Origin: a virus
IMG/VR virus record: IMGVR_UViG_3300035190_000444
Span: 24,586 to 88,585 of that record
Strand: one strand, 5' to 3'
Length of the DNA: 64,000 nt
Position 1 is the first letter of the stretch. Every line of letters begins with the position of its first letter. A model generated the notes under the pieces. The model saw only the letters and a list, made by a program, of their open reading frames with translations. It had not been told where the DNA came from and did no database searches. Positions 1 through 64,000 of this stretch are shown here, in pieces. The position numbers and the translations under genes were made by a program.

Positions 1-292
1 GTGTTAAATTGCCAACATTGATTACATCAATTTTGCTGTTTGAATCAACAATAAGTGCAGAGCTTGCAGTTAAAGTACCAGCAACATGATCTAACATGTC
101 TGTAAAATATTTACCACCAACTACAAACGGAGTAGTACTTGCGTCATCTGCGCCTATCCCGATAAATAATCTGTCACCAGTATTTGACTGGGTACCTAAA
201 AGTGATGAATACCCTAATTCACCAACTGCAAGTGTACCGGTGGTAATTGCAGTAGTACTGGTTCTTTTAATTCTTATTTTTGAACTTGCCAT
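1..292 (-). CDS. Tail-fibre-like structural protein, N-terminal part, cut by window edge
   Basis: The frame opens at ATG 292-290 after AGGA and runs off the left edge with no stop (97 codons seen). The first residues, MASSKIRIKRTSTT, followed by LAVGELGYSS, resemble the N-terminal module of phage adhesins (Mtd/tail-fibre N domain, 'IRIKRT...LAVGELA'). It heads a leftward run of fibre genes. The rest of the product is outside the window, so its receptor-binding part cannot be judged. Confidence 0.7.
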   Translation of the reverse strand, partial: MASSKIRIKRTSTTAITTGTLAVGELGYSSLLGTQSNTGDRLFIGIGADDASTTPFVVGGKYFTDMLDHVAGTLTASSALIVDSNSKIDVINVGNLT

Positions 293-304
293 ATAATTGT
301 CCTG

Positions 305-655
305 TTAAAATACTCCGCCATCCATATTTTGATTTGATAGTGAAGTTTGAACGTCCCATTGTTCTGTTATTGCGTTATAAATTAATAATGATCCGTCTGC
401 TAAATCCCCGGGAACGACATCAGGAATCTCTATAACTTTATTTATCTGTGGACCTGGAATCCCTTGCGGCCCTTGAGGTCCAACAGGTCCTTGTGGTCCT
501 GATGCATACAGCAAATCATTCCAGTGCAGTACGCCGTTACCTATTTTAAATTTTTCTGTATCCAATTCTAATGCTAGTTCGCCCTCTGCAAGAATTGGAT
601 TTACGTTAGACCATAACTGTGCAGATCCTCGACGTATTTGAATTTGAACTGCCAT
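305..655 (-). CDS. Small tail-fibre protein: Mtd-like N domain plus collagen-like repeat
   Basis: 116 residues. Residues 1-50 (MAVQIQIRRGSAQLW ... AEGELALELDTEKFKIGNG) match the major-tropism-determinant N-terminal module that attaches adhesins to the virion. Residues about 53-70 are Gly-X-Y triplets (GPQGPVGPQGPQGIPGP), a collagen-like trimerising rod. A strong GGAGG precedes the ATG. The start overlaps the stop of the upstream gene by one base. Probably a short trimeric fibre or the base of a multi-part fibre; no receptor-binding head is visible. Confidence 0.75.
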   Translation of the reverse strand: MAVQIQIRRGSAQLWSNVNPILAEGELALELDTEKFKIGNGVLHWNDLLYASGPQGPVGPQGPQGIPGPQINKVIEIPDVVPGDLADGSLLIYNAITEQWDVQTSLSNQNMDGGVF

Positions 656-1317
656 TAAATATACCCTCCATCAATTGGATTAATTCCACCATAAACTGAT
701 CCTGGACCACCACCGTCTAGGTTTATTCCAATTGCTATTCCGCTAATATCAACTGTTACATCATTGCCAACTGTAGTTGTAGTTACACTGTCACCTGTAA
801 AATTAATACTCGATGTTTGTGTAGTAATAGACGTACCATTAGACTTAATTGTTAATGGTGTTGCTGTTATTGAAGATACATCAACGCTAATAGTGCCGTC
901 GAGACTAATAGCTATTCCAGCTCCAATTTTAATACCACCTAATACACTAGGTGATGCAATTGGTAACGTATAATCTGATCCTGAACCTGTACCAAATGTA
1001 ACTTCACTCCAATTTGATTCAGCATTAGGTACTGCGCCAGTTGAACTATTTCTAGATTCTCCAGTTTGCAGTTTATATGTATAGTATCGATCACCTGTCC
1101 TAGTATACAAACCAGATATATAACTGTTTTTAACATAAACTAACATACCTTCTTGTATACGCTGTCCGTGTATATTAGTTAATCGATCATTTGTATCTCC
1201 AGTAATACTTTGTAATGTACCACGAAGTTCTGTGTCTAATGCTATTGGCGCAGCAGTAGCAGGGCTCCACGTTCCTGGCCAAATATTCCTTGTTAACCCA
1301 TCATAGTTAGATGCCAT
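655..1317 (-). CDS. Putative tail-fibre/adhesin subunit
   Basis: 220 residues, rich in Thr, Ser and Gly. It contains SVLGGIKIGAGIAISLDGTISV, split here as SVLGGIKIG and GTISV, a beta-prism style repeat also present in the neighbouring 603-residue fibre ([21 protein letters not shown] region). The C-terminus is glycine-rich. Its ATG overlaps the stop of the upstream fibre gene (TAATG), so the two are translationally coupled. A role in the distal fibre is inferred from the composition and the cluster. Confidence 0.65.
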   Translation of the reverse strand: MASNYDGLTRNIWPGTWSPATAAPIALDTELRGTLQSITGDTNDRLTNIHGQRIQEGMLVYVKNSYISGLYTRTGDRYYTYKLQTGESRNSSTGAVPNAESNWSEVTFGTGSGSDYTLPIASPSVLGGIKIGAGIAISLDGTISVDVSSITATPLTIKSNGTSITTQTSSINFTGDSVTTTTVGNDVTVDISGIAIGINLDGGGPGSVYGGINPIDGGYI

Positions 1318-3128
1318 TATGAAATACTCACGTAAGTTGAACCTGATTGTAAGGTAAATCCGTACAATTGATAATTTTCAGCAACGTAGTTAGGTAACGG
1401 CGAATCAGGTGCTAATGCAACAGTTCCGCCATTTGTATATGCTACATCACTTAATAATCCAGCACTTGCACCAGTTTTAAATACTGTTGGTTGTGATGCT
1501 GAACTTCTTACTACAAACCAAAATGCTCTTGGATTTGCACTTGAATTAGTTATTGATTGTGTTGCTAATGTTTTAACTTGATCTCCTAAAACAGTAACAC
1601 CTGTTTCTACTGTAATGTTATTAATTATATCAGCCCTTGTTGGTATAATTAACACACTATCAGACCATAACCAAAAAGATGGATATGTAAAACTAGCAGA
1701 TGCAGCAACATCATTTGTATTAGTAGGCCCAAGTGTAACATTGTATGCTGTTCCTGTTACAGCAGCTGGTCTAGATGCAGTAGTAGTTAATGTTACATAT
1801 CTAGCAGTAGACTTATTGCTATGATTAATCGGATCAGTAAATGTTAATGTGCCGCTTGCAGTAGTTGACGATACTGTTCCATTTGTACCACTAATTAAAA
1901 ACGTTCTGTTACCTGCCGAAATATAAGATGTAGATGGCGTATATGTAGTAGATGCATACGAATCAAGAAACGTTTTTCCTGTTAATGCAGCAATTGATAT
2001 TGAATGCAACACCGTAAGCCAGCTAACTGAAAATGTTGCAGTAGTTCCCCAACTAGCAAGGGTCGTGCCGTTATAGTAATTAAATGCAACAACTCCACTT
2101 GCAGCGCCGCCTGCTGTAGTAGTGGATAACGATCTAATATACGATGTTGAGTTATTTGTAGTAAAACTTTGAGTCCAGTCTACACCACCTGCAGGAATGT
2201 TACTATATAAACCTGCAGAATAATTTCCAAGTACGGTAGACACTGATCCACTTAATTGTGTAATTGCTATAACATTATTAATATATTGGTCAGTGATGTC
2301 GGTTGGATTGTCTACAGTAACAGTAAAACCAGTTGCAGGGACATCCCAATTTAATGTTGATCCTGCAGACGATGTTACAGTTACAGTTGGAGTAAACGTT
2401 GCTAATGTTAATCGTAACGTATTTCCTGCAAATTCTGCAACTCTAACAGTATTTGTAATATCGTTTTCTTTGTATCCGGTAAGAGTGCGATAACTGCCGC
2501 TAGTTGACCAAACTAATGTTTCGCTACCAGTAACAGACACTCCCGGAATCCCTTGAGGTCCAGTATCACCTGTATCGCCTTTAAGTCCTTGAGGTCCAGT
2601 ATCACCAGTATCGCCTTTAAGTCCTTGAGGTCCAGTATCACCAGTATCGCCTTTAAGTCCTTGAATGCCCTGTGCGCCAGTATCGCCTTTAAGTCCTTGA
2701 GGTCCAGTATCACCAGTATCACCTTTTGGTCCTTGAGTATATTGTACACTAATGGTTCCGTCGGGATCTACAATTATACCATTACCAATTTTAACTACAC
2801 CTTTCACAGTAGCTGATGCAGTAGGTACTAAGGTAGCTGCATGCCATATACCGCTATATCGTACATATAAGTTAGATCGTACAGTATCCCACCACATTGT
2901 TCCGGGAACATTAGTTGCCGGGGGAGTAGGTGAAACAATCATTGTAGCGTTACCACCGCCTCCTGACCCACCTCCACCAAGAACTAACGGAATACCACCG
3001 AGTGATACACCGTCAGATAACCGCAGATCGCCTATGTCTTGATTGTAAAATATTGTGCCAATTTCACCAACATATGCATCTGCAACTACTGTGTTAATAC
3101 GACCTGATTTAATTTTTTGAATTGTCAC
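1317..3128 (-). CDS. Long tail fibre with collagen-like stalk
   Basis: 603 residues, GTG start at 3128 preceded by AAGGA. Order: Mtd-like N domain with [21 protein letters not shown] (residues 1-45); a Gly-rich linker with GGGGSGGGG near 52; a WWDT segment (about 75); a KIGNG...GTISV motif (about 112-128); collagen triplets [13 protein letters not shown] and repeats (about 132-200); then about 400 residues of Thr/Ser/Asn-rich beta-structure with no recognised family. This is the architecture of a trimeric fibre with a variable C-terminal tip. Confidence 0.75.
2551..2730 (-). repeat. Tandem 36-bp repeats encoding the collagen stalk
   Basis: Five consecutive units of 36 bp (starts 2551, 2587, 2623, 2659, 2695). 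Units 2 and 3 are identical; unit 4 has diverged at its start and unit 5 at its end. Each encodes 12 residues of Gly-X-Y triplets in the fibre gene. Copy number could change by slippage or unequal recombination, altering the stalk length. Confidence 0.9.
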
Positions 3129-3140
3129 CCGGTGTCCTTA

Positions 3141-3437
3141 TTATTTTCGAATAAGTTCTAGTATTCTTTTTAATTGATTAGTATGATCAGACACATCATC
3201 GTCAGTGGTGTCTTCTTCGGCGCCAACATCTTCAGGTTCTGTTATTTTATCAATTACTGCGCTGTCTTTGCCAGCATCAGCTTTTTTAAGTTCTAACTCT
3301 TGTTGTAACGGCGATACGAAGATTGGGTTTTCGTCGGGTTCTTCTGAATCGTTGCCTGCAACATCGATCTCAGGATCTCCGTCACCGTTTATTTTAATGT
3401 TTATTGGCACATTGATTGTAAATTCTTTTGCTCTCAT
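3141..3437 (-). CDS. Small acidic protein with head-targeting-like N-terminus
   Basis: 98 residues from ATG 3437, chosen because AAGGA lies just upstream; a longer frame from 3488 lacks a site. Begins MRAKEFTIN, similar to the MR/MKxxEF starts of several neighbours. The body is strongly acidic (SEEPDENP, EPEDVGAEEDTTDDD) and ends in a short basic helix (LKRILELIRK). No family recognised. Sits between two fibre genes and may be a small virion or assembly protein. Confidence 0.6.
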   Translation of the reverse strand: MRAKEFTINVPINIKINGDGDPEIDVAGNDSEEPDENPIFVSPLQQELELKKADAGKDSAVIDKITEPEDVGAEEDTTDDDVSDHTNQLKRILELIRK

Positions 3438-3469
3438 TATAAATCCTTTAGCTATACTATACTTATCTT

Positions 3470-5566
3470 TTATATATGCTCTTGCCAAGTGACCACGCCT
3501 ACAGCACGATCGTTATTAGTAGTGGCAATAGCAGCCAAACACCATATATCTGATACTCCGGCAATAGTGCGTCCTAGTTGTTGACTAAAGTCTACGTCAT
3601 TCGAAGTAATAGAGGCTGATCCTCCTTTGTTTGATCCTACAAATATTCCTTGATCAATCACAGTTCCACCTGACAATCCGGTAGCAGAAAGGTCATACTC
3701 TACTGAACTGTCTGCGCTAGCACTAGTCCAACTAGCATTAGTTAATGTTGGATTTATAATTAACTGATAGACAAATGCAGCCTGTTGTAGACCAAAAAGA
3801 TCAAACTTAACAGGGACTACAACCGATTCAAGATTAGCTGCTTTGAGTCTAATACATACTAGAGGTCTATATACTGTGTTGCTGAGAGCCTTTCCTGTTA
3901 GACTAGTTCCGATACTTCGACTAACACTACGATTTATGTAGCCACCTTCGGATATTACAGTTGAGCATATAGCTCGCATAGTGCCTGCGGCTCCGGTGCT
4001 TGTTAGTTCATATCTAACAGGTAATGTAGCAGTGGTCATGTAAACTTTATTAACGCCGATTTGGTTAGCGTGATGGAATGTATGACAGACTATAAACTGT
4101 CCATTAATAACAAATCCAGCACGAACTGTTCCTACACCTAACCATTCAATATCACACCAAAAAATCTGTGCTCTACTTACAACTAACGTGATGCCGCTTG
4201 GCCCGGTTCCATTAAGTTTATCACCATTCCAATTTGTTTGAGCAAACTTTTCTGTAGTATCGTCTACAGATCCTGATGTATATTTTCTAATCACAAGATT
4301 TAATGTATTACCATCTACTTCAAAGTATACACCGTTCTGTGCTCCAAACAATCCTACCCGCTGACGCAAGCCTGCGGTAGGTGTGGTCATAACAAAAGTA
4401 GCCAACGTTAGCAAACTCTTGCCAGGCTGATAAGCAAACACTGATTTGGTTTGTCTCAAACTTTCATCGCCGTTGCCTGATACCGACATTAATATTGAAC
4501 TTTCGTTAGTTACAAATACAGATGTAGCAGCACCAGTGTCTAGTTGATCCCATTTGAATGGGTTATCACTGTATCGTTGAGCACCATCAAACAAAGTAAA
4601 CGGATTACTAACTCGTAATCTGCCAAACGCATCTAAATTTGCTCCACCAAACGATACAACAGGTGTACCTGTAATCGTAGCATTAACATTTCCACTAATA
4701 GGAACTGGATTGCCACTGTCGTTCTTAATCTCTACTTCAGGTATAGTACCGATGTTAACTGTAGGTGTTCCACTAATAGTAACTGTGGTATTCTCTAAGG
4801 CTGATAATGTACTAGCACCTAGTTCTACTGTGCCACTCACAGTTGCTGATACTGTACCATCTACTGTTATGCTACCACCGCCATCTTGTACTGTAACTGT
4901 GCCAGTAACACCTACATTTTCTAATGCTGTTAATGTTGTACTACCTAACTCAACTGTACCGCTTACTATGGCATTGATGTTTTCAAGTGCTGACAAACTT
5001 CCGCTGTCTAACGTAACTGTGCCACTTACTTGTTGGGTAGTTGGGAATGTTACATTAGCTGTTACAGTTCCGCTAACTGGTTGTGTAGTTTGCCAAAATG
5101 TTCCTGTAACCGGAGTAGTTGGCATGCTTGCAATAGATACTGGTTGGGTAGTTTGCCAAAATGTTCCAGTTACTGCAATTGGATTAGTATTAGAAACATT
5201 AGCATCAACATATATACGATTATTTACAGTGTTGTCATTACTATCTTTAGATACTTTGATTAATGTTGGAAATGCTGGGAAGTTACCTACATCAATACTA
5301 GTTGGAAATGCTGGGAAGTTACCTACATCAATACTAGTTGGAAATGCTGGGAAGTTACCTACATCGATATCACTTGTTAAATGAACTGGAATACTTTGTA
5401 ACTCAGTATTATTAATTTTAATTTCAGATGCAATGTTAACATTTCCAGTTACTGTAATATTATCAGATCCTAACGTAACGCGAACATGTGGTATTTCGTC
5501 AACGAGTTCCATTGCATGATGCAAGTTGTTTATATTAGTATCACTGCGATCGTGTATATAAGGCAT
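3470..5566 (-). CDS. Large structural/fibre protein with beta-repeat N half
   Basis: 698 residues. Residues about 60-105 hold three SIDVGNFPAFPT-type repeats. Residues about 130-320 are a run of GTV(T/E)L(D/G)S.SLSALENI and TGTFWQTTQPVS repeats typical of elongated beta-helical fibres. The C half (from about 330, DAFGRLRVSNPFTLFDG) is a globular domain like those of large phage tail or capsid-decoration proteins. Its ATG abuts the stop of the 86-residue gene upstream. Function as a virion surface protein is inferred. Confidence 0.65.
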   Translation of the reverse strand: MPYIHDRSDTNINNLHHAMELVDEIPHVRVTLGSDNITVTGNVNIASEIKINNTELQSIPVHLTSDIDVGNFPAFPTSIDVGNFPAFPTSIDVGNFPAFPTLIKVSKDSNDNTVNNRIYVDANVSNTNPIAVTGTFWQTTQPVSIASMPTTPVTGTFWQTTQPVSGTVTANVTFPTTQQVSGTVTLDSGSLSALENINAIVSGTVELGSTTLTALENVGVTGTVTVQDGGGSITVDGTVSATVSGTVELGASTLSALENTTVTISGTPTVNIGTIPEVEIKNDSGNPVPISGNVNATITGTPVVSFGGANLDAFGRLRVSNPFTLFDGAQRYSDNPFKWDQLDTGAATSVFVTNESSILMSVSGNGDESLRQTKSVFAYQPGKSLLTLATFVMTTPTAGLRQRVGLFGAQNGVYFEVDGNTLNLVIRKYTSGSVDDTTEKFAQTNWNGDKLNGTGPSGITLVVSRAQIFWCDIEWLGVGTVRAGFVINGQFIVCHTFHHANQIGVNKVYMTTATLPVRYELTSTGAAGTMRAICSTVISEGGYINRSVSRSIGTSLTGKALSNTVYRPLVCIRLKAANLESVVVPVKFDLFGLQQAAFVYQLIINPTLTNASWTSASADSSVEYDLSATGLSGGTVIDQGIFVGSNKGGSASITSNDVDFSQQLGRTIAGVSDIWCLAAIATTNNDRAVGVVTWQEHI
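5265..5372 (-). repeat. Three tandem 36-bp repeats inside a fibre gene
   Basis: Units start at 5265, 5301 and 5337 and are nearly identical; each encodes one SIDVGNFPAFPT-like repeat. Near-perfect nucleotide identity points to recent duplication. Confidence 0.9.
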
Positions 5567-5827
5567 CTATGTAGTCCAAGGCCGGCCAACAACAAGTCCG
5601 CCTACATTAGGATTGTCAGTAATTCCGTCACCGTTATATTTTGTTGGTAATTGCGTAATATCATAATTGTTTCTATCACGATAGTATTGTTTAGTAGGAT
5701 CTATACTTCCAGTAACTGTACCATCAGCTGCTACAGTTTTACCTTGACGTTTAGCTTTTGCTAACGCAAGTTTAGCTGCTTGTTTTGCTTCTTTGGTTGA
5801 TAACCATGCGATTCCGTTAGCTGACAT
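5567..5827 (-). CDS. Small virion-associated protein, unknown
   Basis: 86 residues. Begins with a lysine/alanine-rich helix (WLSTKEAKQAAKLALAKAKRQGK), then a Pro/Asn/Gly-rich segment (DPTKQYYRDRNNYD, DNPNVGGLVVGRPW). No family recognised. Its start overlaps the stop of the 124-residue gene by one base and it precedes the 698-residue structural protein, so it belongs to the same late operon. Confidence 0.6.
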   Translation of the reverse strand: MSANGIAWLSTKEAKQAAKLALAKAKRQGKTVAADGTVTGSIDPTKQYYRDRNNYDITQLPTKYNGDGITDNPNVGGLVVGRPWTT

Positions 5828-6201
5828 TATTGCCCCCTCATTGCTTTAATCATTACAATATGTTCAGGATGATCGTCTGTTGGTTCAAATTCTGTATCAA
5901 TTAAATGCGGATACGCACTTGGATCTTTAACTCGTATATCAGCAGGATGTTTTGGACCATTCATTCCGCCACCTGCATGTATTGTAACTGAATCTAAATC
6001 TGCATACGCCGGATTAGGTTCATTAATAAATCTGTGTCTTTCTGGACTATCTGCCAAATCAACAATTTGCTTAAATCTGTTAATGTCATCACCTGCTGTT
6101 ACTTTATGATCAGGTTTAAGTATAAACTCTGGTTCAATGGGTTCTTGTTCTCCGCCATCAATCAAGTTTAACATGTTTCTAATAATATCTTGAACTCTCA
6201 T
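5827..6201 (-). CDS. Unknown protein heading the structural operon
   Basis: 124 residues, ATG 6201 with GAGGA upstream. Starts [19 protein letters not shown], again an MR-x-x-acid N-terminus. The middle has [19 protein letters not shown]. No known family. First gene of the leftward structural run; a CATAAATA sequence at 6219-6226 (minus strand) is a possible variant late promoter. Confidence 0.6.
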
Positions 6202-6239
6202 TTTTGTGTCCTCTTATCATATTTATGTTTAAATACGGT

Positions 6240-7463
6240 ATGACTATAAACATTGAACCCTTTAAACAAACTATTCAAACGTTAAAAGACTCTGGTAACT
6301 ACCGTGTGTTTAACGATATATTACGAGAAAACGGTAAGTTCCCAACTGCAATTTGGTACGGTCCGTATAATATTAAAAATATTATAAACTGGTGTAGTAA
6401 CGATTATTTAGGAATGGGACAACATAAAGTTGTTCTTGATGCTATGCGTACTGCATTAGACATGACCGGTGCAGGAAGTGGCGGTACTAGAAACATATCC
6501 GGAACTAGTCATTATCATGTTGCATTAGAATATGAACTAGCATTATTACATAAGAAAGATAGAGCTTTGTTATTCAGCTCTGCATATGTTGCTAATGAAT
6601 GGAGTTTAATTGCATTATCTAAAATTGTAAAAGATATTGAATTTATAAGCGACAGTAAAAATCACAATAGTTTAATAGTTGGCATGTCACACAGCAGAGC
6701 ACCAAAACAGATATTTAAACATAATGATTTAATTGATTTAGAAGAATGTTTAATTAGATCAAAAGAAAACAATCATACACCTTGTATTGTGTTTGAAAGT
6801 GTATACTCAATGGACGGTGATATAAGTCTAATAGCTGATATTTGTGATTTAGCAGATAAATACCACGCTATAACCTATATAGACGAAGTACACGCCGTTG
6901 GACTTTATGGCACATGTGGAGCTGGGAAGCTAGAAGAACTACAATTACAGGGGAGAGTCGACATAGTCAACGGTACTCTTGGTAAAGCGTTTGGAGTCCA
7001 GGGCGGATATATCGCAGCAACTGCAGCCGTAATTGATGCAATACGATCAGTAGCAGCAGGTTTTATATTTACAACATCAATGAGTCCGGTAACATGTGCC
7101 GGAGCATTAGCCGCAGTTAAATATCTTAAAGATCATAATGAGTTAAGATTAAAACATCAACAACAAGCAAATAAATTAAAAGAACGATTGATAGAAGCAG
7201 GGTTACCTGTTATGCAAAGTGATACACACATTGTTCCAGTTCTAGTAGGCGATGCTAAAAGATGCAAAACAATGAGTGACATGCTATTAAATGATTTTAA
7301 TATCTATTCACAAGCAATAAATTCACCAACTGTCCCAGTAGGAACAGAGCGTTTGCGATTTGCACCTACTCCATTGCATACTGATGGGATGATTGACGAT
7401 TTAGTTAATGCACTTGTTATCGTGTTTGATCTGTGTACTTGTCATAACACAGATTTGCCATAA
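6240..7463 (+). CDS. hemA: 5-aminolevulinate synthase (C4 pathway)
   Basis: About 407 residues from ATG 6240, where similarity to the family starts ([19 protein letters not shown]). Upstream ATG 6225 and TTG 6204 are in frame, and none has a clear ribosome-binding site. PLP enzyme joining glycine and succinyl-CoA to make 5-aminolevulinate, the first step of haem synthesis in Alphaproteobacteria. Diagnostic stretches: [60 protein letters not shown] (Lys is the PLP base), FIFTTSMSP, and [19 protein letters not shown] near the end. Full length, no lesion seen. It lies alone on the plus strand between the fibre operon and denV, so it is probably an auxiliary metabolic gene. 8-amino-7-oxononanoate synthase is a sister family, but these motifs fit ALA synthase better. 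Confidence 0.93.
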
Positions 7464-7861
7464 TATTTGTACCAAGATGGCTTCATAGCTATCTTTTCCT
7501 TAATACGCTGTTCTAATACAGCATCATCTGCAGGGGTTGCAGACCAATCATTAAAAAACGTAGAAGGTATACCATTTAGATCAAGTACACGACCTTGATC
7601 TAAGTTGTATCCTCTGTTGTGTAATTCGTTAACTAACCGATCATATCTATTCCTAAGGAATGTTAGCTTGTTGTAAAAGAACAACACATGACCCTTATTC
7701 AGTGTAAATTTAGGAGGAATTTTTTTAAGAACTTCTCTTTCTGATTGTGTCTTCAACGACCGACGAAGAGATGCAAGCACCATTGGTAATTCTCTGTATT
7801 CTGCCATAAGGTGTTGATCCATTAATTTCTTAGGGTCTACATTTGAATTAATTCTTGTCAT
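7442..7861 (-). CDS. denV: Pyrimidine-dimer DNA glycosylase/AP lyase (T4 endonuclease V type)
   Basis: 139 residues against 138 in T4. Starts MTRIN, so Thr2 is available as the catalytic N-terminal nucleophile after Met removal. [12 protein letters not shown] matches T4 almost exactly and includes the catalytic Glu. [16 protein letters not shown] and the terminal [10 protein letters not shown] also match. It cuts UV-induced cyclobutane dimers. AAGGAG precedes the ATG and a promoter lies at 7891-7919, consistent with early expression. It overlaps the end of the ALA synthase gene by 22 bp, tail to tail. Confidence 0.95.
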
Positions 7862-7890
7862 ACATACTCCTTGCTAGTTAATATGTATAT

Positions 7891-7919
7891 ATTATACAAT
7901 AAATACAATAAGATGTAAA
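7891..7919 (-). promoter_or_regulatory. Sigma-70-type promoter for denV
   Basis: On the minus strand: -35 TTTACA (7919-7914), 17-nt spacer, -10 TATAAT (7896-7891), 30 nt upstream of the denV start. Confidence 0.7.
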
Positions 7920-7938
7920 GTAAAGTGAGAGGACAACT

Positions 7939-8082
7939 ATGGATTTAATTAGAAGTATTATTCATAATGTATTAGTGCATCCTATTCTACCATTCCTACC
8001 TCGTAGACTAGCAAGAACAATACACGAAAAGAATGCGCTGTGGGCGTACGGAAAAGAAGGTCCGTTTAACGGATTAGACTAG
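7939..8082 (+). CDS. Small 'HNVxVHP' family protein
   Basis: 47 residues, ATG after GAGAGGA. Core HNVLVHPILPFLPRRLAR then a short tail ending GPFNGLD. A second member lies at 49263-49421 (HNVIVHPLMMFMPAKYANWLHD). The shared pattern, HN-x-x-x-HP followed by an aliphatic/aromatic stretch and an RR/KY patch, suggests an amphipathic membrane-associated peptide. Precedes the lipase gene by 9 bp. Function unknown. Confidence 0.65.
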   Translation: MDLIRSIIHNVLVHPILPFLPRRLARTIHEKNALWAYGKEGPFNGLD

Positions 8083-8091
8083 GAGCTTGAT

Positions 8092-8829
8092 ATGATATCA
8101 GATTTAACCTTTGAACAAAAATCATTAACAATGGCAACAATGAGCAGTCTTGCATATAATGACGATCAAGAATTTAAAGAATTAGGATATGACAGTAAAT
8201 TTATAAGCCATGGTGGGTCAGACTTGTATGTATTATGGGACAACGATGATTTAATAGTAGTGTGTCGTGGGACACAACCAACTCACTTTAATGATGTTGC
8301 ACATGACATAGAATTTGCACTAGTACCGAGTAGATCAGGACACGGGTTAGTGCATCATGGATTTAGAACAAGTGTAGATCTTATTTGGGTTGACTTATTA
8401 AAGATGTTACAAAAATACGGTGCTAATCGTAAAGTATGGTGTACAGGTCATAGTTTAGGTGCAGCAATGGCAACCCTTATAACTGCAAGATGTGCGCGTA
8501 CAGAAAAATTAACTACGCCGTTTTTATATACATACGGTAGTCCGCGTGTTGGTGATATGACATTTATTAAACACATGAATAGCTTAAACATCGAACATCA
8601 TAGATGGGTAAACAATGCAGATGCAGTTACACGGAATCCAATATTTCCATATAAGCATCATGGTCAGCTACACTACTTTGATCATCATGGCAATGTAAGA
8701 GTTTTTACAAGATGGCAGACAATCAAAGATAGAGTAAAAGGTTTTTATATCGGACTTAAAAAAGGTAAGATTAATTTCTTTGTTAATCACGATATTGGAA
8801 ATTACATTAAAAACTTAGGAAGGTTATAA
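8092..8829 (+). CDS. Class 3 lipase-like alpha/beta hydrolase
   Basis: 245 residues, ATG after AGGAG. GHSLGAAMA carries the nucleophile Ser, VVCRGTQ is the conserved strand of the Lipase_3 family, NNADAVTRNP supplies the Asp, and a late His-rich stretch (HHGQLHYFDHHG) supplies the His. Acts on acyl esters of lipids. No signal peptide is seen. Could alter host membrane lipids or aid lysis. Overlaps the convergent nuclease gene by 6 bp. Confidence 0.85.
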   Translation: MISDLTFEQKSLTMATMSSLAYNDDQEFKELGYDSKFISHGGSDLYVLWDNDDLIVVCRGTQPTHFNDVAHDIEFALVPSRSGHGLVHHGFRTSVDLIWVDLLKMLQKYGANRKVWCTGHSLGAAMATLITARCARTEKLTTPFLYTYGSPRVGDMTFIKHMNSLNIEHHRWVNNADAVTRNPIFPYKHHGQLHYFDHHGNVRVFTRWQTIKDRVKGFYIGLKKGKINFFVNHDIGNYIKNLGRL

Positions 8830-9579
8830 ACCTTTCCACAAGTCACGATTAATAGTTTGTTCAATTGGACTAGTGCCAAGTGCCGGAAAGAAGTTAATGT
8901 TTACTACGTTTTGTAACTGCTCAACAGTTAAAATAAACTTAGGTAACTCTCTAGCAGAAATTCCGTCATTTGGTATTAAGAATGCAATTGTTTGATTATT
9001 AGTTGCATCATAAATTGCCTTCCATAAGTAATCAGGAATAGCTACACCTTTACCAATTGTTTTAATTTGTTTACCAGGTTGATAATAAGTTCCAGAAGTT
9101 ACATAAATATCACGCCCTTCCCCTGCCCAGTTACGAACAGTTGATTCTAACTTATTCCAAATACCTCTGTTGTTGGCAGGTACTTGTGGAACCATATTAG
9201 TAAGTGCAAAACTTTCACTCATAATTTCTTTAGTTTGAGTACTGTCACCTGCAGGAACTAGGTGTCCTCTGTCATATGGATGACCTGCATAGTCGTGCAG
9301 TGTTGCTCTAAATTGTTCTGGTACATCTAAGTCTGGATGAAAGTCGTCTTGACGACGAACTACTCCACTCATATCTTCAGGAGAAACATGTTCAACTACA
9401 TACTCTGCAGTTTTTGTATCATATCGATAATGAATAGCATAGTTTTGTTTACACAAGTATTGTGAAGCAGTAAGTTGCGACACTGGAGCACCGTGTATAG
9501 AAAACTGTGGACATTTGTCATCAATGGGATTTGCTGCTACCGTAAAAGGTAACAGGAGTAATAATAAAAATTTCTTCAT
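8824..9579 (-). CDS. Secreted DNA/RNA non-specific endonuclease (NUC1 family)
   Basis: 251 residues. Signal peptide MKKFLLLLLLPFTVAANP (cleavage near residue 17). Catalytic motif DRGHLVPAGD (His general base) and the metal-binding Asn in TNMVPQVPANNRG identify the Serratia-nuclease-like, beta-beta-alpha metal fold. It would degrade nucleic acid in the periplasm or outside, perhaps competing phage DNA or viscous DNA at lysis. ATGA overlap with the DUF454 gene upstream. Last gene of a four-gene minus-strand operon. Confidence 0.9.
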   Translation of the reverse strand: MKKFLLLLLLPFTVAANPIDDKCPQFSIHGAPVSQLTASQYLCKQNYAIHYRYDTKTAEYVVEHVSPEDMSGVVRRQDDFHPDLDVPEQFRATLHDYAGHPYDRGHLVPAGDSTQTKEIMSESFALTNMVPQVPANNRGIWNKLESTVRNWAGEGRDIYVTSGTYYQPGKQIKTIGKGVAIPDYLWKAIYDATNNQTIAFLIPNDGISARELPKFILTVEQLQNVVNINFFPALGTSPIEQTINRDLWKGL

Positions 9580-9992
9580 TTAAGCCAGCCTATTCGTTTG
9601 TTGTTGTTAATACGATATTCATAAACTTCTACACTTCCTGGAAAGCGCCATGCCCAAATAGCAACAAGTGCCATGAACCCGCCTGAACCAAGTATAGCAT
9701 GTAAGTTATGTGTTGTGAACCATAATGCTACTAATGAACTACTCATTACAAGTAACATCATGTATTTCATTTTAGTTGGGAAAACTTGTTTGCCCACCCA
9801 ATTTGTTAAGAATGGGCCAAAATACTTGTGATTGTAAATCCATGCATGCATTGTTGGGCTGCCTTTACTAAAACTAAATGCAGCACCTACTAGGAATGGA
9901 CTAAATGGTAGTCCAGGAGTAACTACGCCAATGTAAGCTATTCCTAGTAAGATAAATCCTAATATTTTCCAAAGTGCTTGTTTTAATTTCAT
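9576..9992 (-). CDS. DUF454 (YbaN-like) inner-membrane protein
   Basis: 138 residues with hydrophobic segments at about 7-40 and 75-115. GVVTPGLPFSPFLVGAAFSFSKGSP and KYFGPFLTNW are the signature of the YbaN/DUF454 family, small inner-membrane proteins of unknown role. ATGA overlaps on both sides couple it to the YqgE-like and NUC1 genes. Unusual in a phage, probably acquired from a host. Confidence 0.85.
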   Translation of the reverse strand: MKLKQALWKILGFILLGIAYIGVVTPGLPFSPFLVGAAFSFSKGSPTMHAWIYNHKYFGPFLTNWVGKQVFPTKMKYMMLLVMSSSLVALWFTTHNLHAILGSGGFMALVAIWAWRFPGSVEVYEYRINNNKRIGWLK

Positions 9993-10540
9993 ATCATAAA
10001 GTTCCGTGCAAACTCATTACTACATCTTTCTAATGCAACGTCCCATACATCTTCAAGGTCAGTATCAAACACTAGTTCCGGATCGCATGAAGACGTACAC
10101 CAGCTAATGCTAGATTTAGATGATCCTAACCCGGTTACTTCGTTGTCAAGTTGACCTGGCTCCCAAGTACACATTCCAAGGAACATTCTCCATTGTAATG
10201 GTTCATCACCTTTCTCAAACTTTTTAAGTACATCGTCGTCGGAACTAATTGCAAAATGATTGTTAACTTTAAATGTATTTTTACTACTCCATTCTAGCGA
10301 ATGCAACAAACAAAAACTAGTTTGTTTATCAGTGCCGCCTATGTGTAGCATACCCGGTACATGATCTAAATCATATCCTAATCTTTCACCAAATTCAGCA
10401 ATTGTCATTCGACTTTCTCTGTTTAATATCAATCCGGTAGTACCTAGTGAAGTAATGTCAGTAACTAAAATAGTTGCTGATCCCCATAATTGGTGCTGTA
10501 CGTGTGGCGGAGCTATTAATAATGTTCCTGGTATATTCAT
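9989..10540 (-). CDS. YqgE/AlgH-like protein (DUF179)
   Basis: 183 residues. MNIPGTLLIAPP, then TGLILNRES and LHIGGTDKQTSFCLLHS, match the YqgE/AlgH (UPF0301) family, usually about 185 residues; AlgH of Pseudomonas has been linked to transcriptional control of alginate. The phage copy is full length. Follows the transglycosylase gene by 6 bp and overlaps the DUF454 gene by 4 bp. Role in infection unknown. Confidence 0.85.
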   Translation of the reverse strand: MNIPGTLLIAPPHVQHQLWGSATILVTDITSLGTTGLILNRESRMTIAEFGERLGYDLDHVPGMLHIGGTDKQTSFCLLHSLEWSSKNTFKVNNHFAISSDDDVLKKFEKGDEPLQWRMFLGMCTWEPGQLDNEVTGLGSSKSSISWCTSSCDPELVFDTDLEDVWDVALERCSNEFARNFMI

Positions 10541-10546
10541 ATAGTG

Positions 10547-11515
10547 TTATGCTTGGTAATGTTTAAAATAGTCAATTACGTCACCTTTAGTGTAGTAATC
10601 GCGTCCTTGAGCAGCTGCCCATTTTGCAAATGGAGGGTTATCTTTCCATAATTCATTTTTTGAAATGTTAATGTTAGGTGCTAGTCTGCCGCCGCCTTTT
10701 TGACCAATTACAGTGTTTCGATCTTTATTCTTAGCCCACGGCACAAATGTAAGCATATAAATTTCACCTTGAGTCATTCCTGGTTGTACACCTACTTTCT
10801 TATAGTATTTGTAAACTAAATCCATTTGTGAAATTGCATCCATTTTTCTAATAGTTGATCTTGGAATACCAACTGTATCATCATGACAGAATTGTATTAA
10901 TCCAACACACCCGTTATCGTTAATTGCAGTTGGCTTTAATCCGGATTCGTGTTGCATAATTTTCATTAAAATATTTGGGTCAACACCTAACTTACTTGCA
11001 ACTTCGTCTACCTTTGCTAAAAATTTAGAATCTGTTGCAAGTTTAGATGTTGATTTAACTGGTTTAATTTTTTCAGTGCCATGCTGGTTAGTTACAGGTA
11101 TGTTACTTACTATGTTGTTAGCAGGTGGCGTACTGCTAGCCACGTTACTAGCAGGAGCAGCTCCAGCAATTGCTGGAGCAACTGCACCTGCTAATTTATC
11201 CGAATCAGATTTTGCGGATTTCATTGCATTTGCAATATAGTCAGATAACCCAGGAATTGATGGTATTGACATATTTAATGCGCTAATAAAATTAGAATCA
11301 GGTTTGCCTGTAACTGTTAATCCAAAATTTTGTTGTGCAGCTGCAATTGCTTTCATAGTACGTTCGTCGACTATGCTAGTATCATGTACATCATAATTAA
11401 GTGCAGCTAATGCTTTTTGCATTGCAGATACAATCTTGCTCCGATATGGACCAGGCACAGGAATTTCTAATGTTCCAATGTTTTCATTTAATGGTTTAAA
11501 TTCTAAAAATCTCAT
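10547..11515 (-). CDS. Virion-type lytic transglycosylase with peptidoglycan-binding domain
   Basis: 322 residues. N-terminus MRFLEFKPLNE resembles the T4 capsid-targeting peptide with an LxE prohead-protease site. Residues about 30-85 form a PG_binding_1-like domain (VSAMQKALAALNYD ... RTMKAIAAAQQNFG). A Ser/Ala/Pro linker follows. Residues about 185-310 form an SLT/lysozyme-like domain with the catalytic Glu in MKIMQHESGLKP and GCVGLIQFCHD. It would cut the glycan strand locally during DNA entry. Heads the operon with YqgE-like, DUF454 and NUC1 genes. Confidence 0.8.
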   Translation of the reverse strand: MRFLEFKPLNENIGTLEIPVPGPYRSKIVSAMQKALAALNYDVHDTSIVDERTMKAIAAAQQNFGLTVTGKPDSNFISALNMSIPSIPGLSDYIANAMKSAKSDSDKLAGAVAPAIAGAAPASNVASSTPPANNIVSNIPVTNQHGTEKIKPVKSTSKLATDSKFLAKVDEVASKLGVDPNILMKIMQHESGLKPTAINDNGCVGLIQFCHDDTVGIPRSTIRKMDAISQMDLVYKYYKKVGVQPGMTQGEIYMLTFVPWAKNKDRNTVIGQKGGGRLAPNINISKNELWKDNPPFAKWAAAQGRDYYTKGDVIDYFKHYQA

Positions 11516-11523
11516 AAGGGTTC

Positions 11524-11856
11524 CTACGAATAGTCAGGTAACGGACCGCCGTATTTAGAACTTTTAACTGTTTTACCATCAAGTTTAACACGTTTTTTAC
11601 CAATCTTTTGCGATTTGCCAGTTTTACGAGCCATAAAGCCTTGTGCTTTACAACTTGATTCGTCACTAGCACCTTTTTTCTTATTACTTAGACATAGTTC
11701 TTTACTAGCTTTGCCACGTTCGTCTAAATGTGTATCAGCAGTTACTTTATATCTAGATTCGGCTGCATGCCCGCGAGCAGGACGATCACTTTTACGCCCT
11801 GGACGTTTAGCACTAGTGCCAATTTTTTCTTCTTTAATAAACTCTTGAGCTCTCAT
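11524..11856 (-). CDS. Small basic protein with capsid-targeting-like N-terminus
   Basis: 110 residues from ATG 11856, chosen for AGGA upstream; the frame could extend to 11871 without a site. Starts MRAQEFIKEE, which has the MxxxEF form and a possible IKE cleavage site. The body is very basic (RPGRKSDRPARGH, KSQKIGKKRVKLDGKTVKSSK) with cysteines in ELCLSNKKKG and ESSCKAQGF. High charge plus the N-terminal peptide fits a DNA-binding internal head protein. Ends KYGGPLPDYS. Function inferred. Confidence 0.6.
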   Translation of the reverse strand: MRAQEFIKEEKIGTSAKRPGRKSDRPARGHAAESRYKVTADTHLDERGKASKELCLSNKKKGASDESSCKAQGFMARKTGKSQKIGKKRVKLDGKTVKSSKYGGPLPDYS

Positions 11857-11867
11857 TTTAATTCCTA

Positions 11868-12677
11868 TCATCTGTTAATGTATTCAAATACATTAAGCCA
11901 TTGACGTTTTCCAATTGTAGCTTTTAACAATGTTAAATTGGCACACGTCTTGTAGCGTACATCATGTCCATTTGATTCTACTACTTTTATTACTGCATTT
12001 TCTTGTTCTGCTACAGCCTCTGCAATGTCTAAATAGCTGTGTGCTAGACCTGCACCTACATTCCAAATGCCTGATCCGTGTACGGTTTTAATAAAGTCAA
12101 TGTGTAACTTACATACATCACCTACCCACACCCAATCACGTTTAACTTGGTCAGCAGTATTCCATACTGTAATTTGGTTTGTCTTACGTGCTTCTTCTTG
12201 CCACTTATGTATAATGTTAGCTTGATTACCTCGTAAGTGCATGTACTTGCCGTATACATTAAAGTATCTAAACCCTTGTACAAACGACGTATGTGCAGGT
12301 TGTCTAAACGCCCACCGGTCAAATAAGTATTTGCTTAACGCATACGGTGTTAGTGGTGTACATTCGGCAGTTTCACTAAAATCCTTACCATACCCGTATA
12401 CAGAACTTGTACTAGCATATTGTAAGTGTACTTCGTTTAGTTGGCATTCGTTGAATAGCCATTGACTAAATTCATAATTTTGAATCATAAATTTGTCAAT
12501 GTTTGTTTCGGACTTGTTAGTTAATGCTCCTAGATGTATCACCCATTGATATTGTTTAATATCAGGTAAATTATCAGGATCATAATCCCATCCTTCTACA
12601 TGCCATCCTTCGGCCGATATCCATTCGACCATATTACGACCAATAAATCCATTATGGCCTGTAACTAGAATATTCAT
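11868..12677 (-). CDS. NAD-dependent sugar-nucleotide epimerase (HldD-like)
   Basis: 269 residues. Rossmann motif TGHNGFIGRN at the N-terminus; catalytic Ser/Thr region YASTSSVYGYG and YxxxK in PYALSKYLFDRW; GFRYFNVYGKYMHLRG is close to ADP-L-glycero-D-manno-heptose-6-epimerase. Probably modifies a nucleotide sugar for host LPS or for phage glycan. Shorter than HldD (about 310), ending soon after the substrate-binding part. GDP-mannose or UDP-glucose epimerases are alternatives. Confidence 0.8.
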   Translation of the reverse strand: MNILVTGHNGFIGRNMVEWISAEGWHVEGWDYDPDNLPDIKQYQWVIHLGALTNKSETNIDKFMIQNYEFSQWLFNECQLNEVHLQYASTSSVYGYGKDFSETAECTPLTPYALSKYLFDRWAFRQPAHTSFVQGFRYFNVYGKYMHLRGNQANIIHKWQEEARKTNQITVWNTADQVKRDWVWVGDVCKLHIDFIKTVHGSGIWNVGAGLAHSYLDIAEAVAEQENAVIKVVESNGHDVRYKTCANLTLLKATIGKRQWLNVFEYINR

Positions 12678-12682
12678 AGTAG

Positions 12683-12690
12683 TATTTATA
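12683..12690 (-). promoter_or_regulatory. Possible T4-type late promoter element
   Basis: TATAAATA on the minus strand, 5 nt before the epimerase ATG. The match is perfect but the spacing would leave almost no leader, so it may be chance. Confidence 0.3.
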
Positions 12691-12889
12691 AGTCGTCTTC
12701 GTGAATGATTAAAGAATATTGTACACTTGGCAGTGGGTACAATATATATTCTTCAGCTTCTTCTCTAACATCAAACGACTCAAGTTCGCAACGGTCGGTA
12801 GTACATTTAAACACGTGATATATTCCATTATCGTCTAAATTAACTGATACTGAATGAGTACTAAATTGAATTGTGCATATACTAGACAT
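12686..12889 (-). CDS. Unknown small protein
   Basis: 67 residues, no recognised family. CTTDRCELESFDVREEAEEYIL carries two Cys and an acidic helix. GGAG lies upstream of the ATG, with CATAAATA (12918-12911, minus strand) further up as a possible variant late promoter. Precedes the epimerase with an 8-bp gap. Confidence 0.55.
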   Translation of the reverse strand: MSSICTIQFSTHSVSVNLDDNGIYHVFKCTTDRCELESFDVREEAEEYILYPLPSVQYSLIIHEDDL

Positions 12890-12926
12890 AGACCTGCTCC
12901 TTTATTATAATATTTATGTGTTACAT

Positions 12927-13421
12927 CTAAGACTTCGGTAACAAAATTGCTTCAAGCCATGCCTTACAATCGGTCCAGTTTTTATATTGATAGCCAACAC
13001 CCCCAGCTTCATTCCACTCAGTAATGTTGCTTAATCGATCGTCAATAAGGATATCTCCAAACTTGCAACGTTTAACTTTTTCATGACTACGCGGTCCGAT
13101 AAACACTGGAATACCTGGAAAATACTTCTGACACCATTCAACCTTATCCATGATTGCATACGGGATATCATTATTTCTAGGAATCGCTGTTAGAAAAAAC
13201 AGTCCAACGTTATGTTCATGACAATACACTCTTAGCCAATTAATAAGTGAGTAGCCACCCTCTCTTACTTGTAGATCACGATATAATCTTTCACAACTTG
13301 CTAATCGCTCCCATTCTTCAGGTGGAAGTCGTTCTCTATTATCTAGATTTCTTTGAAAGAATTCTTCAGCAAACCCTTTAAAATCTGCTACTACCTCATC
13401 CATATCTACGTATATATTCAT
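12927..13421 (-). CDS. 5'(3')-deoxyribonucleotidase-like HAD phosphatase
   Basis: 164 residues. MNIYVDMDEVVADF holds the DxDxxxxD nucleophile motif of the NT5C branch of the HAD superfamily; FFLTAIPRN is motif II; KRCKFGDILIDDR holds the Lys and the motif IV aspartates. Removes phosphate from deoxynucleoside monophosphates, and could tune dNMP pools. ATGA overlap with the upstream membrane-anchored gene. Confidence 0.85.
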   Translation of the reverse strand: MNIYVDMDEVVADFKGFAEEFFQRNLDNRERLPPEEWERLASCERLYRDLQVREGGYSLINWLRVYCHEHNVGLFFLTAIPRNNDIPYAIMDKVEWCQKYFPGIPVFIGPRSHEKVKRCKFGDILIDDRLSNITEWNEAGGVGYQYKNWTDCKAWLEAILLPKS

Positions 13422-13765
13422 GATGCCTCTACTTGTTGTACGATTACTTCTTTACTCGGGAATCGAGCTTCAACCGCAGCAACTGCTTCGTCTAAACTTT
13501 TACCTTGTCCTGCAAAGATATTAGTTGATACATCATACAAATACCAATGTGTGTTAACTTTTTCAAAAGAAACTACAATTGTATCTTTGCCATCAATGTC
13601 TTCGTCGTCATTATCAAGATCATCTTGATATGATGCATGGAATTGTCGAATACCATCAATTAATGCGTCCGGAGCATGTCGCATTGCACTTCTATACATC
13701 GTAATGTTTAACCATAAACCTGATAATACACCAACTACAAAAGTTCCAATAATAATACCAATCAT
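13418..13765 (-). CDS. Membrane-anchored unknown protein
   Basis: 115 residues. Residues 2-22 (IGIIIGTFVVGVLSGLWLNI) form one transmembrane helix; an acidic patch DDLDNDDEDIDGKD follows; the C half (GKSLDEAVAAVEARFPSK) reads as a small alpha/beta domain. AGGAG site. Operon partner of the nucleotidase. No family recognised. Confidence 0.6.
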   Translation of the reverse strand: MIGIIIGTFVVGVLSGLWLNITMYRSAMRHAPDALIDGIRQFHASYQDDLDNDDEDIDGKDTIVVSFEKVNTHWYLYDVSTNIFAGQGKSLDEAVAAVEARFPSKEVIVQQVEAS

Positions 13766-13777
13766 ACATTTCTCCTA

Positions 13778-14128
13778 TTAAATTAGAATTGATTCATCTA
13801 TATAGATGAACATGTTTGCATACGACTTACTTTCTGATAGTTTAACTATGCAGTAATGTCCGTCTTTTATTAATTGTTCTTCAATATACAGTAGAGTTTC
13901 TTGAAAGTCGCTTATTTTATCATGACCAATAAGTGCAACTGATGCAGGTTGTGTTGCTGAAGGTTGACTTGTTACACCAATAGGTGTTACTAGTAAAATA
14001 CAATGTTCATTGTGTTTACGTCGTTCAATTACTGCCTCTAGTACTTTATTTAATAATCGCTCTCTTGGCGATATAATTAACTTAGGCTTTTGAAAAAATC
14101 GTGTTATGTTCTTTATTAATCCTGTCAT
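13778..14128 (-). CDS. Unknown protein
   Basis: 116 residues from ATG 14128, chosen because AAGGAG precedes it; the frame could extend to 14155. N-terminus MTGLIKNITRFFQKPK is a basic amphipathic helix; then SPRERLLNKVLEAVIERRK and an alpha/beta body (CILLVTPIGVTSQP, YCIVKLSESK). No known family. The stop of the gene upstream (14130) is 2 bp away. Confidence 0.55.
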   Translation of the reverse strand: MTGLIKNITRFFQKPKLIISPRERLLNKVLEAVIERRKHNEHCILLVTPIGVTSQPSATQPASVALIGHDKISDFQETLLYIEEQLIKDGHYCIVKLSESKSYANMFIYIDESILI

Positions 14129-14129
14129 A

Positions 14130-14486
14130 TTACTCCTTTGGTAGTGTGTCAACATGTTTTATATAATCAAACAAACCACGTTTGTATTTAGGATACCATA
14201 ATAATGCTTGTGGTCCACAGAACGACCTATCAAGACGAGCAACCGTGCATGCTCCTAACTTTTCTGGAGTAGTGTTACCTAATACCGGATCATACTTTGC
14301 TGGTGTGATATATTTTGTACAATTATATCCATATTGGTTTCTAATTAGTTTTGAAAACCAACTAGCATGTGAATGAATACAATCTTTACACTTTAGTTCT
14401 GACTGTTCCATATATTCTCCTAATAGTTGGAAACATGGTGAAAATTGTAACATTACGTCATTAATAATGTTATTAGTTGTTTGCAT
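14130..14486 (-). CDS. Cys-rich small protein, possibly zinc-binding
   Basis: 118 residues from ATG 14486 (AGGAG upstream). A second start at 14411 (MEQSELKCKDC) also has AGGAG and would give the compact 93-residue core. Cysteines at CKDCIH, YGYNCTKY, LGACTVA and SFCGPQ could bind one metal ion. Function unknown. Transcribed from the promoter at 14517-14544. Confidence 0.6.
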   Translation of the reverse strand: MQTTNNIINDVMLQFSPCFQLLGEYMEQSELKCKDCIHSHASWFSKLIRNQYGYNCTKYITPAKYDPVLGNTTPEKLGACTVARLDRSFCGPQALLWYPKYKRGLFDYIKHVDTLPKE

Positions 14487-14516
14487 ATAACTCCTATATA
14501 CATAAGTTATGTGTAT

Positions 14517-14544
14517 ATTATACACGTATTTAAATAAAAGTCAA
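14517..14544 (-). promoter_or_regulatory. Sigma-70-type promoter, leftward
   Basis: Minus strand: -35 TTGACT (14544-14539), 16-nt spacer, -10 TATAAT (14522-14517). Serves the leftward genes starting at 14486. It lies back to back with a late element at 14559. Confidence 0.6.
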
Positions 14545-14558
14545 AGACAATTTCATCA

Positions 14559-14566
14559 TATAAATA
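14559..14566 (+). promoter_or_regulatory. T4-type late promoter
   Basis: Perfect TATAAATA 29 bp upstream of the amidoligase-like ATG at 14595, followed by an AT-rich leader and AAAGGA. This is the T4 late consensus read by a gp55-type sigma factor. Confidence 0.65.
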
Positions 14567-14594
14567 CACTATTATATAAACTAAAGGAATTGTT

Positions 14595-16121
14595 ATGCGT
14601 TATACAGAATTCAAACCGTTACTCAATGAAGTAAACATGAGTCCGGGTTCTCTACAAAATTGGTTACAAGGTCCTGCATCTGCAGGTATGACTATGGGAT
14701 TTGAAGCAGAAATGTGCGTACCATGTCAAAATATGCCGCCAATGGTAGATGACATTGAAAGCATTATTGAATTCTTTGGTAACGGTGATCCTAAGTTAGA
14801 AATTAAAATAGGTAAAGCATTAGCATCTGCATATAAGCATTGGGTTACTGCAAAATATAACAAATACCTTAAGGATAACCCCGACTTTAAATACGATGTA
14901 GAAGAACGTGTATTTAAAGAACTATCTAAAGAATACGGTGAAGACGAAGCATATCAAATGATTGATTATGCAACTGATGAATACACCGCAGAATACGAAA
15001 GAGTAATTGCCGAACATAAAAAATATTTCTTTAAAATGAAAATTCATTCAACATCATATTGGTTATCATCATTAGATGTTAATAATATGTTAGATATTGC
15101 AGGATTAGACATAGGCGGTAAACAAGAGCTTGAATTACCTCCTGAATATAATCCGTTGACAAATTTGCTTGATGGGTTTAAGAAAGCAGTTAAAACAGAT
15201 GTTGTTCAAAGTAATTTAATTTATCACGGAGTTGAACGGTCTGCAGCTAGTTATGAAAATTGGATTATTGAACCAGATGTTACTATACAACCAGCTAAAG
15301 GGCAAGCAGCAGTTGGATTAGAATTTATTAGTCCTGCTAAACCAATTGCTGAAACATTAGCTAACTTAGAAAATACAGTTGCATGGGCTAATGCATATGG
15401 ATGCACCACAAATGAATCCACTGGATTGCATGTAAATGTTTCTATTCCAGACTTTGATCGGTCTAAACTTGACTATATTAAATTAGCGTTGTTCTTAGGT
15501 GATGAGTATATTTTAAGTCAATTTAATCGTTTATATAACTCGCAATGTGATAGTGTGTTACGATCATTAAGAAACGATCCAGAGCGATTTGATGTTTCTG
15601 ATGAAAATGGATCTATGTTGTTAAATCAAATGCGTCAGAACATGACTACACGAGTAAGCCAGTTCTTTCATAATAGTATTACCGATAAGTATGTGTCAAT
15701 CAATGCTAAGGAAAATTGGGTAGAGTTTCGTGGACCAGGTGGTAATTATTTAAAACACGATATTAGATCGTTAATCAGTGTTGCAATACGTACTGCAATG
15801 GCATTACAAATTGCATGTAATGAACAGTTATATAGAAAAGAATACCTTAGAAAACTATACACATTAGTTAATCCAGAGTTAGGAACAAGTGCAGTTGAAC
15901 TGTTTGCAAAATCAGCAGCTAATGAGTTAAACAAATCAGAATTAAAATCATTATTGAAAGATTTGAAAAAGGTAAAAGAAATAGAAAAACAATATGTAGC
16001 GCCTACTGTAGATCCTGCAAAACCTATTTCTAAAAAGCCATTACCTGTATATAACAAACCAGCTGTGCAACAACCAATTGAACCGCAAGTAGTTACTCCA
16101 GAAGATATAACGGAATACTAA
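14595..16121 (+). CDS. Putative amidoligase (GCS-like ATP-dependent ligase) with capsid-targeting-like N-terminus
   Basis: 508 residues. MRYTEFKPLLNE at the start resembles the T4 head-targeting peptide with an LNE cleavage site. The body has the amidoligase/glutamate-cysteine-ligase fold motifs: MGFEAEMC (about 33), VGLEFISPAKP (about 240), ESTGLHVNVSIPDF (about 275) and ENWVEFRGPGG (about 375). The C-terminus is a Lys-rich helix and Pro-rich tail. Such enzymes join amine groups to carboxylates, for example in peptide or cell-wall modification. Late promoter at 14559. Coupled by a TAATG junction to the next gene. Confidence 0.7.
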   Translation: MRYTEFKPLLNEVNMSPGSLQNWLQGPASAGMTMGFEAEMCVPCQNMPPMVDDIESIIEFFGNGDPKLEIKIGKALASAYKHWVTAKYNKYLKDNPDFKYDVEERVFKELSKEYGEDEAYQMIDYATDEYTAEYERVIAEHKKYFFKMKIHSTSYWLSSLDVNNMLDIAGLDIGGKQELELPPEYNPLTNLLDGFKKAVKTDVVQSNLIYHGVERSAASYENWIIEPDVTIQPAKGQAAVGLEFISPAKPIAETLANLENTVAWANAYGCTTNESTGLHVNVSIPDFDRSKLDYIKLALFLGDEYILSQFNRLYNSQCDSVLRSLRNDPERFDVSDENGSMLLNQMRQNMTTRVSQFFHNSITDKYVSINAKENWVEFRGPGGNYLKHDIRSLISVAIRTAMALQIACNEQLYRKEYLRKLYTLVNPELGTSAVELFAKSAANELNKSELKSLLKDLKKVKEIEKQYVAPTVDPAKPISKKPLPVYNKPAVQQPIEPQVVTPEDITEY

Positions 16122-17437
16122 TGTTATTAAGGGAATTATTTTTAGTTGACGGCTATAAAGAAGCTCAAGCAGAGTTTTCAAAGTTAGGAAGACCGGAAAG
16201 TGTAAAAGATATGATTAGCAAGTTTAGACAGCTTGTTGATCGCAATCAAGTACAAGGTGAACAACGTAATATTGATGCATGGCGTAAAAAAGGCTGGTTT
16301 GAATTTCAAAGATTTGTATTTGATAAATCACAAGAACAAAGTAAAACACAGAAAAAGAAATTAGTAAAAAAAGAACAAGATTCAGTAACTGTGTATGATC
16401 ATAATAACATTACTGGAGTTATGCCATTAAACAAAAATGCTAGCGTTAACATTGGTAGACATAGTGATTGGTGTACTACTAAAGCAGAACAGCAGCATTG
16501 GGAAGAATACACCGGAAAAGGTGTAGTTCTAATTTATTGTTTCCTTAATTATCGAGGCGACGGTGACGGTGATGACAGGTGGGCAATTGCATTTTACAGA
16601 AATCAACCAAATAGTTTTGAATTGTTTACTGGCGCTGATGATAAAATGTCCAACGAGCAGTTTTTAGAAGAAACTGGAGTAGCAGCAACTGATATCATTC
16701 GTGCTGCGCTTGCTAATCCTAATATTGATAATGTTGAATCAGAACCGCCTAAAGAACAAAAACCAACAACATATCTTGATACAATTGCTGATATGTTGAC
16801 AATTAATCAACATAACTATCGTGGTAAACGTAATCCAGAAATTGAATATGCGTTGCTTAATTTCTTTGATAGAAATCATAATGCATATTCTATAAATGAT
16901 GAATATTCAGGAAGAAGTTTTAAGAGATTACTTAGAACGTATACTGCAGATATTAAACCAGCAGATATGAAAGAGATGGATATTCTATTTCAAACAGATT
17001 ACTTGCAAGTGCATCCTGATTTTATAAAGCATATTAGTAATCCAACAGATCAACAGATCAAGGCTGCAGTTAGAGGTAACCCAAGACTTATTAAAAAAAT
17101 ACCAAATCCATCGAGAGAGCAAATTGAAATGGCAATATGGACATATCCTAAAATATTTTATGATATTAGTGAAAATCCTATTGCACAAGATGTTTATGCT
17201 GATATGGTAATATCATCAAAAAATGGAGTACAAACTTTATTTAACGCATTAAATCCCCAAACACTTGATCCAAGTGTTGAGATGAAACTTGCAAAAGCAT
17301 TCCCGTATAACATGCATATGCTAGGGTACCTTAGACCAGAAACAATTGAATATATAAAAGCAACTAATCCTAGAGATTTACAATTTGTTAAAGGTCAAAA
17401 CATAAATGGTGTCTTGCAACCATTTACCCAAACTTAA
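16121..17437 (+). CDS. Large unknown protein with C-terminal helical repeats
   Basis: 438 residues. MLLRELFLVDGYKEA start; a Lys/Gln-rich helix (SQEQSKTQKKKLVKKEQ) near 70-90; a middle domain with NIGRHSDWCTTKAEQQHWEEY and DDRWAIAFYRN; then DUF4116-like repeats of the form NPTDQQIKAAVRGNPRLI / PNPSREQIEMAIWTYPKIF from about 300. The WCTT-containing domain recurs in other large phages as far as I recall; its function is unknown. One-base overlap with the amidoligase-like gene, so the two are likely produced together late. Confidence 0.6.
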   Translation: MLLRELFLVDGYKEAQAEFSKLGRPESVKDMISKFRQLVDRNQVQGEQRNIDAWRKKGWFEFQRFVFDKSQEQSKTQKKKLVKKEQDSVTVYDHNNITGVMPLNKNASVNIGRHSDWCTTKAEQQHWEEYTGKGVVLIYCFLNYRGDGDGDDRWAIAFYRNQPNSFELFTGADDKMSNEQFLEETGVAATDIIRAALANPNIDNVESEPPKEQKPTTYLDTIADMLTINQHNYRGKRNPEIEYALLNFFDRNHNAYSINDEYSGRSFKRLLRTYTADIKPADMKEMDILFQTDYLQVHPDFIKHISNPTDQQIKAAVRGNPRLIKKIPNPSREQIEMAIWTYPKIFYDISENPIAQDVYADMVISSKNGVQTLFNALNPQTLDPSVEMKLAKAFPYNMHMLGYLRPETIEYIKATNPRDLQFVKGQNINGVLQPFTQT

Positions 17438-17648
17438 GAATTACATACGTAGTCCACTTCCCTTCTTTAAATGAAAATCTAATATGATCGTATTGCGGAG
17501 TATTAAAGTCATCGTACTCCGCAACTGCTACATATTTAAAATCAAAGTCTTCCCCACTCTGTAACCCCTTTGAACGTAAGTCACGTATAACTTCTAAAGT
17601 TTCAGTTAATGGAATTACTATGTTAGCAACGTGTTCAAACCGGCTCAT
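17424..17648 (-). CDS. Unknown small protein
   Basis: 74 residues, MSRFEHVANIVIPLTETLEVI, ending WTTYVILKFG; looks like a small alpha/beta domain. Overlaps the thioesterase gene upstream by 14 bp and the convergent 438-residue gene by 14 bp. No family recognised. Confidence 0.5.
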   Translation of the reverse strand: MSRFEHVANIVIPLTETLEVIRDLRSKGLQSGEDFDFKYVAVAEYDDFNTPQYDHIRFSFKEGKWTTYVILKFG

Positions 17649-17994
17649 TTAACTCACGTTTGTTACCATTTTTATCAATACTTACAAATGTAATATTAGT
17701 GCTAAATGCATGCTCACGTGGGTTTGATCTATCATCGCAGTATACATCAATTTTAAATGTAACCGATGATTTACCTTTACGTGTAAGTACCGCATCAAAC
17801 TCTAAGATGGATCCGGCAGGTACACGTTTAGTAAATGATACACTGTCTAATCCTCGGGTAACAAACTCATATCCCGGAAACTCGTAGTTTGCAGATACAT
17901 AGCCAACTGAGTCAATCCAATGGAGCATTTGCCCCCCGAATAAAAATCCGTAATGATTAAGATGACTGGTTAAAACTAATTTGTGGTGTTTCAT
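17635..17994 (-). CDS. Hotdog-fold acyl-CoA thioesterase (YciA-like)
   Basis: 119 residues. HLNHYGFLFGGQMLHWIDSVGYVSA is the 4HBT signature with the catalytic acidic residue in W(I)D; FTKRVPAGSILEF and SVTFKIDVYCDD complete the fold. Hydrolyses acyl-CoA, possibly altering lipid flow in the cell alongside the lipase at 8.1 kb. Single domain of usual length. Confidence 0.85.
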   Translation of the reverse strand: MKHHKLVLTSHLNHYGFLFGGQMLHWIDSVGYVSANYEFPGYEFVTRGLDSVSFTKRVPAGSILEFDAVLTRKGKSSVTFKIDVYCDDRSNPREHAFSTNITFVSIDKNGNKRELNEPV

Positions 17995-18001
17995 AAATTC
18001 C

Positions 18002-18009
18002 TATAAATA
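18002..18009 (+). promoter_or_regulatory. T4-type late promoter
   Basis: Perfect TATAAATA, 19 bp before the ATG of the kinase-like gene at 18028. Confidence 0.6.
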
Positions 18010-18027
18010 TATTAAATTGGGCACAAC

Positions 18028-18744
18028 ATGAAAATTAAAGAATTATTAAGTGAAATAAAATTTAAACCACGTATATCAAATAAATCTACTAGTGGTGTAA
18101 TACAGTCACCTAAGTTGCAATTTATTGCAGCTGGATGTCAAGCAATCGCATACTATCATAAAACACATCCTAATACAGTAGTTAAAGTAGCTGCAGTATC
18201 GGGAGAGGATGATCCAATATGGCAGTTCTTACGGGTATGTATTAATCATCCTAACAACCCATATTTCCCAAAAGTATTTAATCATAAAGTGTTTAACTTA
18301 AAAAATATAACACCTGAAGAAGAAGATTATTTAGAAACACACCCTGAATTTGAATATCTTCCAATACACGATAATAGAAAATTGCAAATCTTAATAGTAA
18401 CCGAGCGACTACAAGAAACTGACGCTGATCAGTTTGAAGCAGTGTTAAAACAGCTTGGATTACTCGAGTATATTACACGTTACCAATCAGGACTAAAACC
18501 TATCGCAAGACACCCTATTACAACAGAATTTGCATGGGCGCACATGATGGATACTCCAAAGTTCCGTCGTGATATACGAAACCTTGCGACTGATAAACAT
18601 TTTAAAGATGCGATGAGATTGCTTGAACCATTGTTTGCGCATGCAGGGTTTTATGCAGATGTCCATCTTGCTAACATGATGTCACGCCCTAATGGACATC
18701 TAGTGTTTAATGATCCGTTAGCAATTGCGTTATCAGTGGACTAA
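18028..18744 (+). CDS. Kinase-like protein with capsid-targeting-like N-terminus
   Basis: 238 residues. MKIKELLSE fits the T4 head-targeting pattern ending in LSE. AAGCQAIAYYH...TVVKVA looks like the glycine loop and catalytic Lys strand of a protein kinase; LQILIVTERL the hinge; ADVHLANMMSRPNGHLVFNDP the catalytic loop (His...Asn) and the metal Asp of a DFG-like site. A divergent kinase fold is therefore likely; whether it is active is unknown. Late promoter plus targeting peptide suggest it is packaged and injected, as T4 Alt is. Confidence 0.6.
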   Translation: MKIKELLSEIKFKPRISNKSTSGVIQSPKLQFIAAGCQAIAYYHKTHPNTVVKVAAVSGEDDPIWQFLRVCINHPNNPYFPKVFNHKVFNLKNITPEEEDYLETHPEFEYLPIHDNRKLQILIVTERLQETDADQFEAVLKQLGLLEYITRYQSGLKPIARHPITTEFAWAHMMDTPKFRRDIRNLATDKHFKDAMRLLEPLFAHAGFYADVHLANMMSRPNGHLVFNDPLAIALSVD

Positions 18745-18972
18745 GTAAGTTGATCCATCTTCAGTTTGTTTTGGTAAACTATCACACCAACGTAAAATAA
18801 ACCAGTTACGTTTCTTTTCGCTTTTAAAGCTCCAAAGAGTATCTGTCATCTTAGTTCCGCAATTGTTTTCTTTACACCAGTCTTCCATTTCTTTAATTAG
18901 TTCTTTACTAAGTTGTCCTCTTTCAAATGTAAGGCCAGGTAATTTGAACATTCCGACTAAACAATTTTTCAT
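18733..18972 (-). CDS. Unknown small protein
   Basis: 79 residues, GGAG site before the ATG. MKNCLVGMFKLPG then an amphipathic helix (SKELIKEMEDWCKENN) and a Trp-rich end. Overlaps the kinase-like gene tail to tail by 12 bp. No family recognised. Confidence 0.5.
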   Translation of the reverse strand: MKNCLVGMFKLPGLTFERGQLSKELIKEMEDWCKENNCGTKMTDTLWSFKSEKKRNWFILRWCDSLPKQTEDGSTYLVH

Positions 18973-18980
18973 TATATCTC

Positions 18981-19244
18981 CTAATTTGAATTTGCCATAA
19001 TATACGCAGTAACATGTGCGCCTTCTATAATAACAACATCATCCGGTGGACGTTGATATGCAGTTTGCTTAAACCATCTGTTTGGATCATGTGCAGTAAT
19101 ACGATTAATCTTAACACGTCTTGGTGTTAACTTAGTTATCTTACCAACATACTGCGATCCGCTTTCTGCAAACGCAACAATGTCACCTACTGCTATTTTT
19201 TTATTAAGTAAGTCTCTATGTTCTATTGGCTCTTTCTTACTCAT
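18981..19244 (-). CDS. Small KOW-like protein
   Basis: 87 residues. KIAVGDIVAFAESGSQYVGKITKLTPRRVKI reads like a KOW/SH3-type beta-barrel that binds nucleic acid or ribosomes; the rest is unassigned. Its start overlaps the upstream gene by 8 bp. Confidence 0.55.
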   Translation of the reverse strand: MSKKEPIEHRDLLNKKIAVGDIVAFAESGSQYVGKITKLTPRRVKINRITAHDPNRWFKQTAYQRPPDDVVIIEGAHVTAYIMANSN

Positions 19245-19527
19245 AATCGTATTCAGTCCATGTGTTATTTTTGTAACTCCAATGTCTACTATCGTACATG
19301 TTTATGTTTAATTCAAAACATAATAATCCAATGCGTAAACATGGACCTGCGTGATCAGACCCCCATAAGTGTGTGCCTAGTTCAAACCCTGCTATAATAT
19401 CTTTATTAAATATACCTTCTATTTCCCAGTGTTTGTGTTTAGTAAACGATCCATGCAAGTTAAACAGATCACGAAATCCATTGTGTGTTACAAATGGATT
19501 AGTTACTCCTATACTTATTTCAAGCAT
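19237..19527 (-). CDS. Unknown protein
   Basis: 96 residues from ATG 19527, chosen for CAGGAG; the frame could extend to 19590. Beta-rich, with GFELGTHLWGSDHAGPCLRIGL in the middle and WSYKNNTWTEYDYE at the end. Likely a small soluble phage protein; no function assigned. Confidence 0.55.
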   Translation of the reverse strand: MLEISIGVTNPFVTHNGFRDLFNLHGSFTKHKHWEIEGIFNKDIIAGFELGTHLWGSDHAGPCLRIGLLCFELNINMYDSRHWSYKNNTWTEYDYE

Positions 19528-19620
19528 TGTTGCTCCTGTAGTTAAAAATGTTTGCATATTATAAACTATTATATACAGTGTGTCAAGCAAATAAATACAG
19601 TTGTTACACTACGAGGACAT

Positions 19621-19785
19621 ATGAAACCAAAACTCTTTAAACAAAACAATACCTGGTACTGCAAACTAGGACAAACCCTAGGTCAAGGCCAATCACCTAA
19701 ACGCGCTTACACAAACTTTTACACACTATATAATAAGTGTAAAGTTGTTATTTCAGACGACTTAATACATTATTATAAACAATGA
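19621..19785 (+). CDS. Small unknown protein
   Basis: 54 residues from ATG 19621 with GAGGA upstream. MKPKLFKQNNTWYCKLG then QGQSPKRAYTNFYTLYNKC, the pattern of a short AP2/arm-type DNA-binding fragment (WYCKLG...SPKRAY), which is only suggestive. First plus-strand gene of the right-hand region. Confidence 0.5.
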   Translation: MKPKLFKQNNTWYCKLGQTLGQGQSPKRAYTNFYTLYNKCKVVISDDLIHYYKQ

Positions 19786-19854
19786 TTACGATAATGTAAT
19801 AATGTTAGCTTGATTGTTTACTAAATGTAGATAGTCATTTTACTGTTTAGCTAC

Positions 19855-19883
19855 TTGTTTTTCATGTTAAAATAGCATAAAAT
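19855..19883 (+). promoter_or_regulatory. Sigma-70-type promoter
   Basis: -35 TTGTTT 19855-19860, 17-nt spacer, -10 TAAAAT 19878-19883. Drives the small membrane protein at 19916. Confidence 0.5.
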
Positions 19884-19915
19884 ACTATGTAGACATTAAC
19901 AAAGGAGACTACACT

Positions 19916-20071
19916 ATGATTAACACTATTACAACTTACACTGCTTCACGAAGTACAAACGACATCTTAATTGACGTATTGCATGTTGCAAGCGTAGTAT
20001 GTTTTGCAACACTAGTATGGGTAATGTTCTGCGGATACATTATAACACCTCCAGTCTGGTGGCATGCGTAA
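19916..20071 (+). CDS. Small single-pass membrane protein
   Basis: 51 residues, ATG after AAAGGAG. Residues about 22-45 (LHVASVVCFATLVWVMFCGYI) form one transmembrane segment, then PPVWWHA. Followed at once by a strong terminator, so it is a monocistronic unit. Function unknown; such peptides are common among early phage genes. Confidence 0.6.
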   Translation: MINTITTYTASRSTNDILIDVLHVASVVCFATLVWVMFCGYIITPPVWWHA

Positions 20072-20083
20072 TCCAATCCAGTA

Positions 20084-20122
20084 GCCTGCGCATACTACAA
20101 TACTTGCGCAGGCACTTCTTTC
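20084..20122 (+). terminator. Hairpin terminator
   Basis: Perfect 9-bp arms GCCTGCGCA (20084-20092) and TGCGCAGGC (20105-20113), then ACTTCTTTC. Separates the small membrane gene from the first WRxPT cluster. Confidence 0.7.
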
Positions 20123-20129
20123 AAGTCAG

Positions 20130-20158
20130 TTGACTTGTCCTACACAACTTGTTATACT
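20130..20158 (+). promoter_or_regulatory. Sigma-70-type promoter of WRxPT cluster A
   Basis: -35 TTGACT 20130-20135, 17-nt spacer, -10 TATACT 20153-20158; 32 nt before the ATG at 20190. Confidence 0.75.
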
Positions 20159-20189
20159 TTATTAAATTAAATTAACTTATAAGTATAAT

Positions 20190-20450
20190 ATGAGCATTGA
20201 AATATCCCCAAAAGACTATTGGAAAGCAATGTGCCGAGATGAAGCACAGATGTATTGTTTATTCTTAGTAATAGACGGCAAGAAAGGATGGCGATTCCCT
20301 ACTTATCGAGAATTAATTGGACACGAGTCTACATATCATATAAGTATGTTAGGAGAATGGTATGAAGACGATTTAGTTGATACTAATTTATGCGATACTG
20401 ACGATTTGTACTGTATAGTACCAGTAAGGGATAGAAAAGATGACGATTGA
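20190..20450 (+). CDS. WRxPT-family (Lcl/DUF1566-like) protein 1
   Basis: 86 residues. Core EAQMYCLFLVIDGKKGWRFP then TYREL, ending VPVRDRKDDD. The 'A..YC....DGKKGWR(L/F)PT.EL' block is the conserved heart of the Lcl_C/DUF1566 domain. This is the GKKGW subtype. Weak ribosome site; first gene after the promoter at 20130. Its last 11 bp overlap the next member. Confidence 0.75.
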   Translation: MSIEISPKDYWKAMCRDEAQMYCLFLVIDGKKGWRFPTYRELIGHESTYHISMLGEWYEDDLVDTNLCDTDDLYCIVPVRDRKDDD

Positions 20451-20691
20451 AATTTCACCAAGAGAAACATGGAAAAAACCACTTCCAAAAGATCAAGCAC
20501 AAATGTATTGTTTATTTTTTGAACACAACGGCAGAGGGTGGAGATTTCCTACTCTAGAAGAATGTCTAACTAACATGAGTGGAATTCCAACGATTGTTGG
20601 ATGGTGTTGGAACAAAGAACGCATGGAAAGTGATGATTATAATACTGCAATTTGTGACGTAATTCTAGTTCGAGATGTTAAAAATGCATAA
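20440..20691 (+). CDS. WRxPT-family protein 2
   Basis: 83 residues. QAQMYCLFFEHNGRGWRFPT core, GKKGW subtype variant, with a poorly conserved middle (MSGIPTIVGWCWNKER) and VRDVKNA end. It shares the N-terminal EISPxxxWK segment with member 1, so the two are a local duplication. Confidence 0.75.
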   Translation: MTIEISPRETWKKPLPKDQAQMYCLFFEHNGRGWRFPTLEECLTNMSGIPTIVGWCWNKERMESDDYNTAICDVILVRDVKNA

Positions 20692-20699
20692 ATAGTTTT

Positions 20700-20942
20700 A
20701 TGAAAATAGAAGAACTTTTAAACGAACTAACCTTTCACGGCTCGCAATGCACTAAAGACTGTAGCGGACATCGCGCAGGATGGTCATGGGGTAAAAAGTA
20801 TCCCAATCGTGCTACTACTAACAGAGCTACTCATCAAAGTTTCAACAATGGTGTTGATATTGCTAATGCTAATACCAAAGTCGTTATGATGCCAAATGCA
20901 CGTGGTGCAGGTGGTAAGTTTGTTAAGAAGCCTAAACCATAA
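20700..20942 (+). CDS. Small basic protein with head-targeting-like N-terminus
   Basis: 80 residues. MKIEELLNELT at the start has an LNE site like T4 internal head proteins. CTKDCSGHRAGWSWGKKYP holds a CxxxC-x-GH motif seen, as I recall, in small proteins of other T4-like phages; the end is basic and Asn-rich (GKFVKKPKP). A CATAAATA lies just upstream but too near the ATG to judge. The function suggested, packaged internal protein, is inference. Confidence 0.6.
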   Translation: MKIEELLNELTFHGSQCTKDCSGHRAGWSWGKKYPNRATTNRATHQSFNNGVDIANANTKVVMMPNARGAGGKFVKKPKP

Positions 20943-20944
20943 AA

Positions 20945-20957
20945 GGCCCCGCTGTAA
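20945..20957 (+). repeat. GGCCCCGCTGTAA element 1
   Basis: First of about 14 copies of a GC-rich 12-13-mer; here 2 bp after a stop codon, inside the longer shared form TAAAAGGCCCCGCTGTAA. Confidence 0.85.
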
Positions 20958-21021
20958 ACTCTGCATTACACACATTTTCACACGAGTATAATTACATAAA
21001 CATGTAATACGCTCATACACA

Positions 21022-21050
21022 TTGACAACACACATATACACTTATATACT
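21022..21050 (+). promoter_or_regulatory. Sigma-70-type promoter
   Basis: -35 TTGACA 21022-21027, 17-nt spacer, -10 TATACT 21045-21050; drives the gene at 21128. GGCCCCGCTGTAA elements flank it on both sides. Confidence 0.7.
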
Positions 21051-21077
21051 ATACGCATAACACGTTATATGCAAATA

Positions 21078-21090
21078 GGCCCCGCTGTAA
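21078..21090 (+). repeat. GGCCCCGCTGTAA element 2
   Basis: Exact copy in the leader of the gene at 21128. Confidence 0.85.
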
Positions 21091-21127
21091 CACATACACT
21101 AAATAATTTATCAACCGGAGTAATACC

Positions 21128-21334
21128 ATGGAAACCATTTATACTGACAGAAGAATAGTAGAAACTGGATGTATGTTGTACATGCGGATAATATCAATCG
21201 ATTCTAGCATTACTGTTTATGCTTTTAAACATGACGAGTTTCGTTGCGAGATGGAAATCTTTACTGGCGATAACTATACAGGTAACTTAGAAGAATGGTT
21301 GTTACTTCCTGTTAGTACAGCTGCATCGTACTAA
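21128..21334 (+). CDS. Unknown small protein
   Basis: 68 residues, CGGAG upstream. Beta-rich (MLYMRIISIDSSITVYAF) with an acidic end (GNLEEWLLLPVS). No family recognised. Bracketed by GGCCCC elements and promoters, which makes it look like an exchangeable cassette. Confidence 0.55.
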   Translation: METIYTDRRIVETGCMLYMRIISIDSSITVYAFKHDEFRCEMEIFTGDNYTGNLEEWLLLPVSTAASY

Positions 21335-21336
21335 AA

Positions 21337-21349
21337 GGCCCCGCTGTAA
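21337..21349 (+). repeat. GGCCCCGCTGTAA element 3
   Basis: Exact copy just after the stop of the 68-residue gene, 11 bp before the promoter at 21361. Confidence 0.85.
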
Positions 21350-21360
21350 CATAATAACAC

Positions 21361-21389
21361 TTGACATACGTGTGCATATACTGTATAGT
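21361..21389 (+). promoter_or_regulatory. Sigma-70-type promoter
   Basis: -35 TTGACA 21361-21366, 17-nt spacer, -10 TATAGT 21384-21389. Reads into the non-coding stretch and cluster B; it may make an untranslated RNA first. Confidence 0.6.
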
Positions 21390-21554
21390 GTACGCATAAC
21401 TACAGCAGGTGTCGCGCAAACTGTATTATCTATGCGCCCTATAACTGGACAGATGTATCACAGTGATGGAATTGTTGAACTGTAGCAACGACATAACCAC
21501 CTACCCATTTGGATGAACATGAGATGTACCTTTACAAAACTCATTACAGGTTAT

Positions 21555-21566
21555 GGCCCCGCTGTA
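21555..21566 (+). repeat. GGCCCCGCTGTA element 4
   Basis: Copy adjoining the right arm of the CATAACC/GGTTATG inverted repeat. Confidence 0.8.
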
Positions 21567-21792
21567 CACATAAGGTTAAAAGAAAGGATAACACCCTTAC
21601 GACTGATTATATAGTTAGCATTGTATAATTAGTCCGCCGTCATATAAAAACCAGGACGGAGCTCGAGGTACCGGATGACCGCCTCTGTAATGCTCTAATG
21701 CTAAGACATGAAGAAACTCAACAAATGTTCCATTGGCCTTTGCGGGCCAATATGACTTCTAAATCTAACAAAATATTCAAAGAAAGAAAATA

Positions 21793-21857
21793 AAATTATA
21801 ATAATTGATATGAGTGCCAACGAATATAAAATTATTATAATTTAGGACTTTAGTCCT
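21793..21857 (+). promoter_or_regulatory. Stem-loops preceding WRxPT cluster B
   Basis: 14-bp perfect AT-rich inverted repeat (21793-21806 with 21830-21843) followed at once by the 6-bp palindromic hairpin AGGACT/AGTCCT. The AGGAG of gene 21879 follows 12 bp later, so the structure could control translation or stabilise the mRNA 5' end. Confidence 0.5.
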
Positions 21858-21878
21858 TTATACCTAATAGGAGAAATT

Positions 21879-22097
21879 ATGATTGAACTAGCACCACTAT
21901 CTGATTATAAGATGTCATATGACGAAGCTTGGTTGTACTGTGCTACTCTAACTCATAATAACAAATATGATTGGCGTATTCCAACTGATTACGAGTTTAC
22001 ATACAACGACGAAATTGATGAAGAATCCTTTGATCAATCAGACGAACCACGTCCTAGCCATTGGCGTGTACAACCAGTGAGAACTAAAGATGCTTGA
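21879..22097 (+). CDS. WRxPT-family protein 3
   Basis: 72 residues, AGGAG site. YDEAWLYCATLTHNNKYDWR then IPT, KYDW subtype; acidic middle (DEIDEESFDQSDEP), end VQPVRTKDA. First gene of a nine-member cluster; stop overlaps the next ATG by 8 bp. Confidence 0.75.
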   Translation: MIELAPLSDYKMSYDEAWLYCATLTHNNKYDWRIPTDYEFTYNDEIDEESFDQSDEPRPSHWRVQPVRTKDA

Positions 22098-22359
22098 GAT
22101 TGCACCTATATTAAATGAATATCTAAATTACGACGAAGCATGGCTATACTGCGCTACCTGTATACACGATAACAAATACGATTGGCGTATTCCAACTTAT
22201 GACGAATATGAAGATATTGATGGAATTTCAATATCAGCATATGATGACTCGGATGAAGATGATTTTAGAGATAGCAATCTAAACAGCTTACCAACGGTAA
22301 AAAGTTTAAAATTCTTATCAATAAGAGTTGTACAACCAGTGAGGACTAAAGATGCTTGA
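22090..22359 (+). CDS. WRxPT-family protein 4
   Basis: 89 residues; the region between WRIPT and the PVRTKDA end is expanded and very acidic (DEDDFRD). The EIAP N-terminus, YDEAWLYCAT and the last seven residues are shared with member 3. Confidence 0.75.
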   Translation: MLEIAPILNEYLNYDEAWLYCATCIHDNKYDWRIPTYDEYEDIDGISISAYDDSDEDDFRDSNLNSLPTVKSLKFLSIRVVQPVRTKDA

Positions 22360-22576
22360 GATTGCCCCAATGCCCGCCGGCCGGTTCTCATTTGATGATG
22401 CCTGGTTATATTGTGCTACACTAACATATAATAACAAGTATGACTGGCGCATACCAACTGAAGAAGAATTTTGTGATTACGAAGCAATTGATTGCGATGC
22501 GTTTGATCAGAATGATGAAGGTCTTAAGATAGCTAAAGTAACACATAAAATATGTCCAGTGCGCACTGCTGATTAA
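22352..22576 (+). CDS. WRxPT-family protein 5
   Basis: 74 residues. FDDAWLYCATLTYNNKYDWR core, Glu/Asp-rich variable part, CPVRTAD end. Closely related to members 3 and 4; last of this sub-operon. Confidence 0.75.
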   Translation: MLEIAPMPAGRFSFDDAWLYCATLTYNNKYDWRIPTEEEFCDYEAIDCDAFDQNDEGLKIAKVTHKICPVRTAD

Positions 22577-22584
22577 AATACCAT

Positions 22585-22613
22585 TTGTAAAGTCCTAAGT
22601 TTTGCGCTATAAT
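22585..22613 (+). promoter_or_regulatory. Sigma-70-type promoter within cluster B
   Basis: -35 TTGTAA 22585-22590, 17-nt spacer, -10 TATAAT 22608-22613; starts the next transcription unit at 22636. Confidence 0.7.
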
Positions 22614-22635
22614 AATGTTTTATGTAAGGAGCCAT

Positions 22636-22926
22636 ATGCTAGTAGCCACTTGTCAATCAAAATTTATAACGTATGCCGAAGCTGTTATGTATTGTTTGTT
22701 TTTAGATCACCAAGGAAAGAAAGGCTGGCGGTTGCCAACTTTACTTGAATGGGCAGATACTGCAGATGGCAGACTTACAACTAATACATGGTATCGAGAG
22801 AGTACGAATGAAGAACGAGCATTGCTTGCAAAACAATACAACCATACCCAGCAAGCTATAGAAGCTATGATTGAACCATATGAAAATCGTAAAACAGGTA
22901 TAGCAGTTGCAGTGAGAGACAAATGA
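22636..22926 (+). CDS. WRxPT-family protein 6
   Basis: 96 residues from ATG 22636, chosen for AAGGAG; an earlier in-frame ATG at 22615 is inside the promoter. YAEAVMYCLFLDHQGKKGWR core, GKKGW subtype, long helical middle (NEERALLAKQYN), end AVAVRDK. ATGA overlap with the next gene. Confidence 0.75.
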   Translation: MLVATCQSKFITYAEAVMYCLFLDHQGKKGWRLPTLLEWADTADGRLTTNTWYRESTNEERALLAKQYNHTQQAIEAMIEPYENRKTGIAVAVRDK

Positions 22927-23150
22927 TAGAAATATTATCTAATCCACCTGGGATCAGTCGGAAATTATATAATCGCGATGCAGCTTTTTTGTATGTAATT
23001 ACTCTAGTCCATGATGGGCATGCAGACTGGCGATTTCCTACTCCAGACGAATGGGTTGAAGGTCCTTTAGCGTATATGGCATGGCATCAAGGAAGAATTG
23101 ATAACGATAGATTTTTCAGCTATCACATATACCCAGTGAGAGATTTATGA
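22923..23150 (+). CDS. WRxPT-family protein 7
   Basis: 75 residues. NRDAAFLYVITLVHDGHADW then RFPT, with GHADW in place of KYDW; end YPVRDL. ATGA overlaps on both sides. Confidence 0.75.
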   Translation: MIEILSNPPGISRKLYNRDAAFLYVITLVHDGHADWRFPTPDEWVEGPLAYMAWHQGRIDNDRFFSYHIYPVRDL

Positions 23151-23446
23151 AATATCATAAACCATTAAGTGTACATTATCTACCAGTAGATCCAAATCCT
23201 AACAGGATGTCTTTACATGAAGCAGTTATGTATTGTACATTCTTAGAGTTTGAAGGAAAGAAAGGATGGCGATTACCCACTAGTAGTGAAGTAGATGAGA
23301 TTTATGCTCTCAGAGAAGCAACTCGGTGTAATTCGTTTATATACAAACCAAAGTATGTGTGGACACAAGATGATTTAGACAATCCGTCATCACACGATCC
23401 TCACAATCGCGGACGTGTATTGGCAGTAAGGACTAAGCATGATTGA
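23147..23446 (+). CDS. WRxPT-family protein 8
   Basis: 99 residues. HEAVMYCTFLEFEGKKGWRL then PT, GKKGW subtype, with a 20-residue N-terminal extension and a longer variable part containing YVWTQDDLDNP; end AVRTKHD. Confidence 0.75.
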   Translation: MKYHKPLSVHYLPVDPNPNRMSLHEAVMYCTFLEFEGKKGWRLPTSSEVDEIYALREATRCNSFIYKPKYVWTQDDLDNPSSHDPHNRGRVLAVRTKHD

Positions 23447-23690
23447 GCATGCAAACGAATCGCCGCACAAGATAACATGTGACGAATCATGGTTGTACTG
23501 TGCTACCCTAACTCATAATAACAAGTATGATTGGAGGATGCCAACATATGACGAACGAATGAAATTAGAATTCTTTGATACATGGGATATAGTTGACTAT
23601 ATTGGTAGGCCTAACGCTGCGTGGTTAAACTATAATGCAACCTGTTTTATTATACCAGTGAGGGATATAAATGAAAAAAACAAAGTATAA
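23439..23690 (+). CDS. WRxPT-family protein 9
   Basis: 83 residues. CDESWLYCATLTHNNKYDWR core, MPTYDER, end IPVRDINEKNKV. Its last 20 bp overlap the start of an unrelated basic gene. Confidence 0.75.
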   Translation: MIEHANESPHKITCDESWLYCATLTHNNKYDWRMPTYDERMKLEFFDTWDIVDYIGRPNAAWLNYNATCFIIPVRDINEKNKV

Positions 23691-24024
23691 ATCAGCTGAA
23701 GAAAAGCGTAAAGCATTAGAAGCTGAGAAGCAATGGTTAGCTATGGCAAAGCAACACGGATTATCTACCAAACCATCTAGTTCTAAATCTCTTAAAGACG
23801 CACTTAAGAAACAGTCATATACTCCGCCTGCACCAACATATAGAGGTAGTGATAGTAAACCTCCCAGTTTAGTTACAACTACTAAAGGTGGCGGCAGTCG
23901 TATTGAACCTCCTAAGTATACAGGTACTTTGATTAAAGGATGTGCGCAAATGCACAAAAGTAATTTAGTTCCTGTTATCAACCAAGAGCAAGCAACTGAG
24001 ATTTCACGGATGCGTAGAGGATGA
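23671..24024 (+). CDS. Basic unknown protein embedded in WRxPT cluster
   Basis: 117 residues, not of the WRxPT family. N-terminal Lys/Glu-rich helix (KSAEEKRKALEAEKQWLAMA), Pro/Ser/Lys-rich linker (PPAPTYRGSDSKPPS), then GTLIKGCAQMHKSNLVPV, a short motif I recall from other phage small proteins. Overlaps both neighbours, so it is cotranscribed. Function unknown. Confidence 0.6.
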   Translation: MKKTKYKSAEEKRKALEAEKQWLAMAKQHGLSTKPSSSKSLKDALKKQSYTPPAPTYRGSDSKPPSLVTTTKGGGSRIEPPKYTGTLIKGCAQMHKSNLVPVINQEQATEISRMRRG

Positions 24025-24230
24025 TAGAATTCGCCCCAACGTTCTTCCCTCAGCTAACATATGACGAAGCATGGGTATACTGTCTTATATTAGAACATAA
24101 TGGGCACAAGGATTGGCGCATGCCAACTCATAAAGAATGGGCTAGCAGAAATGAATTACTTGGTTGGTATGAAAACGCAAAAACTGTAAAGAAGTTTCGA
24201 ATTGTTTGTCCAGTAAGGGAACAAATATGA
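24021..24230 (+). CDS. WRxPT-family protein 10
   Basis: 69 residues. YDEAWVYCLILEHNGHKDWR then MPTHKEW, very short variable part, end CPVREQI (VRE instead of VRD). Starts by ATGA overlap. Confidence 0.75.
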   Translation: MIEFAPTFFPQLTYDEAWVYCLILEHNGHKDWRMPTHKEWASRNELLGWYENAKTVKKFRIVCPVREQI

Positions 24231-24640
24231 AATGGTTTAACCGAATATTCAATTGTAATGTATATTTAAAATTTGACGTACCTACGAATCCTTATGGCGA
24301 CAACAGAGTGCGTTATGTTGTAGGAGTCCCGGTTAATCACTATGAGAAAAAAATCATTGAAATCGTTTATACTGGACTATTATGTTCTAGTGCTGATGAA
24401 GCAACGATGCATTTGTTTATGCTGAGTAAGCATGATGGAAAGAGAGGATGGCGACTACCTACAATGAATGAAGCTATATACTGTTCGAACCTATCAGTAA
24501 TTAGACATTTCTCTGATTGGAATTCACTCAGAGCTCCATTAGAATTAGTTTTAGTAAGAGATGTTACAGAAGATGAGTATAACTATTACAATGGACCTAT
24601 AACACGTTTCTTTAAGCAGTTTGCGCAGTGGACTTATTGA
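24227..24640 (+). CDS. WRxPT-family protein 11 with N-terminal extension
   Basis: 137 residues from ATG 24227 (ATGA overlap; AAGGGA upstream). An extra 60-residue N-terminal part (MKWFNRIFNCNVYLKFDVP) precedes ADEATMHLFMLSKHDGKRGW-RLPT; end LVLVRDVTEDEY plus a 15-residue tail. The largest single-domain member here; the extension has no known match. Confidence 0.7.
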   Translation: MKWFNRIFNCNVYLKFDVPTNPYGDNRVRYVVGVPVNHYEKKIIEIVYTGLLCSSADEATMHLFMLSKHDGKRGWRLPTMNEAIYCSNLSVIRHFSDWNSLRAPLELVLVRDVTEDEYNYYNGPITRFFKQFAQWTY

Positions 24641-24671
24641 TAGCTAAATAGCAGACAATAAGGAGAGTGTT

Positions 24672-25751
24672 ATGTCAAAAGAAGAAGTAGGTACAGGTGT
24701 AAGCCAAGAAGAGTCAGTTACGCTTAATGGCGTAACAATAACAGAAGAATCACATGCTGATGTATATGCCGAAGCACACGCAGGTGCAAGTGCGGAAGTA
24801 ACTGATACAAGCGCATCAGCAGAAGCACACGCAGGTGCAAGTATTGGCGCAGAAGCCGGTGCAAGTGTTACAGTAGGTGATGTTACATTAGAAGCTGAAG
24901 CACACGCTACTGCAGAAGTTGAAGCTACTGCTGAAGCAAGTGCAGGATGGACAGGTACAGATGTAGTTGTTGAAGCTAGTGCAAGTGTTGAAGCTCGTGC
25001 TGAAGTTGGAGCAAGTGCATCAGTTGGTAATGAAGATGTTGGTACAGTTAGTGTTTCGGGTGGCGCGTATGCTGAAGCTCATGCCGGTGTTGAAGCCGAA
25101 GCATCAGTCGGGTTACATGGCGCAGAAGGACACGCAGGAGCATCAGTAGGTGCAAGTGTTGGTGTAGAAGCTAATGCAGTAGCAGAAAGCCATGGCGTGT
25201 CTGCTGAAGCAGGTGCAGGTGTTAGCATTGGATTACAAGCCGGTGCAGAAGTTGGAGGTGGTGCAACTGTACACGGCAATACCGTTAGCATAGGTGTAGA
25301 AGGTGAAATAGAGTTATTAGCTGGTGTAGAATTTAATGCTGAATTATCAGTTGATACTACTCCAGTTGTAGACGCAGTTGATCAAGCAGCATTAGAGTCA
25401 GCTCGTTTTGCGCATGAGCAAGCGGAAATTGTTGCTAAAGAAGCTCAAGAAGCTGCCCGCATTGCTAATGAAGAAGCTAATCGTATTGCAAGAGAAGCTC
25501 AAGAACAAGCAGATCGTGCAGCTAGAGAAGCACTTGAGCAAGCACAACGCGCAGCTAGAGAAGCACAAGAAGCATCTGAAAGAGCAATTAGAGAAGCACA
25601 AGAAGCATCTGAACGAGCAACTAGAGCAGCACAAGAAGCCGCAGAAAGCGCAGCTAGAGAAGCAGATCGTGTAGCTAACGAAGCTAGAGAAGCAGCCAAT
25701 CGCGCAGCAAATGAAATGAATAAAGCACTTAAAAAAGTAAAGTTCTGGTAA
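24672..25751 (+). CDS. Ala/Glu-rich repeat protein with coiled-coil C-terminus
   Basis: 359 residues, AGGAGAG site. Residues about 25-235 are degenerate repeats such as AEAHAGASAEV, ASVGASVGVEA and GNTVSIGVEGEI, alternating Ala, Gly and Glu. Residues about 245-350 are a long coiled coil (REAQEASERAIREAQEASER). Looks like an extended rod, perhaps a head-fibre or internal scaffold. A CTAAATA variant of the late motif lies about 25 bp upstream. Composition is unlike the neighbours. Function unknown. Confidence 0.6.
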   Translation: MSKEEVGTGVSQEESVTLNGVTITEESHADVYAEAHAGASAEVTDTSASAEAHAGASIGAEAGASVTVGDVTLEAEAHATAEVEATAEASAGWTGTDVVVEASASVEARAEVGASASVGNEDVGTVSVSGGAYAEAHAGVEAEASVGLHGAEGHAGASVGASVGVEANAVAESHGVSAEAGAGVSIGLQAGAEVGGGATVHGNTVSIGVEGEIELLAGVEFNAELSVDTTPVVDAVDQAALESARFAHEQAEIVAKEAQEAARIANEEANRIAREAQEQADRAAREALEQAQRAAREAQEASERAIREAQEASERATRAAQEAAESAAREADRVANEAREAANRAANEMNKALKKVKFW

Positions 25752-25753
25752 AA

Positions 25754-25766
25754 GGCCCCGCTGTAA
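25754..25766 (+). repeat. GGCCCCGCTGTAA element 5
   Basis: Immediately after the stop of the repeat-protein gene, in the longer TAAAAGGCCCCGCTGTAACAT form, 22 bp before a promoter. Confidence 0.85.
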
Positions 25767-25788
25767 CATGTATAGAGTAAACTTTCAG

Positions 25789-25817
25789 TTGACAAATTGT
25801 AAAGTTTACTTTATACT
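25789..25817 (+). promoter_or_regulatory. Sigma-70-type promoter
   Basis: -35 TTGACA 25789-25794, 17-nt spacer, -10 TATACT 25812-25817; drives 25859. Confidence 0.8.
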
Positions 25818-25858
25818 TTAATTTGTTTTAAACATTCACACAGTAAAAAGGAGAAGTT

Positions 25859-26119
25859 ATGCAAAAAATTATCTTATCTGCACTTCAATCTGGTGCAAAG
25901 ACTCCAATAGAACTTTATGACCTGTGTAGATGTGATCCATATGATTTTGCAAGGATGCTAACTGATTTAGCAGATTCTGAAAAGATCGAACGACGCATTA
26001 TCATTCCTAATCATGATCAAATATACCGCTCACTAACATTAATCCCTAATAATGTAATTGACGGATTGCCTTGGGACGCTATTCGGATAGAATACCGTTT
26101 GACAAATAAAACACACTAA
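25859..26119 (+). CDS. Winged-helix-like small protein
   Basis: 86 residues, AGGAG site. ILSALQSGAKTPIELYDLC then DPYDFARMLTDLADSEKIERR reads as helix-turn-helix plus wing, as in small DNA-binding repressors. No database support was possible. A promoter for the next gene lies inside its 3' end. Confidence 0.5.
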   Translation: MQKIILSALQSGAKTPIELYDLCRCDPYDFARMLTDLADSEKIERRIIIPNHDQIYRSLTLIPNNVIDGLPWDAIRIEYRLTNKTH

Positions 26120-26127
26120 TATATAAT
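26099..26127 (+). promoter_or_regulatory. Sigma-70-type promoter overlapping a gene end
   Basis: -35 TTGACA 26099-26104, 17-nt spacer, -10 TATAAT 26122-26127; drives the zinc-ribbon gene at 26158. Confidence 0.8.
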
Positions 26128-26157
26128 AAACACTTTACAACAACACAAGGAGTTACA

Positions 26158-26373
26158 ATGCTAATTGGAACAAATCCGCAAGGAGATAATGTAATGGTTA
26201 TTGATGATATGATTTTAAATTATTCATATTGGGATTGTGATTGCTCACATGCATATCTAAGATCAGTAAAACAACACCATTGCAATGAATGTGGAGCAGA
26301 TAGAGATGACAGCGAAGTATCTCAAGAAGCAGAAGTACAACTTTTTATCTATAACCATACCTCACAGGAGTAA
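26158..26373 (+). CDS. Small zinc-ribbon protein
   Basis: 71 residues, AAGGAG site. YWDCDCSHAY and HHCNECGADRDD give four Cys for one zinc. A paralogue with the same layout is at 41353 (YWECSCPGK...CPRCNE). Both end in an acidic helix. Role unknown, perhaps a protein or nucleic-acid adaptor. Confidence 0.65.
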   Translation: MLIGTNPQGDNVMVIDDMILNYSYWDCDCSHAYLRSVKQHHCNECGADRDDSEVSQEAEVQLFIYNHTSQE

Positions 26374-26375
26374 CT

Positions 26376-27422
26376 ATGACAGCAGAAATAACCATTTTTG
26401 ATAACGTACACGGCGATATAAAATCATTGCCATCAGACATGCAAGCTTCAGTTATTAAAGAGTTAGCTCAACAAGTACATGATAATCCTAAATTATCAAA
26501 TAAGTTTATTACATTCTTACAGACTAATCTTGATCCTGTTATGGCAGTATACGGTTATTACTATTCAATTGACGAAGGATTACTGCAGCCAACTGCTCGT
26601 AACTTTCAAACAACTATGTTATTTGAACAAGAGTTTAATCATTTAATCAAATATCTTACGCCTAGCAAAAAGGCAACACTCTATGAATCGGTTGCAGATG
26701 GAATTGGCTTAACTCAGATTGAGCTAGAACTAACTAGTCCATTCGAATTACAACCTGAAGATGAGATTGGCACTGGTACATGGGAATACGTTGAACCTGA
26801 GTTACCTGAAATCGATGATGACGATACAGCAAATCCAGCTACTACGACAATAACAAGTACTCCAGGTACTATTAAGATTCCATTAAAAGATATTCTTGAT
26901 ACTGCCGCTAAAAAGGTATTTGGTGTAGGTGTTAAAAAGACTGATGCTGAAAAAGATCAAGAACAAGATGATCGTGATGCCTACCATGTATACACTCAGT
27001 ATCTATATCAGTTCACTGGTGCATGGTTCCCTAACGACGCTCCTACTATTAATGTAGTATCGCAAAAGTTTTGGGATGAACATGAATGTATTGATGATCA
27101 ACACATTTCAGAGTACTTAGAATCGATTATTCCAGATTGGTCTAATAACTGGTGTGAAACTACGGACAGTGTATTTGAATACACTGGCGGTTCAACTAAA
27201 GCAGAAGCTATTGCTTATTTAAAAGCAACAGGGTTCTTTAAACAAAAAGAACTATTTGATGTTGAATTTAGTAAAGCAGGTATCTTACTAAGTTATCTTG
27301 AAGGTCAACCTGAAGAAGTAATTTCTAAGTTTCTCAAAGAGGCACTTACACATCTTGATGATAGCCAAATTCAAGACTTAATTCAAAAGTATGAAGACGC
27401 TTGGCACGAAGAGGATGAATAA
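26376..27422 (+). CDS. Unknown 348-residue protein
   Basis: Acidic helical N half (DMQASVIKELAQQVHDNPK; TPSKKATLYESVADG), a Thr/Pro-rich linker with DDDDTANPATTTITSTPG at about 148-165, then a C half with WFPNDAPTINVVSQKFWDEH and acidic end. No known family. Two bases after the zinc-ribbon gene, so in the same operon. Confidence 0.6.
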   Translation: MTAEITIFDNVHGDIKSLPSDMQASVIKELAQQVHDNPKLSNKFITFLQTNLDPVMAVYGYYYSIDEGLLQPTARNFQTTMLFEQEFNHLIKYLTPSKKATLYESVADGIGLTQIELELTSPFELQPEDEIGTGTWEYVEPELPEIDDDDTANPATTTITSTPGTIKIPLKDILDTAAKKVFGVGVKKTDAEKDQEQDDRDAYHVYTQYLYQFTGAWFPNDAPTINVVSQKFWDEHECIDDQHISEYLESIIPDWSNNWCETTDSVFEYTGGSTKAEAIAYLKATGFFKQKELFDVEFSKAGILLSYLEGQPEEVISKFLKEALTHLDDSQIQDLIQKYEDAWHEEDE

Positions 27423-27430
27423 ATAACTGC

Positions 27431-27459
27431 TTGCACATCCGCGTGTAGTTTGTTATAAT
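27431..27459 (+). promoter_or_regulatory. Sigma-70-type promoter, standard leader
   Basis: -35 TTGCAC 27431-27436, 17-nt spacer, -10 TATAAT 27454-27459 followed by ATGTTTTTACTTA, the leader shared by most promoters here. Drives 27492. Confidence 0.85.
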
Positions 27460-27491
27460 ATGTTTTTACTTACTAACACGCGGAGCTTACA

Positions 27492-28196
27492 GTGTTTCTT
27501 TTACTATCAACTAGCAACATCAAAACACAAAAAGGTGTTAAATTAGGATATGCTACTTATGTCTTACACTTATCACCATCTGATCTCAGTGGTGTTATCA
27601 ACACTTGCCCAAAAGCAACACTAGGTTGCAAAATAGGTTGCCTAAACACTTCAGGTCACGGCGGCATGTACACTGACATTGAAGACAGTGTAGTTCAACA
27701 AGCTCGCATACGCAAAACAAAATGGTTTGCTACCGGACGCGACAGCTTCTTAGAAGCTCTAGTGCTTGACATCCAACGCGCAATCAAACAAGCTACGAAG
27801 AAAGGTCTTATTCCTGTATTTCGCCTCAATGGCACAAGTGATCTCTCATGGGAGAAATACAAAATTAACGGTAAGAATATCTTTGAACTATTTCCAACTG
27901 TTCAATTCTACGACTACACTAAGGTGTTGCATCGTAAAGTTGGACACATCCATAACTATCATTTAACATTCTCTAGAGGCGAGTCTAATCAAGCAGAGGT
28001 TGATTATGCTATTGCTAACGGTATGAATGTTGCTTATGTATTTGATAAAACTCCAGCAACATACGATGGTATGACTGTATTTGATGGCGACGACACTGAC
28101 TTACGATTCCTTGATCCGACAGGTGTAATTGTAGGTCTTAAGGCAAAAGGTCGCGCACGTAAAGACACTAGTGGGTTTGTAATTAGAACAAAATAG
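27492..28196 (+). CDS. GP88-like phage protein
   Basis: 234 residues, GTG start after CGGAGC. CPKATLGCKIGCLNTSGHGG is a Cys cluster like that of the phage GP88 family; VFRLNGTSDLSWEKYKING and VQFYDYTKVLHR follow, then HLTFSRGESNQ. The family is common in phages and mobile elements and its function is unknown; the cysteines could bind metal. Full length. Confidence 0.65.
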   Translation: MFLLLSTSNIKTQKGVKLGYATYVLHLSPSDLSGVINTCPKATLGCKIGCLNTSGHGGMYTDIEDSVVQQARIRKTKWFATGRDSFLEALVLDIQRAIKQATKKGLIPVFRLNGTSDLSWEKYKINGKNIFELFPTVQFYDYTKVLHRKVGHIHNYHLTFSRGESNQAEVDYAIANGMNVAYVFDKTPATYDGMTVFDGDDTDLRFLDPTGVIVGLKAKGRARKDTSGFVIRTK

Positions 28197-28203
28197 GATT
28201 ATT

Positions 28204-28416
28204 ATGATTGAATCAGGAATAGGTTCTGATCATTTTCTAACATACGATGAAGCCTGGCTCTTTTGTATCACTACTACTCTCTACAATAAGTATGATTGGA
28301 GAATGATGACACGACGTGAGTTTATAGAGTATAAACCAAGAGAAAAATGGTTCGAAGTCACCGGCGTGTCGCATTTAATAGCCCAGGTACTACCAGTGAG
28401 AGATGTAAATGATTAG
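28204..28416 (+). CDS. WRxPT-family protein 12
   Basis: 70 residues. YDEAWLFCITTTLYNKYDWR then MMT instead of xPT; end LPVRDVND. Follows the GP88-like gene by 7 bp and starts cluster C. The lost Pro makes it a divergent copy. Confidence 0.7.
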   Translation: MIESGIGSDHFLTYDEAWLFCITTTLYNKYDWRMMTRREFIEYKPREKWFEVTGVSHLIAQVLPVRDVND

Positions 28417-28660
28417 AAGAGATTTAGCTTACAATACACACTTAGAATACTTAGATTATTCTAACTATAAAATGGATTGGGACAGCGCATGGTTATACTG
28501 TGCTACCTGTACATATAAAGACATGTATGATTGGCGAATGCTTACTCCATATGAATTTCGTAATGATCCATACATACACAGCTGGCATGCCGCTTCACGG
28601 AAGAATAACTTTCCAGCATTTGTATTACCAGTTCGAGATAGAGGCCCCGCTGTAACATGA
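28409..28660 (+). CDS. WRxPT-family protein 13, C-terminus altered by GGCCCC element
   Basis: 83 residues. WDSAWLYCATCTYKDMYDWR then MLT; LPVRDRGPAVT at the end. The last five codons come from the GGCCCCGCTGTAACA element (28643), so the element has inserted at, or been kept in, the 3' end of the gene. Confidence 0.7.
   Translation: MIRRDLAYNTHLEYLDYSNYKMDWDSAWLYCATCTYKDMYDWRMLTPYEFRNDPYIHSWHAASRKNNFPAFVLPVRDRGPAVT
28643..28655 (+). repeat. GGCCCCGCTGTAA element 6 (inside a gene end)
   Basis: Read as Gly-Pro-Ala-Val in member 13, followed directly by the ATGA junction with member 14. Confidence 0.85.
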
Positions 28661-28875
28661 GAATAGAAATATCACCAACAACTAATAAAGAATTTACATA
28701 CGATGAAGCAATAATGTACTGCTTTTTTCTTATTATAGACGGCAAAAAAGGATGGAGACTACCTACAAGAGAAGAATATAATTCTTCTGTCAAAATATGG
28801 GGATGGCATCAAGATGATGATAGATCATCAACATCTGATCTTTTCAAAGTAACCCCAGTGCGGGACTCTGACTAA
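28657..28875 (+). CDS. WRxPT-family protein 14
   Basis: 72 residues. YDEAIMYCFFLIIDGKKGWR then LPTREEY, GKKGW subtype; end TPVRDSD. Last gene before an internal promoter. Confidence 0.75.
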   Translation: MRIEISPTTNKEFTYDEAIMYCFFLIIDGKKGWRLPTREEYNSSVKIWGWHQDDDRSSTSDLFKVTPVRDSD

Positions 28876-28883
28876 ATTATCAT

Positions 28884-28912
28884 TTGCTTACCAATAAATA
28901 TTTTGCTATAAT
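28884..28912 (+). promoter_or_regulatory. Sigma-70-type promoter, standard leader
   Basis: -35 TTGCTT 28884-28889, 17-nt spacer, -10 TATAAT 28907-28912; drives 28949. Confidence 0.8.
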
Positions 28913-28948
28913 ATATTTTTATTTACAAACCTTACGGAGTACATAACT

Positions 28949-29155
28949 ATGGCACACGTAGAACATGGACCAAGATCCGAAAACAAAATGACTTATGATG
29001 AAGCAATAATGTATTGCTTCTGGTTCACTCACAATGGCAAGAAAGGATGGCGTCTTCCAACCTTTCATGAATTTCTAGACGGGAACTCGTGGTATAAGGA
29101 TGCTGAGATTACTAAACGCAAGTGGTACGTAAAACCTGTGAGGGACATAAAATGA
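28949..29155 (+). CDS. WRxPT-family protein 15
   Basis: 68 residues, CGGAG site. YDEAIMYCFWFTHNGKKGWR-LPT core, one of the shortest variable parts, end KPVRDIK. ATGA overlap with the next gene. Confidence 0.75.
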   Translation: MAHVEHGPRSENKMTYDEAIMYCFWFTHNGKKGWRLPTFHEFLDGNSWYKDAEITKRKWYVKPVRDIK

Positions 29156-29469
29156 ACTTTGAAATAGCACCACGCGACAAATGGTTAGCAGAAACTCCTT
29201 ACGACCAAGGAGCAATGTATTGTTTATTCCTTGAAATTGATGGAAAGAAAGGATGGCGATTGCCAACTAATGAAGAAGCTGACATGTTAGTAAACACAGT
29301 AGATCCGGGTAATGATTTTGAGAATCCCGAAGTCCTTCCAGAGTTAGAGGAGTTTAATTCCTATTGGTTTGATGCTGATCATTGGGGGTTTTGGACACAC
29401 GAAGATACAGTTGACGACTATGATCTTGACGAATTGTTTACTGCAATTCCAGTAAGGGACATAATATGA
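29152..29469 (+). CDS. WRxPT-family protein 16
   Basis: 105 residues from ATG 29152 (ATGA junction; an upstream in-frame start at 29122 is inside the previous gene). YDQGAMYCLFLEIDGKKGWR-LPT core; long acidic middle with FNSYWFDADHWGFWTHED; end IPVRDII. Confidence 0.75.
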   Translation: MNFEIAPRDKWLAETPYDQGAMYCLFLEIDGKKGWRLPTNEEADMLVNTVDPGNDFENPEVLPELEEFNSYWFDADHWGFWTHEDTVDDYDLDELFTAIPVRDII

Positions 29470-29759
29470 ACTTTGAAATAGCACCAAAAACAACGGAGAT
29501 ACAAGCCACGTGGGATGAAGCAGTTATGTATTGTTTTTTTCTTGAAATAGATGGAAAGAAAGGATGGAGACTGCCTACTAAAGAGGAATTAGATTATATC
29601 TACCATTCAAAAAATGATTTCATTGATGCCTACTACTGGTCCTCTACTGAGTACAATGGCAGCAGCGCCTGGGGTCAGGTTTTCACCAGTGGCACCCAGT
29701 TCAGCTCCAGTAAGAACGGCGGCAGCTACTACGTTAGAGCAATAAGGGACATAATATGA
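29466..29759 (+). CDS. WRxPT-family protein 17, closest to full Lcl/DUF1566 domain
   Basis: 97 residues. WDEAVMYCFFLEIDGKKGWR-LPTKEELDYIY, then YYWSSTEYNGSSAWGQVFTS and SYYVRAIRD. The YWSST...AW...VR half is the second conserved block of the Lcl_C/DUF1566 domain, mostly lost in the shorter relatives, so this member anchors the family assignment. Its 29660-29740 segment is GC-richer than its surroundings. Confidence 0.85.
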   Translation: MNFEIAPKTTEIQATWDEAVMYCFFLEIDGKKGWRLPTKEELDYIYHSKNDFIDAYYWSSTEYNGSSAWGQVFTSGTQFSSSKNGGSYYVRAIRDII

Positions 29760-29833
29760 ACTTTGAAGTCGCACCTAACGGTGCTCGAACTGATAATTGC
29801 CATATGCAAAACTTAACTGGAGAACTACGATGA
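29756..29833 (+). pseudogene. N-terminal remnant of a WRxPT-family gene
   Basis: 25 codons: MNFEVAPNGARTDNCHMQNL and a stop. The first seven residues match the MNFEIAP start of members 16 and 17, and the rest is unrelated. Linked by ATGA overlaps to members 17 and 18. Reads as a truncated copy or a recombination scar kept as a coupling peptide. Confidence 0.6.
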
Positions 29834-30306
29834 GAAAATCCCTATCACATAAAGAAATCCTAATACTAAAACTCAATAATCTTTTAGCTACTTCTGAATC
29901 ACTCGAAGACAAACTTGTAACCGAGAATAATCAATGGCAATGCCGTGCAACAGTCCTACGCAGCGATATTCAAAATTTGATTGACTATGTAGAATGGTCG
30001 GTAGAAGAGAATAGTATGAATATTGAAATAGCACCAAAATCTGCCGAGGAGTCATGTAGTTGGGATACTGCACGAACATATTGTTTATTTCTTAACTTTG
30101 ATGAAAAAACTGATTGGAGACTTCCAACAAAAGAAGAACTAAATCAAATCTATGAATCAGATAATGATTTTCGTAGTGGTCGATACTGGGCTTCTAATGA
30201 ACAAAGTGTAGATACTGCTTGGAGTCAGAGTTTTGAAAATGGTAGCAGATACCCTAACTTTAAGTTCCACGGTGGCCTCTACGTTAGACCAGTAAGGGAC
30301 TTATGA
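29830..30306 (+). CDS. WRxPT-family protein 18 fused to an N-terminal helical segment
   Basis: 158 residues from ATG 29830, which has GGAG and an ATGA junction. Residues 1-62 are helical (SHKEILILKLNNLLATSESL) and unrelated; from about residue 63 MNIEIAPKSAEE begins a normal member: DWRLPTKEELNQIY, RYWASNEQSVDTAWSQSF, YVRPVRDL. It keeps the longer Lcl-like second block. An internal start at 30016 could also make the domain alone. Confidence 0.7.
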   Translation: MRKSLSHKEILILKLNNLLATSESLEDKLVTENNQWQCRATVLRSDIQNLIDYVEWSVEENSMNIEIAPKSAEESCSWDTARTYCLFLNFDEKTDWRLPTKEELNQIYESDNDFRSGRYWASNEQSVDTAWSQSFENGSRYPNFKFHGGLYVRPVRDL

Positions 30307-30548
30307 TTATTGATTATATGATTGATCGTGCTCCGCCACGTATAGTAAACAACTATGAAGAGGCTTGGCTGTATTGCCTTACCTGTAATCATGATGGGCA
30401 TAATGATTGGAGGTTACCTACGGTAGACGAATGGCAATATTCGTCTACAACCTCAATGCCTTTAGAAGCTTATTATGAAAACAATTATTTCTTTAAAGTT
30501 GAACCGGCTATGCAGAATAAGGCAGTTCCGGTACGTGAAGTAAAATAG
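30303..30548 (+). CDS. WRxPT-family protein 19
   Basis: 81 residues. NYEEAWLYCLTCNHDGHNDW then RLPTVDEW; end VPVREVK. ATGA-type junction with member 18; last gene of cluster C. Confidence 0.75.
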   Translation: MIIDYMIDRAPPRIVNNYEEAWLYCLTCNHDGHNDWRLPTVDEWQYSSTTSMPLEAYYENNYFFKVEPAMQNKAVPVREVK

Positions 30549-30550
30549 TC

Positions 30551-30579
30551 TTTACAAATCAACAAATAATTGTTATACT
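30551..30579 (+). promoter_or_regulatory. Sigma-70-type promoter
   Basis: -35 TTTACA 30551-30556, 17-nt spacer, -10 TATACT 30574-30579; a GGCCCC element lies in the leader at 30608. Confidence 0.8.
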
Positions 30580-30607
30580 ATATTTTTTTAAACACTACAG
30601 CAAGCAA

Positions 30608-30619
30608 GGCCCCGCTGTA
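30608..30619 (+). repeat. GGCCCCGCTGTA element 7
   Basis: In the 5' leader of the gene at 30636, 17 bp before its ATG. Confidence 0.8.
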
Positions 30620-30635
30620 TATACAGGAGAATAAC

Positions 30636-31223
30636 ATGGCAACACGTAGCGCAATTGGTTATATGAGAAACGATGGTACTGTTCGGGCAGTGTACGTGCA
30701 TTGGGACGGTTACTTATCACATGTTGGTAAAACACTTATTGAGAACTATGACTTAATTGGTGTAGGCGATTTATGTGATTTAGGTGACATAAGCTCATTA
30801 GGCGAAACAATTGAAGATACTGAGTTTTACGGACGCGATCGCAACGAAGATGATATTGAAGCACATGAGTTTGCATCTGAACATGAGTTTGTAGATTGGT
30901 ATGATGATTCTGAGTTTTTCTATTTAATAAAAGATGACACATGGTATGTGTCAGAACATTGCGCAGAGTTCTTGTTACTTGCAGATCGTTTAAAAGCTAC
31001 AAAAGTTGAGTATACCGATTATATTCGCCCAGATGAAACAACAACATCCTACAGTGCAAGAGATGCAGTAGTAGCAATGGTAGCTGATGGTGTAGTTGAA
31101 CCAGTGTATATGATTAAGTTGTTACTTGATCGCATTGATCCAGAAACATTAGAAGAACTGTTGAAAGAAGAATTCAACATTGACGATATGATTCCAGAAT
31201 GTTACTTTGAGGAGAACGAATAA
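30636..31223 (+). CDS. Conserved phage protein (ATRSAIGY family)
   Basis: 195 residues from ATG 30636 (AGGAGA). MATRSAIGYMRNDGTVRAVY and HWDGYLSHVGKTLIENY form a start I recognise from many phages; the middle is acidic with EHEFVDWYDDSEFFYLIKDD. Function unknown in all cases I know. One-base overlap with the next gene. Confidence 0.65.
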   Translation: MATRSAIGYMRNDGTVRAVYVHWDGYLSHVGKTLIENYDLIGVGDLCDLGDISSLGETIEDTEFYGRDRNEDDIEAHEFASEHEFVDWYDDSEFFYLIKDDTWYVSEHCAEFLLLADRLKATKVEYTDYIRPDETTTSYSARDAVVAMVADGVVEPVYMIKLLLDRIDPETLEELLKEEFNIDDMIPECYFEENE

Positions 31224-31483
31224 TGGCAGACGCTAAAGTTAAAAAGCCAGTTGTAAAGAAACGTATTGTAGAAGTTGACAACTACAAGATTCGTATTGCC
31301 GAAACAGACTTACCTCACAATGGTAAAGTAACATTAGATGGACCTCATATGCAAGAACGTGGTCCTAATTTAGAACTTATCGTATACGCAACTGCTAACA
31401 GTGACACATATGAACCAGGTAGGCGATATGCGTGTTTCTATACACTAAAAGGTAAACGTACTGGATATTTTACAATCAATTAG
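31223..31483 (+). CDS. Unknown small basic protein
   Basis: 86 residues. Lys-rich start (ADAKVKKPVVKKR), beta-rich body (NLELIVYATANSDTYEPGRR). Coupled to the gene upstream (TAATGG). No family recognised. Confidence 0.55.
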   Translation: MADAKVKKPVVKKRIVEVDNYKIRIAETDLPHNGKVTLDGPHMQERGPNLELIVYATANSDTYEPGRRYACFYTLKGKRTGYFTIN

Positions 31484-31491
31484 GAGGCCCT

Positions 31492-31653
31492 GTGCTCAAG
31501 AGCGAAGTATTTGAAAACAATGTAATTAAGGCACTTGAAGATTACATAAATTACAACAATCAGATAACTCCTCTTAGTGAGGATTTCTTTCATCGGATTG
31601 AAGCACTGAAACAAAAAGCACAGGAGTTACAGAATGAAGCTAACAAATCATGA
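31492..31653 (+). CDS. Small helical protein, GTG start
   Basis: 53 residues, GTG start chosen because a full AGGAGG lies 6 bp upstream. Almost entirely helical (FHRIEALKQKAQELQNEA). Overlaps the next gene by 20 bp. Function unknown. Confidence 0.6.
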   Translation: MLKSEVFENNVIKALEDYINYNNQITPLSEDFFHRIEALKQKAQELQNEANKS

Positions 31654-31867
31654 TATGATTTTAGTTGCCTTACAACCATATAAAGGCCAAGAACTATCGT
31701 ATGCCAAGATAAAAGAATTAGTGTCGGCAAGATTTCCTGATTTTAACTTAGGTAGTCTCCAGCCAAATGATCATTCTCAACTTGGTAACAAGAATTGTTG
31801 CAGATGTGTAGGTTCAAATCGGCAGCTATTTATTAATCGAGGTCGTGCCACCTATCAAGTTTTATAG
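31634..31867 (+). CDS. Small HTH-like protein with Cys pair
   Basis: 77 residues. MILVALQPYKGQELSYAKIK with KELVSARFPD looks like a small winged helix; QPNDHSQLGNKNCCRCVGS and QLFINRGRATYQVL form a compact end seen in other hypothetical proteins. CAGGAG site inside the previous gene. Confidence 0.55.
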   Translation: MKLTNHDMILVALQPYKGQELSYAKIKELVSARFPDFNLGSLQPNDHSQLGNKNCCRCVGSNRQLFINRGRATYQVL

Positions 31868-31874
31868 GACTAAC

Positions 31875-32219
31875 ATGAAAATTACATTTGCAGGTTTAAA
31901 GACAACTGGTAAAGTAGATACCGTTTGGGTTGTTATTGAGTTAGGTAAACATCGACAACAAGAATGGTATTCTGATTATGTAATTGCCTGGGGCAGACGA
32001 GGCGGCAAGTTGCAATCTATGACTCGATTAGGATATTATCCACCATCGTTAGACTATAACTCTGATCGTTACAGTAGGTTTAGTACTATTGGCAAACTAA
32101 TCAATAAGAAACTTAACAAAGAGTATGAAAGTATCGATGAAACTCGGTTAGCTGAAGTATATCCAGAGTTTAAACAAGATTTAGATAAACTTGCATTTTG
32201 GGAAACATTGAAACTATGA
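31875..32219 (+). CDS. WGR-like protein, copy 1
   Basis: 114 residues from ATG 31875 (AGGA). KTTGKVDTVWVVIELG and SDYVIAWGRRGGKLQSM resemble the WGR domain found in nucleic-acid-modifying proteins; AEVYPEFKQDLDKLAFWE at the end. The next gene is a tandem paralogue. The assignment is by eye only. Confidence 0.55.
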   Translation: MKITFAGLKTTGKVDTVWVVIELGKHRQQEWYSDYVIAWGRRGGKLQSMTRLGYYPPSLDYNSDRYSRFSTIGKLINKKLNKEYESIDETRLAEVYPEFKQDLDKLAFWETLKL

Positions 32220-32629
32220 ACATAACATTTGCAAGTTTAAAGACAACTGGAAAAGTTGATACTGTGTGGGCAGTAATTAGTATGGGACAGCCATCTGACA
32301 AATCATTATTAACACGATTTTCCTCAATTAAGTTTACTGACTATATCATTGTGTGGGGTAAGCGTGGTGGCAAGCTAAGATCTATTAGAGTAATGAATGA
32401 TTATGTGTCAACAGTAAGCGACCGTGCATACGAAATCAAAGAGAAAGGTATCCCAACTCGGGCTAGTTGGATTGTAAGAACTGGGTATTGCGGTGAAGCA
32501 ATACAACGTATTCACAAAAAGCTAAAAGCCGGTTACCGTCCAGTTAGAGCTGAGAACTTAGCTGATGTATATCCTGAGTTTGAAAAAGACTTAGCGAAGA
32601 TTAACTTTTGGGAACAATTTAAAACATGA
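32216..32629 (+). CDS. WGR-like protein, copy 2
   Basis: 137 residues, ATGA overlap with copy 1. KTTGKVDTVWAVISMG, DYIIVWGKRGGKLRSI and ADVYPEFEKDLAKINFWE align with copy 1 throughout; the middle carries about 25 extra residues. A tandem duplication with divergence. Confidence 0.55.
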   Translation: MNITFASLKTTGKVDTVWAVISMGQPSDKSLLTRFSSIKFTDYIIVWGKRGGKLRSIRVMNDYVSTVSDRAYEIKEKGIPTRASWIVRTGYCGEAIQRIHKKLKAGYRPVRAENLADVYPEFEKDLAKINFWEQFKT

Positions 32630-32641
32630 GTAACAAACCAT

Positions 32642-32670
32642 TTGCACACCAGTAAGTAATTTGCTATAAT
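32642..32670 (+). promoter_or_regulatory. Sigma-70-type promoter, standard leader (duplicated)
   Basis: -35 TTGCAC 32642-32647, 17-nt spacer, -10 TATAAT 32665-32670. About 60 bp around it (from 32626) recur almost unchanged at 33181. Confidence 0.85.
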
Positions 32671-32703
32671 ATATTTTTAGTTAAACAACATTAGGAGTAC
32701 ATT

Positions 32704-33186
32704 ATGTCAGTTAAAGTTAATGTAAGTGAGACCCGATCTAAACACACATTTCCGTGTATTGGGCTTGATGAATATGGTTCAGTAATCTTATTTTTAAGCC
32801 ATAACAGATGCGGCACTCACCCATTAAAGGGATTTGCGTTGCAACTTGGCAAAAATGCGCCGTCGTATCACAGAATAGGCGCACCATTATACTGGAAAAC
32901 AATGACTCCTATTAATGGAGGTAGCATAACGATCAATAATGAAATATTTGGAAGTGATAGCAACAATAGTAAAGACAAATGGAAGTATCCGTGTCTTGTA
33001 GAATTAACAGACGGCTCAATTGTACTGTTTAACGGATTTAGAGTTGGAACATTATTAAAACCTGGAAAATATCGAGGAGACTTGTATATGGGATATGATC
33101 GTAATGGGTATCCAGACGGGCGCCAACCCTATTGGCCATGGGATTATAAATTATTTAATGGGTCAGTTACTATTACAAATGAGTAA
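32704..33186 (+). CDS. Two-repeat protein of the 'NGxIVLF' family
   Basis: 160 residues made of two similar halves: FPCIGLDEYGSVILFLS ... GSITINNE and YPCLVELTDGSIVLFNG ... GSVTITNE, each a small beta-rich unit with a Gly/Tyr/Trp-rich loop. A one-unit paralogue is at 34155. Probably a repeated beta fold; role unknown. Confidence 0.6.
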   Translation: MSVKVNVSETRSKHTFPCIGLDEYGSVILFLSHNRCGTHPLKGFALQLGKNAPSYHRIGAPLYWKTMTPINGGSITINNEIFGSDSNNSKDKWKYPCLVELTDGSIVLFNGFRVGTLLKPGKYRGDLYMGYDRNGYPDGRQPYWPWDYKLFNGSVTITNE

Positions 33187-33194
33187 CAAACCAT

Positions 33195-33223
33195 TTGCAC
33201 ACCAGTAAGTAATTTGCTATAAT
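33195..33223 (+). promoter_or_regulatory. Sigma-70-type promoter, second copy of duplicated module
   Basis: -35 TTGCAC 33195-33200, 17-nt spacer, -10 TATAAT 33218-33223; drives 33256. Same 60-bp module as at 32626-32690. Confidence 0.85.
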
Positions 33224-33255
33224 ATATTTTTAGTTAAACAACTGCGGAGCACATT

Positions 33256-33429
33256 ATGGACCAAATACAACAATTTGAAGTAGACCAAATCACAGCAAGC
33301 CTTGCAGCTCAAGGCGTTACTAATTTTACAATGAAACGTGGTAACAACTGTGTTTGGGTTTCACATGGTAGAGTAGATTCTTACTACATTTTTCGCGATG
33401 AGAAATTAGTTGATGTGCAAATTGACTAA
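33256..33429 (+). CDS. Unknown small protein
   Basis: 57 residues, GCGGAGC site. MDQIQQFEVDQITASLAAQG then a beta-rich end (CVWVSHGRVDSYYIFRDEKL). No family recognised. Confidence 0.6.
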   Translation: MDQIQQFEVDQITASLAAQGVTNFTMKRGNNCVWVSHGRVDSYYIFRDEKLVDVQID

Positions 33430-33436
33430 ACTTAAT

Positions 33437-33646
33437 ATGGCAGTAGGTATTAAATCACCTCAACGGATGCCATATGATGAAGCATTTCTTTATTGTATGA
33501 CATCTAACGAGAATGGATACAAAGATTGGCGGTTACCATTTGAACACGAAACTAGAGACTTAACAACTTTACTCATTTGGTGTAATGAAGATATTTTTAA
33601 AGATACTGACCATCAATATTATGCGATCCCAGTAAGAACGGTTTAA
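33437..33646 (+). CDS. WRxPT-family protein 20
   Basis: 69 residues from ATG 33437 (another in-frame start lies at 33410). YDEAFLYCMTSNENGYKDWR then LPFEHE, with Phe in place of the Thr; end IPVRTV. A singleton outside the clusters, sharing a promoter with the gene upstream. Confidence 0.7.
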   Translation: MAVGIKSPQRMPYDEAFLYCMTSNENGYKDWRLPFEHETRDLTTLLIWCNEDIFKDTDHQYYAIPVRTV

Positions 33647-33653
33647 AAACCAT

Positions 33654-33682
33654 TTGCAATCCAGCTTACACTTTGTTATAAT
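33654..33682 (+). promoter_or_regulatory. Sigma-70-type promoter, standard leader
   Basis: -35 TTGCAA 33654-33659, 17-nt spacer, -10 TATAAT 33677-33682; drives 33718. Confidence 0.85.
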
Positions 33683-33717
33683 ATATTTTTACTTACACAA
33701 CATTAGGAGCGTACAAC

Positions 33718-34140
33718 ATGGCTTATGTATCAAAAGAAGATAAAGACTCAAAAGCACCACGCTTAAGAGCATTGGCTAAACAATATGGGTTGACTGCTAC
33801 AGTAGCAGTTCGCCATCACAGCACCTTGCAGTTGAATGTATCAAAAGGTAAGATTGATTTCATTACTAATCATGCAGATCGTGTAGCAGAACTTAATCAT
33901 TGGTCAGCTGACAAAGAAAAAGACTACAATCAAAATAAAGATCGCAAGTATATGCAAGTGTCGCATCACTGGACTGATCACTTTGATGGCAAAGCTAAAG
34001 AGTTTTTAGATAAAGCATTTGAGATCATGTTGGAAGGGTACTATAATAATAGCGACGCGATGATTGATTATTTTGATACTGCGTTCTATGTTGACATCAA
34101 TATTGGCAAATGGGATCGTCCCTATACCGTTACAGCTTAA
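33718..34140 (+). CDS. Conserved phage protein, unknown function
   Basis: 140 residues, AGGAGCG site. APRLRALAKQYGLTATVAVR and HHSTLQLNVSKGKIDFI form a pattern I know from several phage and plasmid proteins; VSHHWTDHFDGKAKEFL is followed by an alpha-helical end. Cytoplasmic; no activity known. Confidence 0.6.
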   Translation: MAYVSKEDKDSKAPRLRALAKQYGLTATVAVRHHSTLQLNVSKGKIDFITNHADRVAELNHWSADKEKDYNQNKDRKYMQVSHHWTDHFDGKAKEFLDKAFEIMLEGYYNNSDAMIDYFDTAFYVDINIGKWDRPYTVTA

Positions 34141-34154
34141 GAGGAGATTAGACA

Positions 34155-34394
34155 ATGGCAATTACAGTAACAACAAATCAAACAGAGTCTGTTGAAAAAA
34201 TTAAGTATCCAATACTCGGAATTTTCCCAAATGGTACTATTGTTTTGTTTTCTTCTGAAACGTCTAGCACTATCTTGAAAGGAGAATCAAAAGACTATAT
34301 AGGTCTTGATTGGAATCTCCAAAAAAACCGTTATATGCCCAATACCTGGGTGCCTTACCATGGCACTATAACATTATCTAATGAGACCTTATGA
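34155..34394 (+). CDS. One-repeat protein of the 'NGxIVLF' family
   Basis: 79 residues. IKYPILGIFPNGTIVLFSS ... LKGESKDYIGLDW ... WVPYHGTITLSNE matches one half of the protein at 32704. GAGGAG site; ATGA overlap with the next gene. Confidence 0.6.
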   Translation: MAITVTTNQTESVEKIKYPILGIFPNGTIVLFSSETSSTILKGESKDYIGLDWNLQKNRYMPNTWVPYHGTITLSNETL

Positions 34395-34606
34395 ACGATT
34401 TTAATTTTGATTTAGACAAGATGAAAGCTGCTGTTGAGTCCGGACGCGCTTCAATTCCTAAAGAAGCCTTAGAGAGTTTTGAGGCATTTGATAAATGGTT
34501 AAATGAGGACAACGAACATGTTGTAAAAAAAGTTTGCGATCAAAAAGTAAACGGTGTTTGTCCATTACATAATCTATTTTGTCAATATCCTGAATGTGAG
34601 AACTAA
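34391..34606 (+). CDS. Small protein with C-terminal Cys cluster
   Basis: 71 residues. Helical N part (LDKMKAAVESGRASIPKEAL), then KKVCDQKVNGVCPLHNLFCQ and YPEC, four Cys that could hold zinc. Coupled by ATGA to the gene upstream. Confidence 0.55.
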   Translation: MNDFNFDLDKMKAAVESGRASIPKEALESFEAFDKWLNEDNEHVVKKVCDQKVNGVCPLHNLFCQYPECEN

Positions 34607-34610
34607 CACG

Positions 34611-34826
34611 ATGTTAGAATTTAAATTAATCGGCTCTGTTCTTACTGTCATTGAACGACTTTATTCTTTTACCGAAACTCGTACTAGCTTTTGGTACTAT
34701 AATATTGATACATGGTGTAAAAATCGTAACGGTAAAGAAAACGAACCAATGGATTTTCAATGCGACCAAGGCACTATTGACTGGGTGAGAAAATACTACT
34801 TCCCAAAAGTTGGATTAACAAGTTAA
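34611..34826 (+). CDS. Unknown small protein
   Basis: 71 residues from ATG 34611 (no strong site). Aromatic-rich (RTSFWYYNIDTWCKNRNGK, WVRKYYFPKVG). No family recognised. Confidence 0.5.
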   Translation: MLEFKLIGSVLTVIERLYSFTETRTSFWYYNIDTWCKNRNGKENEPMDFQCDQGTIDWVRKYYFPKVGLTS

Positions 34827-34841
34827 CCTGAGGACCAAATA

Positions 34842-35069
34842 ATGAACAAACAAATTAGAGATTTTGCAATAGAAGCCGGCTATGAGCCATATACTCCAAC
34901 TGCAGAGGCGTTTAACGAATTTAGAATTGAGAAATTCGCTAATTTGATTATTAGTGAAGCATTGCGTATTTGCGACGAAGTATCAGAACCAGTTGATGAA
35001 GACGACCCTATGGTAAAAGGTGCGATTGTGTGTGCTGAAATGATTAGAGAAAACTTTGGTGTATCATGA
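34842..35069 (+). CDS. Conserved small phage protein
   Basis: 75 residues, GAGG site. MNKQIRDFAIEAGYEP and RIEKFANLIISEALRICDE follow a pattern common in phage small proteins (N-K-x-I-R/K...EKFA-x-LI). All helical; function unknown. Confidence 0.6.
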   Translation: MNKQIRDFAIEAGYEPYTPTAEAFNEFRIEKFANLIISEALRICDEVSEPVDEDDPMVKGAIVCAEMIRENFGVS

Positions 35070-35149
35070 TAGATCCGATAGTTTGGCTATTACTATTTTT
35101 ATTCACAAAACACTTTATTGTTGACTTTCCATTACAAGGAGAAATATAA
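35066..35149 (+). CDS. 27-residue membrane peptide
   Basis: ATGA overlap with the gene upstream and one-base overlap with the next. MIDPIVWLLLFLFTKHFIVD then FPLQGEI is one hydrophobic helix, like the start of DUF3307-type membrane proteins cut short. Its 3' end holds the AAGGAG site of the next gene. Confidence 0.45.
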   Translation: MIDPIVWLLLFLFTKHFIVDFPLQGEI

Positions 35150-35424
35150 TGACATATACCGTAGAAAGAGTTGAAACACCAGACGGAATTTTTTACACAT
35201 CACGTAAAGATAATAGAACTTCTGATGAAGTAGTAGCACATGGTATCGAAGGCTACAACAACGGCAGTCGTAGTCCGATATACGAGAGTCTTAATCGACA
35301 TAGAACTTGTACAGTATTGCAAGTATCAACTGGTTTAGATAAAATCTCTGCTGATGCTCTTAAAAAGAAATGCATCATCGATGCAAGAACAAATGGCGAA
35401 CCTGTACTTAATGTAAGATTGTAA
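35149..35424 (+). CDS. Unknown small protein
   Basis: 91 residues, AAGGAG site. Beta-rich start (YTVERVETPDGIFYTSR), Asn/Ser-rich middle, helix KISADALKKKCI. No family recognised. Confidence 0.55.
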   Translation: MTYTVERVETPDGIFYTSRKDNRTSDEVVAHGIEGYNNGSRSPIYESLNRHRTCTVLQVSTGLDKISADALKKKCIIDARTNGEPVLNVRL

Positions 35425-35490
35425 TTATAGCGTCACACTCGCAACAACACTTGTCTTTTGATGAGGCATGATTTGAGAGTAAATTATCAC

Positions 35491-35519
35491 TTGTATAACC
35501 ATCTAAAGTTTGCTATAAT
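35491..35519 (+). promoter_or_regulatory. Sigma-70-type promoter, standard leader
   Basis: -35 TTGTAT 35491-35496, 17-nt spacer, -10 TATAAT 35514-35519; drives 35550. Confidence 0.8.
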
Positions 35520-35549
35520 ATATTTTTACACACAACATGGAATTAACAA

Positions 35550-35927
35550 ATGAAAATCTCACGATTTAGCAAACAACGATTAGAAACATTATTTAAGACT
35601 GAGCATGTATCGGAAGAGTACTCGCTTCCATTGTTTAACTATCTGGTACATGGATTTAAACCTGGCAGTTTTTGGGAAAGTGTGTTAGCTAATGATTTTT
35701 TAGGTGCGATGATGTCTAGCCATCCAAGTAATCAAATTGTACATCTCAAGTATGCATCTATTTGGATCTATCATCGTGCTCCAGATGTAGCATTTGGTAG
35801 TTACGAGAAAGTAGACAATTGGTTAAAGCTATCGGAAGATGAGCGCAGAACTATTTTAGAAGAGTGTGAGTTAATCTATACATCAAAAGAAGACACTTGG
35901 TTAGCACTTACTGAAGTTGAGCAATAA
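35550..35927 (+). CDS. Conserved phage protein, unknown function
   Basis: 125 residues. LFNYLVHGFKPGSFWESVLA then NDFLGAMMSSHPSNQ is a pattern shared by many phage hypotheticals (hG-x-x-PG-S-F...ND). YASIWIYHRAPDVAFGSYEK follows. No activity known. Confidence 0.6.
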   Translation: MKISRFSKQRLETLFKTEHVSEEYSLPLFNYLVHGFKPGSFWESVLANDFLGAMMSSHPSNQIVHLKYASIWIYHRAPDVAFGSYEKVDNWLKLSEDERRTILEECELIYTSKEDTWLALTEVEQ

Positions 35928-35932
35928 ATATC

Positions 35933-35961
35933 TTTACAATCCAATAGCAATTTGCTATAAT
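35933..35961 (+). promoter_or_regulatory. Sigma-70-type promoter, standard leader
   Basis: -35 TTTACA 35933-35938, 17-nt spacer, -10 TATAAT 35956-35961; drives 35994. Confidence 0.85.
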
Positions 35962-35993
35962 ATGTTTTTAGTTAAACAACTGCGGAGCACATT

Positions 35994-36185
35994 ATGTTAT
36001 CAAAAGTTATTAGTAAAACTAACTGGGAATTGTTACGCAACCAAAAAGAATGGTTGTGGAATCAGGGATCCGATGAAGCAATGGGACTTGCTCATTACTT
36101 AGATGCTATCCAAGACGCGGCAGTTGAAGATGGTATTGCTTCTAAGTTAGAAGTGTTTGGAGAGTTAACAGATGAGCAGATATAG
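35994..36185 (+). CDS. Conserved small helical phage protein
   Basis: 63 residues, GCGGAGC site. WELLRNQKEWLWNQGSDEAM then GLAHYLDAIQDAAVEDG, a pattern known from other phages. Overlaps the next gene by 14 bp. Confidence 0.55.
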   Translation: MLSKVISKTNWELLRNQKEWLWNQGSDEAMGLAHYLDAIQDAAVEDGIASKLEVFGELTDEQI

Positions 36186-36408
36186 AATCTTAGAAAAACC
36201 AACATATGATTATTCCGGCGAGCTTTCTGTGGAATATTTTCCACAGTATAAATTGTGGGGATTGTTTTGGGTAGGCATAGACAATGATACCGGTCATGCT
36301 TCGTCATATTTTGAAAATACTGCTCGTGAGACAATAAAAGCTCACAAAGCAAGAAAGGTTGCAAAGCATCGTAAAGTTAGGATTATTGAGGTAGCAGATG
36401 ATGATTGA
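36172..36408 (+). CDS. Unknown small protein
   Basis: 78 residues. Beta-rich N part (SGELSVEYFPQYKLWGLFWV) and basic helix (KAHKARKVAKHRKVRI). No family recognised. Confidence 0.55.
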   Translation: MSRYRILEKPTYDYSGELSVEYFPQYKLWGLFWVGIDNDTGHASSYFENTARETIKAHKARKVAKHRKVRIIEVADDD

Positions 36409-36523
36409 AATTGGCCCACAACTTTTTCAAATAATGCACGAACTGATTATATCAGTATCGGCATTACTAATTTTGTATGGTTTGTATCGCCTAACTGACA
36501 AAGTGTTAGAGCGAATAATGTGA
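36401..36523 (+). CDS. 40-residue membrane peptide with WRxPT-like start
   Basis: MIEIGPQLFQIMHELIISVS then ALLILYGLYRLTDK. The first six residues (MIEIGP) and the ATGATTGAA start are the usual opening of WRxPT members, joined here to one transmembrane helix, so it may be a recombinant gene. Overlaps the gene upstream by 8 bp. Confidence 0.5.
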   Translation: MIEIGPQLFQIMHELIISVSALLILYGLYRLTDKVLERIM

Positions 36524-36663
36524 GAGCAGATCGCTATTTAATGTATCGCCAAACAGGCATTAAGTTCACTAATGCAGAAAAAGCACGATTGGCGCAACTT
36601 AAAAATAAAGATCGTAAGAATAATGGAATGTGGTATGCACCAGCTGGTACACGACGTAATTAG
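36520..36663 (+). CDS. Small basic protein, GTG start
   Basis: 47 residues, start by GTGA overlap with the membrane peptide. RADRYLMYRQTGIKFTNAEK then ARLAQLKNKDRKNNGMW, highly basic and helical. Function unknown. Confidence 0.5.
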   Translation: MRADRYLMYRQTGIKFTNAEKARLAQLKNKDRKNNGMWYAPAGTRRN

Positions 36664-36666
36664 TTC

Positions 36667-36695
36667 TTTACAAATCAACAGCATTTTGCTATAAT
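36667..36695 (+). promoter_or_regulatory. Sigma-70-type promoter, standard leader
   Basis: -35 TTTACA 36667-36672, 17-nt spacer, -10 TATAAT 36690-36695; drives 36728. Confidence 0.85.
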
Positions 36696-36727
36696 ATATT
36701 TTTACTTAAACAACAAAGGAGCGCGTT

Positions 36728-36943
36728 ATGCCTACTGTTACTGTTACTGATGAAAAGTTAATTGAAATGTTTAGCGAAGCTAAAATCCTTGTACAAGGTG
36801 ATGACTCCTATGTAATTGATTTTGCAGATGCTGAAGAGATCCATGTACATCACGAAGACACTGGCGAGGAGTTTGTATTGTCATATGACGACATTGATCT
36901 TGAACATGACTTAGTATATGGCTTAACTCTTTTAAATAGATGA
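36728..36943 (+). CDS. Unknown small acidic protein
   Basis: 71 residues, AGGAGCG site. Acidic with two His (EEIHVHHEDTGEEF). ATGA overlap with the WRxPT gene that follows. Confidence 0.55.
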   Translation: MPTVTVTDEKLIEMFSEAKILVQGDDSYVIDFADAEEIHVHHEDTGEEFVLSYDDIDLEHDLVYGLTLLNR

Positions 36944-37203
36944 TTAAGTACGCAGACAATTTGACCACTGAACCTTTTCGAAAAGGTTCATTTAAACCCA
37001 AACACAAGATGTCTCTTGACGAAGCAGTAATGTTTGTTACGTTTTATGAGGAAGACGGCATTAAAGGTTGGCGTCTTCCAACAGAACAAGAGTCTATAAA
37101 CAACCCAGACCTTATAGGTTGTTGGCATCAAGAAGATTTAAACACCAGCTGGCCACCCGATGAGCATTACTATGTACGTCCAGTTAAGGACATTACTCCT
37201 TAG
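36940..37203 (+). CDS. WRxPT-family protein 21
   Basis: 87 residues. LDEAVMFVTFYEEDGIKGWR then LPTEQE, GKKGW subtype, with an extra 20-residue start (ADNLTTEPFRKGSFKP); end RPVKDITP (VKD for VRD). Singleton; overlaps the end of a homing endonuclease gene by 11 bp. Confidence 0.7.
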   Translation: MIKYADNLTTEPFRKGSFKPKHKMSLDEAVMFVTFYEEDGIKGWRLPTEQESINNPDLIGCWHQEDLNTSWPPDEHYYVRPVKDITP

Positions 37204-37900
37204 CTGTGTTAAACTCTAAAATAATTTTACGAATTGCGCTAGGTTTGTAAAATGAACCTAGCGTTTCTAAGATTTGTTTACGAGTGTAATTTTGCTGATA
37301 TAAATCAATAACTGCTTGCTTATGGTTTTCGTTATATTTTTTATTAGGACTAAGTTCTGTCATGCGTTGAGACATGTATTTACGAAATTCAATTGAATGA
37401 GATTTTCCGTAAAAAGGATTAGTTTCGCCAGTTAGTTTACCTTTTTTACTTGCTGATAGGTTTGCTGATTTTTGAGCAGATTGTTCTTCTGTAAGAACAA
37501 TTTTACGACGAGTTTTGAATCCGGCTCTCATATTTGCTAATGCTTCTGCAGATACCGGTCCTCGTTTAAGTCCAGTATAAGTTTTAGATAATTGTTTGCG
37601 TAAAGTTTCGTAAGTGCGACTTGTTATCTTAACATCTTTATGTTTAGACGGGCGACTTTGTTGCCAAGCAGCGAATACTAATTTATGCTTAACTGAGGGA
37701 TCGACCATCTTAGTTAGCATACGATGACACACGAAATGTTCACGTGCAGTTAAGTGTACAAGATTAGTAGAACTATTATCGCCACCTAAACATTTTGGAA
37801 TAATGTGATGTTTTTCAGTATAACCTGAGATAGATCTTGTTTGTGCTTTTGAGATGAGATTAAAATACCAAGTGGTATATTTGTTATTGATAAATATCAT
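37193..37900 (-). CDS. HNH homing endonuclease (free-standing)
   Basis: 235 residues. GYTEKHHIIPKCLGGDNSST and NLVHLTAREHFVCH give the HNH metal site; NUMOD3-like DNA-binding repeats follow (SKKGKLTGETNPFYGKSHS). The C-terminal helix-turn-helix (TRKQILETLGSFYKPSAIRK) may add DNA contacts. Runs against all neighbouring genes, as expected of an inserted mobile gene. Its leader shares a hairpin with the one at 45336. Confidence 0.85.
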   Translation of the reverse strand: MIFINNKYTTWYFNLISKAQTRSISGYTEKHHIIPKCLGGDNSSTNLVHLTAREHFVCHRMLTKMVDPSVKHKLVFAAWQQSRPSKHKDVKITSRTYETLRKQLSKTYTGLKRGPVSAEALANMRAGFKTRRKIVLTEEQSAQKSANLSASKKGKLTGETNPFYGKSHSIEFRKYMSQRMTELSPNKKYNENHKQAVIDLYQQNYTRKQILETLGSFYKPSAIRKIILEFNTAKE

Positions 37901-37926
37901 GCTGAGAGTTCCTTAATAACTGTTAG

Positions 37927-37975
37927 TGCCGTTAGATATCCCCATATCGTGAACGGCATTTTTATTTATCAAAAT
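37927..37975 (-). promoter_or_regulatory. Conserved hairpin leader of homing endonuclease 1
   Basis: Arms TGCCGTT (37927-37933) and AACGGCA (37952-37958) with a GATAAATA-like late motif next to them on the minus strand. About 45 bp are nearly the same as at 46131-46180 upstream of the second HNH gene. On the plus strand it could end transcription (hairpin then T run). Confidence 0.6.
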
Positions 37976-37999
37976 ATCAACAAGTGGATTAAAAACCAT

Positions 38000-38028
38000 T
38001 TGCATTCCGCAACATACTTTGTTATAAT
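38000..38028 (+). promoter_or_regulatory. Sigma-70-type promoter, standard leader
   Basis: -35 TTGCAT 38000-38005, 17-nt spacer, -10 TATAAT 38023-38028; drives 38062. Confidence 0.85.
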
Positions 38029-38061
38029 ATATTTTTATTTACAACAACACAGGAGTAAGTT

Positions 38062-38571
38062 ATGTCTACATTAGAAAATCGCTATTGGAACAGTACTGGA
38101 AAACATCAAGCTGCCTATGAAGAACTATGCAAATTAGTTCCGTCAAGTGGTCCTGCAGGTACAGTTGAAGGAGAGATGTTAAGAGCTGCGACACGCTTAT
38201 ATTATGATTTCTATAATAATGGAATGGTGAATAACACCTCGGGTGCTGTGAACTATCTTACACGTTGCGATGAACTATTTAACTTAGATATTGCTGAAGA
38301 GTTAGAGATTGTTGAACCTGAATGCAACACACCATACTACACTAATTTGCCGTTAGCAGGCCCATTAGAAACGATTGCTGACGTAGTAATTGAGTATGTG
38401 ATTAGCAAAGACGGCTTGTACACTGAAAGTGGTGACAACTTGTTTGACTATGCTGATCCAGATGCAACTGATGACGATGATATATACGATTTTGACGACG
38501 ATGACTACTCATGGGAAACAGATGACGTGCTTTCTGATCTCGAGTATGACGAATTAAGATTTGAAGATTAA
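38062..38571 (+). CDS. Conserved phage protein with acidic C-terminus
   Basis: 169 residues, AGGAG site. ENRYWNSTGKHQAAYEELCK, LVPSSGPAGTVEGEMLRAA and RLYYDFYNNGMVNNTSGAV form a pattern I know from other phage hypotheticals. The last 40 residues are mostly Asp/Glu/Tyr, which suggests DNA mimicry or a solubility tail. A terminator follows. Confidence 0.65.
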   Translation: MSTLENRYWNSTGKHQAAYEELCKLVPSSGPAGTVEGEMLRAATRLYYDFYNNGMVNNTSGAVNYLTRCDELFNLDIAEELEIVEPECNTPYYTNLPLAGPLETIADVVIEYVISKDGLYTESGDNLFDYADPDATDDDDIYDFDDDDYSWETDDVLSDLEYDELRFED

Positions 38572-38582
38572 TACACTCAACA

Positions 38583-38611
38583 GCGCGTAGCAATACGCGC
38601 TTTCTCTTTTT
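38583..38611 (+). terminator. Rho-independent terminator
   Basis: GCGCGTA/TACGCGC hairpin (38583-38600) followed by TTTCTCTTTTT. Confidence 0.8.
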
Positions 38612-38622
38612 AGGAGTATCGC

Positions 38623-38841
38623 ATGAAATTAGATAGAATCGCAGTAATTGAAAACCATATTGCAACCTTAGACAACTTAGCAAGGAACGCTTCTGTAAAA
38701 TTCAATAATGAAGAAAATTGGGCATTCATATATGGGTACACACAGTCTGACATTCGTCATATGCTTGAGTCACTTTCACTTACACAAAAACAATTAAACA
38801 TCCTTAACACACGATTAGCAGGATACGAGAAATATGTCTAA
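38623..38841 (+). CDS. Unknown helical small protein
   Basis: 72 residues, AGGAG site. All helical (VIENHIATLDNLARNASVKF; LESLSLTQKQLNILNTRL). 8-bp overlap with the next gene. Confidence 0.55.
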   Translation: MKLDRIAVIENHIATLDNLARNASVKFNNEENWAFIYGYTQSDIRHMLESLSLTQKQLNILNTRLAGYEKYV

Positions 38842-39040
38842 CATCACATACGAACGCGCTATTGCAAGACATGCCGGCGTACTACCATCACAACTTCGTA
38901 AGCTATCAGAAGGCAAGTATTTCGTTGATTTAAATGTTCCACTTGAACCGTTACGCGATACACGTTATGATTTCACAGTTGAGTTTTCGCAAATACTCAT
39001 AGGCAGTATTGCCAGCGTAGGCCCCGCTGTTAGTGCGTAG
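38834..39040 (+). CDS. Unknown small protein with GGCCCC-derived end
   Basis: 68 residues. NITYERAIARHAGVLPSQLR is helical, then a beta part. The last residues, VGPAVSA, are encoded by a GGCCCCGCTGTT element, as in member 13 of the WRxPT family. Confidence 0.55.
   Translation: MSNITYERAIARHAGVLPSQLRKLSEGKYFVDLNVPLEPLRDTRYDFTVEFSQILIGSIASVGPAVSA
39020..39032 (+). repeat. GGCCCCGCTGTTA element 8 (inside a gene end)
   Basis: One mismatch from the consensus; supplies the last codons of the gene at 38834. Confidence 0.75.
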
Positions 39041-39173
39041 CATTGCAAGCAACAACAAAAAATGTAATTTGAAATCCACGCAAAACTTGCGGACTACAGC
39101 ATTTTAAATGTTTTTTAATGCTACACTAAGCAACAACAAAAACGCGCTACAACACAAATATTTGGAGGTTATT

Positions 39174-39572
39174 TTGGGATTAGATATGTCTGTGTACGCT
39201 GTTTCAGCAAATCAAGTACGCGAAGAAGATAAAGATAAAGAAGTAGATTTCGCACCATATTACGAAGAAGACCCTACTGAGATTTGGTATTGGCGCAAGC
39301 ATCCAAACTTACATGGGTGGATGGAAAACTTGTATCGACGTAAAGGTGGAACTATTGAGGACTTTAATGGTGTTCCATTAAAGCTTACCGAACACGATCT
39401 AATGCGACTGGAAAAGGAGATTAAGGAACGTACACTTCCAAATACCTCTGGGTTCTTCTTTGGAGAAAGTAGCGACGATGATGATGCAGTAGAACAGGAT
39501 TTACGATTTGTTGCTGAAGCAAGAATGCAACTATCACTTGGCAATATGGTATACTACAACTCATCGTGGTAA
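39174..39572 (+). CDS. MGLDM-family phage protein
   Basis: 132 residues from TTG 39174, chosen because GGAGG lies 6 bp upstream and the product then starts MGLDMSVYAVS, the hallmark of a widespread phage family. WYWRKHPNLHGWMENLYRRK and LPNTSGFFFGESSDDDD are also family features. Function unknown. An ATG start at 39186 is the alternative. Confidence 0.7.
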   Translation: MGLDMSVYAVSANQVREEDKDKEVDFAPYYEEDPTEIWYWRKHPNLHGWMENLYRRKGGTIEDFNGVPLKLTEHDLMRLEKEIKERTLPNTSGFFFGESSDDDDAVEQDLRFVAEARMQLSLGNMVYYNSSW

Positions 39573-39581
39573 TAAAACCAT

Positions 39582-39610
39582 TTGCAATCCAATTAGCAAC
39601 TTGCTATAAT
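39582..39610 (+). promoter_or_regulatory. Sigma-70-type promoter, standard leader
   Basis: -35 TTGCAA 39582-39587, 17-nt spacer, -10 TATAAT 39605-39610; drives 39646. Confidence 0.85.
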
Positions 39611-39645
39611 ATGTTTTTATTTACAACAACTGCGGAGCAACAACA

Positions 39646-39978
39646 ATGGCAAACTATCTTTTAGTAGAAGTAGACACTAACGACGGCGACTATGTAACTG
39701 CATTTAATCCAATCAGTGACACCGCGTTAGAGAACGTTAAGTTACTAATTGAAAAGATTAAAGAAAATCCTAATCGTCATAACTTCCCATACGAGCATGA
39801 TGATACTCAGGTTTACGATTTGTATGCAGAGATAAATGAATACGGATTAGTTGATCAAGATATTGCGATTGACACATTTATTGATTATGTACCATCTACT
39901 GAATATGGATTTCATACAGTAACACGAGTTGAACTGTATGATGTAGGACATGTTGACGGATTGTTATACAAGAAATAA
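39646..39978 (+). CDS. Unknown acidic protein
   Basis: 110 residues, GCGGAGC site. NYLLVEVDTNDGDYVTAFNP then alpha/beta body with DLYAEINEYGLVDQDIAI. A likely single-domain soluble protein; no family assigned. Confidence 0.55.
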   Translation: MANYLLVEVDTNDGDYVTAFNPISDTALENVKLLIEKIKENPNRHNFPYEHDDTQVYDLYAEINEYGLVDQDIAIDTFIDYVPSTEYGFHTVTRVELYDVGHVDGLLYKK

Positions 39979-39992
39979 TTGAACTTGGCTAT

Positions 39993-40024
39993 GAATCCCA
40001 GTACGAGATATAAATGACAATTGA
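39993..40024 (+). pseudogene. C-terminal relic of a WRxPT-family gene
   Basis: In the frame reading ATC CCA GTA CGA GAT ATA AAT GAC, the peptide IPVRDIND appears and stops at TGA 40022-40024, exactly the usual 3' end of a family gene, with the next member (40014) starting inside it. The rest of the older gene is gone. Confidence 0.6.
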
Positions 40025-40235
40025 AATCGGACCTCGTACATCTACCCCTATCCATTATGATGAAGCACTACTCTATTGTATGACTTTATCTTACAAAGGG
40101 CACTACGATTGGCGTTTGCCAGTTGCCAGCGAAGCAATTTTTGAATTTGCAATATGGGTTGATGAGAATGGTATATTATTTGCAAAATCGCATCCATATG
40201 CAAAGTATCCTGCTATTCCGGTACGAGATATATAA
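40014..40235 (+). CDS. WRxPT-family protein 22
   Basis: 73 residues. YDEALLYCMTLSYKGHYDWR-LPV core (Val for Thr), end IPVRDI. Preceded by a relic of another member's C-terminus. Confidence 0.75.
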   Translation: MTIEIGPRTSTPIHYDEALLYCMTLSYKGHYDWRLPVASEAIFEFAIWVDENGILFAKSHPYAKYPAIPVRDI

Positions 40236-40240
40236 ACTTC

Positions 40241-40269
40241 TTTACAACCCAACGACACTTTGCTATAAT
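40241..40269 (+). promoter_or_regulatory. Sigma-70-type promoter, standard leader
   Basis: -35 TTTACA 40241-40246, 17-nt spacer, -10 TATAAT 40264-40269; drives 40302. Confidence 0.85.
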
Positions 40270-40301
40270 ATGTTTTTACTTAAACACACGCGGAGCGCAC
40301 T

Positions 40302-40739
40302 ATGCCAAACTATGTAAGCAACAGAGCCATCATTAGACACTCTGATCCAGCTAAACTTGCACTACTTGATACTGCATATCAAGAACGCAACTTGTTCAAT
40401 ACTATCCTACCATGTCCACCTGCATTACTTAACACACCGTCTGGTCGTTATGCTGACCCAGTAAAGCAAGCTGCTATGGAAAAAGAACAAGCAGAAAATC
40501 GTAAGCAATATGGTTACAGCACATCTTATGAATGGCGTGTAGAAAATTGGGGTACAAAATGGGAAGCCATTACAAATGAACAAGCACCATTGTACACAGA
40601 TGATGATGGCGAGATTGTATTAGAGTTTGAAACTGCATGGTGTCCACCTACTGGCATTTACAAAGCATTACGCCAGCAGGGATACGACGTTACATACGAT
40701 TGGTGGGAGGAATGGGAAACTGAAGAAGATGAGGTTTAA
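40302..40739 (+). CDS. Api92/DUF1281-like ferredoxin-fold protein
   Basis: 145 residues, CGGAGCG site. MPNYVSNRAIIRHSDPAKL, FNTILPCPPAL, then YEWRVENWGTKWEAI and EFETAWCPPTGIYKAL follow the Api92-like/YubB (DUF1281) pattern of phages and plasmids. Function unknown. Full length for the short form. Confidence 0.7.
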   Translation: MPNYVSNRAIIRHSDPAKLALLDTAYQERNLFNTILPCPPALLNTPSGRYADPVKQAAMEKEQAENRKQYGYSTSYEWRVENWGTKWEAITNEQAPLYTDDDGEIVLEFETAWCPPTGIYKALRQQGYDVTYDWWEEWETEEDEV

Positions 40740-40808
40740 TATGAAACATTTAGTTTTTGTGATGATCAGTTTACTACAATCCCTGTGAGATCTATTAATG
40801 GCAATTGA
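40740..40808 (+). pseudogene. C-terminal relic of a WRxPT-family gene
   Basis: Reading frame from 40740 gives YETFSFCDDQFTTIPVRSIN then a stop at 40806-40808, that is the last third of a member (IPVRS for IPVRD) with the usual overlap into the next gene's start at 40798. No start or WRxPT core remains. Confidence 0.65.
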
Positions 40809-41010
40809 GATTGGTAAACAATTTCCAAATCTAGTAACGATTGATGAAGCCGTTATGATTGCCTTTATGACCCCAGGATGGCGGCTTCCTACAGAACAAG
40901 AGTACATTGACCATTACGAGAGCTTAAAGTTTTGTTGGGATCAATCAGATATAGCACAGTCAAATCCAAACATAAGAAACGGCTATCTTAAATTAGTGAA
41001 AGATTGCTAA
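40798..41010 (+). CDS. WRxPT-family protein 23
   Basis: 70 residues. IDEAVMIAFMTPGWRLPTEQ core lacks the YC and shortens the HNGKK loop; end LKLVKDC (VKD). A divergent member starting inside an older relic. Confidence 0.65.
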   Translation: MAIEIGKQFPNLVTIDEAVMIAFMTPGWRLPTEQEYIDHYESLKFCWDQSDIAQSNPNIRNGYLKLVKDC

Positions 41011-41022
41011 GGCCCCGCTGTA
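41011..41022 (+). repeat. GGCCCCGCTGTA element 9
   Basis: Directly after the stop of member 23, 16 bp before the ATG of member 24. Confidence 0.8.
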
Positions 41023-41037
41023 CGCGTAGGAGGAATT

Positions 41038-41286
41038 ATGATCGAAGTTAATGCGCCATGTACTATTCAACTTGGTATTCCGAGTGAAAACCCAATGACA
41101 TATGACGAAGCCGTTTTGTACTGTTTCTTTTATAATCAAGAGGGAAGTACAGGATGGCGAATGCCGACAGCTATTGAGTGGCAACGCTATGCTCCAGATA
41201 TTAGTCCGTGGGCGTTAGGTGATAACGACGACTATTTACATATGATAGATACCTTTTATGTTGCACTTCCAGTACGTGATATATAA
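41038..41286 (+). CDS. WRxPT-family protein 24
   Basis: 82 residues, AGGAGG site. YDEAVLYCFFYNQEGSTGWR-MPT core; end LPVRDI. Followed by a promoter. Confidence 0.75.
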   Translation: MIEVNAPCTIQLGIPSENPMTYDEAVLYCFFYNQEGSTGWRMPTAIEWQRYAPDISPWALGDNDDYLHMIDTFYVALPVRDI

Positions 41287-41291
41287 ACTTC

Positions 41292-41320
41292 TTTACACAC
41301 CCCGCTGTAAATGCTATAAT
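41292..41320 (+). promoter_or_regulatory. Sigma-70-type promoter with CCCCGCTGTAA in its spacer
   Basis: -35 TTTACA 41292-41297, 17-nt spacer holding CCCCGCTGTAA, -10 TATAAT 41315-41320; drives 41353. Confidence 0.8.
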
Positions 41321-41352
41321 ATGTTTTTACTTAATAAAGTTTGGAGCGCACA

Positions 41353-41577
41353 ATGTCTTTAACTTACAGTTTCAATAACCGTGGCGAAGTATTAGAACAT
41401 TTCAGTGACGGTATAACACTAAATTTTAGCTACTGGGAATGTAGTTGCCCTGGCAAAATAACTAACTGGATACATCACGTTGCTATACAAGAATGTCCAA
41501 GATGTAACGAGTTGAAAGAAGAGCGTCCAAACGCTTACGCAGAAGAAGTTGAGATGATGTTAGAGGAGATAGCATGA
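41353..41577 (+). CDS. Small zinc-ribbon protein, second copy
   Basis: 74 residues from ATG 41353 (GGAGCG). NFSYWECSCPGK and QECPRCNELKEE place four Cys as in the gene at 26158. Acidic C-terminal helix. ATGA overlap with the next gene. Confidence 0.65.
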   Translation: MSLTYSFNNRGEVLEHFSDGITLNFSYWECSCPGKITNWIHHVAIQECPRCNELKEERPNAYAEEVEMMLEEIA

Positions 41578-41777
41578 AAGTTTTTCCAGTTTACTACAAT
41601 GATGGTTCCGGCGAAGGTGATCGTAGCTGTGGAATATTTGATTCACCTGAAGCTGCTAAGTTGTTTATCAAACAGCAACAATACAGTTGGATGTATGATT
41701 GGTATTCAGAGGGTGTGCTAACATTAGCTGACTTACCTCCAGATGAAGATGAAGACGACAACGAAGAGGACGAATAG
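41574..41777 (+). CDS. Unknown acidic protein
   Basis: 67 residues. MKVFPVYYNDGSGEGDRSC, an aromatic middle and a 16-residue Asp/Glu tail. No family recognised. Confidence 0.5.
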   Translation: MKVFPVYYNDGSGEGDRSCGIFDSPEAAKLFIKQQQYSWMYDWYSEGVLTLADLPPDEDEDDNEEDE

Positions 41778-41778
41778 T

Positions 41779-42012
41779 ATGCCGCTTAACATTCACAAAG
41801 AACACTTTCAAGGTTTGGTTAACAAGAATAAAGAACTTAGACAAATATTGCACGCCGCAGCCAAAGCTAAGATAAATGGTGATTGGTGTATTATTGAAGC
41901 AGTACCATTTGATGAAGAAATGGTCTATTGCTACAATGAAGAAACCTATGCTCAGTACACAATTCCATTTAGAGATATTGACTTTGATAATCTCAAAACA
42001 ATTTTGAAATAA
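41779..42012 (+). CDS. Unknown protein
   Basis: 77 residues from ATG 41779. Helical start (HKEHFQGLVNKNKELRQIL), then a beta part with MVYCYNEETYAQYTIPFRDI. The ending resembles IPVRDI but no WRxPT core is present, so the likeness may be chance. Confidence 0.5.
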   Translation: MPLNIHKEHFQGLVNKNKELRQILHAAAKAKINGDWCIIEAVPFDEEMVYCYNEETYAQYTIPFRDIDFDNLKTILK

Positions 42013-42026
42013 GATTTAAAAATCAC

Positions 42027-42055
42027 TTGCAATCCAGCAAGCACTTTGCTATAAT
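42027..42055 (+). promoter_or_regulatory. Sigma-70-type promoter, standard leader
   Basis: -35 TTGCAA 42027-42032, 17-nt spacer, -10 TATAAT 42050-42055; drives 42090. Confidence 0.85.
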
Positions 42056-42089
42056 ATGTTTTTAGTTAAACAATTACGGAGCTTACAAA

Positions 42090-42467
42090 ATGTCTACTAC
42101 TTATAACTTCCCTGAACTTGATCTTGCCGCCGGCGACTACTTTGATCCAGAGGATCGTGCAGTCTGGGATGAAATCAACAAGTCAATTGTATATGACTTT
42201 GAAACTGTTGAAGAAGACATGGAAGTGTACGGCTATGAAGACGTAACAGAAGAAGAGATGGAAGCCTTTACAGCCGGTGCAGAGTATGCTTTTAGCAAGA
42301 TGAATAAAGCATTAAAAATTGCAGGCATCAACGCTCAAGTATGTTATATAGACTTAGTTGACGGCTCCGGCTACATCTTGACAAAAGTAGACGAAGACGC
42401 TCAAGACTTTGTAAACAGAGTGCTCGGAAACGTTGCGATTAATAAACAGTTGCAATTCAGCGCATAG
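42090..42467 (+). CDS. Unknown acidic protein
   Basis: 125 residues, CGGAGC site. Very acidic (ETVEEDMEVYGYEDVTEEEM), with a C-terminal alpha/beta part (AQVCYIDLVDGSGYILTKVD). A promoter for the next gene lies in its 3' end. Confidence 0.55.
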   Translation: MSTTYNFPELDLAAGDYFDPEDRAVWDEINKSIVYDFETVEEDMEVYGYEDVTEEEMEAFTAGAEYAFSKMNKALKIAGINAQVCYIDLVDGSGYILTKVDEDAQDFVNRVLGNVAINKQLQFSA

Positions 42468-42486
42468 TTTGTTATACTATGCGCTT
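42450..42486 (+). promoter_or_regulatory. Promoter, palindromic -10 class
   Basis: -35 TTGCAA 42450-42455, 17-nt spacer, -10 TATACT 42473-42478. GCGCATAG and CTATGCGC form a dyad with 9 nt between them, the right arm overlapping the -10. Drives 42512. Confidence 0.85.
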
Positions 42487-42511
42487 ACTAACAAGCAATG
42501 CGGAGCGCACT

Positions 42512-42802
42512 ATGCCAAAGTCAAGAAAAACAGTAAACGTAGAGGAATTAAGACTCTATGCAAATGAAATGCTCAAAGCAGATCATGGCAACGAACCATG
42601 GCGCAATGGCATCATTTTAATGATTGAACGTGTATTACATGACTCAGGTAATTACAGAGGATTCAATTACTTGTTTAGTGTTGATTGCCCAGAAGGTGTA
42701 CGTCCAGGAATACGCAATATACCGGGCACAACGCATGGTGTTCCGGATGATTACGAAGAACGTTTTAAAGATACAGATTGCACGAGACGGTTCTATTACT
42801 AA
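42512..42802 (+). CDS. Unknown protein
   Basis: 96 residues from ATG 42512 with GCGGAGCG; the earlier in-frame ATG at 42479 adjoins the -10 box and would not be in the transcript. VEELRLYANEMLKADHGNEP, then GFNYLFSVDCPEGVRPGIRN. No family assigned. Confidence 0.6.
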   Translation: MPKSRKTVNVEELRLYANEMLKADHGNEPWRNGIILMIERVLHDSGNYRGFNYLFSVDCPEGVRPGIRNIPGTTHGVPDDYEERFKDTDCTRRFYY

Positions 42803-42813
42803 TTAAAAATCAC

Positions 42814-42850
42814 TTGCAAACCAGCGCATAGTTTGTTATACTATGCGCTT
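42814..42850 (+). promoter_or_regulatory. Promoter, palindromic -10 class
   Basis: -35 TTGCAA 42814-42819, 17-nt spacer, -10 TATACT 42837-42842, dyad GCGCATAG/CTATGCGC. Drives 42876. Confidence 0.85.
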
Positions 42851-42875
42851 ACTAACAAGCAATGCGGAGCGCACA

Positions 42876-43175
42876 ATGTCAAAAGTTATTATTAAACTTG
42901 CCCCAACTAAACTACTCGCAGAACTCTACTTTGCGGAAAATAAAGTTAAGTATGCTAAAGCCTGGTTGCCATTATACACTCAACACTACCCAATCACATT
43001 GACTGAAGCTGGCATTGAAGCAGCTGAAGAGGCGTTTGACTTAACTAACAATCCAAGTCGCGAAGAAGATCGTAATAGATTTTATGGAAGACATCGTTCA
43101 GTGTCAGTGGGCGATGTAGTAGAAGTTGATGGTACTGATTACTTATGTGACTCATTTGGTTGGGTTGAGATGTAA
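42876..43175 (+). CDS. YodL-like protein
   Basis: 99 residues from ATG 42876. Helical N part (KLLAELYFAENKVKYAKAWL), then FYGRHRSVSVGDVVEVDGTD and YLCDSFGWVEM, the HRSxSxGDVV...SFGW signature of YodL-like phage and plasmid proteins. Function unknown. Confidence 0.6.
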   Translation: MSKVIIKLAPTKLLAELYFAENKVKYAKAWLPLYTQHYPITLTEAGIEAAEEAFDLTNNPSREEDRNRFYGRHRSVSVGDVVEVDGTDYLCDSFGWVEM

Positions 43176-43194
43176 TTACCTGCGCATAGTTTGT

Positions 43195-43200
43195 GATACT
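43195..43200 (+). promoter_or_regulatory. Weak promoter of palindromic class
   Basis: -10 GATACT within the dyad GCGCATAG-TTTGTGATA-CTATGCAC (one mismatch) but no good -35 upstream. Sits before 43231. Confidence 0.45.
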
Positions 43201-43230
43201 ATGCACAACTTAACACACTAGGAGCGCGAT

Positions 43231-43413
43231 ATGACAACTGTGGCCCAACTAATTGAATACCTACAAACTCTTCCTGCTGATGCAAGCGTAACCGTTCCGA
43301 CAGAAGGCAGTAGAGATTGGCAAGACCTAATCATACCAGCTAAGGATACTCCATACAGCAGTAACACCTGTTGGTTTGACAACTATGATAACGAACTTAA
43401 ACTAGGAGAGTAA
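43231..43413 (+). CDS. Conserved small phage protein
   Basis: 60 residues, AGGAGCG site. TVAQLIEYLQTLPADASVTV is a common phage N-terminus (T-V-x-x-L-I-x-x-L...LP-x-DA); the rest is variable. No activity known. Confidence 0.6.
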   Translation: MTTVAQLIEYLQTLPADASVTVPTEGSRDWQDLIIPAKDTPYSSNTCWFDNYDNELKLGE

Positions 43414-43431
43414 TAGTGAAGTAATTACTAC

Positions 43432-43460
43432 TTGCAACACCAAAATAAGTTTGCTATAAT
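43432..43460 (+). promoter_or_regulatory. Sigma-70-type promoter, standard leader
   Basis: -35 TTGCAA 43432-43437, 17-nt spacer, -10 TATAAT 43455-43460; drives 43494. Confidence 0.85.
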
Positions 43461-43493
43461 ATGTTTTTACTTACACAAACTGCGGAGCGTAAT

Positions 43494-43832
43494 ATGTTAA
43501 ATGAACTTACAGCAAGAGTAGCAGTACAACTTGGACTTGAAGCTCAAGACAGACTTACAAAGACTCTTACAGAGTCTGTAATCAATCAAATCAACACTAT
43601 AATTAGAGCCACAGCTGAAACGGGCGACACATATGGTCAGGTTGATGTTGTTCACAACATTGGCAAATGGAATCGCTCTAGAAGTAAGGATGCAGTTTAT
43701 ATAGACGCACCAAGTATGTGTGTATTAGATAATGTTGTAGAAAATATCAATCGTCATTATGACGAACTTGAGTTTCAAACAGAATTTGAATTGGTTAACG
43801 ACCACCCAGTAACATCTATCTATTGGGAATAG
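43494..43832 (+). CDS. Tandem-duplicated unknown protein, copy 1
   Basis: 112 residues from ATG 43494 (GCGGAGCG). MLNELTARVAVQLGLEAQD, then VDVVHNIGKWNRSRSKDAVY and ENINRHYDELEFQTEFEL. Copy 2 follows at 43916 with the same layout. No family known. Confidence 0.6.
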   Translation: MLNELTARVAVQLGLEAQDRLTKTLTESVINQINTIIRATAETGDTYGQVDVVHNIGKWNRSRSKDAVYIDAPSMCVLDNVVENINRHYDELEFQTEFELVNDHPVTSIYWE

Positions 43833-43853
43833 TTATGTTGGTTTAAACAGTTC

Positions 43854-43882
43854 TTTACAAGTCAGTTTTAATTTGCTATAAT
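43854..43882 (+). promoter_or_regulatory. Sigma-70-type promoter, standard leader
   Basis: -35 TTTACA 43854-43859, 17-nt spacer, -10 TATAAT 43877-43882; the -35 to -10 part is identical to that at 44270. Confidence 0.85.
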
Positions 43883-43915
43883 ATGTTTTTACTTACACAA
43901 ACTGCGGAGCGTAAT

Positions 43916-44257
43916 ATGTTAAATGAACTTACTGCAATACAAGCAATCGAACTCGGCCGCGAGGTTCAAGCTATTATGATAGAGAAACTAACAGAGTCTG
44001 TGATTGCTCGTATAAACGGAGTAATTAAACTAAAAGCTGAAAACGGCCACACATCCGGTGAAGTTGATGTTGTTCACCATGTTAGTGTATGGCGGCACAC
44101 TAAAGGTAAAGATACAGTGTACGTTGAAGCACAGACACAAGAAATATTAGACTATGTTATAGAAAACATCAATCGTCATTATGAAGAACTTGGGTTTGAC
44201 ACAGAGTTTGAATTTGTTAGCGATGACCCTGTAACAACTATTTGTTGGGGTAGCTGA
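43916..44257 (+). CDS. Tandem-duplicated unknown protein, copy 2
   Basis: 113 residues. MLNELTAIQAIELGREVQAI, VDVVHHVSVWRHTKGKDTVY and ENINRHYEELGFDTEFEF align with copy 1 over the full length at roughly half identity by eye. Confidence 0.6.
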   Translation: MLNELTAIQAIELGREVQAIMIEKLTESVIARINGVIKLKAENGHTSGEVDVVHHVSVWRHTKGKDTVYVEAQTQEILDYVIENINRHYEELGFDTEFEFVSDDPVTTICWGS

Positions 44258-44269
44258 TGTAAATAGTTC

Positions 44270-44298
44270 TTTACAAGTCAGTTTTAATTTGCTATAAT
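44270..44298 (+). promoter_or_regulatory. Sigma-70-type promoter
   Basis: -35 TTTACA 44270-44275, 17-nt spacer, -10 TATAAT 44293-44298; leader is T-rich. Drives 44350. Confidence 0.85.
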
Positions 44299-44349
44299 AT
44301 GTTTTTTTAAATTGCTTTACTTTTTTAATTTTATTTAGGAGTGTACAAA

Positions 44350-44835
44350 ATGACTACAACTATTGAATCTACAGTTCCTGCTACTACAACTGCGGAAAAA
44401 ACATTTACTGTTGCAGGGGTATCTTGCTTAAAAGGTGAGTACAAGGCTCGCTTTGCTAACAACATTGATCGTGTGAAAACATTAGTGCAAAATGCACACA
44501 CAGACATCCGCTTAATGGAGTTAGGGTCTGCAATGACAAAAGCACAAGCAATTGAGGCTATTAAGGACTTAGCAGAGTACGAGGATGTTGCGGCGCAACA
44601 AGCGTTTGATGACTTCTTATCAGCTAAAGCTCCTAAGCCACCAAAGCCAGCTAAAGCTCCTAAAGAGCCCAAAGTTAAAAAAGCAGTAGCTGAGGTAGTT
44701 GATGTTCATGAGGATCTTGTAGAGACTCCAGTTGACTTAACTGACTTGTATGAGTCAGTAGGGCTTGTTCCTCCGACTGTATATGAAGATGCAGTTGCTG
44801 AAGAAGAAGTTGATACAGAAGATCAACCTTTCTAA
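44350..44835 (+). CDS. Unknown protein, long paralogue of 63112 gene
   Basis: 161 residues from ATG 44350 (AGGAG). AEKTFTVAGVSCLKGEYKAR and GHTDIR-like AHTDIRLMELGSAMTKAQAI match the gene at 63112. A Lys/Pro/Ala linker (SAKAPKPPKPAKAPKEPK) and an acidic tail are extra. Function unknown. Confidence 0.65.
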   Translation: MTTTIESTVPATTTAEKTFTVAGVSCLKGEYKARFANNIDRVKTLVQNAHTDIRLMELGSAMTKAQAIEAIKDLAEYEDVAAQQAFDDFLSAKAPKPPKPAKAPKEPKVKKAVAEVVDVHEDLVETPVDLTDLYESVGLVPPTVYEDAVAEEEVDTEDQPF

Positions 44836-44974
44836 AAAGTAGTACAAATGCCGTAAGGGTGCAGTGCAGGTGATACCTGATTGAATTGAACTGCATCTTT
44901 TAAACTACTTTAATCAAGTAGGCGGCATTAGTTTTAAAACTAAATAGATTACAAGATTGTAACAGAATATTTAA
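44836..44974 (+). other. Structured spacer before the tRNA cluster
   Basis: No gene. Has tRNA-like ends: ATGCCGT (44848-44854) pairs with GCGGCAT (44922-44928), next to a T-arm-like CTACT/AGTAG hairpin with 7-nt loop (44905-44921); but no D arm or anticodon arm can be drawn. A second hairpin, TTACAA-GA-TTGTAA, is at 44950. May be a decayed tRNA or a processing signal. Confidence 0.4.
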
Positions 44975-45048
44975 TCCGTTCTTAGCATAAAGGTAATGCC
45001 AGGTCCTCATAAGACCCACTATCTCAGTTCGACCCTGAGGGAACGGAT
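44975..45048 (+). tRNA. tRNA-Met (CAT)
   Basis: Acceptor TCCGTTC (44975-44981) pairs with GAACGGA (45041-45047). D arm GCAT-AAAGGTA-ATGC; anticodon loop CTCATAA gives CAT; T arm CTCAG-TTCGACC-CTGAG. CCA is not encoded. CAT could also mark an Ile tRNA whose C34 is modified to lysidine. Confidence 0.85.
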
Positions 45049-45087
45049 TAAATGTTTTGTAATAATACAGTTAACAACCATTTTTAT

Positions 45088-45239
45088 ACTTGAGTAACTC
45101 AGTTGGCCAGAGTTGGGGCTATTTGCATGCCCCCAGTAACAGTTGTGCCGTTAACACTATAATCGCGATATAGTTAGGAACAATCAAACTGCCCTGCATG
45201 CCCGGGGAGACGCGCGGTTCGAATCCCGCCTCAAGTACC
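45088..45239 (+). tRNA. Interrupted tRNA-like gene with about 70-nt insertion
   Basis: Acceptor ACTTGAG (45088-45094) pairs with CTCAAGT (45230-45236), D arm ACTC-AGTTGGCCA-GAGT, and T loop TTCGAAT with stem GCG(C)GG/CCCGC carrying a bulged C. Between them lie a GGGGC/GCCCC anticodon-like arm with 9-nt loop TATTTGCAT and about 70 extra bases with their own hairpin (ACTATA-ATCGCGA-TATAGT). The extra part is bounded by the direct repeat TGCATGCCC at 45124-45132 and 45195-45203. If one repeat plus the insert were removed, an 81-nt tRNA-like gene with TGC in the loop would remain. It could be a damaged tRNA, a mini-intron or a duplication. Confidence 0.5.
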
Positions 45240-45247
45240 TTCTTTAT

Positions 45248-45322
45248 GGAACTATAGTATAACAGTAGTATGCAGGTCTGCAAAACCTTGCGGTGCCGAT
45301 GCAAATTTGGCTAGTTCCTCCA
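45248..45322 (+). tRNA. tRNA-Cys (GCA)
   Basis: 75 nt with encoded CCA. Acceptor GGAACTA/TAGTTCC, D arm GTAT-AACAGTAGT-ATGC, anticodon loop CTGCAAA (GCA), T arm GCCGA-TGCAAAT-TTGGC, discriminator U as expected for Cys. The HNH gene's stop lies 13 bp downstream. Confidence 0.92.
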
Positions 45323-45335
45323 AAATTTAAGCATA

Positions 45336-46055
45336 TTAGGGTTTGCGTTTACAGTTATCAAAATGGTATCGTTTCATATTTCCACCTCTTCCTATTTTAT
45401 TACAGTAAGGGCAGGTTAATTCAATTTTTTGTTTTCCCTTCATTGCGGCACTTATGTTAGCTTTATGATTAGCTGATTTAAGTATACCAGTTTTAGCAGA
45501 ACTTATGTTAGATTTATGATTATCTGAAAGTTGTTTACTATTATGCGCAGACCGCATCTTAGATTTAGTTTCCTCTGAATGTCTTTTTCCTGTATTAGTA
45601 ACACTTAATTTAGCTCGTGTTTTGGATGAAACAACTCTTCCTGTATTTGTAGAACTTAGCTTAGTCCGCATACTATCTGGCATACTTTTACCTTTGTTAG
45701 GCGACGGCCTTCCTGTAAGAGATGCACTTATTTTAGCCTTATGTTCATCTGATATAGTTTTTCCTTTATTAGCAATACTGGCTGCTATAGAAAACTTTCG
45801 TCTAAGCCATCCATACAATTTATTTGTAATTCTACAATTACCCATCATATTAGCCGCATACACTAATTTATGATTATGTGGGTAGATTTTTACAAGTAGC
45901 TGATGTGCTACATAATGAGCCTCGGGAGTTAATAATACTAAGTTACTTGGATTGTTAGAACCGCCCATACAACGAGGAATTATGTGATGCTTTTCTGTAT
46001 AGTCTGCAATCATATCTTTTGCAGTTAATTGTTCATATATCTTTTGATAGTTCAT
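45336..46055 (-). CDS. HNH/NUMOD3 homing endonuclease (free-standing)
   Basis: 239 residues. DYTEKHHIIPRCMGGSNNPS and NLVLLTPEAHYVAHQLL form the HNH centre; then five or more NUMOD3-type repeats (KAKISASLTGRPSPNKGK, TRAKLSVTNTGKRHSEE) that contact DNA; and a C-terminal Cys/His finger (CPYCNKIGRGGNMKRYHFDNC). Placed directly after tRNA-Cys and against the flow of neighbours. Sister of the gene at 37193. Confidence 0.88.
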   Translation of the reverse strand: MNYQKIYEQLTAKDMIADYTEKHHIIPRCMGGSNNPSNLVLLTPEAHYVAHQLLVKIYPHNHKLVYAANMMGNCRITNKLYGWLRRKFSIAASIANKGKTISDEHKAKISASLTGRPSPNKGKSMPDSMRTKLSSTNTGRVVSSKTRAKLSVTNTGKRHSEETKSKMRSAHNSKQLSDNHKSNISSAKTGILKSANHKANISAAMKGKQKIELTCPYCNKIGRGGNMKRYHFDNCKRKP

Positions 46056-46130
46056 TGTACTTCTCCATTTATAAAAGAAGAGGTGAAAGTGTTGAATAAA
46101 TACATTGCTGGTACTCCTATATAGTATTAG

Positions 46131-46185
46131 AGCCGTTAGATATTCCAGTATCGTGAACGGCTTTTTTATTTATCAAAAATCAAAT
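46131..46185 (-). promoter_or_regulatory. Conserved hairpin leader of homing endonuclease 2
   Basis: Arms AGCCGTT (46131-46137) and AACGGCT (46156-46162) followed on the plus strand by TTTTTTATTTATCAAAA; nearly the same 45 bp as at 37927-37975. In T4, homing endonuclease genes often have hairpins and late promoters that hold back translation, so this may be a shared control cassette. Confidence 0.6.
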
Positions 46186-46250
46186 CAGGTACCCATACAA
46201 TGCTGTGTAAAACATAGCATACAACAAAAAACTCCAAAAAAAAGCATAGG

Positions 46251-46278
46251 ATACCTGCGTTTTAACGCGGGTATTTTT
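46251..46278 (+). terminator. Rho-independent terminator
   Basis: 10-bp stem ATACCTGCGT/ACGCGGGTAT (46251-46260, 46265-46274) and TTTT run. It isolates the tRNA/HNH block from the promoter at 46347. Confidence 0.8.
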
Positions 46279-46346
46279 GTGTTTAATGCTACACTATACA
46301 CAACACAACACGCGCTAAATACGCAACGAAAAGAGCGTATTAACTC

Positions 46347-46375
46347 TTTACACATCAATAACAGTTTGCTATAAT
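46347..46375 (+). promoter_or_regulatory. Sigma-70-type promoter, standard leader
   Basis: -35 TTTACA 46347-46352, 17-nt spacer, -10 TATAAT 46370-46375; drives 46408. Confidence 0.85.
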
Positions 46376-46407
46376 ATATTTTTACTTACAACACAGGAGC
46401 AAGTAGT

Positions 46408-46623
46408 ATGGCCTTAAAAGAAACTAACAAAAACAAAACAAAACCTGCAGAGCCGGTATGTTGCGGACAAGGGTGTAACAATCATGAGAACATGAAGCCT
46501 GGCATTAAACCAGTGTCAGTAGATAAAACGTGTAAACTAGATAACCAAATTGTATTTGGATTTATCTTAATTGTAGGCGGTGTATTCTTACTGCTCAACG
46601 CGTTTATATTCCCATTACTATAA
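46408..46623 (+). CDS. Small membrane protein with N-terminal Cys motif
   Basis: 71 residues, AGGAGC site. Cytoplasmic part with PVCCGQGCNNHEN (possible metal site), then one transmembrane helix at 48-71 (FGFILIVGGVFLLLNAFIF). Followed by a lipoprotein gene 10 bp on; both may act in the host envelope. Confidence 0.6.
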   Translation: MALKETNKNKTKPAEPVCCGQGCNNHENMKPGIKPVSVDKTCKLDNQIVFGFILIVGGVFLLLNAFIFPLL

Positions 46624-46633
46624 CGGAGACACC

Positions 46634-47206
46634 ATGAAACAAACTACATTGGCATTAGCTATTATAACAGCGTTGGCATTAACGGCTTGTGGCGAGAGTG
46701 CTGAAGAAAAGCAGGCCCGATTGTTTAAAGAGCAACAAACCCAAATTGCACAGCTTCAGGCTCAACAAGTACAACAGGCCCAGCAACAACAATTTCAACA
46801 ACCTCAGCAGTATGCACCGCAGCCTCAAGTTATTCAACAGCCTGCAGCTCCTGTTGTAGTACAAGCCCCACATCAAGATAACACCTTAACTAACTTGGCT
46901 ACAGGTGCGTTGATTGGGCACGCATTGTCAGGTGGGTTTAATGGTGGCAGTAATAGCGCACCAGCTGAACGTGTTGTTGAGAAAACAGTTATTGTAAACA
47001 ACCATGCAGCACCTATGGCTGCACCAGTAGCACCAACGCCTGTTGCACCAGTTACTACAGCACCTGCTCCTGTTGCACCAAGAGCAAGTGGTATGGATAT
47101 GAACAAGCTATCGCAGTCCTCTAGTTATGCACCGCGTCCAAGTACCCCTGCTCCTAGAACATCTAGCAGTATGAATATGAGTCGTTTATCATCAGGTAAA
47201 CGATAA
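46634..47206 (+). CDS. Gln/Pro-rich lipoprotein
   Basis: 190 residues from ATG 46634. Signal MKQTTLALAIITALALTAC with lipobox LTAC-G, so lipid would be added to Cys19. A Gln-rich coiled coil follows (about 30-70), then Ala/Pro-rich linkers and VVEKTVIVNNHAAP. It would sit on the inner or outer membrane facing the periplasm; candidate for superinfection immunity or lysis control. Its stop abuts tRNA-Arg. Confidence 0.7.
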   Translation: MKQTTLALAIITALALTACGESAEEKQARLFKEQQTQIAQLQAQQVQQAQQQQFQQPQQYAPQPQVIQQPAAPVVVQAPHQDNTLTNLATGALIGHALSGGFNGGSNSAPAERVVEKTVIVNNHAAPMAAPVAPTPVAPVTTAPAPVAPRASGMDMNKLSQSSSYAPRPSTPAPRTSSSMNMSRLSSGKR

Positions 47207-47283
47207 CTGCCTATAGCTCAAATGGACAGAGCGTTCCCCTCCTAAGGGAAAGGCTATGGGTTCAAGTCCCGTTAGGCAGGCCA
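47207..47283 (+). tRNA. tRNA-Arg (CCT)
   Basis: 77 nt with encoded CCA. Acceptor CTGCCTA/TAGGCAG, D arm GCTC-AAATGGACA-GAGC, anticodon arm TTCCC-CTCCTAA-GGGAA (CCT, reads AGG), T arm ATGGG-TTCAAGT-CCCGT. Starts on the base after the lipoprotein stop codon, so it must be cut out of that mRNA. Confidence 0.93.
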
Positions 47284-47302
47284 ACTTTGATATAAAAACT
47301 AC

Positions 47303-47339
47303 TTGCATACCAGTGCATAGTTTGTTATACTATGCACTT
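47303..47339 (+). promoter_or_regulatory. Promoter, palindromic -10 class (GTGC variant)
   Basis: -35 TTGCAT 47303-47308, 17-nt spacer, -10 TATACT 47326-47331. Dyad GTGCATAG/CTATGCAC: both arms changed together from the GCGC form, keeping symmetry. Drives 47365. Confidence 0.85.
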
Positions 47340-47364
47340 ACTAACACACAACTAGGAGTACACA

Positions 47365-47802
47365 ATGGGATATCGTTCAGACATTGCAATTAAGATCTAT
47401 GGTAACAAAGAAAAAGTACAAAAGGTAAAAGACTTTGCTGATGCTGAGTTTGTTAAGTTAGACGATGAGCAACAAGGCTTCATTAAAGATTTAATAAACC
47501 AGTCCGAAGAGTCCCTGGATCGCAGCCTTTGGGAAGATGATGAAGATGAAGAATCATTTTTCTTCTTTGCACAATGGGTTAAATGGTACGAAGGGTATCC
47601 GGCAGTAGATTACTTTGACTCTATCTTTAAGAAAGCTAAAGAGATTGGTAAAAAAGAGGATACTGAAACTACAGACGATGACGATTCTATACTGTATGGC
47701 GAGTATGTTAGAATAGGTGAAGAGATGGATGACAACGAAGAAGACCGCTTCAATACTGGCATGTACGATCAAGTAACCATTAGACGCTCAATTGAGTATT
47801 GA
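47365..47802 (+). CDS. MGYRSD-family phage protein
   Basis: 145 residues, AGGAG site. MGYRSDIAIKIYGNKEKV is the start of a recurrent phage family; FFFFAQWVKWYEGYPAVDYF and an acidic tail follow (DTETTDDDDSILYGEYVRIG). Function unknown. Confidence 0.65.
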   Translation: MGYRSDIAIKIYGNKEKVQKVKDFADAEFVKLDDEQQGFIKDLINQSEESLDRSLWEDDEDEESFFFFAQWVKWYEGYPAVDYFDSIFKKAKEIGKKEDTETTDDDDSILYGEYVRIGEEMDDNEEDRFNTGMYDQVTIRRSIEY

Positions 47803-47814
47803 TTTAAATATCAC

Positions 47815-47851
47815 TTGCATACCAGCGCATAGTTTGTTATAATATGCGCTT
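47815..47851 (+). promoter_or_regulatory. Promoter, palindromic class with TATAAT
   Basis: -35 TTGCAT 47815-47820, 17-nt spacer, -10 TATAAT 47838-47843; the stronger -10 breaks one position of the GCGCATAG dyad. Drives 47877. Confidence 0.8.
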
Positions 47852-47876
47852 ACTAACAACAACTGTGGAGCTTACT

Positions 47877-48224
47877 ATGCCATCAATACAAGATAAAATC
47901 ACTACTGACATCCACAACACATTTGAAAAGTATGGGTTTGAACCAGTAACTGTTAAATCAGTTAGCAACATGGGTTATTGGAGCATTCAACGTCCAGATG
48001 ACTTAACAGAGTACGGACGTGTGGGCTTTAACTTCCAAGGTAGCTACAACATCTTTAGCATTAAGATCGGTGATCGTAAAATTGAAAGCCAACCCGGCCG
48101 TGCAGATTACTTTGACTTTCACATTAACACAAGTGAAAATGACAAGTATCAAAACTTTAAGGAAGTGTTAGCTAACGAGTTGTTTGAATTGAACTACGAA
48201 TTAGATAGTGAGGTTGCAGCATGA
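47877..48224 (+). CDS. Unknown protein
   Basis: 115 residues from ATG 47877 (TGGAGC). DIHNTFEKYGFEPVTVKSVS then a beta-rich part (YWSIQRPDDLTEYGRVGFNF; IFSIKIGDRKIESQPG). ATGA overlap with the next gene. No family assigned. Confidence 0.55.
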   Translation: MPSIQDKITTDIHNTFEKYGFEPVTVKSVSNMGYWSIQRPDDLTEYGRVGFNFQGSYNIFSIKIGDRKIESQPGRADYFDFHINTSENDKYQNFKEVLANELFELNYELDSEVAA

Positions 48225-48409
48225 TTCCAGTAGACGCAGAAGTTATCAGACACTCAACATCTGGGTACACAGTTAAACTGTATGTACCTGTGCCCAACCA
48301 AGTTAGCATGGATAAGTTCTACTTTACAGGTGATACTAAGACCCAAGCTATATCTAAAGCCAGGGCTAAAGCAAGAGAGTCTGGTTACAAATTAAATATG
48401 GTGATGTAA
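48221..48409 (+). CDS. Small beta-rich unknown protein
   Basis: 62 residues. VDAEVIRHSTSGYTVKLYVP then a Lys/Ala-rich helix (KTQAISKARAKARESG). One-base overlap with the next peptide (TAATG). Confidence 0.5.
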   Translation: MIPVDAEVIRHSTSGYTVKLYVPVPNQVSMDKFYFTGDTKTQAISKARAKARESGYKLNMVM

Positions 48410-48522
48410 TGAAAGCATTAACGGTTCTCGTGTATATCGCATGGCTTGGTGTATTAGCTATGTTAGTATGGAGAGTAATTGATTTAAATACCACTTGCGT
48501 TATCAATAGCAGTTTGCTATAA
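48409..48522 (+). CDS. 37-residue membrane peptide
   Basis: MKALTVLVYIAWLGVLAMLV is one transmembrane helix followed by WRVIDLNTTC; its last 10 codons run through the next promoter, so the natural length is not under strong constraint. Confidence 0.45.
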   Translation: MKALTVLVYIAWLGVLAMLVWRVIDLNTTCVINSSLL

Positions 48523-48523
48523 T
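48495..48523 (+). promoter_or_regulatory. Sigma-70-type promoter, standard leader
   Basis: -35 TTGCGT 48495-48500, 17-nt spacer, -10 TATAAT 48518-48523; drives 48557. Confidence 0.85.
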
Positions 48524-48556
48524 ATGTTTTTACTTACACAATAACTGGAGCACACT

Positions 48557-48832
48557 ATGTCAAAATTTAGTAACACACTTGATCAGTACATTGAACAAGA
48601 AGACATTTGGCAACTTGAAGGCGAGCAAGGTGTTCGTAACTTGAAGGAAATTATTTCAACAATTGGCTATAGCGGATACGGTGGCGTATTAGAAAACTTC
48701 CTAGCTGACAACAGTGGTTGCATTGAAGCAATGATTGAATGGATCAAAGCTAATGACTACTCGGGTGATTGGGATATGTTAGTATCAGCAGAGCTTGCTC
48801 CAGTTAAAGACGAAGAAGAGGATTCAGAATGA
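48557..48832 (+). CDS. Conserved small phage protein
   Basis: 91 residues, GGAGC site. SGYGGVLENFLADNSGCIEA then MIEWIKANDYSGDWDML is a pattern found in other phages (LENFLxDNxGxIEAMIEWI). ATGA overlap with the next gene. Confidence 0.6.
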   Translation: MSKFSNTLDQYIEQEDIWQLEGEQGVRNLKEIISTIGYSGYGGVLENFLADNSGCIEAMIEWIKANDYSGDWDMLVSAELAPVKDEEEDSE

Positions 48833-48969
48833 ATCAAGAACTAGTTGATAAAGTGTTAGCACAGATTGTAAGTGATGTTAGGTTCCAAGACTACACAGCT
48901 ATTGAAGAACTGTTAACAGCTATTCCTGAACACCTATTAGTAGGGTTCCTTGTAGAAGGTGATGTGTAA
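48829..48969 (+). CDS. Conserved small phage protein
   Basis: 46 residues. LVDKVLAQIVSDVRFQDYTA then IEELLTAIPEHLLVGFLVEG, a short helical family seen in many phages (D-x-TAIEELL...L-x-x-FL-x-E). Coupled to genes on both sides by ATGA and TAATG junctions. Confidence 0.6.
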   Translation: MNQELVDKVLAQIVSDVRFQDYTAIEELLTAIPEHLLVGFLVEGDV

Positions 48970-49250
48970 TGGCTAATAAGTTTGTAAACGAGTTGCGTAA
49001 AGGTGATGCAGTTATTGTTGAAACTGGAGTCCTGCAAGTAATTAGAGAGCTTCATCCAGCCGGTGGCAAGAATGTAGCTATTGAGTTTAACAATGGTAAA
49101 ACAATGATTGTGGGCCTAACTACATTAGTACCAGTAGTAACAAGCAAAGTTAACACTGGCTTGTCAGTTGAAGAAGTGTATAACATGGTGTTAGATGATA
49201 AGATGTCACTAACTGAATTTACTGTATGGGTTGCGGCCCGTGGCAAATAA
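48969..49250 (+). CDS. Unknown small protein
   Basis: 93 residues. Beta-barrel-like N part (LRKGDAVIVETGVLQVIREL), then a helical end. No family assigned. Starts by TAATG overlap. Confidence 0.55.
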   Translation: MANKFVNELRKGDAVIVETGVLQVIRELHPAGGKNVAIEFNNGKTMIVGLTTLVPVVTSKVNTGLSVEEVYNMVLDDKMSLTEFTVWVAARGK

Positions 49251-49262
49251 GAGGACTACAAT

Positions 49263-49421
49263 ATGAAACAATGGTTTAAAGAATTCGTTCACAATGTAAT
49301 CGTTCACCCATTAATGATGTTCATGCCTGCAAAGTATGCTAACTGGTTACATGATCGTAATGCTACATGGACATTTAACTTAGGACGTTACGACGAGCTA
49401 CAGCTCGAAGGCAAGAAGTAA
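49263..49421 (+). CDS. Small 'HNVxVHP' family protein, second copy
   Basis: 52 residues, GAGGA site. HNVIVHPLMMFMPAKYANWL then HDRNATWTFNLGRY, matching the gene at 7939 (HNVLVHPILPFLPRRLAR). The middle is hydrophobic enough to lie on a membrane. Function unknown. Confidence 0.65.
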   Translation: MKQWFKEFVHNVIVHPLMMFMPAKYANWLHDRNATWTFNLGRYDELQLEGKK

Positions 49422-49428
49422 TTACCAC

Positions 49429-49465
49429 TTGCATACCAGCGCATAGTTTGTTATACTATGCGCTT
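49429..49465 (+). promoter_or_regulatory. Promoter, palindromic -10 class
   Basis: -35 TTGCAT 49429-49434, 17-nt spacer, -10 TATACT 49452-49457, dyad GCGCATAG/CTATGCGC. Drives 49491. Confidence 0.85.
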
Positions 49466-49490
49466 ACTAACAAACAATTAGGAGCACAAT

Positions 49491-49598
49491 ATGCAATCGT
49501 TACGCAACAAGTTATTTCCATCAGGCGACTACACATTAGGGTTCGCTATTGTGGATGCAATTTTAGTAGTATTAGTAATCACTTTAATAGTAATTTAG
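49491..49598 (+). CDS. 35-residue membrane peptide
   Basis: AGGAGC site. MQSLRNKLFPSGDYTLG then one transmembrane helix (FAIVDAILVVLVITLIVI). The stop overlaps the AGGAGCG of the next gene. Confidence 0.55.
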   Translation: MQSLRNKLFPSGDYTLGFAIVDAILVVLVITLIVI

Positions 49599-49607
49599 GA
49601 GCGCGTT

Positions 49608-49937
49608 ATGTTACATGAAACAAGACTTGGCAAAACTATGCACGGCGTGTGGAAAGCAGAATCAAATGTAATGCTTGATGACACATTATGCTTCACTTTA
49701 ACAACAATGAAACGCGCATCGGGTTCAGTAGTTACTTCAGCATCCGTTGCTAAACGCGAAGGTAACTTCTATACACACAGAATGTGTGAAGACTATAGAC
49801 GTCAACTTGACAGTCACAAGTATCCAAGGGTTACTGCTAAAGTAGTTGAGAACCAACACATCTTTGCATTAAGTGGCATTGACGAATACATTAACGAAGC
49901 CCGTGCAAAATACGGCATTGAACTAATTTACGCTTAG
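49608..49937 (+). CDS. Unknown protein
   Basis: 109 residues, AGGAGCG site. Beta-rich N half (GVWKAESNVMLDDTLCFTLT), then NFYTHRMCEDYRRQLDSHKY and helix DEYINEARAKYGIELIYA. No family assigned. Confidence 0.55.
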   Translation: MLHETRLGKTMHGVWKAESNVMLDDTLCFTLTTMKRASGSVVTSASVAKREGNFYTHRMCEDYRRQLDSHKYPRVTAKVVENQHIFALSGIDEYINEARAKYGIELIYA

Positions 49938-49946
49938 GAGATTATT

Positions 49947-50360
49947 ATGGGGTATTGTGTAAAAATTAAACACTCAACAGCAGTTATTCCAACTGAGAAT
50001 CGCAACGAGGTGTTGCAGATTTGGAAAGATCTTAACAAGCCAGAGAACAATCATCTTAAGCGTGGCGGAAGTTGGAGCAAGGGTGAACAGAAGGTATGGT
50101 GGTATTCATGGATGCCGTCAAATTATGATCTAACAGTTACATCAGTTGAAGACGTACTTACTGAGTTAGGGTTTGAGACTGTACTTGATCACGAGGGTAA
50201 CGTACTAATTTGTGAGTACGATAGCAAGCGTGGCCAGGAGGACTTGTTCTTTAAACATGCATCTCATTTAATCAAAGGTCAGATTATGTGGGAAGGTGAA
50301 GATGGCAGCACATGGGTATGGGAACTAGGTAAACAACTTGCAATAGAACAAGACGACTAG
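49947..50360 (+). CDS. Conserved phage protein, unknown function
   Basis: 137 residues, AGGAG site. MGYCVKIKHSTAVIPTENR, WWYSWMPSNYDLTVTSVEDV then LTELGFETVLDHEGNVLICE, and ending with ...VWELGKQLAIEQ. I recall similar proteins in T4-like phages; no activity known. Confidence 0.6.
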   Translation: MGYCVKIKHSTAVIPTENRNEVLQIWKDLNKPENNHLKRGGSWSKGEQKVWWYSWMPSNYDLTVTSVEDVLTELGFETVLDHEGNVLICEYDSKRGQEDLFFKHASHLIKGQIMWEGEDGSTWVWELGKQLAIEQDD

Positions 50361-50375
50361 CAGTCTTGTATGCCA

Positions 50376-50397
50376 GCGCATAGTGAAAGCTATGCGC
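50376..50397 (+). repeat. Relic of a palindromic promoter
   Basis: GCGCATAG-TGAAAG-CTATGCGC keeps both arms of the promoter dyad after TTGTATGCCA, but the -10 has been lost. Shows that the dyad and promoter are separable. Confidence 0.6.
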
Positions 50398-50422
50398 GGT
50401 AAATACACAAAAGGAAAATAAG

Positions 50423-50647
50423 ATGCAAAACATTTCAGCAATTAAGGCTTCAATGCCTATATATCAAAAATATGTAATGGACCTAGAGTTTGACACCTCT
50501 TGGGCCGCCCCTACCCCAAAATCAGATCAAATTCAAAAACTTGCTAACCGAGTACACAACGATGGCCTAGTAACAGATCCATTTTGGATTAATGGAGTAA
50601 ATCGTTTTGCATCATTAAGCAGACACAACTACACAAAGGCGTATTAG
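50423..50647 (+). CDS. Unknown small protein
   Basis: 74 residues, AAGGAAAATAAG before the ATG. MQNISAIKASMPIYQKYVMD, a proline patch (SWAAPTPKSDQ) and helix. No family recognised. Confidence 0.5.
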   Translation: MQNISAIKASMPIYQKYVMDLEFDTSWAAPTPKSDQIQKLANRVHNDGLVTDPFWINGVNRFASLSRHNYTKAY

Positions 50648-50672
50648 GGTAAATACAGTACAGGAGATAACA

Positions 50673-50930
50673 ATGACTATACAATATTACCCAAATGCAA
50701 TTAAAGTTACACTTGCAATATCAACACCTGCTCATACCGGAATTACCCCTAGAGTAATTGCTACTTTAAAGAATGATGTATCAACTGTTTCTATTACCGT
50801 AGCATTAGCCGATCCGATTGCAGCAGTGATTGCATGGTTAACAGACCGAACAATTACTGTCACTGCGGTGTTACACAGTGCAGACACTTGGTACTTGGCT
50901 ACTACCTTTGAAGGCAGCCTGACAATATAG
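50673..50930 (+). CDS. Unknown beta-rich protein
   Basis: 85 residues, AGGAG site. Thr/Val/Ile-rich (IKVTLAISTPAHTGITPRVI) and free of charged clusters; looks like a beta-sandwich. No family recognised. Confidence 0.5.
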   Translation: MTIQYYPNAIKVTLAISTPAHTGITPRVIATLKNDVSTVSITVALADPIAAVIAWLTDRTITVTAVLHSADTWYLATTFEGSLTI

Positions 50931-50934
50931 CCTC

Positions 50935-50963
50935 TTTACAAACCAATAACAGTTTGTTATAAT
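50935..50963 (+). promoter_or_regulatory. Sigma-70-type promoter, standard leader
   Basis: -35 TTTACA 50935-50940, 17-nt spacer, -10 TATAAT 50958-50963; drives 50998. Confidence 0.85.
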
Positions 50964-50997
50964 ATGTTTTTACTTACACAATAACTGGAGATTGCTA

Positions 50998-51138
50998 ATG
51001 CCTAGTAAACGAACTATAATCGAGATCCTAGTGTTGTTAGCAATCTTTATGTATGCTACCACTACTATTGAATACGAACTTATCCCTGCGCCCGGCGTAG
51101 TAGACATGGGCAACGGCGTGTTGTTATATACGATTTAA
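50998..51138 (+). CDS. 46-residue membrane-anchored peptide
   Basis: CTGGAG site. MPSKRTIIEILVLLAIFMYA forms a basic start and a transmembrane helix; TTTIEYELIPAPGVVDMGNG would lie outside. No family recognised. Confidence 0.55.
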   Translation: MPSKRTIIEILVLLAIFMYATTTIEYELIPAPGVVDMGNGVLLYTI

Positions 51139-51145
51139 ATACCAT

Positions 51146-51174
51146 TTGCAAATCAAATAACTTTTTGCTATAAT
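51146..51174 (+). promoter_or_regulatory. Sigma-70-type promoter, standard leader
   Basis: -35 TTGCAA 51146-51151, 17-nt spacer, -10 TATAAT 51169-51174; drives 51206. Confidence 0.85.
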
Positions 51175-51205
51175 ATGTTTTTAGTTTAACACAACAGGAG
51201 CAGTT

Positions 51206-51409
51206 ATGCACTATCATTACAAACAATTCAAAAACAAACTAGCCGCTATGAGTTGGGAACAACTTGAAGCATTGTTTGAGCAATATCAAGAAATGGAATC
51301 AAGATCAATTGGTGATGAGATTAGACAAGAAATGATTGCACATGAACTTGATACACGCGAAGCTGATGATGACTTTGAGAGAGTGAGATATGATGTCTAC
51401 GAATACTAG
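51206..51409 (+). CDS. Small helical protein
   Basis: 67 residues, AGGAGC site. HYKQFKNKLAAMSWEQLEAL and FEQYQEMESRSIGDEIRQEM, fully helical and charged. Overlaps the next gene by 20 bp. Confidence 0.55.
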   Translation: MHYHYKQFKNKLAAMSWEQLEALFEQYQEMESRSIGDEIRQEMIAHELDTREADDDFERVRYDVYEY

Positions 51410-51725
51410 TCCTATGAGCAATGACGACATTGCAAGCAAACTACACGATGTATTAGAGATACTTGACACGGTATATGATACACTAGTTAGTGGCACTAAT
51501 GACGAGCTTATTACTTCAATTGATGAAGCAACTGAGTCTGTAGCAAGCGCGTTATGGTTAATACACAAAGAAGTCCAATCGCGTGTAATACGCGAGTCGT
51601 ATGAAGGCAGTGTATGTCCAGATTGCGGAGAAGAGATTCCAACTGATGTAGTAAACGGAAAAGCGTGTGAGAATTGCGGACACGTATTTGTTGATCCTAG
51701 ACTTAATGACGATATAGGTGCATAA
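51390..51725 (+). CDS. Zinc-ribbon protein
   Basis: 111 residues. Helical N part (SKLHDVLEILDTVYDTLVSG), then CPDCGEEIPTDVVNGKACEN with CGHVFV, a classic CxxC...CxxC ribbon near residues 77-100. Likely binds nucleic acid or another protein. One-base overlap with the next gene. Confidence 0.65.
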   Translation: MMSTNTSPMSNDDIASKLHDVLEILDTVYDTLVSGTNDELITSIDEATESVASALWLIHKEVQSRVIRESYEGSVCPDCGEEIPTDVVNGKACENCGHVFVDPRLNDDIGA

Positions 51726-52018
51726 TGATAAACACTGCAATGGCTGTAAAACAAGACGAGTACAATGTATTCACTGCTAAGTTAGCCGATAAGTGTAGAG
51801 AACAAGGTAGTGTATTAGTTCAGTTACGCAACAACACCATTGTAAGTGTTAAGCTGTACGAAGACCTTGAAGACGACGATGAAACAGTACACTTTACATC
51901 AGGTGATTATGACTATTCGTGGCACTTAGATGGCTCTAGTTTTAAGAGCTTTAATTATGATATTATGATGATGGGCAGTAACAACTTGTTATCCAACCGC
52001 TGGGGAGATTATTTATAA
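51725..52018 (+). CDS. Unknown acidic protein
   Basis: 97 residues. EYNVFTAKLADKCREQGSVL then beta strands with YEDLEDDDETVHFTSGDYDY. Coupled to both neighbours by one-base overlaps. Confidence 0.5.
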   Translation: MINTAMAVKQDEYNVFTAKLADKCREQGSVLVQLRNNTIVSVKLYEDLEDDDETVHFTSGDYDYSWHLDGSSFKSFNYDIMMMGSNNLLSNRWGDYL

Positions 52019-52341
52019 TGGAACTATCAGAGTTTGTAACAACCTTAGTTGAACGTAACGTTCTTTATTATCCAAAACAGGAAGAAGGATTTATCAGATA
52101 CTATGTAGATAGTAACAACTTTGAATTGCTACATAACTGTTTTATACAAGGTTGGCTTCCTATTCATACAATTGCGGTATTTAAAACTCACAATGACGGT
52201 ATTAGATTAGAGTTTCTTGACTATGACGATATTTCTGATGAGTATTATTCAGAACTGATAAAGCCATATGAAGATGATGATTCTTTTAAGTTTGATTATG
52301 ATTCATTTGAACTATCAAAGTTAGTTAGGCAAGTGATCTAA
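52018..52341 (+). CDS. Unknown acidic protein
   Basis: 107 residues, aromatic and Asp-rich (YPKQEEGFIRYYVDSNNFEL; LEFLDYDDISDEYYSELIKP). No family recognised; last gene of its operon. Confidence 0.5.
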   Translation: MELSEFVTTLVERNVLYYPKQEEGFIRYYVDSNNFELLHNCFIQGWLPIHTIAVFKTHNDGIRLEFLDYDDISDEYYSELIKPYEDDDSFKFDYDSFELSKLVRQVI

Positions 52342-52348
52342 ATACTAT

Positions 52349-52385
52349 TTGCATACCAGCGCATAGTTTGTTATACTATGCGCTT
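52349..52385 (+). promoter_or_regulatory. Promoter, palindromic -10 class
   Basis: -35 TTGCAT 52349-52354, 17-nt spacer, -10 TATACT 52372-52377, dyad GCGCATAG/CTATGCGC. Drives 52411. Confidence 0.85.
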
Positions 52386-52410
52386 ACTAACAACAACTGC
52401 GGAGTAACTT

Positions 52411-52686
52411 ATGGCTAGAGCAAAAAAAATGTTTAGAGTAGTATCAACTCGTCACCGTAGCGGCACTACGTCTGCGATAACAGCAGAATTAGATGTGCTA
52501 ATCCACGCACACGCTTACACATTGGAATGCGGCGCAAGCTGGCAACATGAAAAGGGTAACAACAAGATCAATCAACAACCTAAGAGCATCGCGTCTCTTA
52601 TCACTAACTTAAACAATGCTGTAAACAACACTGCGGCTAATGGCTATGCGAGTATAAGTTATCATTGGGAAGAGGCAGAAGCTTAA
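52411..52686 (+). CDS. Conserved phage protein, unknown function
   Basis: 91 residues, GCGGAG site. HAYTLECGASWQHEKGNNKI then NQQPKSIASLITNLNNAVNN recurs in other phages (TLECGxS...E-x-GN-x-KIN). Basic start. No activity known. Confidence 0.6.
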   Translation: MARAKKMFRVVSTRHRSGTTSAITAELDVLIHAHAYTLECGASWQHEKGNNKINQQPKSIASLITNLNNAVNNTAANGYASISYHWEEAEA

Positions 52687-52931
52687 CGGCTACAATGGTT
52701 ACACAAAATAGTCCGACTTTTAGATAATTTTTACACTTTTTAACGTGTAAACTGTAACAACTTCCACTAAAAAATGCGCGTTTTAAAGCTGGCTGCCGCT
52801 ACTTAAATTATAAAGTTATAGCGTAGCATTACTTTTAAAAAACGCGCAACACGCACTGAATATGGACCAATTGCTATCCAAATAAAACTATGCTAAACTA
52901 TGCACTTACTAACAACAAAAAGGAGTACACT
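52687..52931 (+). other. Intergenic region with long inverted repeat
   Basis: No gene. A hairpin TTTACAC/GTGTAAA lies near 52730-52760 and a long-range inverted repeat joins TGCGCGTTTTAAAG (52775-52788) to CTTTTAAAAAACGCGCA (52832-52848), enclosing about 45 bp. A promoter follows at 52871. Confidence 0.5.
52871..52899 (+). promoter_or_regulatory. Sigma-70-type promoter, decayed palindromic class
   Basis: -35 TTGCTA 52871-52876, 17-nt spacer, -10 TAAACT 52894-52899, then ATGCACTTACTAACA as in the palindromic class. Drives 52932. Confidence 0.65.
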
Positions 52932-53372
52932 TTGAGTAAAAACACAGTTAACGTAAATATCAAAACTGACTTTGCTGATTGGAACACGTTGTTTAAGGAT
53001 CGGCAATGGCTTGCAGAACATAACACACACGAAGCTAAGTGGCTTGAAGTCTTAATTAATGAGATGTGGCACAACGAAGCTGTTATTGTGTGGGATATGA
53101 TTTGTAAACAAAAAGCATGGCTACAGACGTTCACTGATGACACTGCACAACGGTTAGAAGACTTCATTGAGCAGTTACAGGACTCTGGGGTTGACTCTGA
53201 AGACTTTCCAATAGATGAGATATATGGGCGCCGTATGGGCAGTACCTCTGCGACTATAGCTTCTGTAATTAAGAAGCCTAACCATCTTAAGTTGGTTGTT
53301 AGCAATTACTTTAGGCCGTTAGAGCGCATTGATCAACCATGTAAGCCAGACCCGGTACTAACTTTGATTTAA
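52932..53372 (+). CDS. Unknown protein, TTG start
   Basis: 146 residues from TTG 52932, chosen because AGGAG lies 6 bp upstream. TDFADWNTLFKDRQWLAEHN and HEAKWLEVLINEMWHNEAVI, Trp-rich and helical; second part EDFPIDEIYGRRMGSTSATI. No family recognised. Confidence 0.55.
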   Translation: MSKNTVNVNIKTDFADWNTLFKDRQWLAEHNTHEAKWLEVLINEMWHNEAVIVWDMICKQKAWLQTFTDDTAQRLEDFIEQLQDSGVDSEDFPIDEIYGRRMGSTSATIASVIKKPNHLKLVVSNYFRPLERIDQPCKPDPVLTLI

Positions 53373-53379
53373 TTACCAC

Positions 53380-53416
53380 TTGCATACCAGTGCATAGTAT
53401 GTTATACTATGCACTT
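53380..53416 (+). promoter_or_regulatory. Promoter, palindromic -10 class (GTGC variant)
   Basis: -35 TTGCAT 53380-53385, 17-nt spacer, -10 TATACT 53403-53408, dyad GTGCATAG/CTATGCAC. Drives 53444. Confidence 0.85.
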
Positions 53417-53443
53417 ACTAACACACAATGCGGAGCAAAAACA

Positions 53444-53644
53444 ATGTGCGCTTTAACTACCCCAGAACAGATTAACAAGTACAGACTGCTAACCTTAAAG
53501 TCTGCACTAGGCTTAGAGATTAAAGGATTAAAGGGCCGCGGCAAATCAGCTAACACCTTAGCTTGCCAGTTGTTAGGATTACCTAAGGGTACTAAAAAAA
53601 CAGTTACCTTTGCATACTTAGAACAAGCAATCCAATCACTTTAA
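53444..53644 (+). CDS. Small basic phage protein
   Basis: 66 residues from ATG 53444 (GCGGAGC). INKYRLLTLKSALGLEIKGL then KGRGKSANTLACQLLGLPKG; a basic helical pair typical of a small DNA-binding fold, also seen in other phages. Function unknown. Confidence 0.6.
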   Translation: MCALTTPEQINKYRLLTLKSALGLEIKGLKGRGKSANTLACQLLGLPKGTKKTVTFAYLEQAIQSL

Positions 53645-53654
53645 GGAGACTACT

Positions 53655-53816
53655 ATGCCAAACTACACACGTAACGAGTTAATCCAATTATTAGATCGTG
53701 CAATGTCTTATATTGAGAACCCAGGCTTGTATTCAGATAAAGAACTAACAGATATGTTAGACGAAATGCAAGATGTTATTGACACTGAGCAAACTGTAGA
53801 ACATACTTGGGAGTAA
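53655..53816 (+). CDS. Small helical protein
   Basis: 53 residues, AAGGAG site. NYTRNELIQLLDRAMSYIEN then YSDKELTDMLDEMQDVIDTE. All helical, acidic. Three bases before the secreted protein gene. Confidence 0.6.
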   Translation: MPNYTRNELIQLLDRAMSYIENPGLYSDKELTDMLDEMQDVIDTEQTVEHTWE

Positions 53817-53819
53817 GAT

Positions 53820-54095
53820 ATGAAACGTGTATTACTAGCATTAGCTCTAACATCCAACGTAATGGCTGATCCATTAGTTACTATTCCAGCTTATAAAGAC
53901 CCTACTGGGTTTTATGCACACGTTCGTTGTTCAGGTGAAAGCCTATACGAAGTATGCCCAACTAAGTTGGAAGTAAATTGTTGTGTACAAGCACAAGCCC
54001 CCAAACAGATTCATCTTCCAAGAACTGACACTAGAGCGCAAATGCGCAAAATTGATCCTAATGCGGACTATCGCTTTAGCTACCGAATTCAATAA
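53820..54095 (+). CDS. Small secreted protein
   Basis: 91 residues. Signal peptide MKRVLLALALTSNVMA (cleavage near 17); four or more Cys in the mature part (RCSGESLYEVCP, VNCCVQAQ) could form disulfides in the periplasm. No family recognised. Confidence 0.6.
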   Translation: MKRVLLALALTSNVMADPLVTIPAYKDPTGFYAHVRCSGESLYEVCPTKLEVNCCVQAQAPKQIHLPRTDTRAQMRKIDPNADYRFSYRIQ

Positions 54096-54108
54096 CTAAA
54101 AGGAACAC

Positions 54109-54354
54109 ATGAAACAACACGTAATTACCGCTATCAACATCTTCTCGTATATCATTACTGCAACTGTATTGATATTCTTTATATGGGTATATTTAGGCCC
54201 AGCTGATACTAGTCCAGAGGGTGAACAATTTCATCAATGTATGGACACTGCTAGGACCTTAGCACCAGACGCTGATACTAAGCTATTGATCCAACGTGGA
54301 TGCTTTGGTAACTACTTAATTAGCGTTGGCCAACAGATTAGCAAATCCGAATAA
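54109..54354 (+). CDS. Membrane-anchored periplasmic protein
   Basis: 81 residues, AAGGA site. One transmembrane helix (INIFSYIITATVLIFFIWVY, about 9-29), then a periplasmic part with two Cys (HQCMDTART, RGCFGNYL) likely in a disulfide. Ends just before a terminator. Confidence 0.6.
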   Translation: MKQHVITAINIFSYIITATVLIFFIWVYLGPADTSPEGEQFHQCMDTARTLAPDADTKLLIQRGCFGNYLISVGQQISKSE

Positions 54355-54358
54355 CATT

Positions 54359-54400
54359 ATTGGCGTAGTAGTGATTATACCTACTACGCCAATCCTCTTT
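54359..54400 (+). terminator. Hairpin terminator
   Basis: Perfect 13-bp arms ATTGGCGTAGTAG (54359-54371) and CTACTACGCCAAT (54381-54393) followed by CCTCTTT. Marks the left limit of cluster D. Confidence 0.7.
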
Positions 54401-54411
54401 AAGGAAACATT

Positions 54412-54609
54412 ATGAGCTTTATAACATTAAACAGAGTAGTCCATAAGTCAACAGTACAAGTAGACACATACGAAATAGACATTAGAGTAAAAGACATTGT
54501 AGCATTTCACGATGGTCTGATTGTAGTAGGAAGCCATCAGTTTAATATTGTTGAATCAAAAAGAGACATCCACGATAGAATACGTGAAGCAGGTACAACA
54601 TGGGAGTAA
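54412..54609 (+). CDS. Unknown small protein
   Basis: 65 residues, AAGGA site. LNRVVHKSTVQVDTYEIDIR then beta strands (VKDIVAFHDGLIVVGSHQFN). No promoter is obvious between it and the terminator upstream. Overlaps the first member of cluster D by 10 bp. Confidence 0.55.
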   Translation: MSFITLNRVVHKSTVQVDTYEIDIRVKDIVAFHDGLIVVGSHQFNIVESKRDIHDRIREAGTTWE

Positions 54610-54968
54610 TACCAACTAACCCGCCACCAACCGGATCATACTTTTCACGTCCTGTAATCAGTAACAGCAATATGCAAGAGTTAAGGACAGGACTTAGCGA
54701 ACAAGTTATTAAGCCGGTACTTAGATGGGCAGGCAGAACAATGTTAAACTTAGAAATAGCCCCTAGGTCACAAAACAAAATGTCATTTGACGAAGCTCAG
54801 ATGTATATTCTATTTTGCAGACATCTTGGCCATAAGAACTGGAGACTTCCAACGCGTGAAGAATGGGAAACTATTAACGGTTGGGAGACACCTGTATGGC
54901 TCGTTGAAAAGGACAACGTAGTAATGGATAAAGACTGGTACGTACAGCCAGTGAGAGATAAAAAGTGA
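54600..54968 (+). CDS. WRxPT-family protein 25 with N-terminal extension
   Basis: 122 residues. First 47 residues (NPPPTGSYFSRPVISNSN ... VIKPVLRWAGR) are not part of the family; from MLNLEIAPRSQ (54741) a normal member begins: FDEAQMYILFCRHLGHKNWR-LPT, end QPVRDKK. The start at 54741 is also possible. Opens the 20-gene cluster D. Confidence 0.7.
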   Translation: MGVIPTNPPPTGSYFSRPVISNSNMQELRTGLSEQVIKPVLRWAGRTMLNLEIAPRSQNKMSFDEAQMYILFCRHLGHKNWRLPTREEWETINGWETPVWLVEKDNVVMDKDWYVQPVRDKK

Positions 54969-55207
54969 TTGAACTAGCGCCACATGAGCTATGGAAGTAT
55001 GACGTAAACAAACATGAAGCTAGGCTGTACATATTCATGCTTAAAGGCTATAGAATGGGTACATTAGGAGAGATGCAATCATTAATCGACGCTATACGAG
55101 AAGTTGATCATGAAATGTGGGACGCATGGACACTAGATGCAATAGATAGCGACGCTATACCAGACGACGAAACCGGAACAGCTATACCACTGAGAGATAT
55201 AACATGA
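54965..55207 (+). CDS. WRxPT-family protein 26, divergent
   Basis: 80 residues, GTG start (GTGA junction). KHEARLYIFMLKGYRMGTLG keeps the spacing but has YRMGT for WRxPT; end IPLRDIT. Confidence 0.65.
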   Translation: MIELAPHELWKYDVNKHEARLYIFMLKGYRMGTLGEMQSLIDAIREVDHEMWDAWTLDAIDSDAIPDDETGTAIPLRDIT

Positions 55208-55446
55208 TAGAATATGGAAAGAAATCAGAACAAGACTTAAACTATGATGCGGCATTTATGTATTGCTTTTGGCATGAGCCTGTAGGCACCTGGAGGCTTC
55301 CGACTGAGCAGGAATACTTCCAAAAGATGCGACTAAAACACCCAAGTGGTATAATTCCCACTTGGTATGAAGACAGAGATCAGCTTGCAGAGAAAGTACA
55401 TCAACAACCTGCTAAAATGCGAGTAGTGCCTGTACGATCGCTATGA
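55204..55446 (+). CDS. WRxPT-family protein 27
   Basis: 80 residues. YDAAFMYCFWHEPVGTWRLP core with a shortened loop; end VPVRSL. ATGA junctions on both sides. Confidence 0.75.
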   Translation: MIEYGKKSEQDLNYDAAFMYCFWHEPVGTWRLPTEQEYFQKMRLKHPSGIIPTWYEDRDQLAEKVHQQPAKMRVVPVRSL

Positions 55447-55700
55447 CCCAGGTTAGTTACTATGCTAATAATATAAGGTTTCACCATTTGATCGAAGTAG
55501 CTCCAACGTCTAATGAAATGATGACGTACGACCATGCTAAGATGTATATCATGTTCTATGAACACAATGGACATAGAGATTGGAGGTTGCCTACGTTACA
55601 AGAATGGCTAAGCCATAATCCACCATTGATAGGGTGGGATGATCACGGAGAACATAGTAGTGATATAGTTCGTTATGTAACCCCAGTGAGAGACCTATGA
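55443..55700 (+). CDS. WRxPT-family protein 28
   Basis: 85 residues with a 15-residue extra start (TQVSYYANNIRFH). YDHAKMYIMFYEHNGHRDWR-LPT; end TPVRDL. Closely related to member 30 (YDNAKLYILFYEYNGHRDWR). Confidence 0.75.
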   Translation: MTQVSYYANNIRFHHLIEVAPTSNEMMTYDHAKMYIMFYEHNGHRDWRLPTLQEWLSHNPPLIGWDDHGEHSSDIVRYVTPVRDL

Positions 55701-55927
55701 AACTTGAACTAGCTCCCCCATCCATTCAACTACACAGAGATGAAGCATTCCTATATGTTTGGACTTGTACACACAACAACAAGTATGACTGGCGTCTGCC
55801 CACCCTACATGAATCAAGCAAACATAATCTTACTGGCTGGAATGAATATGACTTATATGTATTTGAACATGAGATATCATATGACCCAATCTATTGGACA
55901 ATTACCCCAGTGAGGGATATAAAATGA
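55697..55927 (+). CDS. WRxPT-family protein 29
   Basis: 76 residues. RDEAFLYVWTCTHNNKYDWR-LPT, KYDW subtype; end TPVRDIK. Confidence 0.75.
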   Translation: MKLELAPPSIQLHRDEAFLYVWTCTHNNKYDWRLPTLHESSKHNLTGWNEYDLYVFEHEISYDPIYWTITPVRDIK

Positions 55928-56139
55928 TTGAATTAGCTCCAGTATCTACAGAAAGGATGACGTATGACAATGCTAAATTGTACATCCTGTTCTATGAATA
56001 TAATGGACATAGAGATTGGCGTCTGCCTACATTCACTGAATGGATCACCCGCGACGATGTATATGGGTGGGATGATAAAGAACCATCAATCGATTATGGT
56101 CCAAAACTTCGTGTTGTAACCCCAGTGAGAGACTTATGA
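55924..56139 (+). CDS. WRxPT-family protein 30
   Basis: 71 residues from ATG 55924 (ATGA junction; upstream start 55894 lies inside the previous gene). YDNAKLYILFYEYNGHRDWR-LPT; end TPVRDL. Confidence 0.75.
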   Translation: MIELAPVSTERMTYDNAKLYILFYEYNGHRDWRLPTFTEWITRDDVYGWDDKEPSIDYGPKLRVVTPVRDL

Positions 56140-56417
56140 TCGAAATAGCCCCAAGATTCGCACAACGTATGACATACGACGAAGCCATATTAAACTTATT
56201 CATGTTTGTACATAATGGAAAGAAAGACTGGCGTATGCCTACCGAATACGAATACTACTACGGTCCTGCCCGAGCTATAGAGAAGTCGTGGCATCGCGAA
56301 AAAGTAGATGAGTTTACTAACTGGTACTTAACCCCTGTGAGAGATGTCAAATTTGTTTACATACCCAGCATAACGTGTTATAATAAAGACATACTGTTTA
56401 ATAAGAGATACAGATGA
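56136..56417 (+). CDS. WRxPT-family protein 31 reading into a promoter
   Basis: 93 residues. YDEAILNLFMFVHNGKKDWR-MPT; after TPVRD the frame continues 22 residues through the promoter at 56356-56384, suggesting that the promoter was inserted at the gene's end. Confidence 0.7.
   Translation: MIEIAPRFAQRMTYDEAILNLFMFVHNGKKDWRMPTEYEYYYGPARAIEKSWHREKVDEFTNWYLTPVRDVKFVYIPSITCYNKDILFNKRYR
56356..56384 (+). promoter_or_regulatory. Promoter inside cluster D
   Basis: -35 TTTACA 56356-56361, 17-nt spacer, -10 TATAAT 56379-56384; drives members 32 onward. The only promoter seen within this 4.7-kb cluster. Confidence 0.75.
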
Positions 56418-56674
56418 TAGAACTAGCACCTAAAGAACTATGGCTTGAACAATCTACACAAAACGAAGCATTGATGCACATATTCTTCCAAAAGGGTTAT
56501 CGCTTGCCTACATTTGAAGAACTACCTCAAATGAGACAAATACTAAACCGAGAAGTAATATTAGTGTGGACTGAAAACACAGTACGTGACCCATTGTTTG
56601 AAATGTTTGATCTAGATAACAGGTCAGTGGTTCCCTTTAAAGCTAAATTGATTCCAGTGAGGGATGTATGTTAG
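56414..56674 (+). CDS. WRxPT-family protein 32
   Basis: 86 residues. QNEALMHIFFQKGYRLPTFE core has Tyr for Trp and a shortened loop, as in member 26; end IPVRDVC. Confidence 0.7.
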   Translation: MIELAPKELWLEQSTQNEALMHIFFQKGYRLPTFEELPQMRQILNREVILVWTENTVRDPLFEMFDLDNRSVVPFKAKLIPVRDVC

Positions 56675-56886
56675 CGTTTGGACCAAAATTAGAAAGAGGT
56701 ATCAACTCATATGACGATGCGTTTTTGACCTGTTTAACATGTGACCATAGGGGATATTATGATTGGCGTTTACCAACCAGAAAAGAGTATTTTGACGAGG
56801 ATTTAATGTCTGGAGCGTGGTATGAAAGCAAGCCATCATGGCGCAGAGCATGGTATGTGATACCAGTGAGGGATAAGAATGATTGA
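56668..56886 (+). CDS. WRxPT-family protein 33
   Basis: 72 residues. YDDAFLTCLTCDHRGYYDWR-LPT; end IPVRDKND. Confidence 0.75.
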   Translation: MLAFGPKLERGINSYDDAFLTCLTCDHRGYYDWRLPTRKEYFDEDLMSGAWYESKPSWRRAWYVIPVRDKND

Positions 56887-57094
56887 AGGAACACCTATAG
56901 AATGTAACCTAACATATAACCGAGCTTTTCTTTATATGCTAACTTGTACACACAACGGACATAACGACTGGAGGTTTCCTACTTATCAAGAGACCTATAA
57001 CATAGGCATTGGATGGTCATGGACTGATTCTCCAGCATTCCAAGATCCAGACATTGACCTAATGCATCTGATATTGGTAAGGGATATATGTTAG
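56879..57094 (+). CDS. WRxPT-family protein 34
   Basis: 71 residues. YNRAFLYMLTCTHNGHNDWR-FPT; Trp-rich variable part (IGWSWTDSP); end LVRDIC. Confidence 0.75.
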   Translation: MIEGTPIECNLTYNRAFLYMLTCTHNGHNDWRFPTYQETYNIGIGWSWTDSPAFQDPDIDLMHLILVRDIC

Positions 57095-57306
57095 AAATAG
57101 GCCCATGCTCATCTCATACACTAATATTAGATGAAGCCTGGCTATACTGTATTACACTAGAACACGACGGACATAGAGATTGGAGATTGCCTACTTGGCA
57201 GGAAATGAATAGCCATCAAATGAGAAACTGTAGAGGTTGGACGAACCCGTACTATCTTAGTTCTAGTCTTAGCCAAATGCTTGTTTACCCAGTGAGAGAT
57301 TTATGA
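57088..57306 (+). CDS. WRxPT-family protein 35
   Basis: 72 residues. LDEAWLYCITLEHDGHRDWR-LPT; Ser-rich variable part (YYLSSSLSQ); end YPVRDL. Confidence 0.75.
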   Translation: MLEIGPCSSHTLILDEAWLYCITLEHDGHRDWRLPTWQEMNSHQMRNCRGWTNPYYLSSSLSQMLVYPVRDL

Positions 57307-57521
57307 TTGAAACAGGATACCAATCAGCACAACAATTAGAGTATGACGAAGCACTGCTGTATTGTTATACCTGTACCGATAGACGAAAATATGACTGGCG
57401 TATGCCTACATCAAAAGAACACAACCACTTCCCATCTACTACTTGGCATATTGATAGAATACCCGATATGGTCCTATGGATGGAACTTTATGTAATTCCA
57501 GTGAGAGATAACGATGTTTGA
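57303..57521 (+). CDS. WRxPT-family protein 36
   Basis: 72 residues. YDEALLYCYTCTDRRKYDWR-MPT, KYDW subtype; end IPVRDNDV. Confidence 0.75.
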   Translation: MIETGYQSAQQLEYDEALLYCYTCTDRRKYDWRMPTSKEHNHFPSTTWHIDRIPDMVLWMELYVIPVRDNDV

Positions 57522-57741
57522 ACAAGCACCTATGATCAAGTTTGTTACTATAGATGAAGCTGAACTATACACGATGACGCTAACCTATAACAATCACTAT
57601 GATTGGAGGCTTCCTACTGTAATGGAACTACGGCACGCTACGCCTGCTCTACCCAAACGCCCAGTATGTTGGCATCAGCATGATCTTATGGGTCAGTTGG
57701 ATGATATGAAATGCGCATTGATCCCAGTGAGAACTATATGA
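57514..57741 (+). CDS. WRxPT-family protein 37
   Basis: 75 residues. IDEAELYTMTLTYNNHYDWR-LPT; Pro/Ala-rich variable part (HATPALPKRPV); end IPVRTI. Confidence 0.75.
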   Translation: MFEQAPMIKFVTIDEAELYTMTLTYNNHYDWRLPTVMELRHATPALPKRPVCWHQHDLMGQLDDMKCALIPVRTI

Positions 57742-57965
57742 TTGAATTAGGACCACATGACGACTGCTTTGTAACGATAGACGAAGCAATGTTATACATC
57801 TATACCCTAACCCACAACAACAAATATGACTGGCGGTTTCCGACATCAGCAGAATATGATGACACTGATGAGATGCCTCCTATGACCTGGCATAGCACCT
57901 GGTATGACTATAACAATAAGGATTTAGAACGAGCAGTTTACCCAGTGAGAGATAAAGATGATTGA
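57738..57965 (+). CDS. WRxPT-family protein 38
   Basis: 75 residues from ATG 57738 (ATGA junction). IDEAMLYIYTLTHNNKYDWR-FPT; end YPVRDKDD. Confidence 0.75.
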   Translation: MIELGPHDDCFVTIDEAMLYIYTLTHNNKYDWRFPTSAEYDDTDEMPPMTWHSTWYDYNNKDLERAVYPVRDKDD

Positions 57966-58188
57966 AGCTAAAATTTTATCACACTCAAAATCGTGTGAAG
58001 AAGCTGAACTTTACATTTGGACACTAACACACGAAAACAAGTACGACTGGCGTTTCCCAACACGCGATGAATGCGTAAAACTTACAGGTGGTCCAAGTCC
58101 AATATGGTGTGATTCACTAATCAAAAGTCCATATATAGAGCCACTCGACCGCTTTTATTTAATAGCAGTGAGAGATACAGATGCTTGA
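57958..58188 (+). CDS. WRxPT-family protein 39
   Basis: 76 residues. CEEAELYIWTLTHENKYDWR-FPT; end IAVRDTDA. Lacks the usual E-x-AP start. Confidence 0.75.
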   Translation: MIEAKILSHSKSCEEAELYIWTLTHENKYDWRFPTRDECVKLTGGPSPIWCDSLIKSPYIEPLDRFYLIAVRDTDA

Positions 58189-58384
58189 GTTTGCTAGTCA
58201 ATCCCATTTACTCCCTTATTACGAATCTTGGCTTTACTGCGTTACTTGTACTCACAACAACAAGTATGACTGGCGATTTCCTACTATTGGAGATGTAACA
58301 GAGTACCCCAGTATTATCAAGAAAAGTTTTTCACAACCATACGATTGGTTCTATGTAACCCCAGTGAGAGATAAAGATGATTGA
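58181..58384 (+). CDS. WRxPT-family protein 40
   Basis: 67 residues. YYESWLYCVTCTHNNKYDWR-FPT; short variable part; end TPVRDKDD. Confidence 0.75.
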   Translation: MLEFASQSHLLPYYESWLYCVTCTHNNKYDWRFPTIGDVTEYPSIIKKSFSQPYDWFYVTPVRDKDD

Positions 58385-58601
58385 ACAAGCCCCTAAGACT
58401 ACTGACAAATTTGATGCCTATAACGCCGAACTATACATATACACTTGCACACACGAAAACAAATACGACTGGCGAATGCCTACTATAAGAGAATGTGCAG
58501 ACTTGATTATAACCGGTAGTTGGAATGCTAGTGATTTTAATCGTGAGACACTGGTACCATATATGTGGAAGGTATCCCCTGTGAGAACTAAAGATGATTG
58601 A
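58377..58601 (+). CDS. WRxPT-family protein 41
   Basis: 74 residues. YNAELYIYTCTHENKYDWRM then PT; end SPVRTKDD. ATGATTGA junctions at both ends. Confidence 0.75.
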   Translation: MIEQAPKTTDKFDAYNAELYIYTCTHENKYDWRMPTIRECADLIITGSWNASDFNRETLVPYMWKVSPVRTKDD

Positions 58602-58791
58602 AGCAGCCCCTATGTCACATTTAATGCCATACGACGATGCATTCTTATATGCGATAACTTGTACACACAACGACAAGTATGACTGGCGAATGCCAACAGT
58701 TGGCGACTTCTCCAATAATGTTAAACTACGAACAACTGATCAACGCCGCAACATACAATTCTGCCCAGTAAGAGGATCAAGAGATGATTGA
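58594..58791 (+). CDS. WRxPT-family protein 42
   Basis: 65 residues, the shortest intact member. YDDAFLYAITCTHNDKYDWR-MPT; end CPVRGSRDD (VRG for VRD). Confidence 0.75.
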   Translation: MIEAAPMSHLMPYDDAFLYAITCTHNDKYDWRMPTVGDFSNNVKLRTTDQRRNIQFCPVRGSRDD

Positions 58792-58999
58792 ACAAGCTAC
58801 TACTAAACGACGTAACTTCTCATATGACGAAGCTTGGCTATATGTAGCCACTTGCACCCATAAAAAGAAATATGATTGGCGACTACCAACTCATAAAGAA
58901 CACTTTGAAAGACAATATAGACCTCTGATACTTGGACAATGGTATGAGCGAGACTATTTCGCTCTCCAAACATATGTAACCCCTGTGAGAACCTTATGA
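58784..58999 (+). CDS. WRxPT-family protein 43
   Basis: 71 residues. YDEAWLYVATCTHKKKYDWR-LPT; end TPVRTL. Confidence 0.75.
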   Translation: MIEQATTKRRNFSYDEAWLYVATCTHKKKYDWRLPTHKEHFERQYRPLILGQWYERDYFALQTYVTPVRTL

Positions 59000-59268
59000 T
59001 CGAACTTGCTCCCTACTTATACCAAACGACACAAGACCAAGCATTCTTATTCACTATAACCTGCACACACAAAGACAAATACGACTGGCGATTCCCTACT
59101 ATGTTTGAAATCATATATAGTGGTATGTTTGAGAATTTAGATCCATGGAGATCTGATAATGTATATCCTAAACTTATTCATTTGATTAATCTGACATACA
59201 CAGCTGTTCCGGTAAGAGATTATCCTTTTCCAACTAGACCTCCCGGACTTTATGTACAAAAGCAATGA
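58996..59268 (+). CDS. WRxPT-family protein 44 with C-terminal tail
   Basis: 90 residues. QDQAFLFTITCTHKDKYDWR-FPT; after VPVRD an extra 16 residues (YPFPTRPPGLYVQKQ). Last gene of the cluster, followed by 560 bp of non-coding DNA; the tail may reflect loss of the normal stop at the border. Confidence 0.75.
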   Translation: MIELAPYLYQTTQDQAFLFTITCTHKDKYDWRFPTMFEIIYSGMFENLDPWRSDNVYPKLIHLINLTYTAVPVRDYPFPTRPPGLYVQKQ

Positions 59269-59376
59269 ATAAGTAGCTTATCCATAAAAAAGCAACATAT
59301 TTGTAGCAAAATAAAAAGAAAGCAACTTATCCATTGCTTACTATAGTAGTAGTGACTATAGTGATAAAACTAACTC

Positions 59377-59406
59377 TTTACACACCATAAAGGACTATAG
59401 TATAAT
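59377..59406 (+). promoter_or_regulatory. Promoter-like site in the palindrome region
   Basis: -35 TTTACA 59377-59382, 18-nt spacer ending CTATAG, -10 TATAAT 59401-59406. No gene follows for 400 bp, so a short RNA could be made. Confidence 0.5.
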
Positions 59407-59763
59407 AAGCAATAGTTACAGCAATCCACGCTATAGTAGTAAACGCTATAGTATAATAAGTATGCCTAACTATCCACGCTATAGTATAGACTATAGTGAT
59501 ATAACGCTTAGTAAGAGAATCATAGAGGTTCCCTATAATAGCGTATACGAGAACCCTGACTATAGTATAGAGATGAAAGTGAGGCCTGCGGCTCACGTGG
59601 CACTATTTGGTAAACAATAGAGGAGGCCTATGGTGGTTACAGGGGATATGAGGGGTTTTGTGGAAAACAATGGGGTATTCATTGTAGCTATGCCGCCCAA
59701 CCACCCATTCCTACTATATCATTACAGTTGTATTACAGTGGTAAAATTGTGCCAAAATAGTGC

Positions 59764-59792
59764 TTGCAATTACCATATTAGTGCGTTATAAT
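59764..59792 (+). promoter_or_regulatory. Sigma-70-type promoter
   Basis: -35 TTGCAA 59764-59769, 17-nt spacer, -10 TATAAT 59787-59792; drives 59828. Confidence 0.8.
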
Positions 59793-59827
59793 GTACTAAA
59801 TTAGTTAAACACCACAGGAGCGTAAAA

Positions 59828-59998
59828 ATGCACATATTATTTGAACTATTAGGACTATTTGTCCTCGGAATCTTCTCTATAGTGTTAGTAGCACTGGCAT
59901 TACTGCTAATTGGATTCTTTGGATACACTGAAACACATAATCCATTGTTTGCAATACCATTTGTACTAGGATTGATGTTTTTAAGCGCATTGGATTAA
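59828..59998 (+). CDS. 56-residue membrane protein
   Basis: AGGAGCG site. Two hydrophobic helices (LFELLGLFVLGIFSIVLVAL; FAIPFVLGLMFLSAL) joined by a short loop with YTETHNP. No family recognised. Confidence 0.6.
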   Translation: MHILFELLGLFVLGIFSIVLVALALLLIGFFGYTETHNPLFAIPFVLGLMFLSALD

Positions 59999-60005
59999 TA
60001 ACCAG

Positions 60006-60034
60006 TTGACAGTCATACTATACTATAGTATAAT
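60006..60034 (+). promoter_or_regulatory. Sigma-70-type promoter
   Basis: -35 TTGACA 60006-60011, 17-nt spacer, -10 TATAAT 60029-60034 preceded by ACTATAG; drives the ATPase gene. The near-perfect consensus suggests strong early expression. Confidence 0.85.
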
Positions 60035-60067
60035 AAACACTTACTAACACACAATGCGGAGCGTATT

Positions 60068-60946
60068 ATGCAACAAACAGTAGCAAGACCACAAATGATC
60101 ACCGTGGATACAATCAAGACCAACCGTACTATAGCGCAACGACCGGCTGAACATGTATCACACGAAACGGACGAAGAGATTGTAGAACGGTTGCGCACAC
60201 GGTTTGCCATACTAGATGATATGACTCGTGCAGTAAAGAAAGGTGATGTTCGCGCTATGATCGTAAGTGGACCACCTGGAGTAGGCAAATCACACGGTGT
60301 AGAAACAGTGTTATCGCGTTATGATGTGTTCGCCAATGTAGCACAAGATGAAACCTTAAAGAAGTACACTATAGCAAAAGGTAACATCAGTGCATTATGT
60401 TTATATCAAATGCTGTGGGACTATAAGGACAAGAAGTGTATCGTAGTGTTTGACGACTGCGATAGTGTATTGTTTGATGATATTGCGCTCAACTTGCTCA
60501 AAGCAGCATTGGACACAGGGCGTAAGCGTACTATCAGTTGGCACACAGAGTCGCGCATACTAAAAGAAGCAGGGATTCCAAACAGTTTTGACTTTGAAGG
60601 CGGATGTATATTCATTACCAATGTCAAGTTTGATCATGTTAAGAGCAAGAAGTTACAAGACCATTTAGAAGCATTAGAGTCGCGTTGCCACTACTTGGAT
60701 CTTACTATAGACACAGAACGCGAAAAGATGTTGCGTATTAAGCAAATCGTAAGCGACGGTATGCTAGACAAGTATGAATTCCAAGAAGATGAAGCTGAAG
60801 AGATCATTAACTATATAGATACACACAGAAAGAAAATGCGTGAATTGAGTTTGCGCATGGTTCTTAAAGTAGCAGATTTGCGTAAAGCAATGCCAACTAA
60901 CTGGGAAGCAGTAGCTTCTGTAACTTGTATGCGTCCACATAGATAA
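60068..60946 (+). CDS. AAA+ ATPase
   Basis: 292 residues, GCGGAGCG site. Walker A SGPPGVGKSHGVE (about residue 68), Walker B IVVFDDCDSVLFDD (about 123), sensor-like IFITNVKFD (about 180), arginine-finger region EALESRCHYLDL. A C-terminal helical lid follows. Fits single-domain phage AAA+ ATPases of unknown substrate that act on DNA or protein complexes. No partner domain is fused to it. The hairpin array begins 22 bp downstream. Confidence 0.8.
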   Translation: MQQTVARPQMITVDTIKTNRTIAQRPAEHVSHETDEEIVERLRTRFAILDDMTRAVKKGDVRAMIVSGPPGVGKSHGVETVLSRYDVFANVAQDETLKKYTIAKGNISALCLYQMLWDYKDKKCIVVFDDCDSVLFDDIALNLLKAALDTGRKRTISWHTESRILKEAGIPNSFDFEGGCIFITNVKFDHVKSKKLQDHLEALESRCHYLDLTIDTEREKMLRIKQIVSDGMLDKYEFQEDEAEEIINYIDTHRKKMRELSLRMVLKVADLRKAMPTNWEAVASVTCMRPHR

Positions 60947-60968
60947 TAAGAACGCGCATATGAATAGT

Positions 60969-61081
60969 GTATAGTTGATTCGCTCCCAACTATACTCTAT
61001 ATACTATAGTATAGATTCGCTCCCTATACTATAGTAACTCTATAAGCTCACTTTAGATTCGCTCCCTAAAGTGGGCTTTTT
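60969..61081 (+). ncRNA. Three-hairpin RNA with identical anti-Shine-Dalgarno-like loops
   Basis: Hairpin 1: GTATAGTTG (60969-60977)/CAACTATAC (60987-60995). Hairpin 2: 13-bp stem 61002-61014/61024-61036. Hairpin 3: 13-bp stem 61044-61056/61066-61078 with a T-rich tail. All three have the same 9-nt loop ATTCGCTCC, while the stems are unrelated in sequence. CGCTCC is complementary to GGAGCG, the ribosome-binding core of many genes in this window. Probably a small RNA, alone or cut from the ATPase mRNA; alphaproteobacterial 'cuckoo' and CcsR RNAs have similar exposed anti-SD loops. Alternatively a binding array for an RNA-binding protein. Confidence 0.65.
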
Positions 61082-61084
61082 CTT
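61044..61084 (+). terminator. Terminator formed by third hairpin
   Basis: The 13-bp stem at 61044-61078 has one G-U pair and is followed by TTTTTCTTATTCTTTTT; ends the ATPase/hairpin transcript. Confidence 0.8.
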
Positions 61085-61228
61085 ATTCTTTTTAACCGGA
61101 CCCTGTACTCTGGTACTAGGTCGGTCTATAAACGTGAAAAACGGCAAAATCATGGTGTTGCAGACCGCTAACGACGCGGGCCAAAAACCGAAGATGACGA
61201 GTTATTATCGAGTCCTGGACCTATAAAA

Positions 61229-61241
61229 GGCCCCGCTGTAA
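61229..61241 (+). repeat. GGCCCCGCTGTAA element 10
   Basis: In the long form TAAAAGGCCCCGCTGTAAACT, as at 20941. Confidence 0.85.
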
Positions 61242-61419
61242 ACTATTACTCGCGTGTTTATATTGTGTATTATTATACTATAATAGTGTATCATAGCGTA
61301 AAATGCGCTGTAATGCGTTACACGCGCTGAGTATATACTATAGTATAGTATGCTATGTGCTTATAATATAACACGCTACACGCGCACATACAAGTGGGCG
61401 TATACGAGTAACAACGTTC

Positions 61420-61449
61420 TTTACAGACCCCGCTGTGCTATAGTATAAT
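61420..61449 (+). promoter_or_regulatory. Promoter with CCCCGCTGT in its spacer
   Basis: -35 TTTACA 61420-61425, 18-nt spacer holding CCCCGCTGT and CTATAG, -10 TATAAT 61444-61449; drives 61483. Second promoter with the GC-rich element between its boxes. Confidence 0.8.
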
Positions 61450-61482
61450 AAACACTTACTAACACACTATGCGGAGCACGCA

Positions 61483-61779
61483 ATGAAGCTATGTAATGTA
61501 CCACAAGAGTTATTGGCAAAGCAAGCTATTATAGAAACCATTCCAGACATTGCCTCTATAGTAGTAATATCTGGAGTATTAGTTGGATCGTATTATCTGT
61601 TTAAGTTATTAAAAGATGAGTTCAATGGATCGGATGCGTTTACCTATCTATGTGTAATGGGTGTAGCATGGATTGGCGGGTTTGCATGGATTGCTCATCT
61701 ACTCACTAACATAGTCACCGCTGTAGCCAATCCAGAGTATGCGGCAATGGTTAAGTTCGCAGCAGAGTGCGCCAAATGA
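61483..61779 (+). CDS. Membrane protein, holin candidate
   Basis: 98 residues, GCGGAGC site. Two hydrophobic helices (IVVISGVLVGSYYLFKLL, about 25-42; FTYLCVMGVAWIGGFAWIAH, about 53-73) and a short C-terminal helix. Size, topology and position just before a secreted transglycosylase fit a holin, but no signature motif is present. Confidence 0.55.
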   Translation: MKLCNVPQELLAKQAIIETIPDIASIVVISGVLVGSYYLFKLLKDEFNGSDAFTYLCVMGVAWIGGFAWIAHLLTNIVTAVANPEYAAMVKFAAECAK

Positions 61780-62330
61780 TCCGCGCTGCCATTCTTGCTA
61801 CTATAGTAGTAATGCCGGTGAATGCGGATGTATATAGATATACGGGAGCGGATGGGAGAGTTTGGTTAACAGATCATCCGGTTGAGATCAATACTGCAGC
61901 CAAACCATCTGCCCCTGTATCACATACTATAGTAGAGAAGAAGCCACTAACTCGATGGGAAGTCAATCACTATGTCCATATCGCAGCAAAGAAGTATGGA
62001 GTGGATGAGAAGTTGGTACATGCAGTCATTAAAACGGAAAGTACATATCGCAAATCGGCTATAAGTAAGAAAGGTGCGGCTGGATTGATGCAACTGATGC
62101 CAGCAACGGCAGAGCGATTTGGAGTGAGTGATCGGATGGATGAAAGACAGAACATTGAAGGCGGAGTTCGGTTCCTAAGGTTCTTGCTCGATACATTCAA
62201 AGATACCAAACTAGCAGTAGCCGGATATAATGCGGGCGAGCATGCGGTGATCCGGCATAAGAATAAGGTTCCACCCTATCCAGAAACCCAAAACTATGTA
62301 GGATTGGTAATGGCGGCATACACTGAGTAA
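61776..62330 (+). CDS. Secreted lytic transglycosylase (SLT) with DUF4124-like domain
   Basis: 184 residues from ATG 61776 (ATGA overlap with the membrane gene; GTG 61767 also possible). Signal peptide MIRAAILATIVVMPVNA; DVYRYTGADGRVWLTDHP is DUF4124-like; then HAVIKTESTYRKSAISKKGA (catalytic Glu), AGLMQLMPATAERFGV, AVAGYNAGEHAV and PYPETQNYVGLVMAAY define family 1 SLT. Cleaves peptidoglycan from the periplasm. Could be the endolysin exported by the host Sec system or an enzyme against superinfection. Confidence 0.85.
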   Translation: MIRAAILATIVVMPVNADVYRYTGADGRVWLTDHPVEINTAAKPSAPVSHTIVEKKPLTRWEVNHYVHIAAKKYGVDEKLVHAVIKTESTYRKSAISKKGAAGLMQLMPATAERFGVSDRMDERQNIEGGVRFLRFLLDTFKDTKLAVAGYNAGEHAVIRHKNKVPPYPETQNYVGLVMAAYTE

Positions 62331-62338
62331 CAAACCAG

Positions 62339-62367
62339 TTGACAACCTGTATGCAGTCTGCTATACT
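62339..62367 (+). promoter_or_regulatory. Sigma-70-type promoter
   Basis: -35 TTGACA 62339-62344, 17-nt spacer, -10 TATACT 62362-62367 (followed by ATGCGTG); drives 62401. Confidence 0.8.
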
Positions 62368-62400
62368 ATGCGTGTACTATATATATGAGGAGCAAACAAA

Positions 62401-62490
62401 ATGTCGTTTATACACACATTCGCAGTATTCACTACTATCGTATTATTGAGCGCAATCGCTGTATTGAACTGGTATGAGCTAGTGATTTAA
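62401..62490 (+). CDS. 29-residue membrane peptide
   Basis: GAGGAGC site. MSFIHTFAVFTTIVLLSAIA then VLNWYELVI, one transmembrane helix. Own promoter, so probably a real gene despite its size. Confidence 0.55.
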   Translation: MSFIHTFAVFTTIVLLSAIAVLNWYELVI

Positions 62491-62496
62491 AACTTC

Positions 62497-62525
62497 TTTA
62501 CAAACCAAAATTGTTTTGCTATACT
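62497..62525 (+). promoter_or_regulatory. Sigma-70-type promoter
   Basis: -35 TTTACA 62497-62502, 17-nt spacer, -10 TATACT 62520-62525; drives 62559. Confidence 0.8.
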
Positions 62526-62558
62526 ATGTACAAGTTAAACAACAAAGCGGAGCGTGTT

Positions 62559-62711
62559 ATGCAAGCTAAGATAAAACAATTAGTTGAAAAAGCAAACAAG
62601 TATGCCATTTACGTGGAAACATCGTACTATGCTAGTCCGGAGATAGTTGGCTACAGTGCAAAGGGCAAACGGATTCTGAGAAGAGTTGACAGATTATTGA
62701 AAGCGGTTTAA
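62559..62711 (+). CDS. Small basic helical protein
   Basis: 50 residues from ATG 62559 (GCGGAGCG). AKIKQLVEKANKYAIYVETS then basic end (AKGKRILRRVDRLLKAV). No family recognised. Confidence 0.55.
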   Translation: MQAKIKQLVEKANKYAIYVETSYYASPEIVGYSAKGKRILRRVDRLLKAV

Positions 62712-62718
62712 ATAGTTC

Positions 62719-62755
62719 TTTACAACCAGTGCATAGTTTGCTATACTATGCACTT
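62719..62755 (+). promoter_or_regulatory. Promoter, palindromic -10 class (GTGC variant)
   Basis: -35 TTTACA 62719-62724, 17-nt spacer, -10 TATACT 62742-62747, dyad GTGCATAG/CTATGCAC. Drives 62781. Confidence 0.85.
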
Positions 62756-62780
62756 ACTTAACTACTACAGCGTAACTATT

Positions 62781-63017
62781 ATGTATAAATTAAAAATTAC
62801 TACAACAAGCAACAACATCGTTACTATCTACTTTAACACTAACATCACAGTGTCGGAGTATAAAGATAGAAACACAGGAATTATGGAAACTTCAATAAGT
62901 GATGGACGTCACAACAACGGCGGCTGGACAACACTTGAGAGCGCAGAGAGCATTGTGGCGCGTATTGATGCGTTGATTGCTGAAGCAAACGAAAACAAAA
63001 TGCTTGCAATGTTTTAA
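62781..63017 (+). CDS. Unknown small protein
   Basis: 78 residues from ATG 62781; ribosome site weak (CAGCGTAACT). Beta-rich N part (YKLKITTTSNNIVTIYFNTN), then helix SAESIVARIDALIAEANENK. No family recognised. Confidence 0.55.
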   Translation: MYKLKITTTSNNIVTIYFNTNITVSEYKDRNTGIMETSISDGRHNNGGWTTLESAESIVARIDALIAEANENKMLAMF

Positions 63018-63031
63018 AAAAGCTGTATAAT
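63004..63031 (+). promoter_or_regulatory. Sigma-70-type promoter overlapping a gene end
   Basis: -35 TTGCAA 63004-63009, 16-nt spacer, -10 TATAAT 63026-63031; drives 63112. Confidence 0.7.
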
Positions 63032-63111
63032 ATGCAACAAGTTAGCTAACAAGCGCGTTAGCTAACTAGCAGTAAAACAACTTAACTTTTCTATTTTTTG
63101 GAGCGTACAAT

Positions 63112-63465
63112 ATGTCAAACTTAATCACAGTTACTGCAGTTGAAAAAACATTTACATTCGCTGGCATCAGCAACTTAAATGGTGTGTACAAAGTACGATT
63201 TGCTAACAAAGCGGATCGTGTGAAAGTGTTACAACGCAATGGACACACAGACATTAGATTGTTTGCGCTAGACGGTGCAATGACCAAGTATGATGCAGCA
63301 ATGGCAATTAAGGACTACACAGAGTTAGAGGACTTAGATGCACAACAAGCATTCGATGACTTCTTTAGCAAGTACACAGTGGTTGCTCCACAAAGTGTAG
63401 TAGTTGAGGAAGTGGACTACGCGGCAGCAGCAGATGCACTGGAAGCTGAGTTAGCAGTAGCATAG
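63112..63465 (+). CDS. Unknown protein, short paralogue of 44350 gene
   Basis: 117 residues, GGAGCG site. VEKTFTFAGISNLNGVYKVR and GHTDIRLFALDGAMTKYDAA, then DAQQAFDDFFSKY, match the gene at 44350 over their first 95 residues; the tail here is Ala/Glu-rich. Function unknown. Confidence 0.65.
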   Translation: MSNLITVTAVEKTFTFAGISNLNGVYKVRFANKADRVKVLQRNGHTDIRLFALDGAMTKYDAAMAIKDYTELEDLDAQQAFDDFFSKYTVVAPQSVVVEEVDYAAAADALEAELAVA

Positions 63466-63472
63466 AGTAATA

Positions 63473-63484
63473 GGCCCCGCTGTG
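63473..63484 (+). repeat. GGCCCCGCTGTG element 11
   Basis: 7 bp after the stop of the 117-residue gene. Weaker copies without GG occur at 41299, 61428 and 63740. Confidence 0.75.
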
Positions 63485-63529
63485 TACATATGTATGGCGG
63501 GGCGACTTAACTAATTAGTTGGAGTTGTT

Positions 63530-63703
63530 ATGGAAGCTATAGAGCAAAACTTAAGAGAGCAGTTAGCAATACTTCAAACACGCGGTGCGACCTTAATGCA
63601 AGAGCGCAAAGAGTTCTTTGCAGGAATGGACGAAGATTGGGACAACGATATAGATGATGCCTACACACCAATAGACTGGGACGACATATGGGACGATGAG
63701 TAG
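63530..63703 (+). CDS. Unknown small acidic protein
   Basis: 57 residues, TTGGAG site. Helical start (EAIEQNLREQLAILQTRGA), then Asp/Trp-rich end (DEDDWDN-type: DEDWDNDIDDAYTPIDWDDI). No family recognised; the acidic tail could mimic DNA. Confidence 0.6.
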   Translation: MEAIEQNLREQLAILQTRGATLMQERKEFFAGMDEDWDNDIDDAYTPIDWDDIWDDE

Positions 63704-63786
63704 TCGGCAATCCGACCGACCTCCCCCCCCCCCGGATAGACCCCGCTGCTTACACGCGTGTGCGAGCGCGTGTGAATATAAAGTTC
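63704..63786 (+). other. GC-rich spacer with poly-C tract
   Basis: Hairpin GTCGG-CAAT-CCGAC, then 11 C residues (63723-63733), then a CCCCGCTG copy and alternating CGCGTGTGCGAGCGCGTG. Contrasts with the AT-rich surroundings; the hairpin may end transcription. Confidence 0.6.
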
Positions 63787-63823
63787 TTGACAACCAGTGC
63801 ATACTATAGTATAATATGCACTT
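63787..63823 (+). promoter_or_regulatory. Promoter, palindromic class variant
   Basis: -35 TTGACA 63787-63792, 17-nt spacer, -10 TATAAT 63810-63815; the flanking GTGCATA and TATGCAC keep the dyad around ACTATAGTATAA. Drives 63849. Confidence 0.8.
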
Positions 63824-63848
63824 ACTTAACTACAGCGTGTAAACTACT

Positions 63849-64000
63849 ATGTCAAAATACAATGTATCGTTAGCAGCCAAACTTAAAGCACACAAGCAAG
63901 CCGAAGCGGAGGCAGCTGCCCAAAAGCCAAAGCGCCTTGTATCGGAGGAGACCGCCCGCCAAATCCGTTCGCTCCGCTCTCAAATCAGTGCCGCGCGTGT
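63849..64000 (+). CDS. Unknown basic protein, cut by window edge
   Basis: 50 codons seen: MSKYNVSLAAKLKAHKQAEA, Ala/Lys-rich helix, then EETARQIRSLRSQISAAR. Higher GC than upstream genes. No ribosome site of the usual GGAG type. Continues to the right. Confidence 0.55.
   Translation, partial: MSKYNVSLAAKLKAHKQAEAEAAAQKPKRLVSEETARQIRSLRSQISAAR

Follow-up and report, generated by a model that had tools for sequence, protein, structure and literature searches.

What does a phage do with tens of copies of one small domain? The question is raised by positions 20190-59268 of the window, the 64,000-nucleotide stretch analysed here, which belongs to a viral contig of 88.6 kb. The remaining open reading frames of this region have almost no annotated relatives. 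The lectin fold is known as a scaffold for massive sequence variation, and in prokaryotes it has been linked mainly to retroelements that mutate surface or sensor proteins; in the present phage it exists as tens of standing copies. The initial annotation had considered such an expansion undescribed, and none of the papers that we found describes this jumbo-phage region.

A family of 44 mostly shortened Lcl_C domains

An iterative profile HMM converged on exactly 44 members (E 2e-13 to 2e-32), with the best remaining frame in the window at E ~0.9. The earlier count of 44 intact paralogues is therefore exact, and it far exceeds chance. All 44 lie on the + strand, on which a (W/Y)RxPT regular expression finds 39 frames, and every other protein family in the window is limited to two members at most. 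The units are free-standing and 65-144 aa long, most of them ~72-80 aa. By coordinates they form, as previously described, four clusters (2, 9, 8 and 20 members) and five singletons (Table 1). The two kinds of member-to-member overlap seen before were also recovered, -4 (ATGA) at 16 junctions and -8 (ATGATTGA) at 11. Relics had been reported as well; one C-terminal piece is clear, while the remaining candidates score at chance level. Three starts deserve comment. The last unit of array 2, first listed from TTG 24206, more likely begins at ATG 24227, which overlaps the preceding stop by 4; the second full-length member lies in frame 29797-30306, with ATG 30016 as its likelier start; and the member listed at 54744 is part of a gene that starts at 54600.

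Table 1. Array units and associated features, in window coordinates (G000, G002, G003 and G004 are genome handles).
Feature	Position	Strand	Remarks
Promoter-like site 5' of array 1	20130-20158		TTGACT-17-TATACT
Array 1	20190..20691	+	2 mini-Lcl units, starts 20190, 20440
Array 2	21879..24640	+	9 units, starts 21879, 22090, 22352, 22615, 22923, 23147, 23439, 24021, 24227
Array 3	28204..30548	+	8 units, starts 28204, 28409, 28657, 28949, 29152, 29466, 30016, 30303; holds both full-length Lcl_C members
Full-length Lcl_C member	29466..29759	+	97 aa; YWSST and AWxxxF hairpin kept
Second full-length Lcl_C member	30016..30306	+	PF07603 57.3 bits, over cut-off
Singleton unit	33437..33646	+	family profile
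Singleton unit	36940..37203	+	family profile; G004 orthologue 79% identical
Singleton unit	40014..40235	+	family profile
C-terminal relic of unit	40740..40808	+	FTTIPVRSINGN; syntenic place in G004 is an intact unit ending TTIPVRSTNGN
Singleton unit	40798..41010	+	family profile
Singleton unit	41038..41286	+	family profile; G004 orthologue 94.5% identical
Promoter-like site 5' of array-4 region	53779..53807	+	TTGACA-17-CATACT
Array 4 leader gene	54600..54968	+	N-terminal extension, conserved in relatives, and mini-Lcl domain from 54744; orthologues 84% in G003 and in G004
Array 4	54744..59268	+	20 units, gapless head to tail; first ten starts 54744, 54965, 55204, 55443, 55697, 55924, 56136, 56414, 56668, 56879
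Array 4, last ten starts	57088, 57303, 57514, 57738, 57958, 58181, 58377, 58594, 58784, 58996	+	
Typical mini unit (72 aa)	57088..57306	+	chosen for structure prediction
Example cassette junction	57944..57965	+	CCAGTGAGAGATAAAGATGATTGAA-type; PVRD codons as Shine-Dalgarno, stop/start overlapped; also a G000/G002 rearrangement boundary

The proposed descent from Lcl_C/DUF1566 is supported by profile matches and by predicted structure. PF07603 matches 26 of the 44 members at E<0.1, 16 at E<=0.001 and two above its curated cut-off, and the family's own profile unites all 44. The 29466..29759 member scores 48.9 bits against PF07603, over the cut-off; its AF2 model (pLDDT 96.3) has as its best Foldseek match the C-terminal domain of Legionella Lcl (8q4e; E 1.4e-6, TM 0.84). 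The mini unit gave a model with pLDDT 89.2 and pTM 0.76, whose PDB matches are almost all C-type-lectin-like (best TM 0.68, E 0.53), although taken alone they all have E >0.5. By these predicted models the family is Lcl_C-derived. Since full-length and mini members share a lectin-like fold class, C-type-lectin-like proteins making up nearly all the Foldseek matches of each model, most members are shortened Lcl domains, the cut-down forms that had been suggested. The second half of Lcl_C, YWSS...AWxVxFxxG...VRxVR, is complete in both full-length members, whereas the mini members retain only its Trp and the final VR. Compared with Legionella Lcl, the units share the fold and the W..A..YC...G.KDWRLPTxxEL...W...VRxVR core, but most lack the AWxVxFxxG hairpin, collagen and signal sequence, and they occur as tens of free-standing paralogues.

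The fixed scaffold comprises strand MIExAP, helix YDEAxLYC, DWRxPTxxE, a Trp and strand VxPVRD. Between these anchors residues 37-63 form a hypervariable face, different in almost every copy: mean column entropy is 3.44 bits there, versus 1.79 at residues 12-36 and 2.03 at residues 64-72, which supports the diversification between two fixed anchors noted earlier and shows it to be strong. The EPN/QPD and WND calcium/sugar-site motifs are not conserved in 128 sequences, in which E39 and W51 are the sole conserved positions of residues 37-63, and so they offer no clue to what the variable face binds.

Junctions, relatives and turnover of units

In coupled units the codons of the closing PVRD (GTGAGRGAY) provide the following gene, whose start overlaps the stop, with a Shine-Dalgarno-like sequence. 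The Arg of PVR is encoded by AGA/AGG in 104 of 114 coupled units, compared with 12 of 33 uncoupled ones (P 4e-10) and with only 27 of 113 for the Arg of WR (P 9e-27). When a near-duplicate genome was left out, the corresponding figures were 81/96 coupled against 8/19 uncoupled (P 2.6e-4), and 30/116 for WR (P 3.5e-18). Judged from this codon choice, the PVRD codons double as the predicted ribosome-binding site of the next gene, a feature that goes beyond the initial annotation. Because of this dual use each unit would be a self-contained cassette, and the embedded Shine-Dalgarno and the stop/start overlap should allow immediate translation of a unit inserted at the ~25-base junction. A coding motif that serves as a ribosome-binding site would amount to a design at the DNA level by which every copy can be plugged in as a cassette.

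Two ~372-kb jumbo-phage records carry the same arrays, with 49 and 47 copies, as do four fragments, one of which, 98 kb long, holds 28 copies. The arrays are lineage-wide and not the oddity of a single genome. By terminase large subunit the nearest named relatives are the Wroclawvirus phages PA5oct and Paride (53%) and Sinorhizobium phage Phosso (49%), yet they are without family members: a profile search of PA5oct, Paride, Phosso, CBB and XbC2, run without a positive genome, found none at E<=1, and the same profile detects members in the array-bearing records. Tblastn of the consensus against named phages at E<=10 gave chance-like matches only, and a match in XacN1 was rejected as a family member, the gene being an HNH endonuclease. 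The wider viral collection was searched with one of two tighter sub-alignments of the family; Lcl-bearing viruses outside this group have only 1-2 ordinary full-length copies each.

Sister phages share 38 units and have 6 and 11 private ones; with more distant relatives only 6-8 units are shared at >=60%. Nine rearrangement block ends between the sisters lie <=25 nt from unit junctions. What separates the sisters is whole units gained, lost or shuffled at junctions. Integron gene cassettes, as an analogy only, are likewise small modular genes traded whole within an array; here, however, units are exchanged at a coding junction, for which the simplest mechanism is homologous or illegitimate recombination.

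Possible roles of the units

In each of the array regions the coding strand is enriched in consensus sigma70 promoters. Within 250 nt of most clusters there is no strong promoter, and these clusters would rely on read-through. Judged from the consensus promoters, the arrays are probably expressed early. Most members are acidic (mean net charge -3.7, pI 4.1-9.4), and none has a hydrophobic stretch >1.6. We rejected membrane or exported proteins for the lack of a hydrophobic segment, and DNA mimicry because charge and pI are too varied. Of the binder, inhibitor and adaptor roles suggested in the initial annotation, likely early expression together with missing export signals would favour intracellular binders.

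The reading that we prefer, at about even odds, is that the phage encodes a repertoire of small cytosolic binders with a shortened Lcl_C scaffold; the anatomy is that described above, and the function we infer. More tentatively, and with somewhat less than even confidence, jumbo phages may keep in exchangeable cassettes ~fifty lectin-fold binders that act inside the cell, the conserved C-terminal motif of each cassette serving also as ribosome-binding site for the next; the binders would be deployed together early to neutralise many host or rival proteins, with cassette trading in place of a retroelement. On the preferred reading, host RNA polymerase would read the arrays early, and translation of the units in succession would bring tens of different binders into the cell together. 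The variable face of each unit might bind a different protein of the host or of a competing phage, most plausibly blocking defence systems or redirecting host machinery, and phage lineages would adapt via cassette exchange. If the binders do act on host proteins, every array would amount to a natural catalogue of binders selected by phages, and the role of the many small uncharacterised early genes of jumbo phages could then be tested directly, one unit at a time.

Regulators of transcription or replication with specificity for a sequence or a protein have a precedent in the zinc ribbons of Bacillus phage G, another large lineage-specific expansion of a small domain in a jumbo phage. The zinc ribbons resemble the present units in copy number (~35), genome type and small size, and were taken for transcription factors or for DNA-binding proteins with a structural role (PMC7824862). 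The lectin-like fold is no known DNA-binding fold, however, and the mostly acidic units have no common basic character, so that we regard this role as unlikely. The present family differs from the zinc ribbons in its fold, its larger copy number and its junctions with embedded ribosome-binding sites. Lectin-fold FGS domains have been reported absent from jumbo phages (PMC7824862).

A panel of receptor-binding adhesins on the virion surface, like the lectin-fold tail proteins diversified by diversity-generating retroelements (DGRs), is slightly less probable still. Lcl_C and its lectin-fold relatives are a standard scaffold for variable binding (PMC4159848; PMC6642488), and a phage DUF1566 protein and a phage collagen-repeat protein are among the BFVD matches. 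Against this, the units stand alone, with no fusion to a fibre domain among the 44 members or in relatives; they lie on the strand opposite to the tail-fibre and structural genes; and sigma70-type promoters abound in the array region but not on the structural side of the genome.

We give a similarly low chance to varied protomers of one large hetero-oligomer, its stoichiometry set by translational coupling. Lectin-like domains often dimerise, the coupling between units is tight, and relatives carry two natural double-domain fusions (G003 2283-2738 and G004 8853-9296). The rapid turnover of copies between relatives is hard to fit with a fixed assembly, though, and no conserved surface stretch was found outside the scaffold motifs.

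Selection and the source of diversity

Between sister phages overall dN/dS is 0.256 and that of the core 0.15, close to the values of neighbouring genes. Once made, the units are under purifying selection. A test for positive selection in the segment between WRxPT and PVRD had been proposed; none emerged, the segment's dN/dS of 0.35 (95% 0.26-0.50) comparing with 0.28 for control genes, and none was detected in orthologous pairs of the sisters, units lacking an orthologue falling outside this test. An arms race would predict positive selection, and that the orthologous pairs show none detectable is a point against the preferred reading.

The dN/dS values, together with the excess of 44 open frames over a single clear relic, make it quite improbable that the expansion is neutral or selfish, with junctions promoting unequal recombination and copies building up with little function, even though the junctions are short and repeated, turnover is by whole units and there is at least one relic.

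Diversification of the units by a DGR is the least credible alternative. Among DGR target domains DUF1566 was the most frequent in data from the human microbiome (PMC4159848), and DGR variable proteins (Mtd, TvpA, DUF1566 and FGE-sulfatase targets) likewise are general binders whose lectin-like scaffold is fixed and whose variable face is C-terminal. Here, by contrast, diversity is spread across many gained, lost and shuffled gene copies. Reverse transcriptase (PF00078) is absent from five related records, two of them of ~372 kb, with control searches positive, and on this ground a DGR origin was rejected; synonymous and nonsynonymous differences between the sisters are ordinary, with no sign of excess substitution or hypermutation. 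The similarities of the N- and C-terminal halves of units correlate weakly (r 0.18), and we do not claim mosaic genes recombined at WRxPT, as this value fits faster divergence of the C-half equally well.

A single expanded domain family

Translation of the window in all frames gave 39 plus-strand frames with the (W/Y)RxPT motif, and an iterative HMM added five further degenerate members. The family thus ends at exactly the 44 paralogues counted in the initial annotation (E 2e-13 to 2e-32), the best non-member frame having an E of about 0.9. The cluster layout, singletons and overlaps described there also stood, but three start positions needed correction. Every other protein family of the window has at most two members, so the expansion is specific to one domain.

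The proposed affinity to Lcl_C/DUF1566 was borne out. PF07603 (Lcl_C) matched 26 of the 44 members at E<0.1, and two of the 44 exceeded the curated cut-off. Solved structures searched with a profile gave weak matches, among them the Legionella Lcl domain and TvpA, a diversity-generating retroelement (DGR) protein. The predicted structure of a full-length member (29466-29759; pLDDT 96.3) had as its best solved match the C-terminal domain of Legionella Lcl (E 1.4e-6, TM 0.84), followed by matches that included many C-type-lectin-like proteins. For a typical 72-residue mini member (pLDDT 89.2) nearly all PDB matches were lectin-like and none was individually significant, including the best, the small lectin-like domain of poxvirus A33 (TM 0.68). 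In an alignment with other Lcl domains, the AWxVxFxxG hairpin that separates the Trp from the final VR is missing from mini members, in agreement with the earlier view that most members are cut-down Lcl domains. Two open frames in more distant relatives, G003 (2283-2738) and G004 (8853-9296), are double-domain, with two units fused.

Diversification between two fixed anchors, WRxPT and PVRD, had also been proposed, and it is evident across 128 sequences: mean entropy is 1.79 bits at residues 12-36, 3.44 at 37-63, whose sole fixed residues are E39 and W51, and 2.03 at 64-72. No conservation of canonical calcium/sugar motifs was found in these sequences. Members average about 1.7 cysteines and lack membrane or export features.

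Junctions between coupled units

Aligned start sites from four genomes share a common junction, approximately ACCAGTGAGAGATAAATATGATTGAA. The PVRD codons that end one unit (CCA GTG AGA GAT) double as a purine-rich Shine-Dalgarno sequence, suitably spaced from the next start. We tested this role through codon choice in coupled units (those with overlapping stop and start) and uncoupled units. Among coupled units, 104 of 114 encode the Arg of PVR by AGA/AGG, versus 12 of 33 uncoupled units (P 4e-10); for the Arg of WRxPT, which is just as conserved, these codons occur in only 27 of 113 coupled ones (P 9e-27 against the PVR Arg). The Val of PVR is GTG in 83/114 and 13/33, respectively (P 7e-4). 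When coupling was defined more broadly and a near-duplicate genome was left out, the PVR Arg values were 81/96 and 8/19 (P 2.6e-4), and the WR Arg was AGA/AGG in 30/116 (P 3.5e-18). All these P values are somewhat overstated, since the units counted are sequences and not independent events; the VR-versus-WR contrast is present in each lineage separately. From codon choice we infer that PVRD may be conserved partly for translation; VR is also conserved across Lcl domains at large. Two tRNA genes sit between the arrays, and one of them, tRNA-Arg (CCT), reads AGG, a codon frequent in PVR and otherwise rare here.

Distribution, turnover and selection

The window covers bases 24586-88585 of an 88.6-kb viral sequence, whose close and distant relatives came from searching the viral collection with proteins and patterns. 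Two relatives of about 372 kb carry 49 units (the sister, G002; 372,016 bases) and 47 units (G004; 372,173 bases), and the fragments G001, G003, G005 and G006 carry 25, 28, 22 and 10, the G005 arrays being apparently identical to part of those of G004. The G004 terminase is closest to that of Wroclawvirus (53%), ahead of Sinorhizobium phage Phosso (49%) and Pectobacterium phage CBB (44%), which places the lineage among T4-related jumbo phages. No family match was found in PA5oct, Paride, Phosso, CBB or XbC2, and tblastn with the consensus against 50,697 phage records gave no convincing relative. Twelve other viral records have one or two longer Lcl-type domains each, and bacterial relatives have single or few domains, often within longer proteins. 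Since none of these shows a comparable expansion, it appears limited to one lineage within the collections searched. An isolated, more Lcl-like unit outside the G004 arrays, on the opposite strand (C1:290872-291072, minus), is a candidate older copy.

A survey of 224 jumbo phages reported the FGS lectin-fold domain in none, and called an expansion of about 35 zinc ribbons in phage G unprecedented (PMC7824862). Searches of the open-licence literature yielded no description of Lcl_C arrays in phages, in keeping with the earlier statement that more than 40 paralogues in one phage region are not known to have been described. Lcl_C itself is a known domain; what is new is the scale of its expansion, its shortened form and the cassette design.

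The window's record and its sister have 38 units paired as reciprocal best hits (median identity 93.5%), and 6 and 11 units, respectively, are private. Nine ends of alignment blocks in array 4 fall no more than 25 nt from where a unit starts or stops, units being spaced about 215 nt apart; the differences include one loss, insertions and altered order. At ≥60% identity, the window's record shares only 8 units with the more distant G004 and 6 with G003, among them the array-4 leader genes, whose order is unchanged.

Applied to the 38 orthologous pairs, the Nei-Gojobori method gave a dN/dS of 0.256 for whole units and 0.151 for the core, which argues that the units are maintained as working proteins. 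The positive selection between the anchors raised in the initial annotation did not emerge, the variable part having a dN/dS of 0.354 (bootstrap 0.26-0.50) versus 0.277 for 46 control ORFs. For these pairs, therefore, diversification is not by ongoing rapid point change. Together with the lack of a reverse transcriptase in the five records searched, this pattern disfavours a DGR as the diversifier.

Transcription and candidate function

Between 19.5 and 60.1 kb the coding strand has 17 near-perfect matches to a sigma70 promoter, versus 1.4 ± 1.3 in shuffles. The strand bias recurs in the array regions of G002 (15:0), G003 (3:0) and G004 (5:0 and 6:1), and is absent on the structural side of the window's record and in the rest of G003. 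Most structural and tail-fibre genes are encoded on the other strand from the arrays. This pattern suggests that the arrays may be transcribed early by host polymerase; most clusters lack a strong promoter within 250 nt. The plus strand at 19500-60100 also carries at least nine copies of a near-identical promoter-like element, TTTACA-N17/18-TATAAT.

A repertoire of candidate binders against host or competitor proteins fits the units best. We prefer it to the readings of them as virion adhesins, regulators, hetero-oligomer subunits or a neutral expansion because a fixed scaffold with one hypervariable face would be delivered in many copies together, and because the units are cytosolic, probably early, fast in content turnover and under purifying selection individually. 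Lectin-fold FGS domains are tied to diversified intracellular conflict systems in bacteria (PMC7159879), a precedent for intracellular recognition by this fold.

Among other genes of the window, the putative amidoligase and the gene that directly follows it are possibly a peptide-modifying pair.

Other features of the window
Feature	Position	Strand	Remark
Virion structural protein (phrog_1645)	3470-5566	-	Closest to cyanophage proteins (45%), unlike the Wroclawvirus-like terminase of relatives
Putative amidoligase (PF12224), then phrog_17056-related gene	14595-17437		
Tandem gene duplication	31875-32629		Two copies
Tandem gene duplication	43461-44257		Two copies
HNH/NUMOD3 homing-endonuclease-like genes	37193-37900, 45336-46055	-	Related pair, strand opposite arrays
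tRNA-Met (CAT)	44975-45048		
tRNA-Arg (CCT)	47207-47283
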